This document shows, one piece after another, positions 1 through 64,000 of a DNA stretch of 64,000 nucleotides (positions are counted from its first letter, which is position 1; every line of letters begins with the position of its first letter). The DNA is taken from assembly GCA_963924555.1 (NCBI GenBank), contig OZ004587.1, forward strand, positions 4,402,001-4,466,000. The letters are read 5' to 3'. The notes below the pieces were generated by a model that had not been told where the DNA came from, did no database searches, and was given only the letters and a program-made list of their open reading frames with translations. Made by a program: the position numbers and the translations under genes. The stretch comes from Crambe crambe. Its lineage: Eukaryota; Porifera; Demospongiae; Poecilosclerida; Crambeidae.

Positions 1-2040
1 ACCATGATTGTGAGTCATGGATGTCACCAAGAGGCTTCCTCAGAATTCTACATGACTTTTTGGAAATGAATATCCTTCAGCTTTGTTCTGATCACTTACA
101 AGAGGTGGGTGGTCTTCAGCCCTAAGACCAAGCAATATTGCTTCGATGTGGCCTCGTAAACCAAGACCCTGTCACACTGATATTGAAATATCTCTGCATG
201 GCTTCTTCAATGTTTTGTGAGCAGAACTGCAACATCAGATTTTTGTCCTCATCCAATTTATTACTTTTTTTTGCCTTTTTCTATTCATTATCCACAGCCT
301 TTTTACCTTTTTTTGATTCATTATCCACATCCTTTTGGCTCTTTACTGCACATATTTCAAAGCTATGAAGCATGAGGAGCAGCTCCTAGTGTTTAAATGT
401 TATGGAGAAAAGGCTGAATAACTTATTTACGTACTATACTTCAATGTGCTGCCACTCCCCCCAAAAAAATTGGCATGGGAACAATGCTTTATTTCTAGAG
501 TACAATAACTAAAGAGGCGGACAATACTTCAAAAGATAACTTTCATATATAGTTTCGAGATAATCTGCAGTTAGTTTGATAATATTTTTTTCCCTCTCTA
601 TATCTGGGCAGTCCAAATGTTGTTCATAGCCCTGAGACCATTATTAAGGTCAGCATAAAATACAACTTGATTGGAAATCTGACTTAGGCAAATTAACTTT
701 CGGAGATCACTGTCATGATGCCAGGTCAGTGTAGTCCTTGAAACAGTTCAAACAGCTTATTGAGATGAGCCAAAGGTCAAAGGTCAAGATGATTTCCACA
801 ATAATTTCCATGAGCACAACTTTCAGGTAAACGTTTGAATACCATGAATGTTATGCTCTTATACTATGTTATGACAATAATAATACCTATTACTGTATAA
901 CCTAGTTGCTGTAGTTTTCTGTAATCCTTATAATTCTCAATATCAAGTCAGCTCAGAAAAAGAAGTTGTCTAGAATACATAAGTTATGTAGCTGTTTTAA
1001 AATCAAGCAAAGCAAGCAAGCCTCTCTATAGTCATGTCAATACAAATTTTGAGAGGCATAATACACATGTTTTAATCTGGTATTTTATGCTGTAATTACG
1101 TATGTCAATAATAATCTTTATGTGCTTGTACATCAGTTCAAAAGTCAATTGATAATAGGCATGCATTTTACTCACTTTATGACAATAAGCCTAAGGTAAG
1201 GAAGGGTGGCTTGATACGCTCAAGTTTTCAGCTATTGACTCGACTCAACAATGAATCTTGACAATCCAAGAGTCCAACGAAGAGGAGAGAGAGAGAGGTA
1301 TAGTTCAAAGGTCAGTTGCTATGTAGAGAACAAGGCATCAGAGAGTCAGATTGCAGTGCTGCAAGCTGGTGAAGATAGAAACAACCAAGGCACTTGAGAC
1401 TGTTGTAAGCTTAGGCAAGTGAAGAGAGCAACATGTAACATGTCATGGGGCAATCATCTACAGTGCTTCTTCCTTTTAATTTCCAAGAAAAAGCATGAAA
1501 ATTGATTGTGTAAGGTTCACAGTTTACTAGACTACCTACCTGGAGCACTATACCACTACACTACCTTAGAAGTACAGGAAAGGGTTGCATGCAGACTTCC
1601 CTAATGATGATGTGTCTCTGTTCAGCAGGTGATGTTGAAGGAGGTGCCCCTTAACTGGGGTGATTGATAGTATCAACAGAGTTTAATCAGAGTTTCCAAT
1701 CTTCTGTCTATGAAATCTGTAGGACACATTGCTGCCAATTATGGTGATCAGAGCATGTGTTATTAGCTATATATTGAAATCATTCTTCGACATGCTGCAG
1801 AAAATATAATCTGCAAGAATCATTGAGTAATTGGGTTGATTTCTTCTAGCTAAGCCTGTGCTCTGCTCTTCTTCATTCAATGAGGCTCTCCCTGTGCAGG
1901 CCCTGGTACCTTGCTTGTTGTCGGCTTGCTGTAGTGTAGCTCCTAATTATTACTTAAGAAAATGAACCACATTCAAAACATGGACTGATACTGCTATAAT
2001 TATATCTCCATTTTGAACTATTGTATTCAATAGCCAAAGC
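1..2040. other. Spacer, tail of a preceding array unit
   Basis: No gene is supported here. Bases 1-480 match spacer at about 44880-45240 and 62300-62720, which lies downstream of Death-domain genes in the other units. Bases 1180-1320 match 44160-44300, including a GA-rich tract. About 1560-1900 matches 44440-44720 in reverse orientation, so this block has been inverted between units. The short open frames lack conserved protein features. Confidence 0.7.
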
Positions 2041-2640
2041 GAGTCACACATTGAGTACCAAGACTCCAATTAGAGTACCTAATCTTATCCAGGTCTCTAA
2101 TTTGAGTACCAATTCTTACTCAATTTTGAGTATGTACCTAATTCAGGACTCAAATTTGAGTACACGTTCTAATTCAGGACTCACTTTTTCTAATTAAGGA
2201 CTCAAATTAGAATACCTAATCTTATCCATTTATCAAATTTGAGTACCTAGTCTAATTTATGTCTCAAATTAGAGTATTCAAGACTTAAATTTGAGTACCT
2301 AATCTTATTTACTTAGACTCAAAAATTAGAGTACCCAGTACTCCAATTCAAGTACCTATTTTAATTCAGGACTCCAATTATGTACCTAATCTTGTACCTA
2401 ATCTGACTTACTTGGACTCTTATATTTGAATACTCGATCAAAATTCAGGGCTTGCATCTTTTTTGAGTACCTGTTCTAATGACTCAAATCAGGTCTTAAA
2501 TTTGAGTACCTAATATCCAGGACTCTAATTCATGTACCTATTCTAATTCAGGACTCCATATTTAATGTACCTAATCTTGTACCTAATCCAACTTACTTGG
2601 ACTCAAATTAAATACTTGATTTTAGTTGGACATTCTATTG
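2041..2640. repeat. Degenerate AT-rich minisatellite (TCAAATTTGAGTACC type)
   Basis: Many imperfect copies of a roughly 30-bp unit built from ACTCAAATTTGAGTACC, TAATCTTATCC and TAATTCAGGACTC. The core CAAATTTG is self-complementary. Equivalent blocks lie at 17461-18060, 42440-42960, 45345-45710 and 63040-63345, always in the same relative place of the array unit. No coding function is apparent. Confidence 0.85.
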
Positions 2641-4080
2641 CTTTTGTACTCGCTATTATTCGACATAGAACTGAAGAAAAAAATTAATTGATACCTTTCT
2701 CTGAAATAACAACTCAAAGAATTGTATTTTCTTCCAACTGTGAATTGGCACTCATAATAAGCATGCACCTTTTATACTGATCCCCTTGATGCATAAGTCG
2801 ATGATTGGGTATGATTTTTTGGTGATTCAGAGCACACCTTCAGACCCGTCAAATAAAATCCCCAAGTAAAGTACTATAATATGGTATAACATTTACATAT
2901 CTACTACCCGAGTATGTGTTCATCACCAAAACTCATTAGTTACCGTAACATTTCCTGATTTGCTGTAAAGCAGAAAACTCTTCCTATTCATGCTGTTCCC
3001 TCCCTGGTCGGTATAGTGATGAAAAAGGACATTATTTCTCCCCACTCAGCACTCCTTACAATAATTACGTCTGAAGATAACAATGCACATTTTATTGTTT
3101 ACATGTTGACTGTCATTACTGCACGTGATGTACTGTATGTGTTAGTAAACAATAACTTATATATCATGATGGCACTATCTAGTTGAATTTCCATTAGTGT
3201 GGACCACAGAGCATTAATCACAACATTGCATGACTACTTGTAGACCATGCAGCAAGGACCATACAGGGATCTGTTAGACAGTCACAGCTAATAATTCATT
3301 TCTAGAGTTCAGTGACTAAAGAGGCAGACAATACTTCAAAAGGTAACTTTTATGGGACTAGTGAAGGACAAAGCACGAACACATCACTATTAGAACCAGA
3401 GCTGGAAATAATCAGCATCACCTGAAAACTTGAAATACTAACCTAAATAATCCAAATAGCGTGCATTAATTGACCTTTTCCTACGTACATAAACTATGAA
3501 CAAGTGATGTCGTGCTTGTAGTTACACTGACTATGAGACGCTATAGTTGAAAGCTGACTACTTCCTACTCTACAACTGAGGGCAAACCAGACGACTTAGC
3601 TGTCGATCGAGCAATTGAATGGCTGAAAAGTGCCATAGCTCTCGCCTACATTGGCTTATTTTCAAAATCTCTTGGACTCGCACTCCCACTGGTTCATACA
3701 CAAGTACATATGGTCATGCAGCATATTGCTGCTGCTGGACAACTGAAAATAGTACTTGCCTCATTATTCATGAGCAAACATTATACCAAAGTGACTTCAT
3801 AGTTACTATACTCATTATTAGTTGTGATTTTCTAAATTCTAGTTGCTGCATGATCTCTAAGTAGTCATACATGTAGCTGTAATTAGCCAGTGATTGTTTA
3901 CTACACATACAATGGTACATCACATGCTGCAATTACAGTCAACATGTAAACAATGACATTATCATGTGTGGTGTGTGATACATATACAGGGCACAATCCA
4001 TAAACTTCCAACTTAGTAGCTCTATGAGAATATTAGTACTAGAGTGAGAGTTTTGTTCCTTCACATGACAGGACTATATC
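2641..4080. other. Spacer and 5' flank of ANK gene 1
   Basis: No gene seen apart from the possible 5' end of ANK gene 1. The first part matches 30950-31400 and 63340-64000. The last 300 bp (3790-4080) is nearly identical to 50740-51000 upstream of ANK gene 3. Positions 3520-3560 and 3805-3825 preserve the uninterrupted forms of sites that carry transposons in the 5' flank of ANK gene 3, which makes this block a useful ancestral reference. Confidence 0.7.
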
Positions 4081-4110
4081 GGGAGAGACTTGAAGGACCC
4101 ACGACTAGAC

Positions 4111-5346
4111 ATGATAGTCTCAGCAGAAACAACAACCGAATACAGCTCAGAATTACACGAAGCAGCCGAAGCTGGAAAGTTAGACTTGGTGAAGCAGCTC
4201 ATAGCAGAAGGCCACAACCCTATGGTGAAGGATAGAGATAATTATACTGCTCTCCATCATGCAGCTCTCAATGGTAAACTAGATGTTATCAAGTTCTTAA
4301 TCGAAGAAGTGTCGTGTAACCCAGCTCCCTCTGGCTGGCATGGAACAACTCCTCTACACCTTGCAGCTAACATGGGACATCTCTCAATCGTCGAATATCT
4401 GATAGAAAAGCACCAAGTAGATCCCCTCAGCCAGGATGAGGATGGTGCCTCCCCTCTACATAGAGCCTGTGTGGGTGGTGATTTAAATGTAGTGAAATTC
4501 ATGATGAAGACAATGCTCGAGTACATGAAAATAGAAGATATATTTACCGATTCCTCAAAACATAAAACTACCCCCATTCATGAAGCAACCATGAAAGGGC
4601 ATCTAAACATTGTGAAATATATGATTAGTGAGTGCAAGTGTGACCCCAATCATGGTGGTCGTTGTGGTAGAGGAGTTCTCTTTTCTGCTGCCCAGGAAGG
4701 TCACTTGTCCATTGTCAAGTTCTTGACATTGGAGTGTGGTTGTGACCCTGAGAGTACAGACATGGAACAGTGGACCCCACTACATGCTGCTGCAAAGTAC
4801 GGACACTTGCCAGTAATCAAGTTCCTTACAGAAGAAATGAAGAGTAATCCCAACTACAGGGATGAGCGCAACAACACTCCCCTTCATGAAGCAGCCCTTG
4901 CTGGTCATTGTGAAGTGGTGGAATATTTCATTGACACCTTGCATTGCAGCCCAAACACTCCTGGTGGTTGGCATGGAAGAATGCCACTACATCATGCTTC
5001 CCAAGAGGGTCACCTCAACCTAGTCAAGATCCTCATTGAAAAGTACGCCTGTGACCCTAACAGCTTGGACGACAATAAAGTCACACCTCTCCACATGGCA
5101 GCTAAGAATGGACACTTATCCATCGTCCATTATCTAACCCAGAACAAAGAATGTAATAACATGTGCCAAAATATCAATGGAAATACTCCATTCCATGTTG
5201 CTGCCAAGTACAGTCAACTCTCAGTAGTCAAGTATTTCGTTGAACGTCTCCATTGTCCTTCACACATCAAAAACAAGTTTAACAAGACACCACTCCAGCT
5301 GGCCCTAGAGAAGGGTCACAGTGAGGTGGTTGATTATTTAGAATAA
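4111..5346 (+). CDS. Ankyrin-repeat protein, paralogue 1
   Basis: A single open frame of 411 codons from the first ATG encodes about twelve tandem ankyrin repeats and little else. The repeats follow the TPLHxAAxxGHLxIVKYLIE pattern from about residue 15 to the C-terminus (VDYLE). No signal peptide, membrane segment or catalytic domain is visible, so a protein-binding scaffold is the family-based expectation. The frame stays open upstream from TTG 4090 back to CAG/GACTATATCGGG at about 4068, a good 3' splice site, so an unseen 5' exon is possible; an in-frame TGA lies just before that site in this copy. Copies at 32358 and 51030 differ mainly at surface positions of each repeat. Function is inferred; the ANK assignment is firm. 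Confidence 0.9.
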   Translation: MIVSAETTTEYSSELHEAAEAGKLDLVKQLIAEGHNPMVKDRDNYTALHHAALNGKLDVIKFLIEEVSCNPAPSGWHGTTPLHLAANMGHLSIVEYLIEKHQVDPLSQDEDGASPLHRACVGGDLNVVKFMMKTMLEYMKIEDIFTDSSKHKTTPIHEATMKGHLNIVKYMISECKCDPNHGGRCGRGVLFSAAQEGHLSIVKFLTLECGCDPESTDMEQWTPLHAAAKYGHLPVIKFLTEEMKSNPNYRDERNNTPLHEAALAGHCEVVEYFIDTLHCSPNTPGGWHGRMPLHHASQEGHLNLVKILIEKYACDPNSLDDNKVTPLHMAAKNGHLSIVHYLTQNKECNNMCQNINGNTPFHVAAKYSQLSVVKYFVERLHCPSHIKNKFNKTPLQLALEKGHSEVVDYLE

Positions 5347-5475
5347 CCATGGAAAATTCATAATTTATTATGTTATTTGTATTACTGACCTAAGCTTGTT
5401 TATGTTTATTAGAATGATCTATTATTGGAATGAACCATTAATTCTGATTAGTAACTACTTGTTTGGCTTGATAAT
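5347..5475. other. 3' flank of ANK gene 1 and target-site copy
   Basis: AT-rich 3' flank that ends with ATAAT (5471-5475), the left copy of a 5-bp direct repeat that recurs at 8549-8553 on the far side of the inserted element. Confidence 0.6.
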
Positions 5476-5948
5476 CAGTGGCGTATCTGGAGTTTGAGCT
5501 GGGAGGGTGCTTGCCAGTTATAGATAATGCGCGCGATAGCGCGCGCGAAATTTTTGGTAACCACGCCCACTTTTGATTAACCACATCCTCTTTATTATAC
5601 CAGATGATGGCTTAAGTATTAGCTACCCTACTTTACCAGCGTACAGGATCAGAGGTGAGAAGACACTGGTGCAGACTGAATAAAGAAGCACAGAAATTTT
5701 AGATGGAGATGTGCATTATTTAGGGTAAAAACGTGCCGGGCGCATGCGCCTCGCCGATGTGATTATTGAACTCTGACCCAATGCTGCTCTTTCTGTGACT
5801 ACAGGGGTTTGCAAGTCACTTGTCACACGTCGATATCTAGATGGTCTGACCAATGGACCAATCAGCTGGCCCTTGAAATCAAAATCACATGCTTAGTTAC
5901 GCGTGCACGTGCACACGTCAAGATCATGAGACATGCATATTCAAAAAT

Positions 5949-6911
5949 ATGCCTCGTTCATATTCTGCAGACCTTCGCTGGCGTGTCGTGTGGATGCATG
6001 TTTACCTGGGCAAGGAAGTTAAAGAAATAGCAGAAGTTATGAAAGTCAGTGAACGATCAGTTTACAGATATTCTGAACGCTACCTTATAACGGGAGATGT
6101 TAGACCGTTTATCAGGAGGAATGGTCCAGTAAGAGAGTTAAGTGAATTTGAACAACATTATCTAGTTGATTTAGTTCTAGCAAAGCCAGGAATGTACTTA
6201 AGGGAACTTCAGGAAGAATTATATTTATCTATGCTACACTGGGTAGATTCATCAACAATTCTCCGTACCCTACATCGAATAGGGATGTCTCGACAGGTTC
6301 TTAAACACTACTCTCTCCAACGTTCGGAGTTATGTAGATCAAATTTCTGGTTGGAATTTCATTATTTTCACCCCTCTATGATGGTATGGATCGATGAATC
6401 GGGATTTGATAAACGAAATAGCCTCAGGAAGTATAGCTATGGAATAAGAAATATGCCTCCTCATGATCATACTCTCAAGCTCAGAGGCAAGCGCTATTCA
6501 GCTATAGGAATTTTGAGCACAGAAGGAGTGGACTATGTGCATATTGTGAAGGAAACAGTTAATGGTGATGTATTTTTGTCATTTATCCGAAAATACTTGC
6601 TGCCCATAATAATGCCATTTAATGGCTTAAATCCCAAGTCTATTATAGTTTTAGACAATGCATCAATTCATCACATCTCATCAGTTATTGAAACAATAGA
6701 AAGTGTTGGAGCTCTAGTAAGATTTTTGCCACCTTACTCACCCGACATGAACCCCATTGAGGAGGTCTTTAGTGAAGTAAAGCAATATCTACAAGCAAAT
6801 GATGCAGTTTACCAAGCTACTATGTCCCCTGAACAATTAATTTTGAGTGCATTTTTATCAGTTTCAAAACAAAATTGTGATGCATACATCAGTCATGCAG
6901 GTTACCACTAA
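5949..6911 (+). CDS. Tc1/mariner-like DD34E transposase
   Basis: 320 residues from the ATG chosen because it begins MPRSYSADLRWRVVW, the typical start of the helix-turn-helix region; the frame is open 20 codons further upstream but that part lacks family character. An N-terminal DNA-binding region (about residues 5-110) precedes the DDE_3-type catalytic domain. The catalytic residues are visible: D149 in WIDESGF, D236 in VLDNASIHH and E271 in NPIEE, with 34 residues between the last two. PPYSPDMNPIE is the superfamily signature. Expected role is cut-and-paste transposition of the surrounding 2.4-kb element at TA sites. No break is visible, so it may encode active enzyme. Confidence 0.93.
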   Translation: MPRSYSADLRWRVVWMHVYLGKEVKEIAEVMKVSERSVYRYSERYLITGDVRPFIRRNGPVRELSEFEQHYLVDLVLAKPGMYLRELQEELYLSMLHWVDSSTILRTLHRIGMSRQVLKHYSLQRSELCRSNFWLEFHYFHPSMMVWIDESGFDKRNSLRKYSYGIRNMPPHDHTLKLRGKRYSAIGILSTEGVDYVHIVKETVNGDVFLSFIRKYLLPIIMPFNGLNPKSIIVLDNASIHHISSVIETIESVGALVRFLPPYSPDMNPIEEVFSEVKQYLQANDAVYQATMSPEQLILSAFLSVSKQNCDAYISHAGYH

Positions 6912-6956
6912 AACATTTGTTAGCTATTGTTGCCACAATTGTTCACCTTGTCACTT

Positions 6957-8068
6957 TTATGAAGGGGCAAATTTCCTTAGCTGCTCAAGAATTGGCATTT
7001 TTTGTTCCTGAAACTCCTTATCATTAATTGCACCACTTTCCAGCAAGGAATGGAGATCTCTCAGTTGCTGTAGATAGTTTGATCGCAAGTTAGCTATCTT
7101 TCCAGGTGAGATTCCAACAGGAGTTTGCACCACCGGTCTTACATCTGCATGCTCAGTAGAACTACCACGAGAAGTAGACATGGCTTTTGCCATTTCTGTC
7201 ACAGCTGAAGTTAAGGCCTGGACTTGATTTGGTTTCTTTTCACGGCCACCTGTGAATATAGGTACTCTTGGTGGCTCTTCAATTGACCTATTATTAAAAT
7301 ATTTCAATGCTTCAAAATAAAGCACACCAGAGTTAAAAATCCAAAATATAATCACTTTTAAACTTACTTATATGTACCCACATCCAGCATCTCTGCCCAA
7401 AGACGATATTGCACACCATTATAGAGTTCACCATGTTTTTCCCGTAATTGACTAACAAGATTATCAACTCGTTCATTTTTTTCTTCCATATAGGTTGTCT
7501 TCCTTCTCTTTTTACGCTTAGGCTTCCTTGTAGGAGATTCTTCATTATCATCAACATCTTCACTTATATTTATTCCATGACACCAGAATGATATAGTATC
7601 ACCTTTGCTAATAAATGACCACACATCTTTAATATCGGCATCTGTTCGAATCCATACCTTTGAACCTGCTTTTATATATCCAACAGGAAAATCAAGTCTA
7701 GATGATACTAACTGGTCTCCAAATTGTTTGAAGATATGCTCCTTTAGCTGTAAAGGAGTGGAAATATTAAAGGCACCCACCTCACGCAGGACATAGGTCT
7801 TAAATATACTCTTCTTATCTGGGTTGATAAGTTTAACATTAATATTGAAGGATTTTACAGCTTGTGCAGTCTGATTCCTTGTTAAAGTTTGAAGTGCTGT
7901 GATAATAGGCTGTAAATTACTAGGGATACTCGATGCTAACACACTTGGTTGTCTAATGTTTCTTCCACTTGTTGTGGTTGTTATCGAAGACCGATTTATA
8001 GCGTTAGATCCAGACAGTGTCACATTCACAGTAATTGAAGAGCTATGGGGCACCTTTTCCTTCTCCAT
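6957..8068 (-). CDS. Transposon accessory protein with SHOCT-like C-terminus (2 exons)
   Basis: Exon 1 runs 8068-7368 and exon 2 runs 7287-6957, joined across an 80-bp GT-AG intron (donor GTAAGT, acceptor ATAATAG); the joined frame is exactly 343 codons plus stop. The N-terminal ~75 residues are Ser/Thr-rich. A compact middle segment (about 80-175) has alternating hydrophobics that resemble a ubiquitin- or PB1-like fold. A basic stretch (RKPKRKKRRK) suggests nuclear localisation. The C-terminal ~35 residues (LHSLLESGAINDKEFQEQK) resemble the SHOCT oligomerisation motif. It is encoded convergently with the transposase inside the same inverted repeats, so a helper or regulatory role in transposition is likely. 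I know no named family for the whole protein. Confidence 0.75.
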
Positions 8069-8548
8069 ATTGTACTCTTGGTACTACTACAGTAGATCTA
8101 AAAATTCTATATAGATCGCACTCGCTCTAAGCCGGGCGGTACACGTGATCCCGGTCTCAAAGCTGATTGGTTCATGTGAATTTTTGTGACAAGTGACTTG
8201 CAAACCCCTGTACTTAAAGCTGTATCATTATAAAACATCATGTGATCTGAAGTTATAAACAAATGACATCATGAAATCCAGCGTAGATTATTTCATTCCC
8301 GATCCCAAATTTAATCAAAACGGGCGTGTTTAATAAAAAGTGGGCGTGGTCTACAAATTTTTCGCGCGCGCCGCTTATAGACCGTCCCTATATTCCATTT
8401 CCAGAGGTTGGCAACTATGAACTCTTGCTAGATGATTCAGCTTTAAATAATTGGATAGATAACTATAGAAGCGAGCCTACTGAAAAAGCTAGCTAGCAGC
8501 TGAGGGGGGTGCTCGAGCACCCTGAGCACCTCGCTAGATACGCCACTG

Positions 8549-9950
8549 ATAATTGCTTCATAATGAGTGATATGGATGATGTTATTATCATTATCTAGTT
8601 TCAAATTATTGTGTGAGATGTTGGACCATGAAAAAGTGTCTTCAAACACAGAGGTGTGCTAATCGATGTGATTGAAAGATAAAGAGTATGGAGAGTACCC
8701 TGGTAGTGGAATAAAGGCAGACTTGGACTAGCTACCATACCAACCATCTCGTGTGTGGCTTATTATAGGGAACTTTTGTTTGAAATGAAGCTACTGGTAA
8801 CTGGTTACAGAAGTTATAAAAGTTACAAATGTCTTCCTAGCTACATATACCACTTAGTGTGTAGCCACCTGGATACTAAAGTCATATGGTTTCAAAGTAA
8901 CTGGTTACAGAAGTTACAATGTCAACAAGTTCAGCAGCAAAAACATAATTATCAGGAAGAGTTTGAGGACTAACTATGAATACAATAACTCCATAGTAAC
9001 TCCACAGTAACTCCACAGTATTCTTGCACTGGAACCAAGGCAGACTTGGATAACCATACTGATCAATGCAATCCAAAGGATAAAGAATGTCGATGAACCA
9101 TCCATTTCATATCTGTCCTATTATAGGTTTGAAATGAAGCTACTGGTAACTGATTACAGAAGTTACAAAGGTTACAAATATCTTCCTACAAACATATACC
9201 TACGTACCATTTAGTGTGTAGCCACCTGATACTAAAGTTATTTTGTTTCTATTTCTTATGGTAGCTAAAAGTCTTATGGAACAAAAGTTCAAAACGGATT
9301 TATTGGTATCATTTTATTTAAAGCACTTTATCTATGGTAAATCAAATTATTTTTGTTCTTGGGGATAAACTGAACATCTCATGCATTTAACGATTTTCAT
9401 GTTTTGAACATAAAGCAAGCTTGGCATTGCATGTCACAGTCCTAAATTGTTCATATTAAGCAGTGTGACTGCATTTTGCAGCTAAATTGCGATTATTGTC
9501 CTAACCATAGTCCAACATCTCATTCAACAGTTTTAAAGTTAAGATACATTATAAAGTTATTATTTAGTAGAGCATCTTTGTTACCCCACCCACCATTACA
9601 TTATCATTACATGACCCCATTACACAGCAAGCCAAAGAAGAAGTAGTTACTCTTAATTATCTCTTGAACAGAGATTTTTTTCTCGATTATGTATACCACA
9701 TCTCATTATTGTAACTAGCTATTGACATGAATGAATACAGTAACTCCACAGTGGAAAGTATCCTGGTACTGGGACCAAGGCGGACTTGGACAACCATGCT
9801 AATTCTATGATCCAACATCTCATTCAACAGTTTTAAAGTAAAGATAATAATAATAACATATGTTGTAACTAGCTATTGACATGAATGACTCCAGAGTGGT
9901 GGAAAGTGTCCTGGCACTGGGACCAAGGCTGACTTGGACAACCATGTTAA
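8549..9950. repeat. Spacer of internally repeated modules
   Basis: No gene. A module with GGTAACTGGTTACAGAAGTT and TAGTGTGTAGCCACCTGGATAC occurs at about 8755-8970 and, partly, at 9110-9240. Counterparts lie at 34380-34680, 53040-53340 and 53430-53640. About 9560-9680 matches 34140-34240 and, inverted, 52860-52960. Confidence 0.6.
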
Positions 9951-9959
9951 TCTGGTTAT

Positions 9960-10490
9960 AAAAGTTACAAAGGTTACAATGTCAACCAGAGCAGCAAAAA
10001 CATAATTAGGAAGAGCTTGAGGACTAACTACACTCTTACCTGTGGTGTGATGTCGCTAGCTTGTACGTTTCACAAGTCTATGCAAAAAAAAAGGCATTTG
10101 TTCATGGCACACAATAGCTATGCCTGCTGAGCCAGACAAATGTTTGTTCACAGGCCATAATGTTGAAGTTGTGGTTTTCAAATCATCCATACTATATTTT
10201 TGTCTGCAAGATTGATCTCTGTGGTTCCATACGTGGAGATCATCAATTATTGTATAAAAATCATCAAATTAGCTACCTGTAATAAGCTAGCAACTGCGCT
10301 ATGTTTGAATGTTGTTGCCATACCTTGGTGATGTTGGACCAGATATACTTCAGGTCTCCAGGCAAAGGTAAAGGTAATTTAGCGACTATAAGGTTTTTGA
10401 GGTGACACATGTTGTCTGTTGTCATAAGATAAAATTTTCCTCCACCCAATTCTTCCTAATCCAGAGGCAGCCACTAGCAATGTCAGAACC
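9960..10490 (-). pseudogene. KDZ-type transposase relic, unit 1
   Basis: Reverse-strand translation gives broken pieces of the C-terminal half of a Kyakuja-Dileera-Zisupton-type transposase: a segment equivalent to SYDNMCHLDNL in the other units, a conserved His-Asn-His neighbourhood near 10200-10240, and CEQTF.WLSRH near 10105-10150. Frames are interrupted by stops and shifts and no N-terminal half is present. It is the most decayed of three copies at the same place in the array, so it predates the duplication. Confidence 0.55.
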
Positions 10491-13400
10491 AAAAAAAAAA
10501 AGACTTGTTTGTACACTTACAAGCCTTTGTGGCTTGTAGCCTGTAGCTTCCATGTAGTTTGTAACTTGAAGCAACAGCTTTTCACAATTAGACCCCTTTA
10601 TAGTTATGCAAGCTTGGCATTGTATATATGTCACAGTCCTAAATTGTTCCTATTAACCAAGTATAATAACAATAATGTCGATATGACCCATTGGGGTACA
10701 TCACCTCTGCATTCTTAATTATTGTGGACACCTTTCCATGGTCCAATATCTCATTCAACAGTTTTAAAGTCAATGATAATAACATCACTCATTATGAAGC
10801 AATTATCTCTTGGAGCATCTTCATTGCCCCAAAATGCTCAATTCTTCATTGCCTCAAAATGTGACAATCAGTGATGGATCAAATCCTACGTACAATGCAC
10901 CATGACCAAAGAATCACAGCCATCCATTTTTTACAATATTCACACTAGCATAACTTAATCAAAACTCCTACTGAATTATTACAATAAAAGTGGGTACAAT
11001 AAAGTGGGCATGGCCATCCAAAATTTTTCCATGCACGTGCAAGCACACTGGACCACTCTAGATTCTGTTCATACACCCCTTGAAAAAATTAATGTCCAAA
11101 ATGAAGAGGATATCATTCAAGCTGCAATCAAATTTGCAGTATTAAATTTTTGATGATGGGAGGGAAAGGGGAGGGGCTCGAAAGAGGAGGATAAGGGGAT
11201 GACAGGAGCCAGAGGTCAGCTTTAGTCAATATTTTGCAATAGTTGCATAAATCAGCTGAGAGACAATAGCTCACTATTATGCAGTAAACCAGTCTAATAC
11301 TGAAATTGAATAAAATTAAGAAATGTTATCGAAGAAAATCGTGCTGCTGCAATGCATGGATAACAAGAACATAGTGGAAGTGACTGGATATTGCAGTATT
11401 TCTCTTTGACAAGCAAGTATTTCTGATGGAGCTCTGTTGGAGATTAATAATTTCTATCCATATATCATTATCACTTTAGGCAACACCATTGTACAATTTT
11501 ACCCTTTGTGATGCTATAGATTTCAATGCAGAGTCGATTAAAATTATCAACTCACCAGCACATCAGCCTCCTAGCTCAGTTCTCACATGAACTTCTCAAG
11601 CTTTAATCACGAGTGCATTAATAATGGAAAGGAGGACAGTCGAAAGACTAACATTGTGCAGCAAATGTTCTCCTGAATAAACTAGACACCAGCAAAGATA
11701 AGGACAAAGAGACAGAGGAAAGTGAGTCAATGTTTGCTGAATTATCATCATAGCACTATAAAGCATACAAGGCATATATGCTATATTATCACAAATACAA
11801 AAATAAGGAATGAACACACAAAGTAGTAAGAAGCAAAGAGGCAACCAAGGTTCTTAGCTATTGGCAACAGAGGCTCATGATGTAGTGGAATTATCTGTCC
11901 AAATGTGGGCAGATATTGAAGCATACACCACATGAATTCATCCAGCAAAAGACCTCACTATCTCCTGCAAACTGAAGAGGCAAGGCAAGGCATGGCAAAC
12001 TTTTATTGACCATATAAACAGGAATGACAATGCTATAATGACTTAATGTTAACACTCTCACATATGGAAGAGAAATTTTCTCAAATTGATGGATACTATA
12101 GCTTATGATGATTAAAAGTCCTTGTAGGTAAGGGGTGGATGTGAGGTAAATGAGGCCAAGTACGGTCACCATACACAGGCCTGCACAGGATCTTGATTGC
12201 GTTCTGACCCGCCTTTGGTGCCATACTCGAGAACACTGTTTCCAACCAATCTCTCATCAGTGATGTATGTAAGGGAGGGTACAGTTATGATTAGCTGTAG
12301 CTAGCATTTCTATTATTTTAGTTACGCCACTCACTGCATTGTGAATCTTATACTCATGTTGTATTGTTGTCATGTACATATTATACGTATTCATTAGGAT
12401 CAGCATAGCTTATGCTTAATCTTGGATCGTATGATGTTCATCACATTCCTTTTCCCTTCTCCTGCAACATCAGTGGTCCTCAGGAGAGTTAATCTTTTCA
12501 ATGGTGAACAAGTAATTTCTCTTTAATTTGGAGTTGGGGAGGGGTGAACTGCATGAGCCCTCTTATATTATATTATGTCTAATTACGTAGGTCGAATGTG
12601 ATTATAATATGGCTGTGAATTTAGAACTATTACTAATGTTATCCACATTGTTAGACTGTCAAAATTCAATGAACCTCCACCCATTAAAATAAATTTAAAC
12701 CCTTCCCAGATTTTGTCAGTGTAATGTCAACCTCTGGCCTGCAATATAGCTATGCATGTTTTTGAGGCTGTTGTTAATATACACTGTAGCAGAGTCCCGG
12801 CTCAAGAATGCAGTAGTAAGGAGATGATATATGATCCTCATGTAGGATTATAGTTATGAAAACCAGTGCATATTATTCTCACAATTAGTCTAAGAGTTGA
12901 TCTATTAGTTATTCCATGTAGCATTTTTCCTGCATACACTGTATTCTCGTGAATTTGAAGGGCTATTCAAACCACTTGATATCATTTTGCTGACATAGCT
13001 ACTACTTGATATCATTTTGCTGACATAGCTACTAGCAACTGAGTGCATGTGTAGTCACTTGAAGTTTACCATCCTCAGTTAGTTTTATAAAACAATTAGT
13101 AGTGAGTTATAAGTCAATAAGTAGTTAATAATATTAGCTAGCTATTGTAGTCAGTCTGTTTGACTAACACTGGCTTACGAAGTTACGTATGATGTTAGAA
13201 AATGATGAACACAATGTTCAATACATGCATTGCTAGCTTATAGCTATAAATATGATCATGCAGTGAATATGTATCTGAATGTAACATTATTGTTTGTTGT
13301 CAAATTAATTGGTAGGTGGGGAGGACATTGACCATTGTCTGATCTTGTTGAAAAATAAGCCAGTAGCTGAATCCCAATATTCTGTACACAACTGGAAGAA

Positions 13401-14150
13401 TAAGTTCACAAAGGACATCACCAATGTAGAGAAGGGACATACCAGTGGGCTATACCTTCAAAATAAAAAGTTATAGCTAAATCATTTCCAGTCACAGTAG
13501 TGTTAGCAATGATTTCATTGATGGTATAGCTAGTCTATTCTTGTTTCTTCGTATAGATCACCTATTATTATAGTTGTGATTGCACATAGACTAGATCAGC
13601 TGTGAGTTAGCTACAACTCCAACTTTACTCTTCTGATTTAGGACTGCCCCCACATCCTTCTCTACTCAACTGCATATAAATCTGAAAAGAACCAAAAAAA
13701 ACAACAAAAAACAAAGAACAACTGGATAAATGGAAGTGCATACATTCACACTCTAAACTGCAAAGAAGAAATGATGAGTAAGCTTTCAGTCACAGAACAA
13801 TTTGCTATTAGTATTCTTAAATAATTAACTATTGTGATTGGTGTAGCTAAGGACTCACAAGATAGTTGAATATCAATAATCAATCTGGCCATTCACAAAT
13901 CACACTTATTCTCCAATTCACATGATATAGAAACACTTTTGAAATACACATACATGTAATTATATATACTTAATTCTCGATATTAGTCTGATTAACAGAT
14001 TTTTATGATACTGTGATAATCTGTACCTGAATTACATTAATGTCATGTGATGTCTGTTTAATTGTACAAGCACTTTCCATTCTAGGCTGTAGAAATATCC
14101 TGGCTTAAAAAGTGGGTGAATATACAAGCTTTTAAAAAGTTCATTATTAA
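10491..14150. other. Spacer between ANK gene 1 and 2A-Death gene 1
   Basis: No supported gene. About 10900-11300 and 11590-11900 match 35640-35990 and 36480-36900 of unit 2 and parts of unit 3. About 12330-12500 is the reverse complement of 37246-37400, a local inversion between units. A 40-bp direct repeat (ACTTGATATCATTTTGCTGA core) lies at 12970-13035. A 55-codon open segment at 13313-13480 follows an AG but has no recognised relatives. Confidence 0.6.
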
Positions 14151-14190
14151 TTTTTGACGTCACTAATGAATTGCGCACGCGCGTCTTGAG
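14150..14190 (+). promoter_or_regulatory. CRE-like site plus GC-rich palindrome upstream of 2A-Death gene 1
   Basis: TGACGTCA at 14155-14162, the CREB/ATF consensus, is followed about 10 bp later by GCGCACGCGCG, similar to an NRF1-type site. The pair lies ~390 bp before the chosen ATG. The same arrangement is kept at 38943-38973 and 57533-57563, inside a block conserved through to the start codon. Transcription-factor identity is inferred from motif alone. Confidence 0.5.
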
Positions 14191-14548
14191 TTTATATAAT
14201 ATTATATCTAAACCACACCCAGATTTTTGGTCTTTATCAAAAAGCTTATCTTCTTGTAAGTTACCGTTGAAAAACCGAGATTTGAATCGCTAGACAGTCG
14301 TACATCCTATTAGGCTCTAGCTAACATCATCCTATCATGGAACCTCTACAAGGAAGGCGGGACTTGTACCACCACTACTAAAAGTCACTGTACGTACTTC
14401 TCACCTAAAGAGGCACTTATAGCAGCAAGTGGTCCCTCCTGATGATCAGATAGTGTAGTTGCTTTATTTCTCCCTTGTAAATCTCCCTGTCCAGTTTCAT
14501 TCTCCATCTATGCTACAACCCATACCCTCGTATCATCAAGACTACCAA

Positions 14549-16974
14549 ATGGACCCTGGCTCATCCCAGCCCCTCAACCTCTCCTTCTCATTGGTGCTTC
14601 TCTCTGCTCTACTGATGTTGAGTGGAGATGTGGAACTCAATCCTGGACCTGAGAGTAAGTCCATTGTTAACTGGATGTGTGGGTAGGTCACTTGATCGTA
14701 ATAGCTAGCTGGAAATCAGTCATTATGTAAGTTATCAGAATTCTATAGGACAACCTACTTAACTACCTGACAAAAAGTAGATTCAATACAAGTGTATTGC
14801 TCTTATTATGTTCCTGCAGCTGTCTTAGTTGCAAGGGATCTTAAGATGGTGAGGAATTTCATATGGGGAGCCCATATCAAGTGGTATGACATAGGTGTGG
14901 AGTTGGAAATGGATCCTTCCACACTACAAGCAATCAAGGAGAATTTCTTCAACAATCCTGCTAAATGCTTTAGTCAAGTACTGCTGGACTGGCTGGAGGG
15001 ACAAGGCTTGGAATCTACATGGTCAAATCTAGCCGCAGCTTTAAAGGCACCACCTGTTGGAATGTCAGCTCTAGCTGAAGCAATTGAAGCAAAATATCTT
15101 GGAGATACACATCAACCTGGTAAGTAATGCTAACTAATTGGTCTTTGTTTATTCCATTCACTTTCCTATTTAGTTTCAGATTTACGCTAATTTTCTCCTG
15201 CAAAATTTTACTCTTGTTCTTTCCTTCATTTAAATTTCATGGATTAAGGCAGTTCAAAATAAATTACTTGTTTAACGGATTTCCCTGCCCTATTTTTACA
15301 GAATTGAAATAAATTTGGTTTTGTATATTCTCAGTATACTGCTGTTTATCTTTCTTTTTTTCTTTCTGTTTATTTTATCTTTGTACACTAGATCTCAGTA
15401 TACTCCTCTTTCTTGTATACTAGAACACATGACCATATAAACATGATGCATAGTATACTGAGGTAGTTTATATTTAAGTTTATTTCGTCCTGCCTGCCTA
15501 TAAGAAAGGAGAAAAAATCTGTTAAACAAGTAATTTGTTTGGAACTGCCTAATAGTTAACAATTAACATAATAAAGCTGGTATAATGGAAGTAATTAGGT
15601 CTTGTTTACTAAACATCCTCAATCTCATTATAAGTACGTTATTTTTTAGGGGCTGAACTATTGCCACATGACAGTACCACTGCATCTAACATGACTTCTG
15701 AAGGTAAATTTGTATTTATTATGTTCTCCACTCTTTCTGATGTGATTTCTATACCTAAAGCAACTATAATTATCATGTATAGTAATTATTATGCCTTTCT
15801 TTTTATTCTAAAAGATCTATCAAAATCTTGTTATCCTGAATCTGTTATAGCTTCTACAGACAGTTCATGCTCCAGCTCTAGTAAGTCAGATACAAGTTTG
15901 ACTTAATGACTGTAACTATACACTTTTCAGAGTTAAGTGCTGTGGACCTCACTCCATGTTTTCCTTTTCTTGCTACTGATAAGTTGTCAGAAGCTGAAAA
16001 AGTATTTAAGAGGCAGGAACTCTACCGTGAGACTCAGGATATCAAACAAAAATTCACTAGTCTCGTTTTCAATCTACAAAAATCTACAGAGAAGTTACAC
16101 TCAGTTAAAGATGTCAGAAATGTCTTAATATGCTATGAAAAGAACTTTGAGAAAATACTGCGAGGCTGTGAAACCATAGCAGATGTATTCTTTGAATTCT
16201 CTAAGTATTGGTCCTTTTATGACTATGGAATAATCAAGCTTTTGACTAAAGAACTAGGAACAAGTTTGAATAAGAAGAAACTCTGCCAATTTCAAAAAAT
16301 ATTTCAGGAGTATTCTCGAAGAAGAATCTGCGAATGTCCCAGCAATGTATTTGGTGAAAGAGAAGAGTCAGAAACAGTACTCGTCCTTAAGAGTGAAATG
16401 AAAGTAGAGGATGTGACTGTTGAAGACCTTCACAAATATCAGCACCAGATGAATCGTATCCTAAAAATTTCCACCATGCGATTACTACACGTTGATAAAG
16501 GCTGTATGGAGCTAACTTTCAGAGTACTTGGAGATGTTTTACATATAGAAGGCATCACTGAAGAGAAACAGCAAGCATTAAGAAATATGGGAATCATCAG
16601 TATTAGTTACGGAGAGCTTCATTTTGATCTGACCTCCCTTGTTAAGAGTGTAGGAGGTGACACTCCACTTGGAATCGAGGAAGGTGAGAAGAACTATCAA
16701 GTTATTAACTTGGTCAAATCTAAGGTTATAGTTAAAGATACTTGCAAATTTCACAGATGTCCTTCCCTATCCAGACCTTCCCATTCCTACCCTCTCTCTG
16801 GTGGGACCAATGACTGCTCTTGATATAAAAGGTGATGCTGATGACAATATTGATGCTGACTCGGCACTCGGCACTATAAGTGGCGTGACTGGAACAGATG
16901 TGGGTAGCTATCCTACAGATGATATGAGCATAGTCACTGCAGGTCTCAGGACTGAGGTCTCTGATGAGTTCCAG
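14549..16974 (+). CDS. 2A-leader Death-domain protein, paralogue 1 (6 exons seen)
   Basis: Exons 14549-14654, 14820-15119, 15650-15703, 15815-15880, 15931-16683 and 16757-16974 have GT-AG borders and join in one frame of 499 codons. Exon 1 encodes MDPGSSQP, a hydrophobic stretch (LSFSLVLLSALLML) and SGDVELNPGP, a full 2A ribosome-skipping consensus. Exon 2 is a Death domain (DLKMVRNFIWG..., W at the usual positions). Exons 3-4 are a Ser/Thr-rich linker. Exon 5 is a ~250-residue helical domain of unknown family, shared with paralogue 2. Exon 6 is an acidic tail. The last exon ends at a donor; the true stop is unresolved. An in-frame ATG 90 bp upstream exists only in this copy. Likely role: Death-fold signalling with 2A-controlled targeting (inferred). 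Confidence 0.8.
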
Positions 16975-17079
16975 GTAAGGAGTAGAGGAGTTTATTCAGA
17001 TTCTTCCTCATACATACACGTAATTGTAAATGTTTCAGTGAAATACGTTGACAGCAATTCAAAACAGGTTAATAAGTAG

Positions 17080-17460
17080 AGGAATAATATTTTATTTCAT
17101 TCAAAAATTTCTGTAGCCTACAGCTAGCATTTTGAGGAGCTCAGCTTTCACAGATTGGCCACTGAAGGATTTTCTAGAAAATAAAATAATTGTAGAAAGC
17201 AGAAACAAATCCATGCTCTAAGTCTCCACTTTAGTAGCTGGGCATGAGGCTGGGTGTTGCTTATGTGTGGGCAGCTATCAAGTCAAGATCGAACAGATAA
17301 GAAGAAATACATTAATAGAAATGGATTGACAGCCAATTCAAAGTGTTCACGCTTAAAGTTAATGATCATTGTTTTGATTTGATTTGTACAGAAAAATATT
17401 TTTGGATAAAAAGGATATGGCTCAATACAACTAGCTATGTGATTTTGGCTGACTGCTAGA
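17080..17460. other. Conserved 3' flank of 2A-Death gene 1
   Basis: Nearly identical to 42070-42440 after 2A-Death gene 2, and diverged at 61060-61250 after gene 3. It contains AATAATATTTTATTTCATT, a possible poly(A) region. No separate gene. Confidence 0.55.
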
Positions 17461-18060
17461 GTGAGTCACACATTGGTCTCAACTTTGAGTATCTAAACTC
17501 AAATTTGAGTATCTAATCTTATCCAGGTCTCTGATTTGAGACCAATTTTTACTCACATTTGAGTACCTACTAATTCTGGTCTCAAATTTCAGTAGCTAAT
17601 CTTATCCAGGACTCTAAGTTGAGTATTCAAATTTGAGTTTCTAATCTAATTCAGGACTCAAATTTGAGTACACATAGGATTCAAATTTGAGTACCCCTAA
17701 CTGACCAATCAGGTAACTGGCACGTGACTAGCTATAGTCTAATCTAATTCAAGACTCGAATCTAAATCAGTACTCTAATTTGAGTACACATACTAATTCA
17801 GGACTCAAATTTGAGTACCCTAAATTTTAGTACCTTCTCAAATTAAGGACTCAATTTAGAGTACCTAATCTTATCCAGTAATCAAATTTGAGTACCTGTT
17901 CTAATGACTCAAATTAGACTACCTCAGGTCTTAAATTTGTGTACCTAATCTTATTCAGGACTCTAATTTTCTAATTCAGGACTCCACACCTAATCTTGTA
18001 CCTAACCCAACTTATTTGGACTCAAATTTGAAGTATTACTTGTTCAGGGCTCTGTTTGAG
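17461..18060. repeat. AT-rich minisatellite, unit 1
   Basis: Degenerate TCAAATTTGAGTACC repeats as at 2041-2640. A non-repeat insert with CCAATCAGGTAACTGGCACG at about 17700-17745 is shared with 42645-42690, showing common descent of the block. Confidence 0.85.
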
Positions 18061-19909
18061 CCCTGAAAAATAATTGTATCTATCAATAAGGGAAAAACAT
18101 TTCCATGAAATGAAAAATGTAGGGATGACCATTGCTCAAAAAAGTAAGGAAACAAGGGTAAGGATGAAGGATGAAAGGATTGAATCTTAGTTCTGTATAT
18201 CCAGCCAACAATCCATATGCATACCAATAGTGCGTACTTCATACTTCTATAACATTCAATTCCCTACTTGACAGGAAATGTTATGGTAACTAATTACCAT
18301 GGGTATTGCATGGTTACCAAACCAATTCTAAATCTTAAGTAAGTTCTGACCAGTTAGTATCGCACACAGATAGCTATATCACTATCTACCTTCATAATTT
18401 TTTCTTATTATAAAAAACAAGCAAGTTATTTTCTAGGGGTAATATTTTTATTGTTTTCGTGGTTGAAAATAAGCACAAATTTTTTACCTACGAATAATTA
18501 TACCTGTATACCTATATGCAAAAAATCAACCACATGTGCCTGGCCCGTCCTGTGCCGCCCCCCCCCCCCCCCTTATTAGCTGTTTCTAGAAGATCGTTGC
18601 AGTAGCAAAAAATTACATACCAAGTAGAAAAAAAAGAGAAAGTGAATAATCAAAGCGCGTTTCTTCCCTGAGTACCTCAGCGCTTCGTTGCCATCATGAA
18701 TCTGTAAAACAACTCCGTTCTTCTTCATGCTATTAACTTAGAGCGCCTAACTCTACTTCGTTTTGGACTGTGCATCACCCAGAAATTGTACTACTGTCTC
18801 CATGTTAACCATACAATTGAAGAACACGTGCAAACAGAGTTCTTTAAAGCTTTATCCTGTAGTAGCAGCAAGCCTTGATTGCGGACAGAGATGAGACTCT
18901 ACTAAGCAGCAGAGTGTACAGGCATTATGTGGTTCAGGTGAATATCTAGCCAGCTTTACTATCATCGGTAATTGTACTACCGTCTCCATGTTGACGATCT
19001 TTACCATACAATCTAAGAACACACGCAAGCAGAGTTCTTTAGCTTTCTCCTGCAGTAGCGGCAAGCCTTGATTGCAGACAGAGATGAGAGTCACATTATG
19101 TGGTTCTGGTGAGTATCTAGTCAGCTTTAACTATCATCTGTATATATTAGCAGACAAAAAGCAGTTAGGTCATAATCAACTGCTTGTAGTATGGAAATGT
19201 TTCCTATCTTTCATCAGGTTATGGCCTTCCAGCTTCAATAATCTGTGACTTGGGACACTAGTGAGAGAGTAGAGTTGTGCTTCCTGACCTTTCACCTGTT
19301 AACTTGTTACAAAATAATATTTTTAATGATCAAAATAATTATTGCCTTGACAGCTTCTCTCATCTGTAATGCAAAAAAGCATACATTATAAATATGAATA
19401 AGCTTCTTTTTTTTCTACTCGGTATGTGGTCGACTCTTGAAAAAAACAAAAAACAAAAAACAAAAAAACAACAAATCTGATACTATAGCTAAACACAATA
19501 AAAAGATTCGTCTTCCGGATCCCCAAGCCTTTCAAGGATTGTACCATCTTTGCTGGTGAAGCAAGTTGCTGTGGAAGAGGCAGAAGTATGATCTATATTC
19601 TGGCTTCTACTGTGAATGAGTTAGTCATAGTTACAAATTCTACTTCTAGTACAGGCTGCCACTCTTGCAGCTCATTCACACTTAGTGCAATGGCTGCACT
19701 GGCTACAGCTAGCTGCGTGTGCCAAACATCCATGAAAATTTCCCCCAAACACGAAATCTTTAAACCTTGAAAATAACCCACTATACAGTATTGGAGTTAT
19801 TGTTCTGTATTTTTGTTGTTATCATCATTGTTGTAAACTTACCATTACTGTCTCATATATAGAGTATAACTTCAGGAATAATTATAGTAGCTTAGTAGAT
19901 ATGCTATAT
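18061..19909. other. Spacer with single fold-back arm and a tandem duplication
   Basis: 18070-18245 is one arm of a fold-back element whose two-armed form is at 45718-46004. A run of 15 C lies at 18558-18572. About 18780-18930 and 18965-19130 are two copies of the same ~180-bp sequence (TACTACTGTCTCCATGTT / TACTACCGTCTCCATGTT). 19550-19760 matches 43550-43770, and antisense frames there are similar in both copies, but I recognise no protein. 19880-19909 joins 30813 when the inserted transposon is removed. Confidence 0.6.
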
Positions 19910-20522
19910 GGGTCATTCCAAGATAGTTCATCAAAAATATTGACATGACTATCTCAGAATTGGACGAAACTTGGTATGTGAGTAGTGCTTGTGGTGTAAT
20001 GATGCCATATCAAATTTCAACCTTATTCATTGTATGGCTTCCCAGTTATGGCCAATAAAAAATGCAATACTTGGAAGAAAAGTACTATATTAGCTGCTAT
20101 TTGAATCACCGTAACTCTGCTATTTTAAGTCTTTTCATAAAATAAATTATACCATCTTGTAGCTTTTAAAAAGGGCTTTCATACATTTTTTTGGCTTCAT
20201 CCAATAAAGTTTTAAAGAAAGGTCATACATATCAAACTTTAACCCTTGACCTCTCAAAAAGTGCTGATTTAATTTTTCTAATAATTTATGAGGATACTCT
20301 ATGGTCCCTTATCTAACAACTGTGCAAATTTTATCCTGGGGTTTGAAAGGGATCAGGAGATATGTATAGGTATAGAGTGGAATGTAAGCTATTTCAGTTG
20401 AATTCATCCCTATTGTGAGGAGAATCAAATCTAATTAGCTAGTCAAAATAGTGATAAGCACATTAGCAGTCATTTTGCATGCAACACATAGAGTTTTTGT
20501 TGAAGATTTTGTCTCAGTCTAC

Positions 20523-22789
20523 ATGGCTCAATCCTGCTGCAATCCCTTCGATATACCTGGACATAACTGGAGTAGTCGTAAAAAGAATCTTCGACTGGTC
20601 ACACCTTGGATGTGTGAAAGAGCTCCACAAATTTCTGTTGGTTCAAAAATCTGTGATACCTGCAGGAAAAAACTGAGCAAGGAGCCATCAATTCCCATCC
20701 CTTATCCAGACTCTCCCTGTTCAGAAGTTGAAGATGCTGAAGCTTACATTCCTAGCCCAGAAGCAGTAGCCTCACTCAATATGTGCTTAGCAGACATTGG
20801 TGAGACACCTTATTCCCGTATTAAGGCCCATGGGAAGAAGTACTCAAGACAAAAGGTTAAAAAGATCACTGAAGTGATAGAACGCACTATCATCAGTGGA
20901 GAAGCCATTGATGATGGAAGTGAGATGATTCAACAGCTGAAAGAAAAGTTTCAGTTAACAGCACAAAGGAGTGAACAGTTGCAAATTCTTACTGTATTGC
21001 CAAAAAGTTGGTCACTGAAAAAAATTCAGCAGGAATTCAGTGTACCCAGCTATATGGCACGAAAATCAAAGGAGCTTGTAAAAGAGAAGGGTATTCTTTC
21101 TCTTCCTGGCCCGAAACCTGGACCTTCACTGCCACCAGAAACTGTTGAAATCGTTCATACATACTATGAATCTGATGAAATCGGCCGAGTTATGCCAGGC
21201 AAAAAGGATTTTATCTCAGTAAAACAAGAGGGAAAGCGTACACATGTTCAAAAGCGACTGGTACTGAGCAACTTAAAAGAAGTGTATCGTGAGTTCAAAG
21301 AGAAATTTCCTGATCGAAAAATTGGGTTTTCTAAATTTGCTGAACTTCGTCCTAAGCACTGCATCTTAGCCGGAGCCAGTGGTATACACACTGTATGTGT
21401 GTGTACAATACACCAAAATGTAAAATTGATGATGCTTAATATGCGACTATCAGATTTACCAACATATCATCATTGCTTAGCGAGGATCATGTGCAACCCA
21501 CCACTTCCTAACTGCTACTTGGGTGAGTGTAATGCCTGTCCTGGTATTGCAAATTTCAAAGAGGAGCTTACGACTCTCTTGGATGAAAGTGATGTGGAAC
21601 AAATTGTCTACAAGCAGTGGGTTTCTACTGACAGATCTACACTTGAAACATTTTGTGTGCCAGTCGAAGAATTTGCTGAGATCTTCGGTGAAAAGTTAGA
21701 GCTTCTATGTCCACATTCCTTCATAGCTAGTGAGCAAGCTTCATTCTACACGAAGTGCAAAACAAATTTGCAGCCAGGAGAAATATTGGTCACTGTGGAT
21801 TTTTCTGAGAATTACTCTTTTATTCTCCAAGATGCTGCCCAGGGATTTCATTGGAACAATTCACAGGCAACACTCCACCCTTTTGTTGCCTACTACATTG
21901 ATTCTGGAGAGCTATGTCACTTCAGCTATGTGATAATTTCAGATTGCCTACACCATGACACTATAGCAGTTTACCTCTTTCAAAAATCCTTCATATCATT
22001 CTTGAAAAATTTTAAGCCTGAAAGGTTGAAACTGAAAAAAATATATTTTTCTGATGGTGCTGCTGCCCAGTACAAGAACCGAAAAAACTTCGTCAATTTG
22101 TGTCTCCACAATGATGATTTTGGCATATTAGCTGAGTGGCATTTTTCTGCTACATCACATGGAAAGGGGGCTTGTGATGGTCTAGGTGGAACAGTAAAGC
22201 GACTAGCAGCTCGAACAAGTTTACAGAGGCCATACAATGACCAGATAATGACTCCTCGGCAGCTGTTTGATTGGGCATCCACAAATTTATCATCCATTCA
22301 CTTTGGCTATTGCAGCATGGAGGATTATCAAAAAGAATGTCATAATCTTGAGCAACGTTTTCACAAATCTCGCACAATTCCAGGTACAAAGAAACTGCAC
22401 TCTTTTATTCCTATTACAAATAGCAAAGTGAGAGTCCGATATTATTCAACTTCTCACACTTTCAGGAGGAGAAAGTTACTCTAGGCACGAATGATCTTTC
22501 ACCAGAATCAATTGTTGGGTTTGTCACATGTTTGTATGATGAAAAATGGTGGCTGGCTTGTGTATTAGAAGTAGTCCAGGAAGAAGGTCAGGTAAAGCTA
22601 ACATTTCTTCATCCACATGGGCCTTCCAGCTCATATAAATATCCAGGAACTCATGATATACGCACTATTCCAATGAATAATATTTTAACACTTGTAGATC
22701 CAAGAACAAGAACAGGCCGCATTTATACTCTGTCTAAGAAAGAAATTACAACTGCTTCTGAAAAGTTTCTTATCGCATCAACACAGTAA
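20523..22789 (+). pseudogene. Unclassified DDE-like transposase, one frameshift
   Basis: An open frame from ATG 20523 (MAQSCCNPF) to 22484 encodes 653 residues; it is open further upstream but without an ATG. An N-terminal Cys cluster (CCNPF, WMC, ICDTC) suggests zinc binding. The catalytic-looking region holds VTVDFSENYSF, YFSDGAAAQYKN and SHGKGACDGLGGTVKRLAAR, in the order expected for acidic active-site residues. A C-terminal domain (YDEKWWLACV, LTFLHPHGPS, TGRIYTLSK) continues in the -1 frame up to 22789, with the switch near 22455-22475. Either a single indel broke the gene or a 38-bp intron (22427-22464) is removed. The gene lies between the inverted repeats of the GGGTCATTCC element and is its presumed transposase. 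Confidence 0.75.
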
Positions 22790-22859
22790 TGATTAAGTTT
22801 CATTTGCTTCAATAATTGTGTAATCTTTGACCTAGCTAACTTTAACTTTTGAAATTATA

Positions 22860-23180
22860 TTATTGATTGTTCCAACTCTACAGTGATGGTGGGGGAAATG
22901 CTATGAAATGGCTTACATACCACTCTATATCTCCTTACACCCATTAAAGTCCCAAAATAAAATTCGCAGTTATTAGATAAGGGTTCATAGAATATCCTCA
23001 CAAATTATTGGAAAAAATTAATCAGCCTTTTTTGAGAGGTCAAAGGTTAAAGTATAATGAATGTGAATTTTCTTTATAACTATATTGGATGGAGCTATAA
23101 AATACTGTATGAAAGCCCATTCTTTAAGCTACAAGAAGGTATAATTTATTTTATGAAACGACTTAAAATAGCAGAGTTAT
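22860..23180. repeat. Right inner inverted repeat of the GGGTCATTCC element
   Basis: Reverse complement of about 20115-20400, including the segment GCTACAAGAAGGTATAATTT and the AAAATAGCAGAGTTA core. It stops at 23180 and its outer part resumes at 30611. Confidence 0.8.
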
Positions 23181-23186
23181 AATTAT

Positions 23187-23650
23187 CAGAGAGTGCGGTA
23201 GCACTCTCTAAGTAGGGATGGCAGGTCAAAGTCCATAGGACAGTATAAACTAAAAACTCTTCTTTCTCTTCTACCCTTACTCTACAGGTTCTCAGAAGGC
23301 TACAGTGAATTATTATATCTACAAAGAAGAGAGGAGAATGTTCAAAAGCCAAAAATTCATTCGCCAACATAAGAAAAAAACGAGTTCTAAAATTGACTTT
23401 TCGTTCTTTTTCTTTATCAGAGAGTGCGCTAGCACTCTCTAAGTAGGGATGGCGGGTCAAAGGTCATAAGACTGTATAAACTAAAAACTCTTCTTTCTCT
23501 TCTACCCTTGCTCTACAGGTTCTCAGAAGGCTACAGTGAGATACTACTTCTACAAAGAAGAGAGGAGAGTGTTCAAAAACCAAAAATTCATTCGCTAACA
23601 TAAGAAAAAAACGAGTTCTAAAATCGACTTTTGTTCATTTTCTTTATAAT
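23187..23650. repeat. Two hairpin-headed repeats (AGAGAGTGC family)
   Basis: Two head-to-tail ~230-bp copies. Each starts with the palindrome AGAGAGTGCGGTAGCACTCT (or GCTA centre), then AAGTAGGGATGGCGGGTC. Other copies begin at about 25219, 26135 (lacking the left half of the palindrome), 26354 and 59603, and a lone reverse hairpin is at 46740-46782. Antisense frames across these copies are repeat translations, not genes. Confidence 0.8.
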
Positions 23651-23652
23651 AA

Positions 23653-24313
23653 GGCCACTACAACTTGATTTCCTGTTTCTGGTCAGGGATTTTCCCACAG
23701 CTGATGCGGGCGGGCGGAGTTTCAGCATTACAGCAACTAGTTACATGATCTCTTGTACTTGTATAAACAATCACACAATCACATAATGTAACCATGATAC
23801 TTGTACTGTATAAATAAACAATGATTATAATGAGTACAGTCCTTGCATTGAGGTATAAATAGTCAGCATCTGGAGCAGGCTCTACAGACGAGGCACTGTA
23901 GACACATATCAGTGGATATATTGATGTACTCTTCACTGCAAGAATGTACTGCAAGAATGTACTAACTGTTCACTGCAAGAATCTTCCAAGGATAGATTAT
24001 TAGATTGACAAAGAACACTGCAATTCACTAAAGTTGTTTGCTAAAACAAAAAAAAATAATAAATAATATAAATCCTCTAGCTACATTATCACTGTAGCTA
24101 CAAAAGATTACTGAGAAATTGATCCTAGATATTTATTTTCACAGTTAAATACTCACCTATTCAGGGATCAGGTGCATAGAAGTCACTTTCCACAACGAGC
24201 TGCTTTACTGCAGGCTACTACGCATGCGCATACCGCGTGTTTCCCAATTTGTTGATGTCGTTCTAAAACATGCGGGCGGCTGACCAGAAACAGGAAAACA
24301 AGTTGTAGTGGCC
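23653..24313. mobile_element. PIF/Harbinger-like MITE, 661 bp
   Basis: 34-bp terminal inverted repeats starting GGCCACTACAACTTG match at 33 of 34 positions. TAA flanks both ends. The uninterrupted site TTTATAATAAGGATAA is present at 25447-25462. TAA duplication and a GGCC start fit PIF/Harbinger. No transposase frame inside. Confidence 0.85.
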
Positions 24314-24953
24314 TAATAATAAGGATAATAAATATAAGATCGACGCCCCGACTTACTGGCTATAGTCATCAAAATTCTGCTTTGGCCATCTGTTAGAGCG
24401 GCACCTGGAGGCTGATCTTTTGCTCTTAGTTTTGACTAAGGCTCTACTTCACTATTCGATAGCACTCGGCACTAGCTAATCTTTCTACGCCATTTTGAAG
24501 CGCACGTCGTTAGGGGGCGGGGCTTATGGGCGGAGCCACGTAAGCTTCTTAAGCTAGCTAAGCGGCTAGGTCTTCAGTTTAATCGCTATTTATTCTTATC
24601 TGATGATGTTATAGTCACTCCTTGCTGAATTACAGTACAGATGCTCATCTTATAGTAGTGTTTATAGCCAGTACTTGGCTGTAGTGTAGTCAGCTCACTT
24701 CACCATGCCATGCACATGTCATTTACATTGCTGTTGCTGTAAAGTAAATAATAGACAAAACTTAAAATTAATAGCTAAACAAATTCTTCAACCATGCAGA
24801 GACTGTGTATGTACCTACAAAAGAAAGAGATACTCATGTCAAATTAATAATCACTGCATACTCTCAGTTGAAGTGACAGTCAATACTGCCACTCAATTCT
24901 TTACATACACAAACTTATATTCAACTTCAAGCACTATGAAAAAAGGATAGAAA
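24314..24953. repeat. Module b of the nested block, copy 1
   Basis: About 650 bp beginning ATAAGATCGACG, with CATCAAAATTCTGCTTTGGCC, TAGGGGGCGGGGCTTATGGG and CAGATGCTCAT segments. Copies start near 25460, 26600, 28085 and 29150, and a diverged one lies at about 59850-60040. Coding-length frames in these copies are not conserved in reading frame. Confidence 0.75.
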
Positions 24954-25210
24954 CAAGTAAGCGCAAAAAATTTCTTCTAAATAAAAAGGTTAAGTAGGGA
25001 TAGCTTAAAATCTAGCTGGGCTATAATATAATGTACTGCAGCCTTGTATGAAAATAATCCCTACTTTTACAACTGCCATAGCTAGCTATAGGTAGTGGAT
25101 ATAAATGTAGGGATTATTTTCATACAAGGCTGCAGTACATTATATTATAGCCCAGCTAGATTTTAAGCTATCCCTACTTAACCTTTTTATTTAGTTTTTG
25201 CGCTTACTTG
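24954..25210. repeat. Fold-back element c1 (CAAGTAAGCGC ends)
   Basis: Near-perfect palindrome: each arm ~110 bp, starting CAAGTAAGCGCAAAAA and containing GTTAAGTAGGGATAGC, with the centre near 25082. The right arm lacks about 8 bp near its end. No frame of its own. Confidence 0.85.
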
Positions 25211-25460
25211 TAATAATAATCAGAGAGTGCGCTAGCACTCTCTAAGTAGGGATGGCGGGTCAAAGGTCATAGGACTGTATAAACTAAAAACTCTTCTTTC
25301 TCTTCTACCCTTACTCTACAGGTTCTCAGAAGGCTACAGTGAATTATTATATCTACAAAGAAGAGAGGAGAATGTTCAAAAGCCAAAAATTCATTCGCTA
25401 ACATAAGAAAAAAACGAGTTCTAAAATTGACTTTTGTTCTATTTCTTTATAATAAGGATA
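25211..25460. repeat. AGAGAGTGC hairpin-headed repeat, further copy
   Basis: Starts with the AGAGAGTGCGCTAGCACTCT hairpin and is followed without a gap by module b. It contains the uninterrupted target of the Harbinger-like MITE. Confidence 0.75.
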
Positions 25461-26130
25461 AATATCAGATCAACACCCTGACTTACTGGGTATAGTCATC
25501 AAAATTCTGCTTTGGCCATCTGTTAGAGCGGCACCTAGAGGCTGATCTTTTGGTATTAGTTTTGACTAAAGCGCTACTTCACAAATCAGTGATAACAATA
25601 GCACTCGGCTAATCTTTCTACGCCATTTTGAAGTGCACGTCGGTAGGGGGCGGAGCGTATGGGCGGGGCCACGTATAAGAACTTTGGCTACAGCAGTTCG
25701 GTAGCTCTACTAGGTCTTCAGTTTAATCGTTTAGCTAGCTATTTATTTTTATCTGATGATCTGCATATGCTCATCCTATAGTAGTATTAGCCTCGTACCC
25801 AGGCCGCGAAAAAAGCGGCCTGGGTACGAGGTATTATAGCCAGTACTTGGCTGTAATGTAGTCAGCTCACTTTACCATGCCATGCACATGTCATTTACAT
25901 CGCTGTTGCTGTAAAGTTTTATATAAATAAAACTAAAATAGCTAAATAAATTCTTCCAGAGACTGTGTATGTGCCTACAAAAGAAAAAAAGACAGGTTTA
26001 TGTAGAGCTGGCTTTATATAGACTATAGTACTGTACTGTAGCCTCATGTCAAATATTAATAATCATTGCATACTCTCAGTCAAGTGACACTCAATACTGC
26101 CACCCTCAATTCTTTAACTTACTTTCAACT
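25461..26130. repeat. Module b, copy 2, with a 42-bp hairpin insertion
   Basis: Same module as at 24314. It differs from the other copies by the hairpin at 25790-25831, annotated separately, and by several small deletions. Confidence 0.7.
25790..25831. mobile_element. 42-bp hairpin insertion with TATTA duplication
   Basis: Two perfect 17-bp arms (CCTCGTACCCAGGCCGC and complement) separated by GAAAAAA, flanked by TATTA on both sides (25785-25789 and 25832-25836). Other copies of the module (e.g. 28383-28405) have the uninterrupted GTAGTATTATAGCC. This looks like a transposon reduced to its two terminal repeats. Somewhat similar ends bound the MITE at 31459-31655. Confidence 0.75.
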
Positions 26131-26590
26131 TCAAGCTAGCACTCTCTAAGTAGGGATGGCGGGTCAAAGGTCATAAGACTGTATGAACTAAAAACTCTTC
26201 TTTCTCTTCTACCCTTGCTCTACAGGTTCTCAGAAGGCTACAATGAATTATTACATCTACAAAGAAGAGAGGAGAATGTTCCAAAACCAAAAATTCATTC
26301 GCTAACATAAGAAAAAAACGATGTCTAAAATTGACTTTTGTTCTTTTTCTTTATCAGAGAGTGCGGTAGCACTCTCTAAGTAGGGATGGCAGGTCAAAGT
26401 CCATAGGACAGTATAAACTAAAAACTCTTCTTTCTCTTCTACCCTTACTCTACAGGTTCTCAGAAGGCTACAGTGAATTATTATATCTACAAAGAAGAGA
26501 GGAGAATGTTCAAAAGCCAAAAATTCATTCGCCAACATAAGAAAAAAACGAGTTCTAAAATTGACTTTTCGTTCTTTTTCTTTATAATAA
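26131..26590. repeat. AGAGAGTGC repeats, two further copies
   Basis: The first copy lacks the left half of the hairpin (starts GCTAGCACTCTCTAAG); the second (from 26354) is nearly identical to 23187-23415. Confidence 0.75.
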
Positions 26591-27618
26591 TAATAATAAG
26601 ATCGACGTACCGACTTACTGGCTATAGTCATCAAAATTCTGCTTTGGCCATCTGTTAGAGCGGCACCTAGAGGCTGATCTTTTGCTATTAGTTTTGACTA
26701 AGGCTCTACTTCACTATTCGATAGCACTCGGAACACAGCTGCTAATCTTTCTACGCCATTTTGAAGGGGGCGGGGCTTATGGGCGGAGCCACGTAAGCTT
26801 AAGTTTAGCTATAGCCAAGGTCTTCATTCATTATCTGATGATGTTCCAGTCACTCCTTGCTGAATTACAGTACAGATGCTCATCCTATAGTAGCATTATA
26901 GCCAGTACTTTGCTGTAGTGTAGTCAGCTCACTTCACCATGCCGTGTACATGTCATTTACATTGCTGTTGCTGTAAAGTTTTATATCAACAAAACTTAAA
27001 TAGCTAAACAAATTCTTCAACCAGAGACACTGTATGTACCTACAAAAGAGGTTTATGTAGAGCTGGCTCTGTATAGTACTGTACTGTAGCCTCCCTCATT
27101 CAACTTCAAGCACTAAGAAAAAGGATAAAAACAAGTGAGCGTAAAAAATTTCTTCAAATAAAAAGGTTAAGTAGGGATAGCCTAAAATCTAGCTGGGCTA
27201 TCTATAATGTGCTTCAGCCTCGTATGAAAAAAATCTTCACGATATTACCTCATAAAAGGGGTGGGGCTATTAATAGCAGTTCTCCTCATATAACACCTGC
27301 ACAGGATGTGGCCATTTGATGGCATCCACTATTATGATCACTACACCAAATGCATAAACTCCCCATACTCCTCCCTCAAGCAAGACATACGTACCATCTC
27401 AATAATTATTTCAGTGATCACATATGTAACAATTAGCTAATGCTGTTCACTTTTTAAAATGTTCACTCCTTTCAGTACTCCATTACACTGCAGATGATCA
27501 TCCTTCAAACTCTCCTCCCTGAACAGAATGAAATACTGATCATTAAATAAATTTAGTTCAATCAAGGGAGCCTTTAGCGTCTATCAATTTTCATAATCAC
27601 AAAGAAAAAGAATGGAAA
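26591..27618. repeat. Module b plus unique tail, first copy of a 2.55-kb tandem duplication
   Basis: 26591-27618 is almost identical to 29146-30168, including the GGGGTGGGGCTATTAATAGC segment found nowhere else in the window. The offset is about 2,555 bp. The few differences suggest a recent tandem duplication. Confidence 0.8.
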
Positions 27619-28065
27619 CAAGTGAATGCAAAAAATTTCTTCGAAATAAAAATGTGAAGTACGTAGGGATGCTATTATAACTGGAGCTTCATAATGAAAA
27701 CCAAGTACTGCAGCATCGAAGCAGTATGGCCCAAAAATCTAGCTGGAATATGTATTATAACTGCATGCAAGAGAGTGAACTTAGTGAAGTGACCCTTACC
27801 CATCATCAAGTACGAGATACTATTCCTACTTCACTCCCTTGGCCCTTGATCATGGGAGTGAAGTAGGAATAGTATCTTGTACTTGATGATGGGTAAGGGT
27901 CACTTCACTAAGTTCACTCTCTTGCATGCAGTTATGATACATATTCCAGCTCGATTTTTGGGCCATACTGCTTCGATGCTGCAGTACTTGGTTTTCATTA
28001 TGAAGCTGCAGTTATAATAGCATCCCTACTTCACATTTTTATTTCGAAGAAATTTTTTGCATTCA
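27619..28065. repeat. Fold-back element c2 (CAAGTGAATGC ends), 447 bp
   Basis: Palindrome with ~210-bp arms starting CAAGTGAATGCAAAAAA and containing GTGAAGTA(CGTA)GGGATGC; centre at the TTGGCCCTTGATCATGGG region. Further copies: 28790-29138 (part of the right arm lost) and 30169-30610. Confidence 0.85.
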
Positions 28066-28519
28066 TAATAATAAGGATAATAAATATAAGATCGACGTAC
28101 CGGCTTACTGGCTATAGTCATCAAAATTCTGCTTTGGCCATCTGTTAGAGCGGCACCTAGAGGCTGATCTTTTGCTATTAGTTTTGACTAAGGCTTTACT
28201 TCACTATTCGAGCACTCGGAACACTAGCCAATCTTTCGACGCCATTTTGAAGCGCACGTCGGTAGGGGGCGGGGCTTATGGGCGGAGCCACGTAAGCTTC
28301 TCAGTTTAATCGTTTAGGTAGCTAATTTTATTCTTATCTGATGATGTTCCAGTCACTCCTTGCTGAATTACAGTACAGATGCTCATCTTATAGTAGTATT
28401 ATAGCCAGTACTTGGCTGTAGTGTCTCAGTTGAAGTGACGGTCACTACTGCCATTCAATTCTTTAGCTACATACACAAACTTACATTCAACTTCAAGCAA
28501 TAAGAAAAAAGGATGGAAA
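28066..28519. repeat. Module b, copy 4
   Basis: Shortened copy of the module; the part after CAGTACTTGGCTGTAGTG joins directly to the fold-back flank. Confidence 0.7.
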
Positions 28520-28779
28520 CAAGTGAGCGCAAAAAATTTCTTCTAAATAAAAAGGTTAAGTAGGGATAGCTTAAAATCTAGCTGGGCTATAATAATGTAC
28601 TGCAGCCTCGTATGAAAACAATCCCTACTTTTACAACTGCCATAGCTAGCTATAGGTAGTGGATGTAAATATAGGGATTGTTTTCATACGAGGCTGCAGT
28701 ACATTATTATAGCCCAGCTAGATTTTAAGCTATCCCTACTTAACCTTTTTATTTAGAAGAAATTTTTTGCGCTCACTTG
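28520..28779. repeat. Fold-back element c1, second complete copy
   Basis: Palindrome with both ends intact (CAAGTGAGCGC ... GCGCTCACTTG); closely related to 24954-25210 but without its arm deletion. Confidence 0.85.
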
Positions 28780-28789
28780 TAAGGATAAA

Positions 28790-29138
28790 AGTGAATGCAA
28801 AAAATTTCTTCGAAATAAAAATGTGAAGTAGGGATGCTATTATAACTGCAGCTTCATTATGAAAACCAAGTACTGCAGCATCGAAGCAGTATGGCCCAAA
28901 AATCTAGCTGGAATATGTATTATAACTGCATGCAAGAGAGTGAACTTAGTGAAGTGACCCTTACCCATCATCAAGTACAAGATACTATTCCTACTTCACT
29001 CCCTTGGCCATATTCCAGCTAGATTTTTGGGCCATACTGCTTCGATGCTGCAGTACTTGGTTTTCATAATGAAGCTGCAGTTATAATAGCATCCCTACTT
29101 CACATTTTTATTTCGAAGAAATTTTTTACATTCACTTG
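28790..29138. repeat. Fold-back element c2, arm-deleted copy
   Basis: Left arm complete, right arm missing about 95 bp next to the centre; ends AGTGAATGCAAAAAA and its complement. Confidence 0.8.
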
Positions 29139-30168
29139 TAATAATAATAATGTATAAGATCGACGTACCGACTTACTGGCTATAGTCATCAAAATTCTGC
29201 TTTGGCCATCTGTTAGAGCGGCACCTAGAGGCTGATCTTTTGCTGTTAGTTTTGACTAAGGCTCTACTTCACTATTCGATAGCACTAGGAACACTGCTAA
29301 TCTTTCTACGCCATTTTGAAGGGGGCGGGGCTTATGGGCGGAGCCACGTAAGCTTAAGTTTAGCTATAGCCAAGGTCTTCATTCATTATCTGATGATGTT
29401 CCAGTCACTCCTTGCTGAATTACAGTACAGATGCTCATCCTATAGTAGCATTATAGCCAGTACTTGGCTGTAGTGTAGTCAGCTCACTTCACCATGCCGT
29501 GTACATGTCATTTACATTGCTGTTGCTGTAAAGTTTTATATCAACAAAACTTAAATAGCTAAACAAATTCTTCAACCAGAGACACTGTATGTACCTACAA
29601 AAGAGGTTTATGTAGAGCTGGCTTTGTATAGTACTGTACTGTAGCCTCCCTCATTCAACTTCAAGCACTAAGAAAAAGGATAGAAACAAGTGAGCGTAAA
29701 AAATTTCTTCAAATAAAAAGGTTAAGTAGGGATAGCCTAAAATCTAGCTGGGCTATCTATAATGTGCTGCAGCCTCGTATGAAAAAACGCGATATTACCT
29801 CATAAAAGGGGTGGGGCTATTAATAGCAGTTCTCCTCATATAACACCTGCACAGGATGTGGCCATTTGATGGCATCCACTATTATGATCACTACACCAAA
29901 TGCATAAACTCCCCATACTCCTCCCTCAAGCAAGACATACGTACCATCTCAATAATTGTTTCAGTGATCACATATGTAACAATTAGCTAATGCTGTTCAC
30001 TTTTTAAAATGTTCACTCCTTTCAGTACTCCATTACACTGCAGATGATCATCCTTCAAACTCTCCTCCCTGAACAGAATGAAATACTGATCATTAAATAA
30101 ATTTAGTTCAGTCAAGGAAGCCTTTAGTGTCTATCAATTTTCATAATCACAAAGAAAAAGAATGCAAA
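29139..30168. repeat. Second copy of the 2.55-kb tandem duplication
   Basis: Pairs with 26591-27618; again module b, a c1 half-arm and the unique GGGGTGGGGCTATTAATAGC segment. Confidence 0.8.
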
Positions 30169-30610
30169 CAAGTGAATGCAAAAAATTTCTTCGAAATAAA
30201 AATGTGAAGTAGGGATGCTATTATAACTGCAGCTTCATTATGAAAACCAAGTACTGCAGCATCGAAGCAGTATGGCCCAAAAATCTAGCTGGAATATGTA
30301 TCATAACTGCATGCAAGAGAGTGAACTTAGTGAAGTGACCCTTACCCATCATCAAGTACAAGATACTATTCCTACTTCACTCCCATGATCAAGGGCCAAG
30401 GGAGTGAAGTAGGAATAGTATCTCGTACTTGATGATGGGTAAGGGTCACTTCACTAAGTTCACTCTCTTGCATGCAGTTATAATACATATTCCAGCTAGA
30501 TTTTTGGGCTATACTGCTTCGATGCTGCAGTACTTGGTTTTCATAATGAAGCTGCAGTTATAATAGCATCCCTACTTCACATTTTTATTTCGAAGAAATT
30601 TTTTGCATTC
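30169..30610. repeat. Fold-back element c2, third copy
   Basis: Complete palindrome that forms the right border of the nested block; host transposon sequence resumes with ATTCAAATAGC at 30611. Confidence 0.85.
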
Positions 30611-30812
30611 ATTCAAATAGCAACTAATGTCGAATTTTTCTCTAAAAGAGTTGTATTTTTATTGGCCATAACTGGGAAGCCATACAATGAATGAGGTTGA
30701 AATTAATTTTGATATGGCATCACTAAACCACAAGCACTACTCACATACCAAGTTTCGTCCAATTCTGAGATAGTCATGTCAAAATTTTTGTTGAACTGAC
30801 TTGGAATGACCC

Positions 30813-31705
30813 ATATATAATTCATGAAACTGGGCAAGATTTTTTTTAGGATCTACATCTCATAGTTTTTATTTCTAAAAAGATTTCAATCAGAATTAGA
30901 TCTCAAGTAACTGCTGCTGAAAATAGAATCCTTGATGCATATTCGATAATAATTGGAGTTATTATTTTGGTGATTCAGAGCAAGCCTCAAAACCCGTCAA
31001 ATAAAGCCCCCTACTAAAGTGCTATAATAATAGTGTAACATTTACATATCTACTACCTGAGTATGTGTTCATCACTACCTTGTTCAAAACTCATTAGTTA
31101 CCATAACATTTCATGATTTCCTGTAAAACAGGAAACTGTTCTATTCATGCTGTGCCCTCCCTGGTCAGTGGAGTGATGAAAACGGGCGTTATTTCTCCCC
31201 ACTTAGTACTCGTTACAATAAAGATAACTATGCACGTTAATTTTCATTGTTTACTGTAATTACAGAATGTGATGTACCATTGTATGTGTTAGTAAACAAT
31301 GATGACACTATCTAGTTCAATTTCCATTGGTGTGGACCATAGAGCATTAATTACAACATTGTATGACTACGTAGGGACCATGCAACAAGGATCATACAGG
31401 ATCTGTTAAACATCATTATTCACAGTTTTTCTCCAAAATAATCAGTCCTATGGAACTAGTCTCATGCGGGCCAGACTCTCGTGCTCGCACGAGATTACTG
31501 TCGAACGACTTTCATTATAAACGATACTGTCAGCCATTTTGAAATTAATGACGTCATTTGTCATGCACGACACGATCACATGCATGTACGCGCGTGCCAA
31601 CCAGTACTTAGCTAGCTAGCTAGCTAGCTATAATTTTAGAGCCTGGGTATGAGGCTACTAAAGCCTCTCTAAATAAAAAATGAGGTCATATAAAAAGTAA
31701 ACGAA
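30813..31705. other. Spacer upstream of ANK gene 2, with a MITE
   Basis: 30840-31400 matches 63815-64000 and 2780-3250, the ordinary spacer of the array. 31459-31655 is a probable MITE with imperfect ends GTCTCATGCGGG / CCTGGGTATGAGGC flanked by ACTA; its right part holds a (GCTA)n run. No gene. Confidence 0.6.
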
Positions 31706-31990
31706 CAAGTGAAAGGAAAAAAAATTATGTTAAATCAAAAGGCCATGAAGTGTTATCCTGTACTTTTACTAATGATGAGAACTCTGACGTCACCCAAAAC
31801 CATAAACCATAAACCAAGCAGAACTTTTACACTGACATGAACGATTAAAGCAGCTTAGTGGAAAGCAGTGATGTAGGGATTATTATTAAAAGCAGCATAA
31901 TTTTGATGTTTGTTTACAGAAACTGCTATAGCTAGGTAAAAGTACTACATGGGCTTTTTATTTAGCATAATTTTTTTTTCCTTTCATGAT
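31706..31990. repeat. Fold-back element c4 (CAAGTGAAAGG end)
   Basis: Outer ~40 bp are inverted repeats (CAAGTGAAAGGAAAAAAA and complement, then ATTATG(T/C)TAAAT). The interior is not palindromic. It shares the CAAGTGA terminus and an internal GTAGGGATTATT with the other fold-back families. Confidence 0.65.
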
Positions 31991-32039
31991 ATCATTTTTA
32001 GAGCCATTGGGTGACATCAGAGTTCTCATCATTTGGCTC

Positions 32040-32275
32040 GGCCAGTCACGTTTTTACTCTAAATAATGCACATCTCGATATAAATTCTCTGTGCTTCTTT
32101 ATTCAGTCTGCACCAGTGTGTCAAACTGATTGCCTTCTCACTTCTATAATCCTATACGCTGGTGGCTAATACTTAGGCCATCATCTGGACCCGGGCATAA
32201 TAAAGAGGGTGTGACCAATCAAAAATGGGCGTGGTTTCGCGAAATTTTCACACAAGCTAACGCGCGATATTGATC
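32040..32275 (-). mobile_element. Fragment of the CAGTGGCG MITE next to ANK gene 2
   Basis: Reverse complement of about 5520-5745 (shared ACTCTAAATAATGCACATCTC, TTCTTTATTCAGTCTGCACC and AATGGGCGTGG segments). The outer ~45 bp with the CAGTGGCG end is missing. It replaces the upstream sequence that ANK genes 1 and 3 share, ending only ~80 bp before the ATG. Confidence 0.75.
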
Positions 32276-32357
32276 TTCAATTAAATTATGCATTCAGAGT
32301 GATTCCTTCACATCACAGGACTATATCGGGAGAGACTTGAAGGACCCACGACTGGAC

Positions 32358-33590
32358 ATGATAGTCTCAGCAGAAATAATAACCGAATACAGCTCACAAT
32401 TATACGAGGCAGCCAAAGCTGGAAATTTAGACTTGGTGAAGCAGCTCATAGCAAAAGGCCACAACCCTATGGTGAAGGATAGAGATAATGATACTGCTCT
32501 TCATTGTGCAGCTCGATATGGTAAACTAGATATTATCAAGTTCTTGATCGAAGAAGTGTCGTGTAACCCAGCTCCCTCTGGCTGGCATGGAACAACTCCT
32601 CTACACTCTGCAGCCGAAGCAGGACATCTCTCAATCGTCCAATACCTGATTGAAAAGCACCAAGTAGATCCCCTCAGCCAGGATGAGGAAGGCCTCTCCC
32701 CTCTACATAGAGCCTGTCTGGGTGGTGATTTAAATGTAGTGAAATTCATGATGAAAACAATGCTTGAGTACATGAAAATAGAAGAAATATTTACCGATTC
32801 CACGAAATATGAAACTACTCCCATTCATGTAGCTGCTATTAAAGGTCACATGACAATTGTCAAGTATTTTATTAACGAGACTAAGTGTGACCCGAACATT
32901 CCTGGTTTTAATGGTAGAGGACCTCTCTTTGATGCTGCACAGGGTGGTCACTTGTCCATTGTCAAGTTCTTGACATTGGAGTGTGGTTGTGACCCTGAGA
33001 GTACAGACATGGAACAGTGGACCCCACTGCATGTTGCTGCAAAGAACGGACACTTGCCAGTAATCAAGTTCCTTTCCCAAGAAATGAAGAGTAATCTAAA
33101 CTACAGGGACAAGCGCAACAACACTCCCCTTCATGAAGCAGCCGTTGCTGGTCATTGTGAAGTGGTGGAGTATTTCATCGATACTTTGCATTGCAGCCAA
33201 AACACTCCTGGTTGGCATGGAAGAATGCCACTGCATATTGCTTCCCAAAAGGGTCACCTCAACCTAGTCAAGAACCTCATTGAAAAGTATGCCTGTGACC
33301 CTAATAGACTGGACGACAATAAAGTCACGCCTCTCCACATGGCAGCTAAGAATGGACACTTGTCCATCGTCCATTATCTAACCCAGAACAAAGAATGTAA
33401 TAACATGTGCCGAGATATCAATGGAGATACTCCACTCCATGCTGCTGCTCTGTTCGGTCAACTCTCAGTAGTCAAACATTTCGTTGAAAGTCTCCATTGT
33501 TCCCCACACACCAAGAACAAGTTTAACAAGACACCACTCCAGCTGGCCCTAGAGAAGGGTCACAGTGAGGTTGTTGATTATTTACAATAA
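32358..33590 (+). CDS. Ankyrin-repeat protein, paralogue 2
   Basis: An intact frame of 410 codons from the first ATG encodes the same twelve-repeat architecture as the copy at 4111. It is one residue shorter in repeat 9, where paralogue 1 has GGWHG and this copy GWHG. Repeat surface residues differ from the other copies, for example ARYG, AIKG and ALFG at the AAxxG positions. The frame is open upstream to CATCACAG/GACTATATCGGG, a candidate 3' splice site, with no stop between. A TE fragment rather than the usual flank lies directly upstream, so its promoter or 5' exon may differ from those of the siblings. The next gene on the strand is 2A-Death gene 2, 5.8 kb on. Confidence 0.9.
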   Translation: MIVSAEIITEYSSQLYEAAKAGNLDLVKQLIAKGHNPMVKDRDNDTALHCAARYGKLDIIKFLIEEVSCNPAPSGWHGTTPLHSAAEAGHLSIVQYLIEKHQVDPLSQDEEGLSPLHRACLGGDLNVVKFMMKTMLEYMKIEEIFTDSTKYETTPIHVAAIKGHMTIVKYFINETKCDPNIPGFNGRGPLFDAAQGGHLSIVKFLTLECGCDPESTDMEQWTPLHVAAKNGHLPVIKFLSQEMKSNLNYRDKRNNTPLHEAAVAGHCEVVEYFIDTLHCSQNTPGWHGRMPLHIASQKGHLNLVKNLIEKYACDPNRLDDNKVTPLHMAAKNGHLSIVHYLTQNKECNNMCRDINGDTPLHAAALFGQLSVVKHFVESLHCSPHTKNKFNKTPLQLALEKGHSEVVDYLQ

Positions 33591-34580
33591 CCATACAAAA
33601 TTAACTAATTATGCTTCACTATTATCTATTTTATTTCTATTTTTAATTTTAGTTTGTATTACTCACCTAAGCTTGCTTATGTTTACTACAATGATCTATT
33701 ATTCCATACCATTCAATGTCTTCTCTTAGAAAAAAAAAAGCTATGTACTTCAGAAAAGGGGTCTTATGGAGCATTCAAAACGGATTTGTATTGGTATAAG
33801 CACATAATCTGGCATTTTATTATGGTACATCAAACTTTGTTCTTGGGATAATTATGCTGAACATCTCATGCAGCTACTATGTGGCTTGTACACTTTACAA
33901 GCCTTTTACAGCTTTTCATGTTTTGCACAATAAGACTCCTTTTCTCAAGTACTATCATGTGTGCAGTAAAGAAAAAATGATGCAGTGGCAGATCAGTAAT
34001 TATAAGTGTAGAGTTCACACCTGTGTTTGCAGCTAATTGTAGACACTTTTTCATGGTCCTTCTCACTCAACAATTTTGAAAGTCTAGATAATGATAATAA
34101 CATCACCCATATCACTCATTATGAAGCAATTATCTTGTGAAGCATCTTTGTTGCTCCACCCACCACTACATTATCATTACATGACCCCATTACACAGCAA
34201 GCCAAAGAAGAAGTAGTTACTAATCACGATTAATGGGTGAATATTTTATTATCTGTTAAAACTGAGATTTATATGACTCTTTTGTCACATCTTATTATTG
34301 TAGCTAGCTATTGACATGAGTGAATACAGTGATAAACTCCAGAGTGGTTGAAAGTATCCTGGCACTGGGACTTGGACAACCATGCTAATCTATGCAATCC
34401 AAAGGATAAAGAGTATCGAGAATAAAGGAAGACTTGGACTAGCTACCATACCAACTATCTCATATGTGGCTCATTATAGGGTACTTTTGTTTGAAATGAA
34501 GCTACTTGTAACTGGTTATGGAAGTTACAAAGGTTACAAATGTCTTCCTAGCAACATATACCACTTAGTTTGTAGCCACC
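33591..34580. other. Spacer after ANK gene 2
   Basis: 33591-33930 matches 52266-52600 after ANK gene 3. 34080-34240 is the reverse complement of 52860-52990 in unit 3. 34380-34580 is the GTAACTGGTTA module. No gene. Confidence 0.6.
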
Positions 34581-35175
34581 TGGATACTAAAGTCATATGG
34601 TTTCAAAGTAACTGGTTACAAAAGTTACAAAGATTACAATGTCAACCGGAGCAGCAGCAAAAGCATAATTATTAGGAATAGCTTGAGGACTAACTACTCT
34701 CTTACCTGTGGTGTAGCAGTAAGTAATGTAGCTATATCTACGTTTCAAAAGTCTATGCAAATAAAATAGAAAGTGGCACTTGTCATGGCACATATTATCT
34801 TCTTATGCCTGCTGAGCCAGGCAAATGTTTGTTCACAGGCCATGGTATTGAAATTGTGGTTTTCAGCCCTTAAATTATCCATACTATGTATGGCCTGCAA
34901 GATTGATCCCTGTGGTTCCATACGTGGAGACCATCAATTATTGTATAAAAATCATCAATTACCTGTAATAAGCTATCAATCGCACTATGTTTGAATGTTG
35001 TTGCCATACCTTGGTGATGTCGGACCAGATATACTTCAGGTCTCCAGGCAAAGGTAAAGGTGATTTAGCAGCTATAAGGTTATCGAGGTGACACATGTTG
35101 TCATAAGATAAAATTATTTTCCTACACCCAATTCTTCCTAATGATTCAAAGGCAGCCACTAGCAAAAAGAAGACT
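34581..35175 (-). pseudogene. KDZ-type transposase relic, unit 2
   Basis: From high to low coordinates the reverse strand reads AAFESLGRIGCRKIILSYDN, then MCHLDNLIAAKSPLPLPGDL (35170-35050), a His-Asn-His neighbourhood near 34910, ACEQTFAWLSRHKK near 34840 and CHFLFYLHRLLKRR near 34770. This order fits the C-terminal half of KDZ transposases. Several frame changes and missing segments separate the blocks; it cannot make a full protein. Confidence 0.6.
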
Positions 35176-38100
35176 TGTGCTGGACTGGTAGCTTGTACAC
35201 TTACAAGCCTTTGTGGCTTGTGGCTTGTAGCTTGCATATCGTTTGTAGCTTGTAGCTGTAGCTTGTACATCTACAAACCTTTAACAGCTTTTCATGTTTT
35301 GCACAATAAGACCCCTTTCCTCATAATAATGTTATAGTTATGCAAGCTTGGCATTGCATGTCACAGTCCTAAATTGTGCAGATCATAAACAAGTGCAATA
35401 AAAATAATGTCAATAGCTATGACCCATTGGGGCACACACCTCTGCATTTTGCAGCTAAATTACATTGTGGACACCTTTCCATGGTCTAACACATCTCATT
35501 TAACAGTTTTAAAGTCAATGATGATAACAATAATATCACTCATTATGAAGCAATTATCTCTTGGAGCATCTTTGTTGCCCCAAAATGTCTCAATGCTTCG
35601 TTGACATTCAGTGCTCTTAGATTACGTACAAAACACCATGACCAGAGAATCACGACCATCCATTTTTGTAAACTTCATATTAGCATAACTTAATAATCAA
35701 AACTCCTACTGAATTATTACAATAAAAGTGGGTACAATAAAGTGAGCATGGCCATCCAAATTTTTTTATGCACAAGCACACCGGACCACTCAAGATTCTG
35801 TGGATACACCCCTGTCAAAATATCCAAAACGAAGACGATATATCATTCGAGCTGCAATCAGCAGTATTAAAATTCTTGATGACAGAGTAGGAGGGAGGGT
35901 AAGAGGAGGGGCTTAAAGGAGGAGGATAAGGGAATGGCAGTTGGCTTTAGTCAATATTTTGCAATAGTTGTATAAATCAGCTGAGAGAGAATAGCTCACT
36001 ACATGGAAAAATCAGTAAACAAGTACATCTAATAATGAAATTGTGATATCGAGTGCTACTGCAATAGGTAACAAGAACTGGAAGTGACTGGATAATCCAG
36101 TATTTCTCGTATTTTATGATGGAGCTCTGATGAAGATTAATAATTTCTATATGTGATAGTACTTGAGAAAAGGGATCTTATCATGCAAAAATTCAAAACG
36201 GAGTTATTGGTATCATTCTAAAGCTCTTAAACTGGAGATTTACATGGTTTTTAAATCTAATTAATACACCACATTGTTCCTGAGTTATACTTAATTGAAT
36301 TTTACATCTCATGTATATTTTATATGTAGCTTATAAACTTTACAAGCGTTTAACAGCTTTTAATGTTTTGCATGGATAAGACCCCTTTTCTCAAGTACTA
36401 TCACATATTATAATATATATATCTTTCAGATATATCTTTCACTGTAATCATACAGAACAAGTCTTTTGGCTGCCCTCCTTTCCATTAATGCACTCACGAT
36501 TAAAGCTTGAGAAAGTCCATGTGAGAACTGAGGAGGCTGATGTGCTGGTGAGTTGATAATTTCAATCATCCTCTAATGACTCCTGTATTGAAATTATAGC
36601 ATCACAAAGGGTAAAATTATAGAATGACAATATGTGGCAAATATTCTCCCAAATAAAGTAAGACACCAGCATAGATAAAGACAAAGGGACAAAGGACAGC
36701 CCAAGATGATGAGTCAATGTTTGCTGAATTATAATTATAGTTCTATCAATCCATCAATTAATCATCATAGCACTATAAAGCATATTCTATATGTAAAAAA
36801 TGAGGCACAAAAGAAACACACAAAGTCATAAGAAGCAAAGAGACTCTTGTTGGCAACAAAGGCAGTAGAAATCTGTCCAAGTGTGGGCAGGTATTGAAGA
36901 ATACTGCATTCATCCAGCAAAAGACCCCACTCATCAGTAATGCACACTGAATTAAGAGGCAGAATAAGGCAAGACAAACTTTTATGGGCATTATAAAATT
37001 GCTAGCTATAATGACTCAATGTTAACACTGTCACCATATGAAAGGGAAATTGATTTTTTCAAGTTTGATGGATACTCTGATAAAGTCCAAAGGTAAGTGA
37101 TGTGAGGTTGCAATGTGATTGGTAAACAAAATATTCTGTAACAGTAGAAGAACAATGTGGGCAAATACGGTCACCAAACACAGGATCTTGAAGGTGTCAT
37201 GCAGTACCCTTCCCAACTCCAAATGAAAGAGAAATTACCTGTCCATCAAAAGATTAACTCTCCTGAGGACCACTGATGTTACAGGAGAAAGGAAGAGAGC
37301 ATCATCCAATCCATGATTAAGCAAACAATTGGATCCATTTGTGTAACACTTACGTATGCTGATCTGAATGAATGCATTTTAGTCAGAGTTACAACAATAC
37401 AACACAAGTAAGATGTCGAATTAATGCATAGGTATACTGGAAGGCTTGAGAATGCTACTCTGACCTTTAATAGTGACGTCCCTCTGAATGATAGATCACA
37501 AGTGCTACAGTCCTAATATTATGCTTCTACAGGATGTGATTGCATATTTTGCTGGCATTGGAAAATACACCTTCTTGTCAACTTTCTACTGGTAGCTATG
37601 CACAATCGAAAGAGAATAATGGATGAGGGTGGATCTTAAAGCCATACAAGCACTGGGGCTCCACTGGTGTAAAAGTCCATAGGGTTTAGAGTTGTGACAC
37701 TTGCAACTAACAATGAGACTGTGTACATATGCAGCTTGGGGCAAACCTATTATGATACCTAATACTTAGACCACTGCTGCAGTTACACTCTAATTCACCC
37801 ATGGCACATTTAGCTAATAAGCAGAGCTAATAAACCCACAAACATGACCTCATAACATTATGAAAATTGTGGGCTACATATAATAGGCCATTGATGAATG
37901 ACTGTTCAAGTTGTTTTATGTCAAAAAATAGAGCAAGACTTGTTCTTTAAATCGATACAAAATTTGTAAAGGGTGACCCTGAAATGCAGGTAGTTAATTC
38001 TGTTTTATGGAAAGTTATTGAAGAATCAAAGTAAGTTGGCATCAGACATAATCATTGAAATTATAGACACCATCTTTTTGGTTTTCTCTCTCTGGAACAT

Positions 38101-38250
38101 GATTTATAGACACATGCACAGAGTTTCTGGTATGTGAGAGAAAAATCACTCCTTGTTCTACCATCAAAATTTTCAGCTACATAATAGCTAGGGATTTGCA
38201 CGACTCAGTGCATTCAGAAAAAGCTCTTTCGGAATACATAGGGTGATATC
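35176..38250. other. Spacer of unit 2
   Basis: A CTTGTAGCTTG-rich stretch (35180-35280) recurs at 54170-54250. 35640-35990 and 36480-36990 match unit 1. 37246-37400 is inverted relative to 12330-12500. 37650-38240 matches 54890-55440. I see no gene. Confidence 0.55.
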
Positions 38251-38470
38251 AGGAGCCTACCCTTAGCAAGGGTACAACTTACAGTGGAAGGAAATAAGTA
38301 CCCTCTGGAAGTAGCAGTGACAGGAGTTCTAGCTTATGATGCTCTACTGTACAGAGATATTCGAGAGTTAAATCAGTTGGCAGCAAAGTTTGATCAAGAG
38401 TGAGTAAAGGAGCCCTTAGTTGTGACCACAAGAGCACAAGCCCAGAGAGAAGTGCAGCCACACTCTCTTG
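38250..38470 (+). pseudogene. Ty3-type retrotransposon protease-end relic
   Basis: Translation near 38285-38395 gives YPLEVAVTGVLAYDALLYRD followed by IRELNQLAAKF, like the C-terminal end of a retroviral-type aspartic protease; the Asp-Thr/Ser-Gly active-site motif is not within this piece. TTRAQAQRE follows. A ~1.4-kb deletion relative to unit 3 then joins it to spacer. Not functional. Confidence 0.55.
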
Positions 38471-38802
38471 AGAATGAAGAAAATTCATTTAAATTCAAAT
38501 TAAATTTAAATTCATTTAAAGTGCAAGAGTGGAGTTTAAGCATCTTATTTATGCTCATGCACAGTAGTTTTTATTGTCACCTTGGTACTTTGTGTTTGGA
38601 AAACTCTTGAGTAGCTAGTGCTGTTAACTATCATTTTCACTTTATAATAATTATTTTAATGACAAGAACCCTCATAAAATTAATAGTTTAGGAGTATAAA
38701 AATTAATAGCTAGATGATGAGCACAATACTCAATATGTGCTGATTCCAGAAAGTATGAACCATAACTTAAGTGTGGAAGATGAGAGTGGAGAGATTTAGC
38801 TA

Positions 38803-38851
<49 letters not shown>

Positions 38852-38930
38852 CTAGCTCTACTAGATCAGTAATGGTCAGGAATACACACTGTACTAAAAA
38901 GCTATGATTTTATTAATTATATTCATGACA
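38471..38930. repeat. Spacer with a 46-bp (TA)n tract
   Basis: Uninterrupted TA dinucleotides run 38805-38850; unit 3 has only TTATATGTAGC at the same place (57445-57457), so this is a local expansion. An AATTTAAATT-rich stretch lies at 38485-38520. No gene. Confidence 0.8.
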
Positions 38931-38939
38931 CTGATGTAA

Positions 38940-38975
38940 TTATGACATCACAAACGAATTTGCGCATGCGTCATG
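38940..38975 (+). promoter_or_regulatory. CRE-like site plus TGCGCATGCG upstream of 2A-Death gene 2
   Basis: TGACATCA (38943-38950, one mismatch to the CRE consensus) and TGCGCATGCGTCA (38961-38973), about 400 bp before the ATG, at the same relative place as in the other two units. Confidence 0.45.
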
Positions 38976-39363
38976 TGTTTATTTATCCAACCACACCCAT
39001 TTTAGGTCTTTATCGATATCATTTATTTTCTTTGAAAAATAGCTTTGTCTTCTAGTAAGGTACCACTGAAAAGAAGAGATTTGAATCGCTAGACAGTCGT
39101 AGCAAAACATACATCCTATTAGGCTCTAGCTATTGTTAATATCACCCTATCATCCAACCTCTAAAAGGAGGGCGGGGCTTGTATACCACCGCTACTAGTG
39201 CTACTGTACATACTTCTCACCATCTAAAGAGGTACTTATAGCAGCAAGTGGTCCCTACTGATGATCAGAGAGTGTAGTTGCTTTATTTCTTCCTCCTAAA
39301 TCTCCCTGTCTAGTTTCATCCTCCTCACTTCAACCCATACCCTCGTATCATCAAAACTACCTA

Positions 39364-41970
39364 ATGGACCCTGGCTCCCTGCCTCAGGTCCTCAATCTCT
39401 CCTTCTCATTGGTGCTTCTCTCTGCTCTACTGATGTTAAGTGGAGATGTGGAACTCAATCCTGGACCTGAGAGTGAGTCCATAGTTTACTGGTACGTAGG
39501 TCAGTCACATGATTATACATGATAAGTGCATGGTTACAGGAGATCATGAAGCTGTTCTCAAGCTGCATTGCAGTTATATTGGCTTACCTAAGTTAAAGAA
39601 GTAGATTTATAATGTACCACAGAATGTTTATATTCAAAAGTCAGGGGACCAGTAACTTTATCTGTAGTGAGCATTTGAAGTTTCACATAATTTTTATAAT
39701 GAGATACCCAGGGGTGATTTATGTATCCAATCTGATAAGTTAATAATACAATCGTGTATCACACAGCTCTATCGTTGGACAAGGATCTGAGGGAAGTGAA
39801 GAACTTTACTTGGACTGCTCACACAAAGTGGTCCCACTTAGGATTAGAGTTGGGACTGCCTTTTTCCACCCTTGAAGCCATTAGAATAAAATTTGGCAAT
39901 GATCCAGCCGAGTGTTTCAGTCAAATGCTGGTGGATTGGTTGGCAGGTCAAGGTTCACAGTGTACTTGGAAAAATCTTGCCTTAGCACTGAAATCACTAC
40001 CAGTCAACTTACCCGCACTGGCTGATCAAATTGAGGAGACTTATCTCAAGACAACTTCTCATCAATCAGGTACATAGCTACACTGAACTGGGTCAAGGAA
40101 AGAAATTTGGGAGGGGTGGGAATGAGATAAATTTATAAGTACATTATTTTTTAGGTGCTGAACTATTGCTACAAGACAGTACCACTACATCTAACGTGAC
40201 TTCTGAAGGTATACTGTATTTGTATTAATAATTATTATGTTATTCGATAGAAAGCAATTATAATAATAATCATCTTTTTATTCTAAAAGATCTGTCAAAG
40301 TCTTGCTATCCTGAATCTGTTATGGCTTCTACAGTCAGTTCATGCTCCAGCTCTGGTAAGTACATCAGTTCAGGCCCGTACACGGGGGGGGGGGGGGGGG
40401 GGGGGGGTGCAGGGGGGTGCCTGCACCCCCTTTTCAATTTAATGACAATCACTGCTAGTGTACTATTTGCCTAAAAATGCAGTTGTCACACTTGCTTGAT
40501 GGTTGGTTCTGTAGAATAGCTATTACTCTAGCCTAAATACATTTGAGCATACATATCTTCATAGGTGTAGGATTGGGGGCAGGGCATTGCCCACTTTTGA
40601 TGCACCTCTGGAAGCCAAATTCTCAAAATTTCCTGGGGAAGTATACCCCCAGATTATGCAGTTGATCATAGTAGGCTAGCATTAATAAATAACCTACCCG
40701 ACCCATAGCTACAGATGAAGCGATAATCCTCGATGTGAATCCCTATGGCTACTAATTTATCCACCCCCTTCACCAGTTTTGTACCGAAAATCCATTTTTA
40801 TCAAAAGTTTTGTACCAGTTTTGTACCGAAAATCCATTTTTATCAAAAGTTTTGAACCCCCCTTTTGAAAGTCTGCGTACGGGCCTGCAGTTATAAGGGT
40901 CTACCAAGTTAATGACCCATGCAGCTTGAATTATGCACTTTTTAGAATTAAGTGGACCAGGTGTGGACCTCACTCCATGTTTTCCTTTTCTTGCTACTGA
41001 TGACTTATCAGAAGCTGAAAAAGACTTTCAGAGGCAGCAGCTCTACAGTGAAACTCAGGATATAAAAATAGAATTTGCAAGTCTCGTTTTTGATTTGCAG
41101 AAGTCTACAGAGAAGTTACATAAACTTGCAGATGTCATCAATGTCTTAAAATTCCATGATAAAAAATTTGAGAAAATATTACAAGACTGTGCATCGATAG
41201 CAGAAGTATTTGGAAAGGCTTCTAGCTATTGGTCTTTTTATGACCATGGAATCATCAAGCTTTTGACACAAAAACTCGGCACAAGTTCAAGCATGAGGAT
41301 ATTACAACAATTTGAAGAAAAATTCCAAGAGTATTCTCGGAGAAGAATCTGCAAATGCCCTAGCAATGTATTTGGTGAAAAAGAAAAATCGGAAACAGTG
41401 CTCGTCCTTAAGAGTGAAATGGAATTGGAAGATATGACTCTTAGAGAGCTTAGTATATATCAGCACCGGATGAATCGTGTCCTGAAATCATCCACCATGC
41501 GATTGCTACACATTGATAAAGGTTGCATGGAGCTAACTTTCAGAGTACTTGGAGATGCTTTACATATAGAAGACATCACTGAAGAGAAACAGCAAGCATT
41601 AAGAAATATGGGAGTCATCAGCATTAGTTACGGAGAGCTTCATTTTGATCTGACCTCCCTTGTTAAGAGTGTAGGAAGTGACGCTCCACTTGAAATCAAG
41701 GAAGGTGAGCAGAACTATCAATTTAAGGTTATAGATAGTTCAAATTTCACAGATGTCCTTCCCTATCCAGACCCTCCCATTCCTACCCTCTCTCTGGTGG
41801 GACCAATGACTGCTCTTGATATAAAAGGTGATGCTGAAGACAACATTGATGCTGACTCAGCACTCGGCACTATCAGTGATGTGACTGGAACAGATGTGGG
41901 TAGTTATCCTACAGATGATATGAGCATAGTCACTGCAGGTCTCAGAACTGAGGTCTCTGATGAGTTCCAG
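39364..41970 (+). CDS. 2A-leader Death-domain protein, paralogue 2 (6 exons seen)
   Basis: Exons 39364-39472, 39767-40069, 40155-40208, 40290-40355, 40946-41704 and 41753-41970 join in frame for 503 codons, with the same phases as paralogue 1. Exon 1 encodes a hydrophobic leader and SGDVELNPGP. Exon 2 is a Death domain (KDLREVKNFTWTAHTKW, then LPALADQIEETYL). Exon 5 is the ~250-residue helical domain (YWSFYDHGIIKLL; CMELTFRVLG). Exon 6 is the acidic tail (DNIDADSALGT). The last small intron is 48 bp, a multiple of three, with no stop, so retention would stay in frame. Intron 4 holds a MITE. The stop codon is unresolved; reading through the final donor stops at 42075. Confidence 0.82.
40371..40887. 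mobile_element. CAGGCCCGTAC-ended MITE in intron 4, with a G24 run
   Basis: Terminal repeats CAGGCCCGTAC / GTACGGGCCTG and a CAGTT direct repeat on each side (40366-40370, 40888-40892). A run of 24 G lies at 40384-40407, followed by GTGCCTGCACCCCC. A 37-bp direct repeat (AGTTTTGTACCGAAAATCC) lies at 40778-40850. No transposase. The intron ends remain intact on both sides. Confidence 0.8.
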
Positions 41971-42075
41971 GTAAGGAGTAGAGGAGTTTATTCAGATTCT
42001 TCCTCATACATACACATAATTGTAAATGTTTCAGTGAAATACGTTGACAGCAATTCAAAACAGGTTAATACGTAA

Positions 42076-42439
42076 GTAGAGGAATAATATTTTATTTCAT
42101 TCGAAAATTTCTGTAGCCTACAGCTAGCATTTTTAGGAGCTCAGCTTTCACAGATTGGCCACTGAAGGATTTTCTAGAAAATAAAATAATTGTAGAAAGC
42201 AGAAACAAATCCATGCTCTAAGTCTCCACTTTAGTAGCTGGGCATGAGGCTGGGTGTTGCTTATGTGTGGGCAGCTATCAAGTCAAGATCGAACAGATAA
42301 GAAGAAGTTTGCTGGAATACATTAATAGAAATGGATTGACAGCCAATTCAAAGTGTTCACGCTTAAAGTTAAGGATCATTGTTTTGGGTAAAAATGATAT
42401 GGCTCAATAAAACTATGTTATTTTGGCTGACTGCCAGAG
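42076..42439. other. Conserved 3' flank of 2A-Death gene 2
   Basis: Near-identical to 17080-17450; it contains an AATAATATTTTATTTCATT region that could provide a poly(A) signal. Confidence 0.5.
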
Positions 42440-42960
42440 TGAGTCACACATTGAGTAATTCTGGAGTATCTATTCTAATTCAGAACTCAAATTTGAGTAT
42501 CTAATCTTATCCAGATCTAATTAATAAGTACCATTTTGTATTCAAATTTGAGTTTCTAATCTAATTTAGGGCTCAAATTTGAGTACACGGTAATTCAGGA
42601 TTCAACTTTGAGTACACATAGGATTCAAATTTGAGTACCCCTAACTGACCAATCAGGTAACTGGCACGTGACTAGCTATAGTCTAATCTAATTCAAGACT
42701 CGAATCTAATTCAGTACTCTAATTTGAGTACACATACTAATTCAGGACGTCAGGATTCAAATTTGAGTACCCTAAATTTTAGTACTTTCTCTAATTAAGG
42801 ACTCAAATTAGAGTACCTAATCTTATCCAGTAATCATATTTGAGTACCTGTTCTAATTTGAGTACCTAATCTTATTCAGGACTCTAATTTTCTATTTCAG
42901 GACTCTTGTACCTAACCCAACTTATTTGGACTCAAATTTGAAGTATTACTTGATTTAAAT
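42440..42960. repeat. AT-rich minisatellite, unit 2 first block
   Basis: Degenerate TCAAATTTGAGTACC repeats, collinear with 17461-18060 but with several repeat units missing. Confidence 0.85.
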
Positions 42961-45344
42961 TCAGGGCTCTGTTTGACTGCTTTTGTACTCCAAAAAATAA
43001 TTGTATCTTTCAATAAGGGAAAAACATTTCCGTGAATTGAAAAAAATGTAGGGATGACCATTGCTCAAAAAAATAAAGAAACAAGGGTAGGGATGAAGGA
43101 TGGAAGGATTGAAACGGAATCAATCTTTGTTCTGTATATCCAGCCAACAATCCATATGCATACCAATAGTGCATACTTCATACTCAACATTCAATTCCCT
43201 ACTTGACAGGAAATGTTATGGTAACTAATTACCATGGGTGTTGCATGGTTACCAAACCAATTCTAAATCTTAAGTAAGTTCTGTACCAGTTAGTATCGTA
43301 CTCAAACAGCTATATCACTATCACCTTCATAATTAAAAAAACAAGCGAGTTATTTTCGAGGGGTAATATTTTTGTTTTCATGGTTGAAAATTTGCACAAA
43401 AATTTTACCCACAAATAATTATACCTGCACACCTATGTAAAAAAAAAACACCTCCCCATAGCTAGCTATGTTCTAGAAGATCATTGCAGTAGCAAAAAAA
43501 TCTGATACTTTAAATGCAAAAAAAACTTGTCTTCTGGACCCCCAAGCCCCCCTTTCAAGGATTGTACCATCTTTGCTGGTGAAGAAACTGTGGAAGAGGC
43601 AGAAATAATTATGATCCATTTACTGGCTTCTACCGCAAATGAGTTAGTCATAGTCACAACTTCTACTTCTAGTACTGGCACCTGCCACTCTTGTAGGTCA
43701 TTTATGCTTATTGCAAGGCCAGCTGCACAGGCTACAGCTAGCTGCATGTGCCAAACATCCATGAAAATTTAACCATTCCTTCCCAAATGCGACATTTTTA
43801 CCCAGAGTATTAATTACAACATTGCATGACCATGCAGCAAGGACCATACAGGGATCTGTTAGACAGTCACAGCTAAATAGTACAGTAACTAAAGAGGCGG
43901 ATAATACTTCAAAGATAACCTTCATATATAGTTTCAAGATAATCAGCAGTTAGTTTGATAATATTTTTCCCCCTCTACTAATGAAGACTATAACTTGGTA
44001 GTCTAAAGTCACATCAATATCAACTTTGAGAGACATAATGCACATGTTTTAATTTGGTATTTTCTGTGTAATCACTTATGCGAATAATTATCTTTATGTG
44101 CTTGTACATCAGTTCAAAAATCAATTGATAATACGTATGGATTTTACTCACTTTATGACAATAAGCCTAAGGTAAGGAAGGGTGGCTTGATACGCTCAAG
44201 TTTTCAGCTATTGACTCGACTCAACAATGAATCTTGACACTCCAAGAGTCCAACAAAGAGGAGAGAAAGAGAGAGAGAGAGAAAGAGGTATAGTTCAAAG
44301 GTCAATTGCTATGTAGAGAGAGAACAAGGCATCAGAGCGTAAGACTGCAGCGCTGCAAGATGGTGAACAACCAAGGCACCAGTGACCGTTATAAAGTTAG
44401 GCAAGTGAAGAAAGCAAAATGTAAGGAGCTACACTGCCTCATTGCATTGAATGAAGAAGAGTATAGCATAGGCTTAGCTAGAAGAAATTAGCCTAAATAT
44501 GATTGTCGCAGATTATATTATCTGCAGCATGTTGAAGAATGATTTGTAGCTAATAACACGTGCTCTGATCACTATATTTGGCAGCAATGTGTCTTACAGA
44601 TTTCATAGACAGAAGGTTGAAACTCTGTTAATGCTCCCCAGTTAAGGGGCACCGCACCTCCTTCAACATCACCTGCCTGAACAGAGACACATCATCATTA
44701 GGAAGGTCTGCATGCAACCCTTTCCTGGACTTCATCCACATATTAATCATAATAGTACAGTACACCTAAGTTACGGGCATGACCACGTTTTAATATCAAA
44801 GTGTTCCTCATGTCCAGCTCTTTAAGGATGCACCAGAGTTATGATTATATATATTTTAAACTTAAGTTGCTCTTCATTGGATATATCAGTGGTTTCATCT
44901 ACCATGATTGTTAGAAAGGAGAGTCATGGATGATACTAAGAAGCTTCCTCGGAACACTACTTTTTTTATTGGTTTTCATGTGAAATGAATTTCTTCCAGC
45001 TTTGTTCTAACCACTTAACAAAAGGTGGGGGTCTTCAACCCTAAGACCAAGTAATATTGCTTCATTGTGGCCACATAAAGCAAGACCCTGTCTTGGTAAA
45101 TACCACACACTGATATTAGATTATCTATGTATGGCTTCTTGTTTTGAACATCTGAAAACATGTTGCAAACTATTTTATCCTTTTCCAATTTGAAAATCTG
45201 TGAAATCACCCACACAAATCTGGACATTTTTCATAAAACATTAAAGACTTCTCAATTGTGCACTTAACATAATTATTCAAAACATGGACTGATACCCTAT
45301 AATTATATCTCCATTTTGAACTATTGCATTCTATAGCCAGAGCG
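42961..45344. other. Spacer of unit 2 after the Death gene
   Basis: 43010-43200 is the single fold-back arm also at 18070-18260. 43550-43770 matches 19550-19760. A (GA)n tract lies at 44265-44290. 43800-44740 and 44880-45240 match parts of 1-1900, some inverted. No gene is supported; the antisense frame at 43481-43762 is shared with unit 1 only as paralogous DNA. Confidence 0.55.
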
Positions 45345-45710
45345 AGTCACACGTTGAGTTCCTAATCTAAATCTGGTCTCAAATTTGAGTACCTATTCTA
45401 ATTCAAGACTCCAATTAGAGTATCTAATCTTATCCAGGTCTCTAATTTGAGTACCAATTTTGAATATGTACCTAATTCAGGACTCAAATTTGAGTACACG
45501 TTCTTTTGAGTACCTAGTCTCAAATTAGAGTATTTAAGACTTAAATTTGAGTACCTAATCTTATTTACTTAGACTCAAAAATTAGAGTACCCAGTACTCC
45601 AATTCAAGTACCTATTTTAATTCAGGACTCAAATTATGTACTTAATCTTGTACCTAGTCTTACTTACTTTGACTCTTATTTGAATACTTGATCAAAATTC
45701 AGGGCTTGTA
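45345..45710. repeat. AT-rich minisatellite, unit 2 second block
   Basis: Collinear with 2041-2640 rather than with 42440-42960, which shows that each unit carries or carried two such blocks. Confidence 0.8.
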
Positions 45711-45717
45711 TCTTTCA

Positions 45718-46004
45718 ATAAGGGAAAAAGCATTTCGTGAAATGAAAAAAGATGTAGGGATGACCACTGCACAAAAAAGTAAGGAAACAAGAAGGATGGA
45801 ATCTTTGTTCTGTATATCCAGCCAACAATCCCTACATATACGTCGGGTAGCTTCAGATTATAGTGTAGTAATGTACGTACATGTAGGGATTGTTGGCTGG
45901 ATATACAGAACAAAGATTCCATCCTTCTTGTTTCCTTACTTTTTTGTGCAGTGGTCATCCCTACATCTTTTTTCATTTCACGAAATGCTTTTTCCCTTAC
46001 TTGT
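45718..46004. repeat. Fold-back element c3 (CAAGTAAGGGAAAAAGC end)
   Basis: Palindrome with ~130-bp arms; the right end is CTTTTTCCCTTACTTG. The arms contain GATGTAGGGATGACC. Because it is palindromic it gives long, nearly identical open frames on both strands, which are artefacts. Confidence 0.85.
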
Positions 46005-47067
46005 TCCTGGTCTTTTTTTCCTCTCTTTTATGGTTTTAGCTATGTATAGAGTTCATTCTTCTATGTGTATGCAGGGACAGATGAAAGAAGAATAGTTCTC
46101 CAATAGCATACCAGCCCAATCACTATCAACGAGTCAAGGTGGAGGTAGAAGATGCTGAAATAGAGTCTACCTTGTTGAATCTAAATCCCCGAGTCGATAC
46201 AGTAGTCTATCATCATCATCACTATTCTAGCTACATATACCCATACCTAGCTAGCTAGCTAGAGGCAGCTGAATAATATTATAATTTCGAATAAATGGAT
46301 ATCAAATACATGCGCATGCGTATTATAGAAAAGATGGCTTCCTAATTGAATTAGTCGAGTGCTGTGCTCCTTAGTGTCTCCTTTTTCATCGACTCTTTCG
46401 AGGATCAACGAGTAGAAAAGATCGTAGTTCGTAGAATTTGGAGTGGATTTGTCCAGAAATCATAGCTGTAGCTTGAGTGGTTCGAGAGATATGGTTGTCT
46501 AAGAAGAATAATAAGAAGAAGAATAATAATAATAATAGAGAAGAAGAAGAATATAGCGATTTACCTGCTTGCCGTATTTCTGAAACGGTAAGCTCCCTGG
46601 TCCTGAAACTTGGTCTGCACATTGTAGTAGGCTCTAGTAGGCTGGATAATCATTCACAGTAGCTTTTGTTAGGTCTAAGTGGGGGAACTGGAATTTCACT
46701 TTTGTATTAGTCTATAGGCGGCGCTCGCGGCCGTCCGAGTCATCCCTACATAGAGAGTGCTACCGCACTCTCTGATAATGGCTCATACATACAGTATATA
46801 AGGGATGTTTATGTGTATGTATGTTCCAACATACACTGCACTTCATTTTTGTCCTTGTCTTACTCCACATCCCCTAGTAGTTTATATGAGAAGCCACAGA
46901 CAAGGGACTCTTCTAGTGAAGAACATATCTCTATTAGAATCAGAGCTCAAGATAATCAGCATCACCTTGTTTTATACTGAAAACTTGAAATACTAGCCAA
47001 ATAAATACAAAAAGTGTGCATTAATTGACATGAATAAGTGATATTATGTGTGTAGTTACACCGACTA
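46005..47067. other. Spacer with a reverse AGAGAGTGC hairpin
   Basis: 46740-46782 is the CATCCCTAC...AGAGAGTGCTACCGCACTCT hairpin in reverse orientation, attached to interior sequence (46380-46735) unrelated to the forward copies. An AAG/AAT microsatellite lies at 46500-46555. 46870-47067 matches 3370-3540 of the unit-1 flank. No gene. Confidence 0.6.
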
Positions 47068-47887
47068 CCATAGGGCAGGTTAATTTCGTCAGGAAAAAAT
47101 TCCGTCATCAGGAATCGTTACAGAGGTTTGCACAGTTCTTGCACCTTGAAGCGCCACGCGCATGCTCATTATAATTCCATAGCAATGACTTCTTGTGAAC
47201 CTACTCATTGCAGTGCTTACAGTGAGGACCTTCATTGGCGAATTGTGTGGCAGACAGAAGCTCTTCACTATACTAGTCAACTTTGTCTAGCTACACTATC
47301 ACAAGAAGTCGTCATTCTACTATATAGCCATGGAATTTACATGCATGTGCGTGGCGCTTTCCATCAATAAAGGTGCGCAGACTCTGAAAAAATTGAACAG
47401 ATAAATCTAGCATATGTGCACGAAATTTATCCCCCGCCCGGTTTCTGTTGAAGTAAAGATGGACTATTTCGAGAGAGAGACTTACGTTTGTGGCTATCAC
47501 AAATGCACCCTTGTTGCTGGCTAACCTCGTTAGACATCTTAATGTATGGACCTCTCTTTTTAACCTGACGCATCTCTTCAACTGCACTGTTAGCTGCTAC
47601 TATAGCCTTTGGTGATATCAAAGCAGACAATGGTCCATCAGGATTGGGGAGATCCCTACCAGGTATAAGTTTGAAGTATTTGAGAAGAGCCATGAGCAGC
47701 ATTTGGAGCAGTTCTCTTACAGCATTCTCTAGCTAGCTCTCGCATGAAGCGATTGACGATCTACCACGTGTGTGCTATGCAAAAAATATGTGCAAAAATT
47801 TATGACAGTAAAAAAATTATAATTTCAACTTTATACCAATGGTGAAATAGACGAATTTTTTCCTCACGAAATTAACCCGCCCTACGG
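47068..47887. mobile_element. Deleted two-gene Tc1/mariner-like element, 820 bp
   Basis: Ends CCATAGGGCAGGTTAATTTC and CCGTAGGGCGGGTTAATTTC (inverted) with about 38 bp of similarity, flanked by TA (47066-47067, 47888-47889). Unit 1 keeps the empty site GACTATGAGACGC at 3529-3541. On the + strand near 47215-47260 is a transposase start (CSAYSEDLHWRIVW); on the - strand, 47702-47520, is the start of a second protein (LPNPDGPLSALISPKAI, then KKRGPYIKM). Both are truncated, so this is an internal-deletion derivative of a convergent two-gene transposon. Confidence 0.82.
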
Positions 47888-48078
47888 TATGAGATGCTAT
47901 AGTTGAAAACTACATACTGAATAGCTCTGAAATGGACGTTCTAGAAAGTAGGAAGTGCTAGTCAGTATGAAACTGTAGTTTTCAACTATGGCATCTCATA
48001 AGTCGGTGTAACTACTTGCCTCATTATTCATGAACAAATATACTAAAATGAATTCATAGTTACTGTACTCATTATTAA
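47888..48078. repeat. Inverted duplication flanking the deleted element
   Basis: GAGATGCTATAGTTGAAAAC at 47891 is repeated inverted as GTTTTCAACTATGGCATCTC near 47978-47997, and the inversion continues into GTCGGTGTAACTAC, matching 47051-47065 on the other side of the inserted element. Unit 1 has one copy only. Confidence 0.75.
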
Positions 48079-50738
48079 CAGGCCCGGAGGAACCAGTCCG
48101 GTTGCTCAGGTTTTGGCCTGACCAATTTTACGCAGATAACGTTAGTTTATGATAACCTTACCTATGGAGCTACTAGTAGACTAAGGCTACATCGCCACGA
48201 TCATTAAGACATGCCCACACTCTATCGCATATTAGTATGACACACCCACACTCTATTGCACATGCTCAAATGATTTCTTTAGCAGCTGCATGCGCCATTT
48301 TATAGAAGAGTCATGGCTTCGGTCTTACCTGATCTTCCTGCTTCTCCCACACATCCTCCTCATCATTTTATTTTCCCAAAGAGAGACTTTGGACAGAAGA
48401 AAGTTGTGAAGAGATCTTGTCAGGCATCATGGTTTTCTAAGTGGCCTTGGTTGCACTATCAGCAGTCAAGTGATGCTGTGTTTTGTCACGTGTGTGTCAA
48501 TGCTTTAAGATCTAAAAGAATGGATATGAGAAGAGGAGATCCTTCATTCAGCTATAAAGGCTTCTCTAACTGGAAGGACAGAACCATTGCTTTTAAGAAA
48601 CATGAATCTTCAGTAAGTCATAAAGAAGCAATGCAAGTAATGGTAACAATTCCATCATCTTGCCCTGATGTTGGTGAAATGCTTTCAAAGCAGCATGCTA
48701 AAGAAAAATGGGATAATAGGCAATGTTTTCTAAAAATATTGTCTAATGTACGCTTTCTTTCTAGGCAAGGACTTGCCTTTCGAAGTGATGGTTCAGAGAT
48801 AAATTCTAATTTCATGCAACTTTTAAAATTAAGGGGGTCAGAAGATCCTCGCATTGAGACATGGCTTGCAAAGAAATCTAATAATTACACCTCCCATACA
48901 GTGCAGAATGAAATCATCAAATTTATGTCCCTTAATATTTTAAGATCAATAGCAACTAATATCAATAAGTCTGAGTTTTACTGCATCATGTGTGATGAGA
49001 GCACTGATGTTTCGAATCGAGAGCAACTTGTGATCTGTATTAGGTGGGTGGATGATAATCTTGAACCACATGAAGAATTTTTGGGCCTATACAAGATTGA
49101 TAACATCCAGGCTAGCACCATTGTAGCTGCTATAAAGGAAAGCTTAGTGAGGCTAAATTTCTCTTTTAGTAAGTGCAGAGGGCAGTGCTACGATGGTGCA
49201 TCAAATATGAGAGGTGCAAAAGGTGGTGTGGCAAAGTTGCTATGTAAAGAAGAATCTAGAGCAGTATATATGCACTGTTATGGGCACGCACTCAACTTGG
49301 CAGTTGGTGACACTATAAAGGAATCAAAAATAATGAAAGATGTGCTTGATACAGCATTTGAAGTCACTAAGCTGGTAAAGTATTCCCCCAAAAGAGCTGT
49401 GCAATTTGAGAAGCTGAAAAATGAGCTTGTCCCAGACTGTCCAGGTTTCAGGGTCTTGTGTCCAACTCGATGGACAGTGAGGGCAGCATCACTGAAGTCT
49501 ATTATAGACAACTATTCAGCTCTCCAAGAGCTTTGGCATGTGTCTAGAGGTGATGTGGCTGATCCATCTGTAAAAGCACGCATCATTGGAGTCCAGTCCC
49601 AATTTTGTACCTTTAACTTTTATTTTGGAGCACAGCTGGGTTTTCTTTTGTTACAGCATAGTGATAATACTCTTCAATCACCTAAGCTCTCAGCTTCTGA
49701 AGGTCAATAGTTAGCTAAAATGACCATTACAGCCCTTAAAAAAATCAGAAATGAGGAATCTTTTGATAAATTCTGGAAGAAAGTCGAGATTTATTGTCAG
49801 TCATTAGATGTGGAAGACCCCAAACTTCCAAGAAGGAGAAAGCTACCCAGAAGGCTAGACGATGGATGTCCTGAAGAAGTTAATTTCCAGAATCCTAAAG
49901 AATTCTACAGACCACAGTATTATGAAGCCTTAGATCATATAGTATCTTCTATTGAAGATAGGTTTGATCAGCCTGGGTATAAAGTTTACCAACACCTTGA
50001 GAAGTTACTTCTTAATGCTGTACGCAAGCTTGATTTCGAAGATAGCTTAGCTGCTGTTATTGATTTCTATGGCAATGGTTTTGATGCCACACAGTTACAT
50101 TTGCATCTTCAAACCTTATCTGCCAATATTCCAGAAGATTTTCAATCTTCTACCTGCACAATAATGGATATCAAAAAATATATTTCGAGTATGTCCAGTG
50201 CAGAAAGAAACCTGATATCTGAAGTTGACAAGTTATTGAAACTTGTATTAGTGATGCCATCAACTAATGCTATTAGTGAGCGCTCCTTTAGTGCTTTGAG
50301 GAGAGTAAAGAATTACCTCCGAAGCACAATGACCCAAGAGAGATTAAATCATTTACTTCTCTTACATGCTCATAGGAGCTAACTGATTCCCTTGACCTCA
50401 TCACAATTGCCAACGAGTTTGTTGCTGCTTCTGATCACAGAATTGGAATCTTTGGGAAGTTCAGTGAATCTGATGTATTGCCTGGTGGATTCTGCCAAAG
50501 GTGTAAATCATCTCTTCAATGCTCTTCTTGTGTAGCAGAATAAACTAACAATATAATATTATTATAGCTAGCTATTTTTTAATTTTAATATAAATGCACA
50601 AGCAAAACACTCGCCGATAAAGGGGCGTGGTTACGCAAAAGTGGGCGTGGCTTCCAAAAATTTTCTCAAGCGCTTACGCACGCGGTAGATTTTTTGTACA
50701 GCTTCCTGACCAGTCATAAAAAGCTTCCTCCAGGCCTG
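48079..50738. mobile_element. hAT element with TTF-zinc-finger transposase
   Basis: Ends CAGGCCCGGAGGAACC and (inverted) CAGGCCTGGAGGAAGC, 14 of 16 identical. TATTA occurs on both sides (48073-48077 plus one extra A; 50739-50743). The empty site CATTATTAGTTGTG is at 3809-3822. The element holds one transposase pseudogene and ~200 bp of non-coding sequence on each side. Confidence 0.85.
48313..50543 (+). pseudogene. hAT transposase (TTF/ZMYM1-like), one nonsense and one frameshift
   Basis: The ATG at 48313 opens 465 codons, ends at an in-frame TAG (49708-49710), then continues in the same frame for a further 224 codons to 50382. A shift near 50376 leads into a C-terminal tail (DLITIANEFVAASDHR) ending at 50543. 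Visible features: a TTF-type zinc finger (FCHVC at 57-61, H97, H103); hAT catalytic motifs MCDESTD (~226) and CYDGASN (~293); HCYGHALNLA; CPTRW (~383); and the hATC dimerisation block with SERSFSALRRVKNYLRS. The residue at the TAG is expected to be Gln (SEGQ|LAK), consistent with CAG to TAG. It probably made the enzyme for this element until recently. Confidence 0.88.
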
Positions 50739-51029
50739 TATTAGTTGTGATTTTCTAAATTCTAGTTGCTGCATCATCTCTAAGTAGTCATACATGTAGC
50801 TGTAATTAGCCAGTCATTGTTTACTACACATACAATGGTACATCGCATGCTGTAATTACAGTCAACATGTAAACAATCACATTATCATGTGTGGTGTGTG
50901 ACATACAGGGCACAATCCATAAACTTCAAACTTAGTAGCTCTATCAGAATATTAGTACTAGAGTGAGAGTTTTCTTCCTTCGCATCACAGGACTATATCG
51001 GGAGAGACTTGAAGGACCCACGACTAGAC
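50739..51029. other. 5' flank of ANK gene 3
   Basis: Near-identical to 3815-4110. Contains TTTTCTTCCTTCGCATCACAG just before GACTATATCGGG, a good polypyrimidine tract and 3' splice site (last base about 50988). Confidence 0.6.
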
Positions 51030-52265
51030 ATGATAGTCTCAGCAGAAACAACAACCGAATACAGCTCAGAATTACACGAGGCAGCCTCAGCTGGAAAGTT
51101 AGACTTGGTGAAGCAGCTCATAGCAAAGGGCCACAACCCTATGGTGAAGGATAAAGATAATAATACTGCTCTCCATTGTGCAGCTCAATATGGTAAACTA
51201 GATGTTATCAAGTTCTTAATCGAAGAAGTGTCGTGTAACCCAGCTCCCTCTGGCTGGCATGGAACAACTCCTCTACACTCTGCAGCCGAAGCAGGACATC
51301 TCTCAATCGTCGAATACCTGATAGAAAAGCACCAAGTAGATCCCCTCAGCCAGGATGAGGATGGCCTCTCCCCTCTACATAGAGCCTGTATGGGTGGTGA
51401 TTTAAATGTAGTGAAATTCATGATGAAGACAATGCTCGAGTACATGAAAATAGAAGAAATATTTACCGATTCCTCAAAAAATAAAATTACTCCCATTCAT
51501 GAAGCAACACACTTTGGGCATCTAAACATAGTGAAATATCTTATCAGTGAGTGCAAGTGTGATCCGAACATTCGTGGTGGTAATTATGGTAGAGGACCTC
51601 TCTTTGTTGCTGCCCAGAAGGGTCACTTGTCCATTGTCAAGTTCTTGACATTGGAGTGTGGTTGTGACCCTGAGAGTACAGACGTGGAACAGGCGACCCC
51701 ACTACATATTGCTGCAAAGCATGGACACTTGCCAGTAATCAAGTTCCTTTCGCAAGAGATGAAGAGTAATCCCAACTACAGGGACGAGCGCAACAACACT
51801 CCCCTTCTTGAAGCAGCCGTTACTGGTCATTGTGAAGTGGTGGAGTATTTCATCGATACCTTGCATTGCAGCCCAAACACTCCTGGTTGGCATGGAAGAA
51901 TGCCACTACATGGTGCTTCCCAAGAGGGTCACCTCAACCTTGTCAAGAACCTCGTTGAAAAGTACGCCTGTGACCCTAATAGCTTGGACGACAATAAAGT
52001 CACACCTCTCCACATGGCAGTTAGGTATGGACACTTGTCCATCGTCCATTATCTAACCCAGAACAAAGAATGTGATAACATGTGCCAAGATATCAATGGA
52101 GAAACTCCACTCCATTGGGCTGCCGAGTTCGGTCAACTCTCAGTAGTCAAACATTTCGTTGAACGTCTCCATTGTCCCCCACACACCAAAAACAAGTTTA
52201 ACGAGACACCACTCCAGCTGGCCCTAGAGAAGGGTCACAGTGAGGTGGTTGATTATTTACAATAA
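51030..52265 (+). CDS. Ankyrin-repeat protein, paralogue 3
   Basis: Intact frame of 411 codons with the same twelve ankyrin repeats. Compared with paralogue 1, framework residues are almost unchanged, while surface positions change: AQYG, AEAG, THFG, AVTG, VRYG and AEFG replace their counterparts. Repeat 5 has a codon insertion (IRGGNYGR). The start was chosen as the first ATG in frame; the frame is open back to the CATCACAG/GACTAT splice-like site. Its 5' flank is close to that of paralogue 1, but a hAT element and a deleted Tc1-like element were inserted 0.3 and 3 kb upstream. 2A-Death gene 3 follows 5.7 kb downstream on the same strand. Confidence 0.9.
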   Translation: MIVSAETTTEYSSELHEAASAGKLDLVKQLIAKGHNPMVKDKDNNTALHCAAQYGKLDVIKFLIEEVSCNPAPSGWHGTTPLHSAAEAGHLSIVEYLIEKHQVDPLSQDEDGLSPLHRACMGGDLNVVKFMMKTMLEYMKIEEIFTDSSKNKITPIHEATHFGHLNIVKYLISECKCDPNIRGGNYGRGPLFVAAQKGHLSIVKFLTLECGCDPESTDVEQATPLHIAAKHGHLPVIKFLSQEMKSNPNYRDERNNTPLLEAAVTGHCEVVEYFIDTLHCSPNTPGWHGRMPLHGASQEGHLNLVKNLVEKYACDPNSLDDNKVTPLHMAVRYGHLSIVHYLTQNKECDNMCQDINGETPLHWAAEFGQLSVVKHFVERLHCPPHTKNKFNETPLQLALEKGHSEVVDYLQ

Positions 52266-53589
52266 CCATACAAAATTAGCTGATTATGCTTCACCATTAT
52301 CTGTTTTACTTCTATTTTTAATCTTAGTTTGTATTACTCACCTAAGCTTGTTTATGTTTATTACAATGATCTATTATTCCATACCATTCAATGTCTTCTT
52401 TTAGAAAAAAAAATTTTGGGGGGAAAAAAAAATTATGAAGGAGCGTTCAAAACGGATTTGTATTGGTATCATTTTAAAGCACATAATCTGGCGTTTTAGT
52501 ATGGTACATCAAACTTTGTTCTTGGGATAATTATACTGAACATCTCATGCAGCTACTATGTGGCTTGTACACTTACAAGCCTTTAACAGCTTTTCATCTT
52601 TTGCACCCATTACCTGTCTCAAATAGCTACTATCAGTAAAGAAAAAATGTCACAGTCCTAAATTGTGCAGATCAGTAATTACAAGTGTAGAGTTCATGGT
52701 TGTCCAAGTCCCAGTGCCAGGATACTTTCAACCACTCTGGAGTTAATTACTGTATTCACTCATATCAATAGCTAGCTACAATAATAAGATGAGACAAAAA
52801 GAGTCATATAAATCTCAGTTTTTAAGAGATAATAAAATGTTGACGTGATTAGTATATAACTACTTCTTCTTTGGCTTGCTGTGTAATGGGGTCATGTAAT
52901 GATGATGTAATGGTGGGTGGAGCAAGAAAGAATGCTTCACAAGGTAATTGCTTCATAATGAGTGATATGGGATATGTTATTATCAAGAAAAAGTGTCTAG
53001 AGAGGTGTGCTAATCTATGCAATCCAAAGGATAAAGAGTATCGAGAATACCCTGGTAGTGGAATAAAGGCAGACTTGGACTAGCTACCATACCAAGCATC
53101 TCATATGTGGCTTATTATAGGGTACTTTGGTTTGAAATGAAGGTGCCGGTAACTGGTTACTGAAGTTACAAAGGTTACAAATGTCTTCCTAGCTATATAT
53201 ACAACTTAGTGTGTAGCTACCTGGATACTAAAGTCATATGGTTTCAAAGTAACTGGTTACAAAAGTTACAAAGGTTACAATGTCAATAAGAGCAGCAGCA
53301 AAAGCATAATTATCAGGAAGAGCTTGATGAATACAATAACTCCATAGTAACTCCATAGTAACTCCACAGTTGTGGAAAATATTCTGGCACTGGGACCAAG
53401 GCAGACTTGGACAACTATACTAATCAATGCAGGATGAAGAATATCAAGGAACCATCCATCTCATAACTATGTGTCTTTATTATAGGGTACTTTGGTTTGA
53501 AATGAAGCTACTGGTAACTTACAAAGGTTACAAATGTCTTCCTAGCAACATATACCACTTAACGTGTAGCCACCTGGATACTAAAGTCA
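52266..53589. other. Spacer after ANK gene 3
   Basis: 52266-52600 matches unit 2. 52690-52990 is inverted relative to 34080-34370. 53040-53340 and 53430-53589 are GTAACTGGTTA modules. No gene. Confidence 0.55.
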
Positions 53590-54110
53590 TATGGTTTCAA
53601 AGTAACTGGTTACAAAAGTTACAAAGATAATTAGGAATAGCTTGAGGACTAACTACTCTCTTTCCTGTGGTGTAGCAGTAAGTAATGTAGCTATTTCTAC
53701 GTTTCACAAGTCTATGCAAATAAAAAAGAAAGTGGCACTTGTTCATGGCACACATTATCTTCTTATGCCTGCTGAGCCAGGCAAATGTTTGATCAGAGGC
53801 CATGGTGGTTTTCAGCCCTTAAATTATCTTATTTTGGCCTGCAAGATTGATCTCTGTGGTTCCATACATGGAGACCATCAATTATTGCATAAAAATCATC
53901 AATTACCTGTAATAAGCTATCAATTGCGCTATGTTTGAATGTTGTTGCCATAACTTGGTGATGTCGTATATACCAGATATACTTCAGGTCTCCAGACAAA
54001 GGTAAAGGTGATTTAGCAGCTATAAGGTTATCGAGGTGACACATGTTGTCATAAGATAAAATTATTTTCCTCCACCTAATTTTTCCTAATGATCCAAAGG
54101 CAGCCACTAG
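53590..54110 (-). pseudogene. KDZ-type transposase relic, unit 3
   Basis: Reverse strand, from 54107 down: KIILSYDNMCHLDNLIAAK, then DDFYAIIDGLHVWNHRDQSC, then QTFAWLSRHKKIMCAM and CHFLFYLHRLVKRRNSYI. It is the best preserved of the three relics, with two open segments separated by a frame change near 53830. The Leu-His-x-x-Asn-His motif is intact. The N-terminal half is absent. Confidence 0.62.
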
Positions 54111-55480
54111 CTAGCAACGTCAGAACCAAAAAGAAGAGTCGTGCTGGACCTTCACTCTGGTAGCTTGTACACTTACAAGCCTTTGTGGCTTGAAGCTTGT
54201 CACTTGCTTGTAGCTTAGTGCTTGTAGCTAGCAGCTAGCTTGTAGCTACTAGCTACAAGCTAGAGCTGCAATCAAATTTGCAATCAAATTTGCAGTATTA
54301 AATTCTTGATGACAGAGTAGGAAGGAAAGGGGAGGGGCTTGAAGGAGGAGGATAAGGGGATGGCAGGAGGCTATAGTCAATATTTTGCAATAGTTGCATA
54401 GAGGAATAGCTCACGTGCTAGCTACATAGAAAAATTAGCAAATAAAAGAAATGATATCAAAGTAAATGGTGCTGCTGCAATGCATGGGTAACAAGAACAT
54501 AGCTAGTGGAAGTGACTGGATATTGCAGTATCTTTGACAAATAGCTAAGTATTTCTTGATGGAGTTTTAGATAAATATTTTCTGTCTTTAACCACACAGA
54601 ACAAGGAAAATAATAGACAACACGATTATACAATTTTACACTTTATGATGCTATACAGAATTGTTTATGACGACCTGAAATTATCAACTTACCAGCACAT
54701 CAGCCTCATCAGTTCTCAAGCTTTAATTATGAGTGCATTAATGGAAAGGAGGGCAGCCAAAAGACTAATATTGTGTGGCAAATGTTCTCCAGAATAAATT
54801 AAGACACCAGCAAAGATAAGACAAAGGATTGAAAGCCGAAGATGCTTGAGTCATGAAGTTTGCTGAATCATAATGTTCCTACAACTGTGCACTGAGGCTC
54901 CACTGGTGTAAATTAATGTCTGTGGTGTTTAGAGTTGTGATACTTGCAACTGGCAATGAGACTGTGTAGCTACATATGTAGCTTGGGGCAAACCTACGTA
55001 CGTATGTATGATACCTAATACATAGACCACTGACTCTTTCATCCATGTAGCAGAGCTAATAAACCCACAAACATGACCTCATAACTTTATAAAAATGAAA
55101 AGTGGGTGCTACATATAATAGGCCATAGATATTGACGAATAACTCTGTTCAAGTTGTTCTTATATCGAAAAAATAGAGCAAGACTTGTTCAATATAAAAA
55201 TTGTAAAGGGTGCATGACCCGCCACTTTAATGAAATGCAGGTAGCTAGTTAATTCTGTTTTATGGAATAATCAAAGTAAGTTGTCATCAGATGGAATCAT
55301 CTTTTTGGTTTAGCTACTCTTTCTCTCTCTCTGGAACATGATTTATAGACATGCACAGAGTTTCTGGTACGTATGTGAGAGAAAAATCAAATAGCTAGGG
55401 AGTTAGCTACATGACTCAGTGCATTCAGAAAAAGCGTTCCTATAGGAAATCTCAACTCTTTTGGAATGCATATGTATCAG
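54111..55480. other. Spacer of unit 3
   Basis: CTTGTAGCTAG-type simple repeats at 54170-54255, then blocks that match 11100-11400, 11590-11720 and 37650-38240. No gene. Confidence 0.5.
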
Positions 55481-57010
55481 GAGCCTACCCTTTACAAGGG
55501 TACAACTTAGAGTGGAAGGAAATAAGCACCCTCTGGAAGTAGCAGTGACAGAATTAAGGTCTAGCTCTACTGTACAGAGATATTCCAGAGTTAAATCAGT
55601 TGGCAGCAAAGCTTGATCAACAATGAGTAGAGGAGGCCTTAGTTGTGATCACAAGAGCACAAGCCCAGAGAGAACAGCTGGAGAATGAGGAACTACAGAA
55701 GAAGCAGTTCCAATCTGGACATTCTAGACAATGAAGAAGAGTGCAAGATGATGAAAGTGTGGAGTTTGATCACATTGACTCGAATCAGGCTCAAGAGCCA
55801 ATGAATGAACAATTATGGATGAAGATGAAAACCATACCTACGTATGTACACTGAAGTCAATACAAGAATCTGAAAGTAATCTTAGTTATCTTGAATCCAT
55901 CTCTATTCTTGAAAATCCAAAAGATGAAGAAGCTGACCAAAAGTCCAGTCAGCACAGCTGCTGAGTGAAAAAAAGGCAAGACTACTAGAAAAGTTGTCCA
56001 GAGAACAACTTAATTAAGCTTGCTCAGAGAGCTGACCCAATTTTGGCCGGCCTTGCAGGTCATTTTGGAAAACAAAACCACTGAATGTATCCTAATGAGA
56101 TTTTTCTGGCCAGGAATTTAAAAGGAAGTGCAATTACTGCATGTGCCACAGTTGTCCAAAGTCCCAGAAGACTGCTGTGGGGCCATCCAACCGAACAAAC
56201 AGAGAGGAAATCAGCATGTGTTGGTCATGATGGATTAGTGGCCGGAAGCAGTGGCTCTAGTGGGTCACTAGCGAGAATCGATAAAGGGTGAAATTATTGA
56301 AATTGATGAGAGATTTCTATCACTCAGCTAACAGGAATCAATCCAATCAAAACAAACTGATGGCATGGAAGAACGTTTTAATGCCACATTAAAGAGGATG
56401 CTCTGTATAAGAATGTTGCCAAAGATGTCAAGGATTGGTACCAACTTCTACCATGCATGTTATTCGTTTATAGTGGACCAAAACAAGGAAGGATATTCGG
56501 TTTTGTTACCATCTATGTAAGTAACACGGTTACACACCTTTGACTGCATTACCAAGAAACTCTCATACTTCAACTACGTATAAGGCTGATTTGGTGGATA
56601 GATCCAAGAGAAAGAGAATCTTCAATTAATGCTCTCATTATCTATGTAGTTCAAGAATAGCCAGAAGTGAGTGATGGATTACCAACCTGGGAATACTGAC
56701 AGTTGATGCCTCTGTTAATGGCATAGAAGTAGTCCTAAGCCAGTCAACTGTTGTAAATTGAGAGACTTGATATATGCTACAGTGGAAAAGAGTGTCTGGC
56801 TGTTGTGCTTGGAGAGAGTTTACTTGGAAGGACTGATCATCGTTCATTAGATTATTATTTGCAAAGAATGGGACAGCAAAATTGGATGACTTTCTGCAAC
56901 CATGCATATGATTTTGTGATCTGGCATAGAAAAGTAATTGACTGTGGTAGCTATAACCAATACCGATGGACTAACTATATACCGAGGACTGGTAAAAAGG
57001 ACTTCTGAGC
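55480..57010 (+). pseudogene. Ty3-type retrotransposon relic (protease end, integrase, RNase H fragments)
   Basis: Fragments in order: a protease-end segment with VTRAQAQ-like sequence (55490-55680, shared with unit 2); an integrase zinc-binding start (GHFGK, then FFWPG, 56050-56125); the integrase core end (QTDGMEERFNATLK, 56352-56400); and RNase H pieces (VDASVNGIEVVLSQ near 56685; TDHRSLDYYLQRM near 56835). Stops and shifts break every segment. RNase H lies after integrase, whereas Ty3 elements have it before, so the relic is rearranged or made of two fragments. No LTRs seen. Confidence 0.6.
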
Positions 57011-57530
57011 TCTGACATAATAATTATAAGCTGTTACATTATGCTATGTTAACATTTCATGCCATATCATAGCGTACTACATGTATCATAATCATTATAT
57101 AATTATTATGATGTCATCATGGAATGCTCATGCACAGTAGTTTTCATTGTCACCTTGGTTTTTTGTGTTTGAAAAACTCTTGAGTAGTGCATCATTTCAC
57201 TTTATAGCTAATAATTATTTTAATGACAAGAACTCTCATAAAATTAATAGTTTAGGAGTATAAAATTAATAGCTAGATGATGAGCACAATACTCAATTTG
57301 TGCTGATTCCAGAAAGTATCTGACCCATAGATCGTGTAGTTAATTATCAATGTAGCTAATTGTTCAGAAGCTCTATTTTACTGACACTGAAATGTATGAT
57401 GAACGCATTGGAAAAATACTAGTGTGGAAGATGAGAGTGGAGATTTATATGTAGCTAGCTCTACTAGGTCAGGAATACACGCTGTACTAAAAGCCAAGAT
57501 TATTAATTATATTCATGACACTGACGTAAT
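57011..57530. other. Spacer before 2A-Death gene 3
   Basis: Matches 38550-38930 of unit 2 with the TA tract short. No gene. Confidence 0.55.
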
Positions 57531-57565
57531 TATGACGTCACAAATGAATTTGCGCATGCGTCATA
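57530..57565 (+). promoter_or_regulatory. CRE site plus TGCGCATGCG upstream of 2A-Death gene 3
   Basis: TGACGTAA at 57522 and a full TGACGTCA at 57533-57540, then TGCGCATGCGTCA at 57551-57563, ~390 bp before the ATG. Confidence 0.5.
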
Positions 57566-57938
57566 TGTTTGTTTATCCAACCACACCCATTTTTGGTCTT
57601 TATGATTAATTTTCTTTTAAAAAAGCTTTGTCTTCTAGTAAGTTACCACTGAAAAGAAGAGATTCGAATCGCTAGACAGTCGTAGCAAGACATACATCCT
57701 ATTAGGCTCTAGCTATTGCTAATATCACCCTATCATCCAACCTCTACAAGGAGGGCGGGGCTTGTACCACCGCTACTAGTGATACTTCTCATCATCTAAA
57801 GAAGTACTTATAGCAGCAAGTGATCCCTACTGATGATCAGATAGTGTAGTTGCTTTATTTCTCCCTTGTAAATCTCCCTGTCCAGTTTCATTCTCCTTCT
57901 CACTCCAACCCATACCTTCATATCATCAAGACTACCAG

Positions 57939-60900
57939 ATGGACCCTGGCTCCCTCCAGCCCCTCAACCTCTCTTTCTCATTGGTGCTTCTCTCTGCTCT
58001 ACTGATGTTGAGTGGAGATGTGGAACTCAATCCCGGACCTGAGAGTGAGTCCATAGTTAACTGGACAGTCAGTCACTTGGTCGTACATGATAAGTACATG
58101 GTTACCGGGAATCAGAGATCATAAGCTAAGTTGACTCTGTTCTCAAGCTGCATTACAGTTATATTGGCTTACCTAAGTCAAAGAAGTAGACTTATAATGG
58201 AAAAATTAGCACTACAGAATGTTTTTATTCGGAAGTCAGGGGACTAGTAATTTTGACTGTAGAGTGTTTCAATCAACTGATACAATTGGGTGATTAATGT
58301 ATCCAATCCGATAAGTTAATAATAACAATTGTGTGTCACACAGCTTTATCATTGGACAAGGATCTGAGGGAAGTGAAGAACTTTACTTGGACTGCTCACA
58401 CAAAGTGGTCCCACTTAGGATTAGAGTTGGGACTGCCTTTTTTCACCCTTGAAGCCATTAGAATGAAATTTGGCAATGATCCAGCCGAGTGTTTCAGTCA
58501 AATGCTGGTGGATTGGTTGGCAGGTCAAGGTTCAGAGTGTACTTGGAAAAATCTTGCCTTAGCACTGAAATCAGCACCAGTCAACTTACCTGCACTGGCT
58601 GATCAAGTTGAGGAGACTTATCTCAAGATGACTTTTCATCAATCAGGTAGCTACAGTGAACTGCACAAACTGGGCTAAACTCTGTATCAACAGTTTAGAT
58701 AACCCTTCCAAATGTACCAACAGTTTAGATGACCCTTTACCAATGTTGTCTTGAGAGCATTTTCTGTTATGTAGGTTCTTGCAATGAGATGATAAAACAA
58801 AAAATAAAAAATTTAGAAGATGAATTCCATGGACTCGCTGATAAAACATTCGATGAAATTCAAGAATGTAATCCTGACGTTAAGCGATTCAGAGCAAGAC
58901 TTGTTTCTCTGAGCTTTAAGTACCAAGAACAGCACAAAGATTTTGTCCAGCAGCTTACAGAAGATATAGAGAAAGACACGACCATAGATCATATATGGAT
59001 GAAGCTAAGTGGTTACTGGAATTTCCTTAACTATTCGCTCCTTGAGAATCTGGTTTACAAGTATGGGAGTCACACTCTCAAATCCAACATGAGAGATTAT
59101 TTGGAGCGATTAAAAGAATTTCGAACTAACACTCGTTTGTGCGAATTTGCAAAATACTGTGACAAAATCAGTAGAAAATTACCTGAAAAAGATTTACAAA
59201 AAGTCATTGTTAAACTGAAGAAATGCTGGGATGAATGCACACTTGAAGACTTAGAAGAATTGAAAGAGAACATTACTCAACAGTTCTTTCTTCCTTCATT
59301 TGTGATGAGTATACAAAACATTGAACCAGGATCCATTGTAATCACGTGGGCAATCCCAACACTTATTGCATCAGCTCTCAGGAATAACATCAACAATATG
59401 GACATAAGTGAATTCTGTAAGGAAAATGGAATTGAATGTATCCTTGTTGATGGCAAAGAATTCTTCAAAGAAACCAAATATATGCTGACCACACCCATCA
59501 CCACACCTATCAGTGGCTCCTCCCCTGTCCCCTCGAAACAATCCTCTGTTGATCCATCTGGAAGAATTCAACCTTGTGGCAAAGATGCCAGAGGTGAGCT
59601 TTATCAGAGAGTGCATTAGCACTCTCTAAGTAGGGACGGCCTGTCAGACTGTATTGACTCAAAAAACTCTTTTCTCTTGATTATCTTTAAGACACAGGTT
59701 CTCAAAAAAACAAAACAAAAAAAATCAACAACAACAAACTACAATGAGTCAATAGAAGAGAGAAAAGTACAGAGAGTTCAAAACACGTTTCATAAGAGCA
59801 ATTCATAAAATTGATATTTCTTCTAGTTTGTTATGATAATAGCTAAATTTAAAATCAGCGTACTGGCTTTAGTCGTCATACTGCATTGTTGCCATCTGTG
59901 AAAGCACTATCTTGAGGTTGATTTTTTGCTGGTTGTTTTGACTAAGCTCCTACTAGACAAAGTGAGCGCTATCTACAGCAAACAGAGCACTGACTAGTCA
60001 TCTTGAAGCTAATGTGCATGTGTACAATTGTCATGCCGATTAATGGGATGTGCGTCATTGGAATTCAAAAGCAAAAAAGATGGAACCAAAAAATTTCTTC
60101 TAAATTAATAGGGTATTGCCTAAATTCTAGCTTGGGTGTATAACATACTGCAGCCTTGTATGACAATTGTAAGGCTGCAATAGGTTATACAGCCCAGAAA
60201 GATTTTAGGCCATACCTACTTAACACTTTTTGTCTTGGCACTCCAATGCGGAGGCACAGTGCTGAAGGCGACTATGGTAATGGCTAGTAGAAAAGTACTT
60301 TAATAAAGTAAGACAAAATGCTGTAGAAAAGTACTTACACATGCACATGACCTTGACCTTACAAGCCACATGTACAAAAGTGAGAAAGTAGGCAGGCTGG
60401 GTAAGTTAGAGAGCAAACAGCGAGAGCAAAGTGTACAAACCTAAAGATTCTATGATCATCCGAACAGCAAGAGTTAGCCTTAAATAGAAGCTACAAAGTT
60501 GAGTTATAAGACTGAGTTGTGAGAAAGAAGTTGCAAGAGCAGGCCGGCATGTTATAATAATGATCTGAGAAAGTACTGGGAGCAAGAAAACAAACATGAA
60601 ATCCAAATAGCGAGAGCAGAGGGTACAAAGCTCAAGATCATCTAGCAGTAGGCTGAGAAAGCTGAAAGAGAGCCAAACTATCAGCAACTTGCTTGTCCAC
60701 TTGCTACATATTAATTTCTGTTAGAACTTTAGCACTTCTGATAATCTCATTAGTAATTTTTTGCCATGTTTTCTCACTTCTCTTGCAAATTTCACAGACC
60801 CTCTCATTCCTGCCCTCTCTCTGGTGGGACCAATGACTGCTCTTGATATAAAAAGTGGTGCTGATGACAACATCGATGCTGACTCAGCACTCGGCACTAT

Positions 60901-60997
60901 CAGTGACGTGACTGGAACTGATGTGGGTAGCTATCCTACAGATGATATGAGCATAGTCACTGCAGGTCTCAGGACTGAGGTCTCTGATGAGTTCCAG
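57939..60997 (+). CDS. 2A-leader Death-domain protein, paralogue 3 (4 exons seen, swapped central exon)
   Basis: Exons 57939-58044, 58344-58646, 58775-59593 and 60798-60997 join in frame for 476 codons. Exon 1 gives MDPGSLQP, the hydrophobic leader and SGDVELNPGP. Exon 2 is a Death domain almost identical to that of paralogue 2. The Ser/Thr linker exons 3-4 are absent. The third exon encodes a divergent relative of the helical domain (YWNFLNYSLLENLVYKYG; GSIVITWAIP), with little identity to paralogues 1 and 2 but the same motif order. The tail exon returns to the shared acidic sequence (DNIDADSALGT). The 1.2-kb intron before it holds diverged hairpin, module b and fold-back repeats. The stop is unresolved. 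Confidence 0.75.
59594..60797. repeat. Intron with diverged hairpin / b / fold-back composite
   Basis: 59603-59835 is an AGAGAGTGC-headed repeat, 59850-60040 a diverged module b, and 60060-60240 a decayed c1 fold-back (AAAAAATTTCTTCTAAAT ... TACTTAACACTTTTT). The order a-b-c is the same as in the nested block of unit 1, so this may be the older form of one composite mobile unit. About 60250-60780 shows nothing recognisable. Confidence 0.65.
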
Positions 60998-63039
60998 GTA
61001 AGAGGTGAAGGAGTAGAGAGTTTATTGAAGTGTATGAAAGATTCTTTCTCAAAATAATATTTCAATGAATAAATTTTCTGTAGCTACAGCTGGCATTTTT
61101 TTTTTGAGGAGCTCAACTTTCACAGGTTGGCCACTGAAGGATTTTCTGATTAACAGTAGGTCCTTAGGTCCTGGTTCTGACTTTTAGTAACTGGGCATGA
61201 GGCTGAGCGTTGTTTTTTATGTGTGAGCGCATTGTACAGGCAGTTATCAAGTAACTACATTAAACCTAGAAGCTTGCCAGAATACATGCATTAATAAGTG
61301 ACAAGCTTACTCTCAGGTCATAACTCATTAAAGCTGAGCAAAAACTGAGTTCTGGAGCCTTTACATGTCATAGTCAAATGTTGCATATTGCCCTAGTTAC
61401 AATGTGCTGCCATGTAATCCCCCCAAAATATTCCCTGCTTGTTCCTGGAAAGGATTTTGCACTGGCTAGGATCTGAGACAAAGTCTACAACTAACAGAAC
61501 TGTCTTTGCTGGTAAAGAATTGACAGAGAGGGTTAACAGCCAATGTGCTTAAGTTAATAATTTTTTCCTTCTACGGTCTTTCTACAGTATTGCCCATCAC
61601 TCATACAAGAGCTGCTTGTAAGTGGCATATGGGGTTGCAAAACTTGAAAATCAATTTATGGTGATAGACCTATCAAAATTGGCAACCTAAGCCATAAGAT
61701 TGATATAACACACCACACATATCAACATGTGCTATTACTCCACTTGTTGTTCGTCATATCCAGCTCTTTAAGATGATTAGTCAAGCACACCAGAGTTATG
61801 ATTATAAATTCAATCATTTAAATCAGAGCTCCTTTCAATGTGCTTAATTAGAGAGCATGTCTAAAGCAATGTGTAAACACTGCCTTCGTTTCTATATTTG
61901 TTGAATTTTTGCTGTTACACCACCTTTAACTCTACCCGTGTAGAATTCAGCGCGCAATTACACGTAAGATCTGCTAAAGCACGTAAGTACGCAATAATAC
62001 GTCAAGCTTCATTCGGAGATACGCACTAAGCATGCTTTATCGTATAATTCCTCAGAAAAAGGTGTAAAAACGGCAATAATCTCGCATAAAATAACGTCTA
62101 CATGCGCCGTTTATTGTTGTAATTTAGCGCGCTTTAGCATGCAAATGCGCGATAAAGTCAACACGGGTAGCCATTGTGCTGCAGCTATCACAGCATTGGC
62201 CTTAATTGTTTTTTATATGTATTTTTATACTACAATGCTATCAGCAGTAGTGGAAAGAAAGTTGAACTCTTGTACCTACCTTATCACAAAAGTAAATCAG
62301 TGGTTTCATCCACCATGATTGTGAGTCACGGATGTTACTAAGAAGCTTCCTCACATTATCTTTCTAAAATTTCATAAACATACTCCAGCTACTTAAAGAA
62401 GGTGGTCTTCAGCCTTTGACCAAGCAATACTGCTTCATTATGGCCTTGTAAAGCAAGACCATATCTTGGTAAATACCACACTCTGATATTAGATCTCTGC
62501 ATGGCTTCTTCTGTGTTTCTAAGGTTTGTGAGCAGAACTTCATCGTCTGATAACACTATTCGTCCTCATCCCTTATTTCCCTTTTTGTTGCTTCATTATC
62601 CACAGCTTTTGGCTCTCTACTGTGCATAAATATTTCAAAGCTATGAAGCATCAGAAACAGCTCATTGAATGCTCCAGGTAGCATCCATTAGTGTTTTAAT
62701 TTATAGAGAAAAGGCTGAATGAGCAAAGTGATCCAGTCATGCCCATTTACTAAAAGCGAAAGGGTAAGGAAGCTAGTTTCTCACCTCTTGGAAAAGCCCA
62801 GAGATGAGTAACAAGGTGCCGAAGGTAGAAACTGTTTGTTCACATTTTCAAGTGCATAAGTCTTAGGGCATGGCTCAGCTTCTCCATGCATAAAGCTTTC
62901 ATGGCAGACTTTAGTACTTAGGTCAGAGCATAGTTTAAGGATTACAGAAAAAAATTTTTTTGGTAAAAATGATATGGCACACTAAAACTACAAATTATAT
63001 TATTTTTTTGCGTGTTTTCCCAGAGTGAGTCACACACAC
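60998..63039. other. Spacer after 2A-Death gene 3
   Basis: 61060-61250 is the diverged 3' flank of the Death genes. About 61920-62170 is unusually rich in CG-containing words (GCGCGC, ACGTAAG) and unmatched in the window. 62300-62720 matches 1-480. No gene. Confidence 0.5.
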
Positions 63040-63345
63040 ACTGAGTATCTAATCTAATTCTGGTCTCAAATTTGAATACTTAATCTAATTCAGAACTCAA
63101 ATCTAATTCAGGACTCAAATTTTAGTACCATAAATTTTCTAATTCAAATTACCTAATCTTATCCAGTAATCAAAGTTCTAAGGACTCAGATTGAAGTACT
63201 TCAGGTCTTAAATTCGAGTACCTGATCTTATCCAGGACTCAAATTCAAGTACCTATTCTAATTCATGACTCAATATTTAATGTACCTAATCTTGTACCTA
63301 ATCAAACTTAACCTTGAATACTTGATCTAAATTCAGGACATTCTA
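63040..63345. repeat. AT-rich minisatellite, unit 3
   Basis: Shortened block of TCAAATTTGAGTACC-type repeats, following GAGTGAGTCACACAC as in the other units. Confidence 0.8.
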
Positions 63346-64000
63346 TTGCTTTTGTATACAAAAAAGTGCAAAATAATTGTATCTTTCAATAGTGGCTATT
63401 ATTCAGCCTACAACTGAAGAAAAAATCAGTACTTTCCTCCGAAATAGCAACTCAAAGAATTGTATTTTTTCTTCCAACTGTGAATTGACACTCAAGTATT
63501 GGTCCTTTCTTTAGTGCAAGGCCAGCTGCATGACTACGTGCACCAACCATCAATCAAAATTTAACCCATTTCAGGTCCCCCAAACACGAAATGTTCACCC
63601 CTTGAAAATAACCCACTATACAGTATGACATTGTTGGAGTTGTTATTTTGTGCTGTTATTGTTGTTATCATCATCATCATTGTAAGCTTATCATCACTGT
63701 CTCATGGAGTATATGACTTCAGGAATAAGAGTTGTTTAGGATACTGGCTCAGTAGATATGCTATAATCATGAAACTGGCAAGATTAGAATCTGTCTATTT
63801 TCTTCTAGGATCTACAAAAACTGACATGTCATAGTCTTTCATTTCTAAAAATGTTTCCTGCATTCATCAGTATCAGAATCAGATCTCAAATAGCTTGCTG
63901 AAAATAGAATGCTGATCATGCTCATAATAAGCATGCACCTTTTATACTGAACCCTTGATGCATAATTCGATGATTGGAGTTATTATTACAATAATTTTGG
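63346..64000. other. Spacer leading towards a further unit
   Basis: 63346-63480 matches 2610-2745. 63480-63800 contains the intact target site of the GGGTCATTCC element. 63810-64000 matches 30840-30980, which lies upstream of ANK gene 2. An ANK copy would be expected about 1.2-1.5 kb beyond the window. Confidence 0.6.

What the first reader, a model, noticed from the sequence alone, without database searches (positions are those of the whole stretch)
14549..58044. Three Death-domain genes start with a signal-like leader ending in a 2A ribosome-skipping motif
All three first exons encode ~36 residues: MDPGS, a hydrophobic run, then SGDVELNPGP, the complete D-V-E-x-N-P-G-P consensus. The following exon is a Death domain. 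Sea-urchin NLR proteins are reported to use such leaders as a translational switch: skipping yields a cytosolic product, no skipping a secreted or membrane-directed one. Conservation of the motif and of exon 1 phase in three diverged copies suggests it is used.
Basis: partly seen in the sequence, partly recalled or inferred. Interest (0 to 1): 0.9.

Follow-up and report, generated by a model that had tools for sequence, protein, structure and literature searches.

The report
Ribosome-skipping leaders on sponge immune-like genes
In a marine sponge, many genes for Death-domain proteins begin with a greasy leader, spliced on as its own exon, that ends in a virus-like "2A" ribosome-skipping signal, which may decide whether the protein stays in the cytosol or is sent to membranes.

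Summary
Three first exons (14549-14654, 39364-39472, 57939-58044, + strand) encode 34-35 residues ending in SGDVELNPGP, each followed in matching splice phase by a Death-domain exon. It is not local. The genome, whose chromosome lengths match the demosponge Crambe crambe, holds at least 207 D[V/I/M]ExNPGP sites (reversed-pattern controls: none). In 90 loci examined (89 sites), 70 show a Death exon in the 1.5-2 kb held downstream. Of 88 with a candidate donor, 86 have it in phase 1, just behind the 2A. In 89 of 90 the residues before the core end in [A/S/C]G, the L-rich context of a StopGo class studied in 2026. Of 69 copies of one leader class found without using the motif, 67 keep it. Downstream domains vary: ankyrin, NACHT, NB-ARC, Roc, B-box. 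Some related Death genes carry decayed leaders, and most Death exons listed have no 2A nearby. Downstream domains look cytosolic, so I favour mostly constitutive skipping, with membrane targeting when skipping fails. Precedent: sea-urchin NLR leaders. No transcript or translation evidence was available.

The parts
14549..14654 (+). Copy 1, exon 1: signal-like leader ending in 2A (DVELNPGP codons 14627-14650), phase-1 donor
   Evidence: (as L016)
14655..14819 (+). Copy 1, intron 1 (165 nt, inferred)
   Evidence: donor and acceptor; no transcript
14820..15127 (+). Copy 1, exon 2: Death domain (end given as the stop of the open frame; true donor not fixed)
   Evidence: Pfam PF00531 22.9 bits; acceptor
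15885..16823 (+). Copy 1, probable exon 3, no Pfam match
   Evidence: open frame; Pfam none; relative of copy-2 exon 3 (204 of 300 aligned aa identical)
32274..33590 (+). Ankyrin-repeat exon, probably of the copy-1 gene (assignment inferred from order and strand)
   Evidence: Pfam Ank_2 E 1.5e-86
39364..39472 (+). Copy 2, exon 1: signal-like leader ending in 2A (DVELNPGP codons 39445-39468)
   Evidence: (as L021)
39473..39766 (+). Copy 2, intron 1 (294 nt, inferred)
39767..40077 (+). Copy 2, exon 2: Death domain (end is the stop of the open frame)
   Evidence: Pfam 25.1 bits; AlphaFold model and Foldseek
40930..42075 (+). Copy 2, probable exon 3: helices, then an alpha/beta region, then a tail with pLDDT under 50
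   Evidence: mean pLDDT 57
50967..52265 (+). Ankyrin-repeat exon, probably of the copy-2 gene (inferred from order and strand)
   Evidence: open frame, by eye of the same ankyrin type as 32274-33590; Pfam was run only on 32274-33587
57939..58044 (+). Copy 3, exon 1: signal-like leader ending in 2A (DVELNPGP codons 58017-58040)
   Evidence: (as L010)
58045..58343 (+). Copy 3, intron 1 (299 nt, inferred)
58344..58678 (+). Copy 3, exon 2: Death domain (93 of 100 aa identical to copy 2; end is the stop of the open frame)
   Evidence: Pfam 21.8 bits, just under cut-off
4069..5346 (+). Ankyrin-repeat exon, probably of the tandem copy that begins upstream of the window (leader L023, GNVELNPGP)
   Evidence: ankyrin type by eye, assignment inferred

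Best explanation
The leader exon is a spliced-on StopGo (2A) module. Its hydrophobic stretch serves as the L-rich nascent-chain context of the 2A and, at least in the window type, can also act as a signal or anchor sequence. Most ribosomes should skip the Gly-Pro bond. That releases a short leader peptide ending in -NPG and a separate cytosolic Death-domain protein that starts with Pro. When skipping fails, the leader stays on and the protein is drawn to the ER or membranes. Shown here: the anatomy, the donor phase, the 2A core and context, genome-wide recurrence, low dN/dS and retention of the motif in other leader classes, and decayed leaders on some related genes. Inferred: that splicing joins the exons, that skipping happens, and that the unskipped form is targeted. 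I think constitutive or high-level skipping is more likely than a finely regulated two-way switch.
For: Core motif in at least 207 genomic sites, reversed-pattern controls 0. Context: 89 of 90 loci end in [A/S/C]G before the core, and 87 of 90 have an 11-aa window with mean Kyte-Doolittle at least 1.6 in the last 20 residues; [quoted passage not shown] Best-scoring donor within 45 nt is in phase 1, 1-34 nt after the 2A, in 86 of 88 loci. Death exon in the 1.5-2 kb held downstream in 70 of 90 loci, opposite-strand control 0 of 161 ORFs. Constraint without motif ascertainment: class D searched by 88 residues upstream of the 2A gave 69 copies, 67 with the core, 61 of them at the same 33-nt spacing. 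Motif dN/dS 0.07-0.14 in classes B-E, against 0.50-0.94 in residues 25-49 upstream of the motif end (classes C-E are motif-selected). A 43%-identical leader, probably of another species, keeps DVETNPGP. Contrast: 5 of 7 examined regions upstream of relatives of the window Death exon show, by eye, remnants of the leader with a broken core. Precedent: about 80% recoding in vitro for sea-urchin SpNLR2A6, and secretion of its recoding-dead mutant (PMC4981915).
Against: No transcript, translation or localisation data. Window leaders lack a positively charged n-region, and SignalP could not be run. For class A the motif dN/dS is 0.34 on 3 distinct sequences, so uninformative. Other leader classes are longer, and in some no start codon lies in the exon, so they are not simple N-terminal signal peptides. 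Downstream domains are cytosolic types, for which secretion makes little sense. 20 of 90 loci had no Death hit in ORFs of 75 aa or more (two of them have one in a shorter ORF). Most Death exons listed have no listed 2A site near: 4 of the 150 best Pfam hits within 6 kb, 38 of 149 relatives of the window exon within 3 kb. One of 15 window-type tandem leaders reads GNVELNPGP (L023), although N at this position can be active in natural context (PMC12846837).
Confidence: 0.66

Rival explanations
1. Pure release device: the 2A skips almost completely and there is no meaningful second targeting. The leader's job is to make a separate small membrane or secreted peptide, or to give the Death protein a Pro N-terminus, so the gene is in effect two-product.
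For: Cytosolic-type downstream domains: ankyrin, NACHT, NB-ARC, Roc, B-box. Class C leaders carry their own N-terminal hydrophobic stretch, about 60 residues, then a second hydrophobic stretch with the 2A; class D leaders have a recurrent Cys-rich middle.
Against: The window-type leader is only 34-35 residues, almost all signal-like; the sea-urchin leader of this type does target a recoding-dead form (PMC4981915).
Confidence: 0.3
2. The exon is an ordinary signal or anchor exon, the 2A is inactive in sponge ribosomes, and the proteins are simply membrane-bound receptors.
For: Hydrophobic stretch in 87 of 90 loci; sponge NLRs have been annotated with transmembrane domains and read as putatively membrane-bound (PMC12909245, passages).
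Against: A signal peptide needs no D-V-E-x-N-P-G-P. The core is kept in 67 of 69 copies with the [A/S/C]G context of active 2As in 89 of 90 loci.
Confidence: 0.12
3. The 2A is a relic captured from a virus or non-LTR retrotransposon and hitch-hikes by tandem duplication and gene conversion without being used.
For: 2A occurs in such elements (PMC4981915); window leaders are homogenised by recent sharing.
Against: Diverged classes keep the motif; where the core is lost, two of five remnants show stops. No reverse-transcriptase family is among the 25 of 36 Pfam families shown for 69 downstream ORFs.
Confidence: 0.06
4. The leader exon is optional: alternative promoters or splicing make leader-less Death proteins, and the leader with its 2A matters only in a subset of transcripts.
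For: The exon is separate and nearly always phase 1, so it can be exchanged; related Death exons exist without a working leader near.
Against: None tested; no RNA data.
Confidence: 0.25

Closest known systems
Sea-urchin SpNLR2A leaders (Roulston et al. 2016, PMC4981915)
   Same: N-terminal hydrophobic leader that ends in a complete 2A, in front of Death-type immune-like proteins, in a large gene family (reported: about 35%, 85 of 241 NLR proteins; 14 of 87 current NCBI entries)
   Different: Here in a sponge, at least 207 sites; mostly not seen on NACHT genes (6 of 103 listed NACHT places); a separate exon ending in phase 1; several leader types, some long with two hydrophobic stretches; activity not tested
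Viral StopGo/2A with L-rich upstream motifs 2 and 6 (PMC12846837)
   Same: D(V/I)ExNPGP core; L-rich hexapeptide ending (A/S/C)G before D
   Different: Viral ones separate proteins encoded in one long reading frame; here at the end of a first or early exon; x here is T (97), a hydrophobic residue (85) or S (25) among the 207 listed
2A of non-LTR retrotransposons (as told in PMC4981915)
   Same: 2A encoded in a cellular genome
   Different: No reverse-transcriptase match among the families shown for 69 downstream ORFs
Sponge NLRs with transmembrane domains (PMC12909245)
   Same: Membrane segments reported on sponge NLRs
   Different: The words 'ribosom' and 'signal peptide' do not occur in its text (the term 2A is too short to search). 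I suggest, untested, that some such segments are 2A leaders

Membership tests
StopGo / 2A recoding element | Core octapeptide D(V/I)ExNPGP | tested here: met
   3 of 3 window copies; at least 207 genomic sites, a few with M for V/I
StopGo / 2A recoding element | Permissive upstream context | tested here: met
   89 of 90 loci with [A/S/C]G before the core, L-rich, compared by eye with PMC12846837
StopGo / 2A recoding element | Two products from one reading frame in translation | not testable with these tools
   needs a reporter assay
SpNLR2A-type leader | 2A at or near the N-terminus of the protein | tested here: met
   34-35 residues from ATG in the window, start codon inferred; other classes are longer or must begin in an earlier exon
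SpNLR2A-type leader | Signal sequence activity or prediction | tested here: inconclusive
   hydropathy only; SignalP not available
SpNLR2A-type leader | Carried by a NACHT-type NLR protein | tested here: not met
   window ORFs scanned: Death, exon 3 without Pfam match, ankyrin; elsewhere some NACHT (L048, L071, L080)
Death domain superfamily (exon 2) | Death profile and fold | tested here: met
   (copy 3 just under the Pfam cut-off)
non-LTR retrotransposon 2A | Reverse transcriptase in the same unit | tested here: inconclusive
   none among the 25 of 36 Pfam families shown for 69 downstream ORFs; not searched further out

The most novel reading that the evidence does not exclude
The leader makes the receptor's location report on the state of the ribosome. 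Skipping depends on the translation machinery, and may be inhibited when the nascent leader enters the translocon. Infection or toxins that disturb translation would shift the ratio and move Death-domain receptors from cytosol to membrane, so that a hundred or more sponge receptors would share a translation-integrity checkpoint as a guard.
Probability: 0.1. Interest if true: 0.95.

Novelty: new variant of a known kind. Interest (0 to 1): 0.72.

Why it matters
[quoted passage not shown] An animal genome with over 200 such sites, with signs of selection and several receptor architectures behind them, would make StopGo a common device of an early animal lineage. It would also suggest, untested, that some sponge NLRs annotated as transmembrane are mainly cytosolic. 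It offers a natural test set: intact, variant and decayed leaders on related genes in one genome.

Tried and rejected
Rejected: chance motif (controls 0). Rejected as evidence: conservation among the three window copies, because the leader cassette is recently shared. Rejected: that the Death domains that score best in Pfam carry 2A leaders; 4 of the 150 listed have a listed site within 6 kb upstream, so the leaders sit on more divergent Death exons. The fold of the window's exon 3 is unresolved: mean pLDDT 57, weak ferredoxin-like matches; a TRADD-N-like fold is a recalled lead, not tested. Rao et al. 2025 (Cell Reports, PMC12338488), a survey of eukaryotic and viral 2A sequences, is not held; I saw only its citation and a sentence about it, so the sponge leaders may already be listed there. 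Paper searches that could have shown sponge 2A leaders; none of the titles or abstract beginnings that they list describes them. The one sponge paper with '2A-like' (PMC5890393) uses it in a gene name.

Limits of the counts. The 90 loci (L009-L098) are 89 distinct sites (L025 and L098 are the same one); 30 came as the best hits to the window leader, 60 I chose across clusters from the 207 sites. L023 has a non-canonical N-V-E core. Of the 207, the 25 Ser-type sites come from a listing cut at 100 places, so the total is a lower bound. One search took the best-scoring GT within 45 nt in an open frame, so a few donors are weak (L039 matches 4 of 9 consensus positions). The Death profile was built iteratively from the ORFs it then scored, from a seed of the three window exons. 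In one search a site counted if listed within 400 nt; one of the two misses has a canonical site 528 nt away. In one search I examined 149 of the 150 places (one lost to a typing slip) and added the L023 site by hand. One search covers only about 250-900 nt upstream of each relative, and two of seven (L143, L144) showed no remnant.
Full report
What is there. The window holds three + strand first exons, 14549-14654, 39364-39472 and 57939-58044, each coding for 34-35 residues: MDPGS, a few residues, an uncharged run (LNLSFSLVLLSALLMLSG), then DVELNPGP. The splice donor GAGA|GTRAGT follows 4 nt after the last codon of the motif, in phase 1, and matching phase-1 acceptors open the Death exons at 14820, 39767 and 58344. 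The exons are Death domains by Pfam (copies 1 and 2 above cut-off, copy 3 just below), by a profile of 34 related exons against solved structures and by predicted fold. Further on lie a third exon without a Pfam match and ankyrin-repeat exons; their assignment to the genes is inferred from order and strand.

Where it is. The genome is 143,139,886 bases in 119 contigs. The lengths of 16 large contigs agree with the chromosome table of the demosponge Crambe crambe (PMC12166358, passages) to about 0.01 Mb. The published assembly is 143.20 Mb in 124 scaffolds, so the held copy differs slightly. The sponge Diacarnus erythraeanus, of similar size, showed none of the three lengths that I searched for. 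I therefore read the window as C. crambe chromosome 7.

How common it is. Degenerate patterns find 167 DVExNPGP sites, and 85 and 97 D[V/I/M]ExNPGP sites with a hydrophobic or Thr x; all reversed controls are 0. I listed 207 sites in 56 clusters, a lower bound. Allowing one mismatch gives 238 sites, control 4, so at most about 31 are near-misses. The window's three belong to a tandem array of 15 leaders, 88-100% identical to the query, at C10 4.10-4.51 Mb; 14 have the canonical core and one reads N-V-E.

Anatomy across the genome. I held 90 loci (89 sites). In 86 of 88 with a candidate donor within 45 nt, the best-scoring one is in phase 1, 1-34 nt behind the 2A; 2 are in phase 0, and 2 further loci have GT directly behind the motif. 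A Death exon lies in the 1.5-2 kb held downstream in 70 of 90; the same profile finds 0 of 161 opposite-strand ORFs, and a search of 738 ORFs of 35-74 aa adds two loci. The residues before the core are L-rich and end in [A/S/C]G in 89 of 90. PMC12846837 (one section and passages read) describes L-rich motifs 2 and 6 that end in (A/S/C)G and go with D at the first core position, and tested a motif-6 example that was active in vitro.

Leader classes. Besides the short window type (A), there are leaders related to it on C9 (B), leaders with an N-terminal hydrophobic stretch, about 60 residues and a second one with the 2A (C), a Cys-rich class with two hydrophobic stretches (D), and others. In some the exon holds no start codon in frame, so an earlier exon must supply it. 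The constants are the hydrophobic stretch, the 2A and the phase-1 donor. The class names are mine, by eye.

Selection. Because most loci were chosen by the motif, I searched class D by 88 residues upstream of the 2A: 69 copies, 67 with an intact core (61 at the same 33-nt spacing), although identity falls to 35%. Motif dN/dS is 0.07-0.14 in classes B-E, 0.19-0.51 in the 15 residues before it and 0.50-0.94 further upstream (classes C-E are motif-selected). For class A the motif value is 0.34 on 3 distinct sequences and says little. In the window, copies 1 and 2 have leader pS 0.15 and Death pS 0.80, with 87 of 96 identical bases before the ATG and 130 of 158 in intron 1: the 5' cassette was shared between genes with older Death exons, by recombination or conversion. 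As a contrast, close relatives of the window Death exon at C10 0.14-1.26 Mb have no listed site upstream; of 7 upstream regions read (relatives 57-66% identical), 5 show by eye remnants of the leader with the core changed, two of these with stop codons, and two show nothing. In all, 38 of 149 examined relatives have a 2A site within 3 kb upstream.

Other species. A protein from another source, 43% identical to the class D leader over 92% of it, keeps DVETNPGP. Of the 7 hits read (of 10), 6 keep the motif and one has lost it; the closer ones are probably C. crambe itself.

Downstream domains. Among 69 downstream ORFs, 15 match Death and 5 NACHT at E 0.01; among ten ORFs scanned singly, matches above cut-off are NACHT (L048, L071, L080), NB-ARC (L055, with a winged-helix match below cut-off), Roc (L070) and B-box (L035), while four have none. 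Of 103 listed NACHT places, 6 have a listed site within 12 kb upstream. So the leader goes with a Death module rather than with NLRs as such.

Mechanism. Skipping is likely given the core, the context and the constraint, but it is not shown. The sea-urchin case shows about 80% recoding in vitro and secretion of a recoding-dead mutant (PMC4981915, passages), and some proteins inhibit the 2A reaction when translocated into the ER (PMC2978324, abstract), so targeting and skipping may compete. Since the downstream domains are cytosolic types, I favour mostly constitutive release, with membrane targeting as the minor outcome. Novelty is limited by the sea-urchin precedent and by a 2025 survey that I could not read.

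Noticed in passing
L039 (C1:3553673-3555873); eight more sites lie on C1 3.61-3.99 Mb: A 2A site after a hydrophobic stretch with no Death hit; an immunoglobulin domain lies about 1 kb downstream. An extracellular-type domain behind a 2A leader is unexplained. The other eight were not read.
   Followed up: partly
window 58729-59619 against 15885-16823 and 40930-42075: Copy 3 is followed by a different open frame from copies 1 and 2 although its Death exon is 93% identical to copy 2, which suggests modular genes.
   Followed up: no
window 40930-42075: Exon 3 has helices, then an alpha/beta part with weak ferredoxin-like matches; fold unresolved.
   Followed up: partly
window 5877-6911 and 48283-49710: Transposase-like open frames (DDE_3; DUF4371) between or inside the genes.
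   Followed up: no
window 20439-22484: 681-aa open frame without a Pfam match above cut-off, inside the probable copy-1 gene.
   Followed up: no
L139-L142, L145 (C10 0.15-0.64 Mb): Decayed leaders with the core changed to forms such as DIKMNPGP, a natural set of lost 2As (by eye).
   Followed up: partly
L084 (C20:1572361): A canonical core without the L-rich context and the [A/S/C]G, the only one of 90.
   Followed up: no
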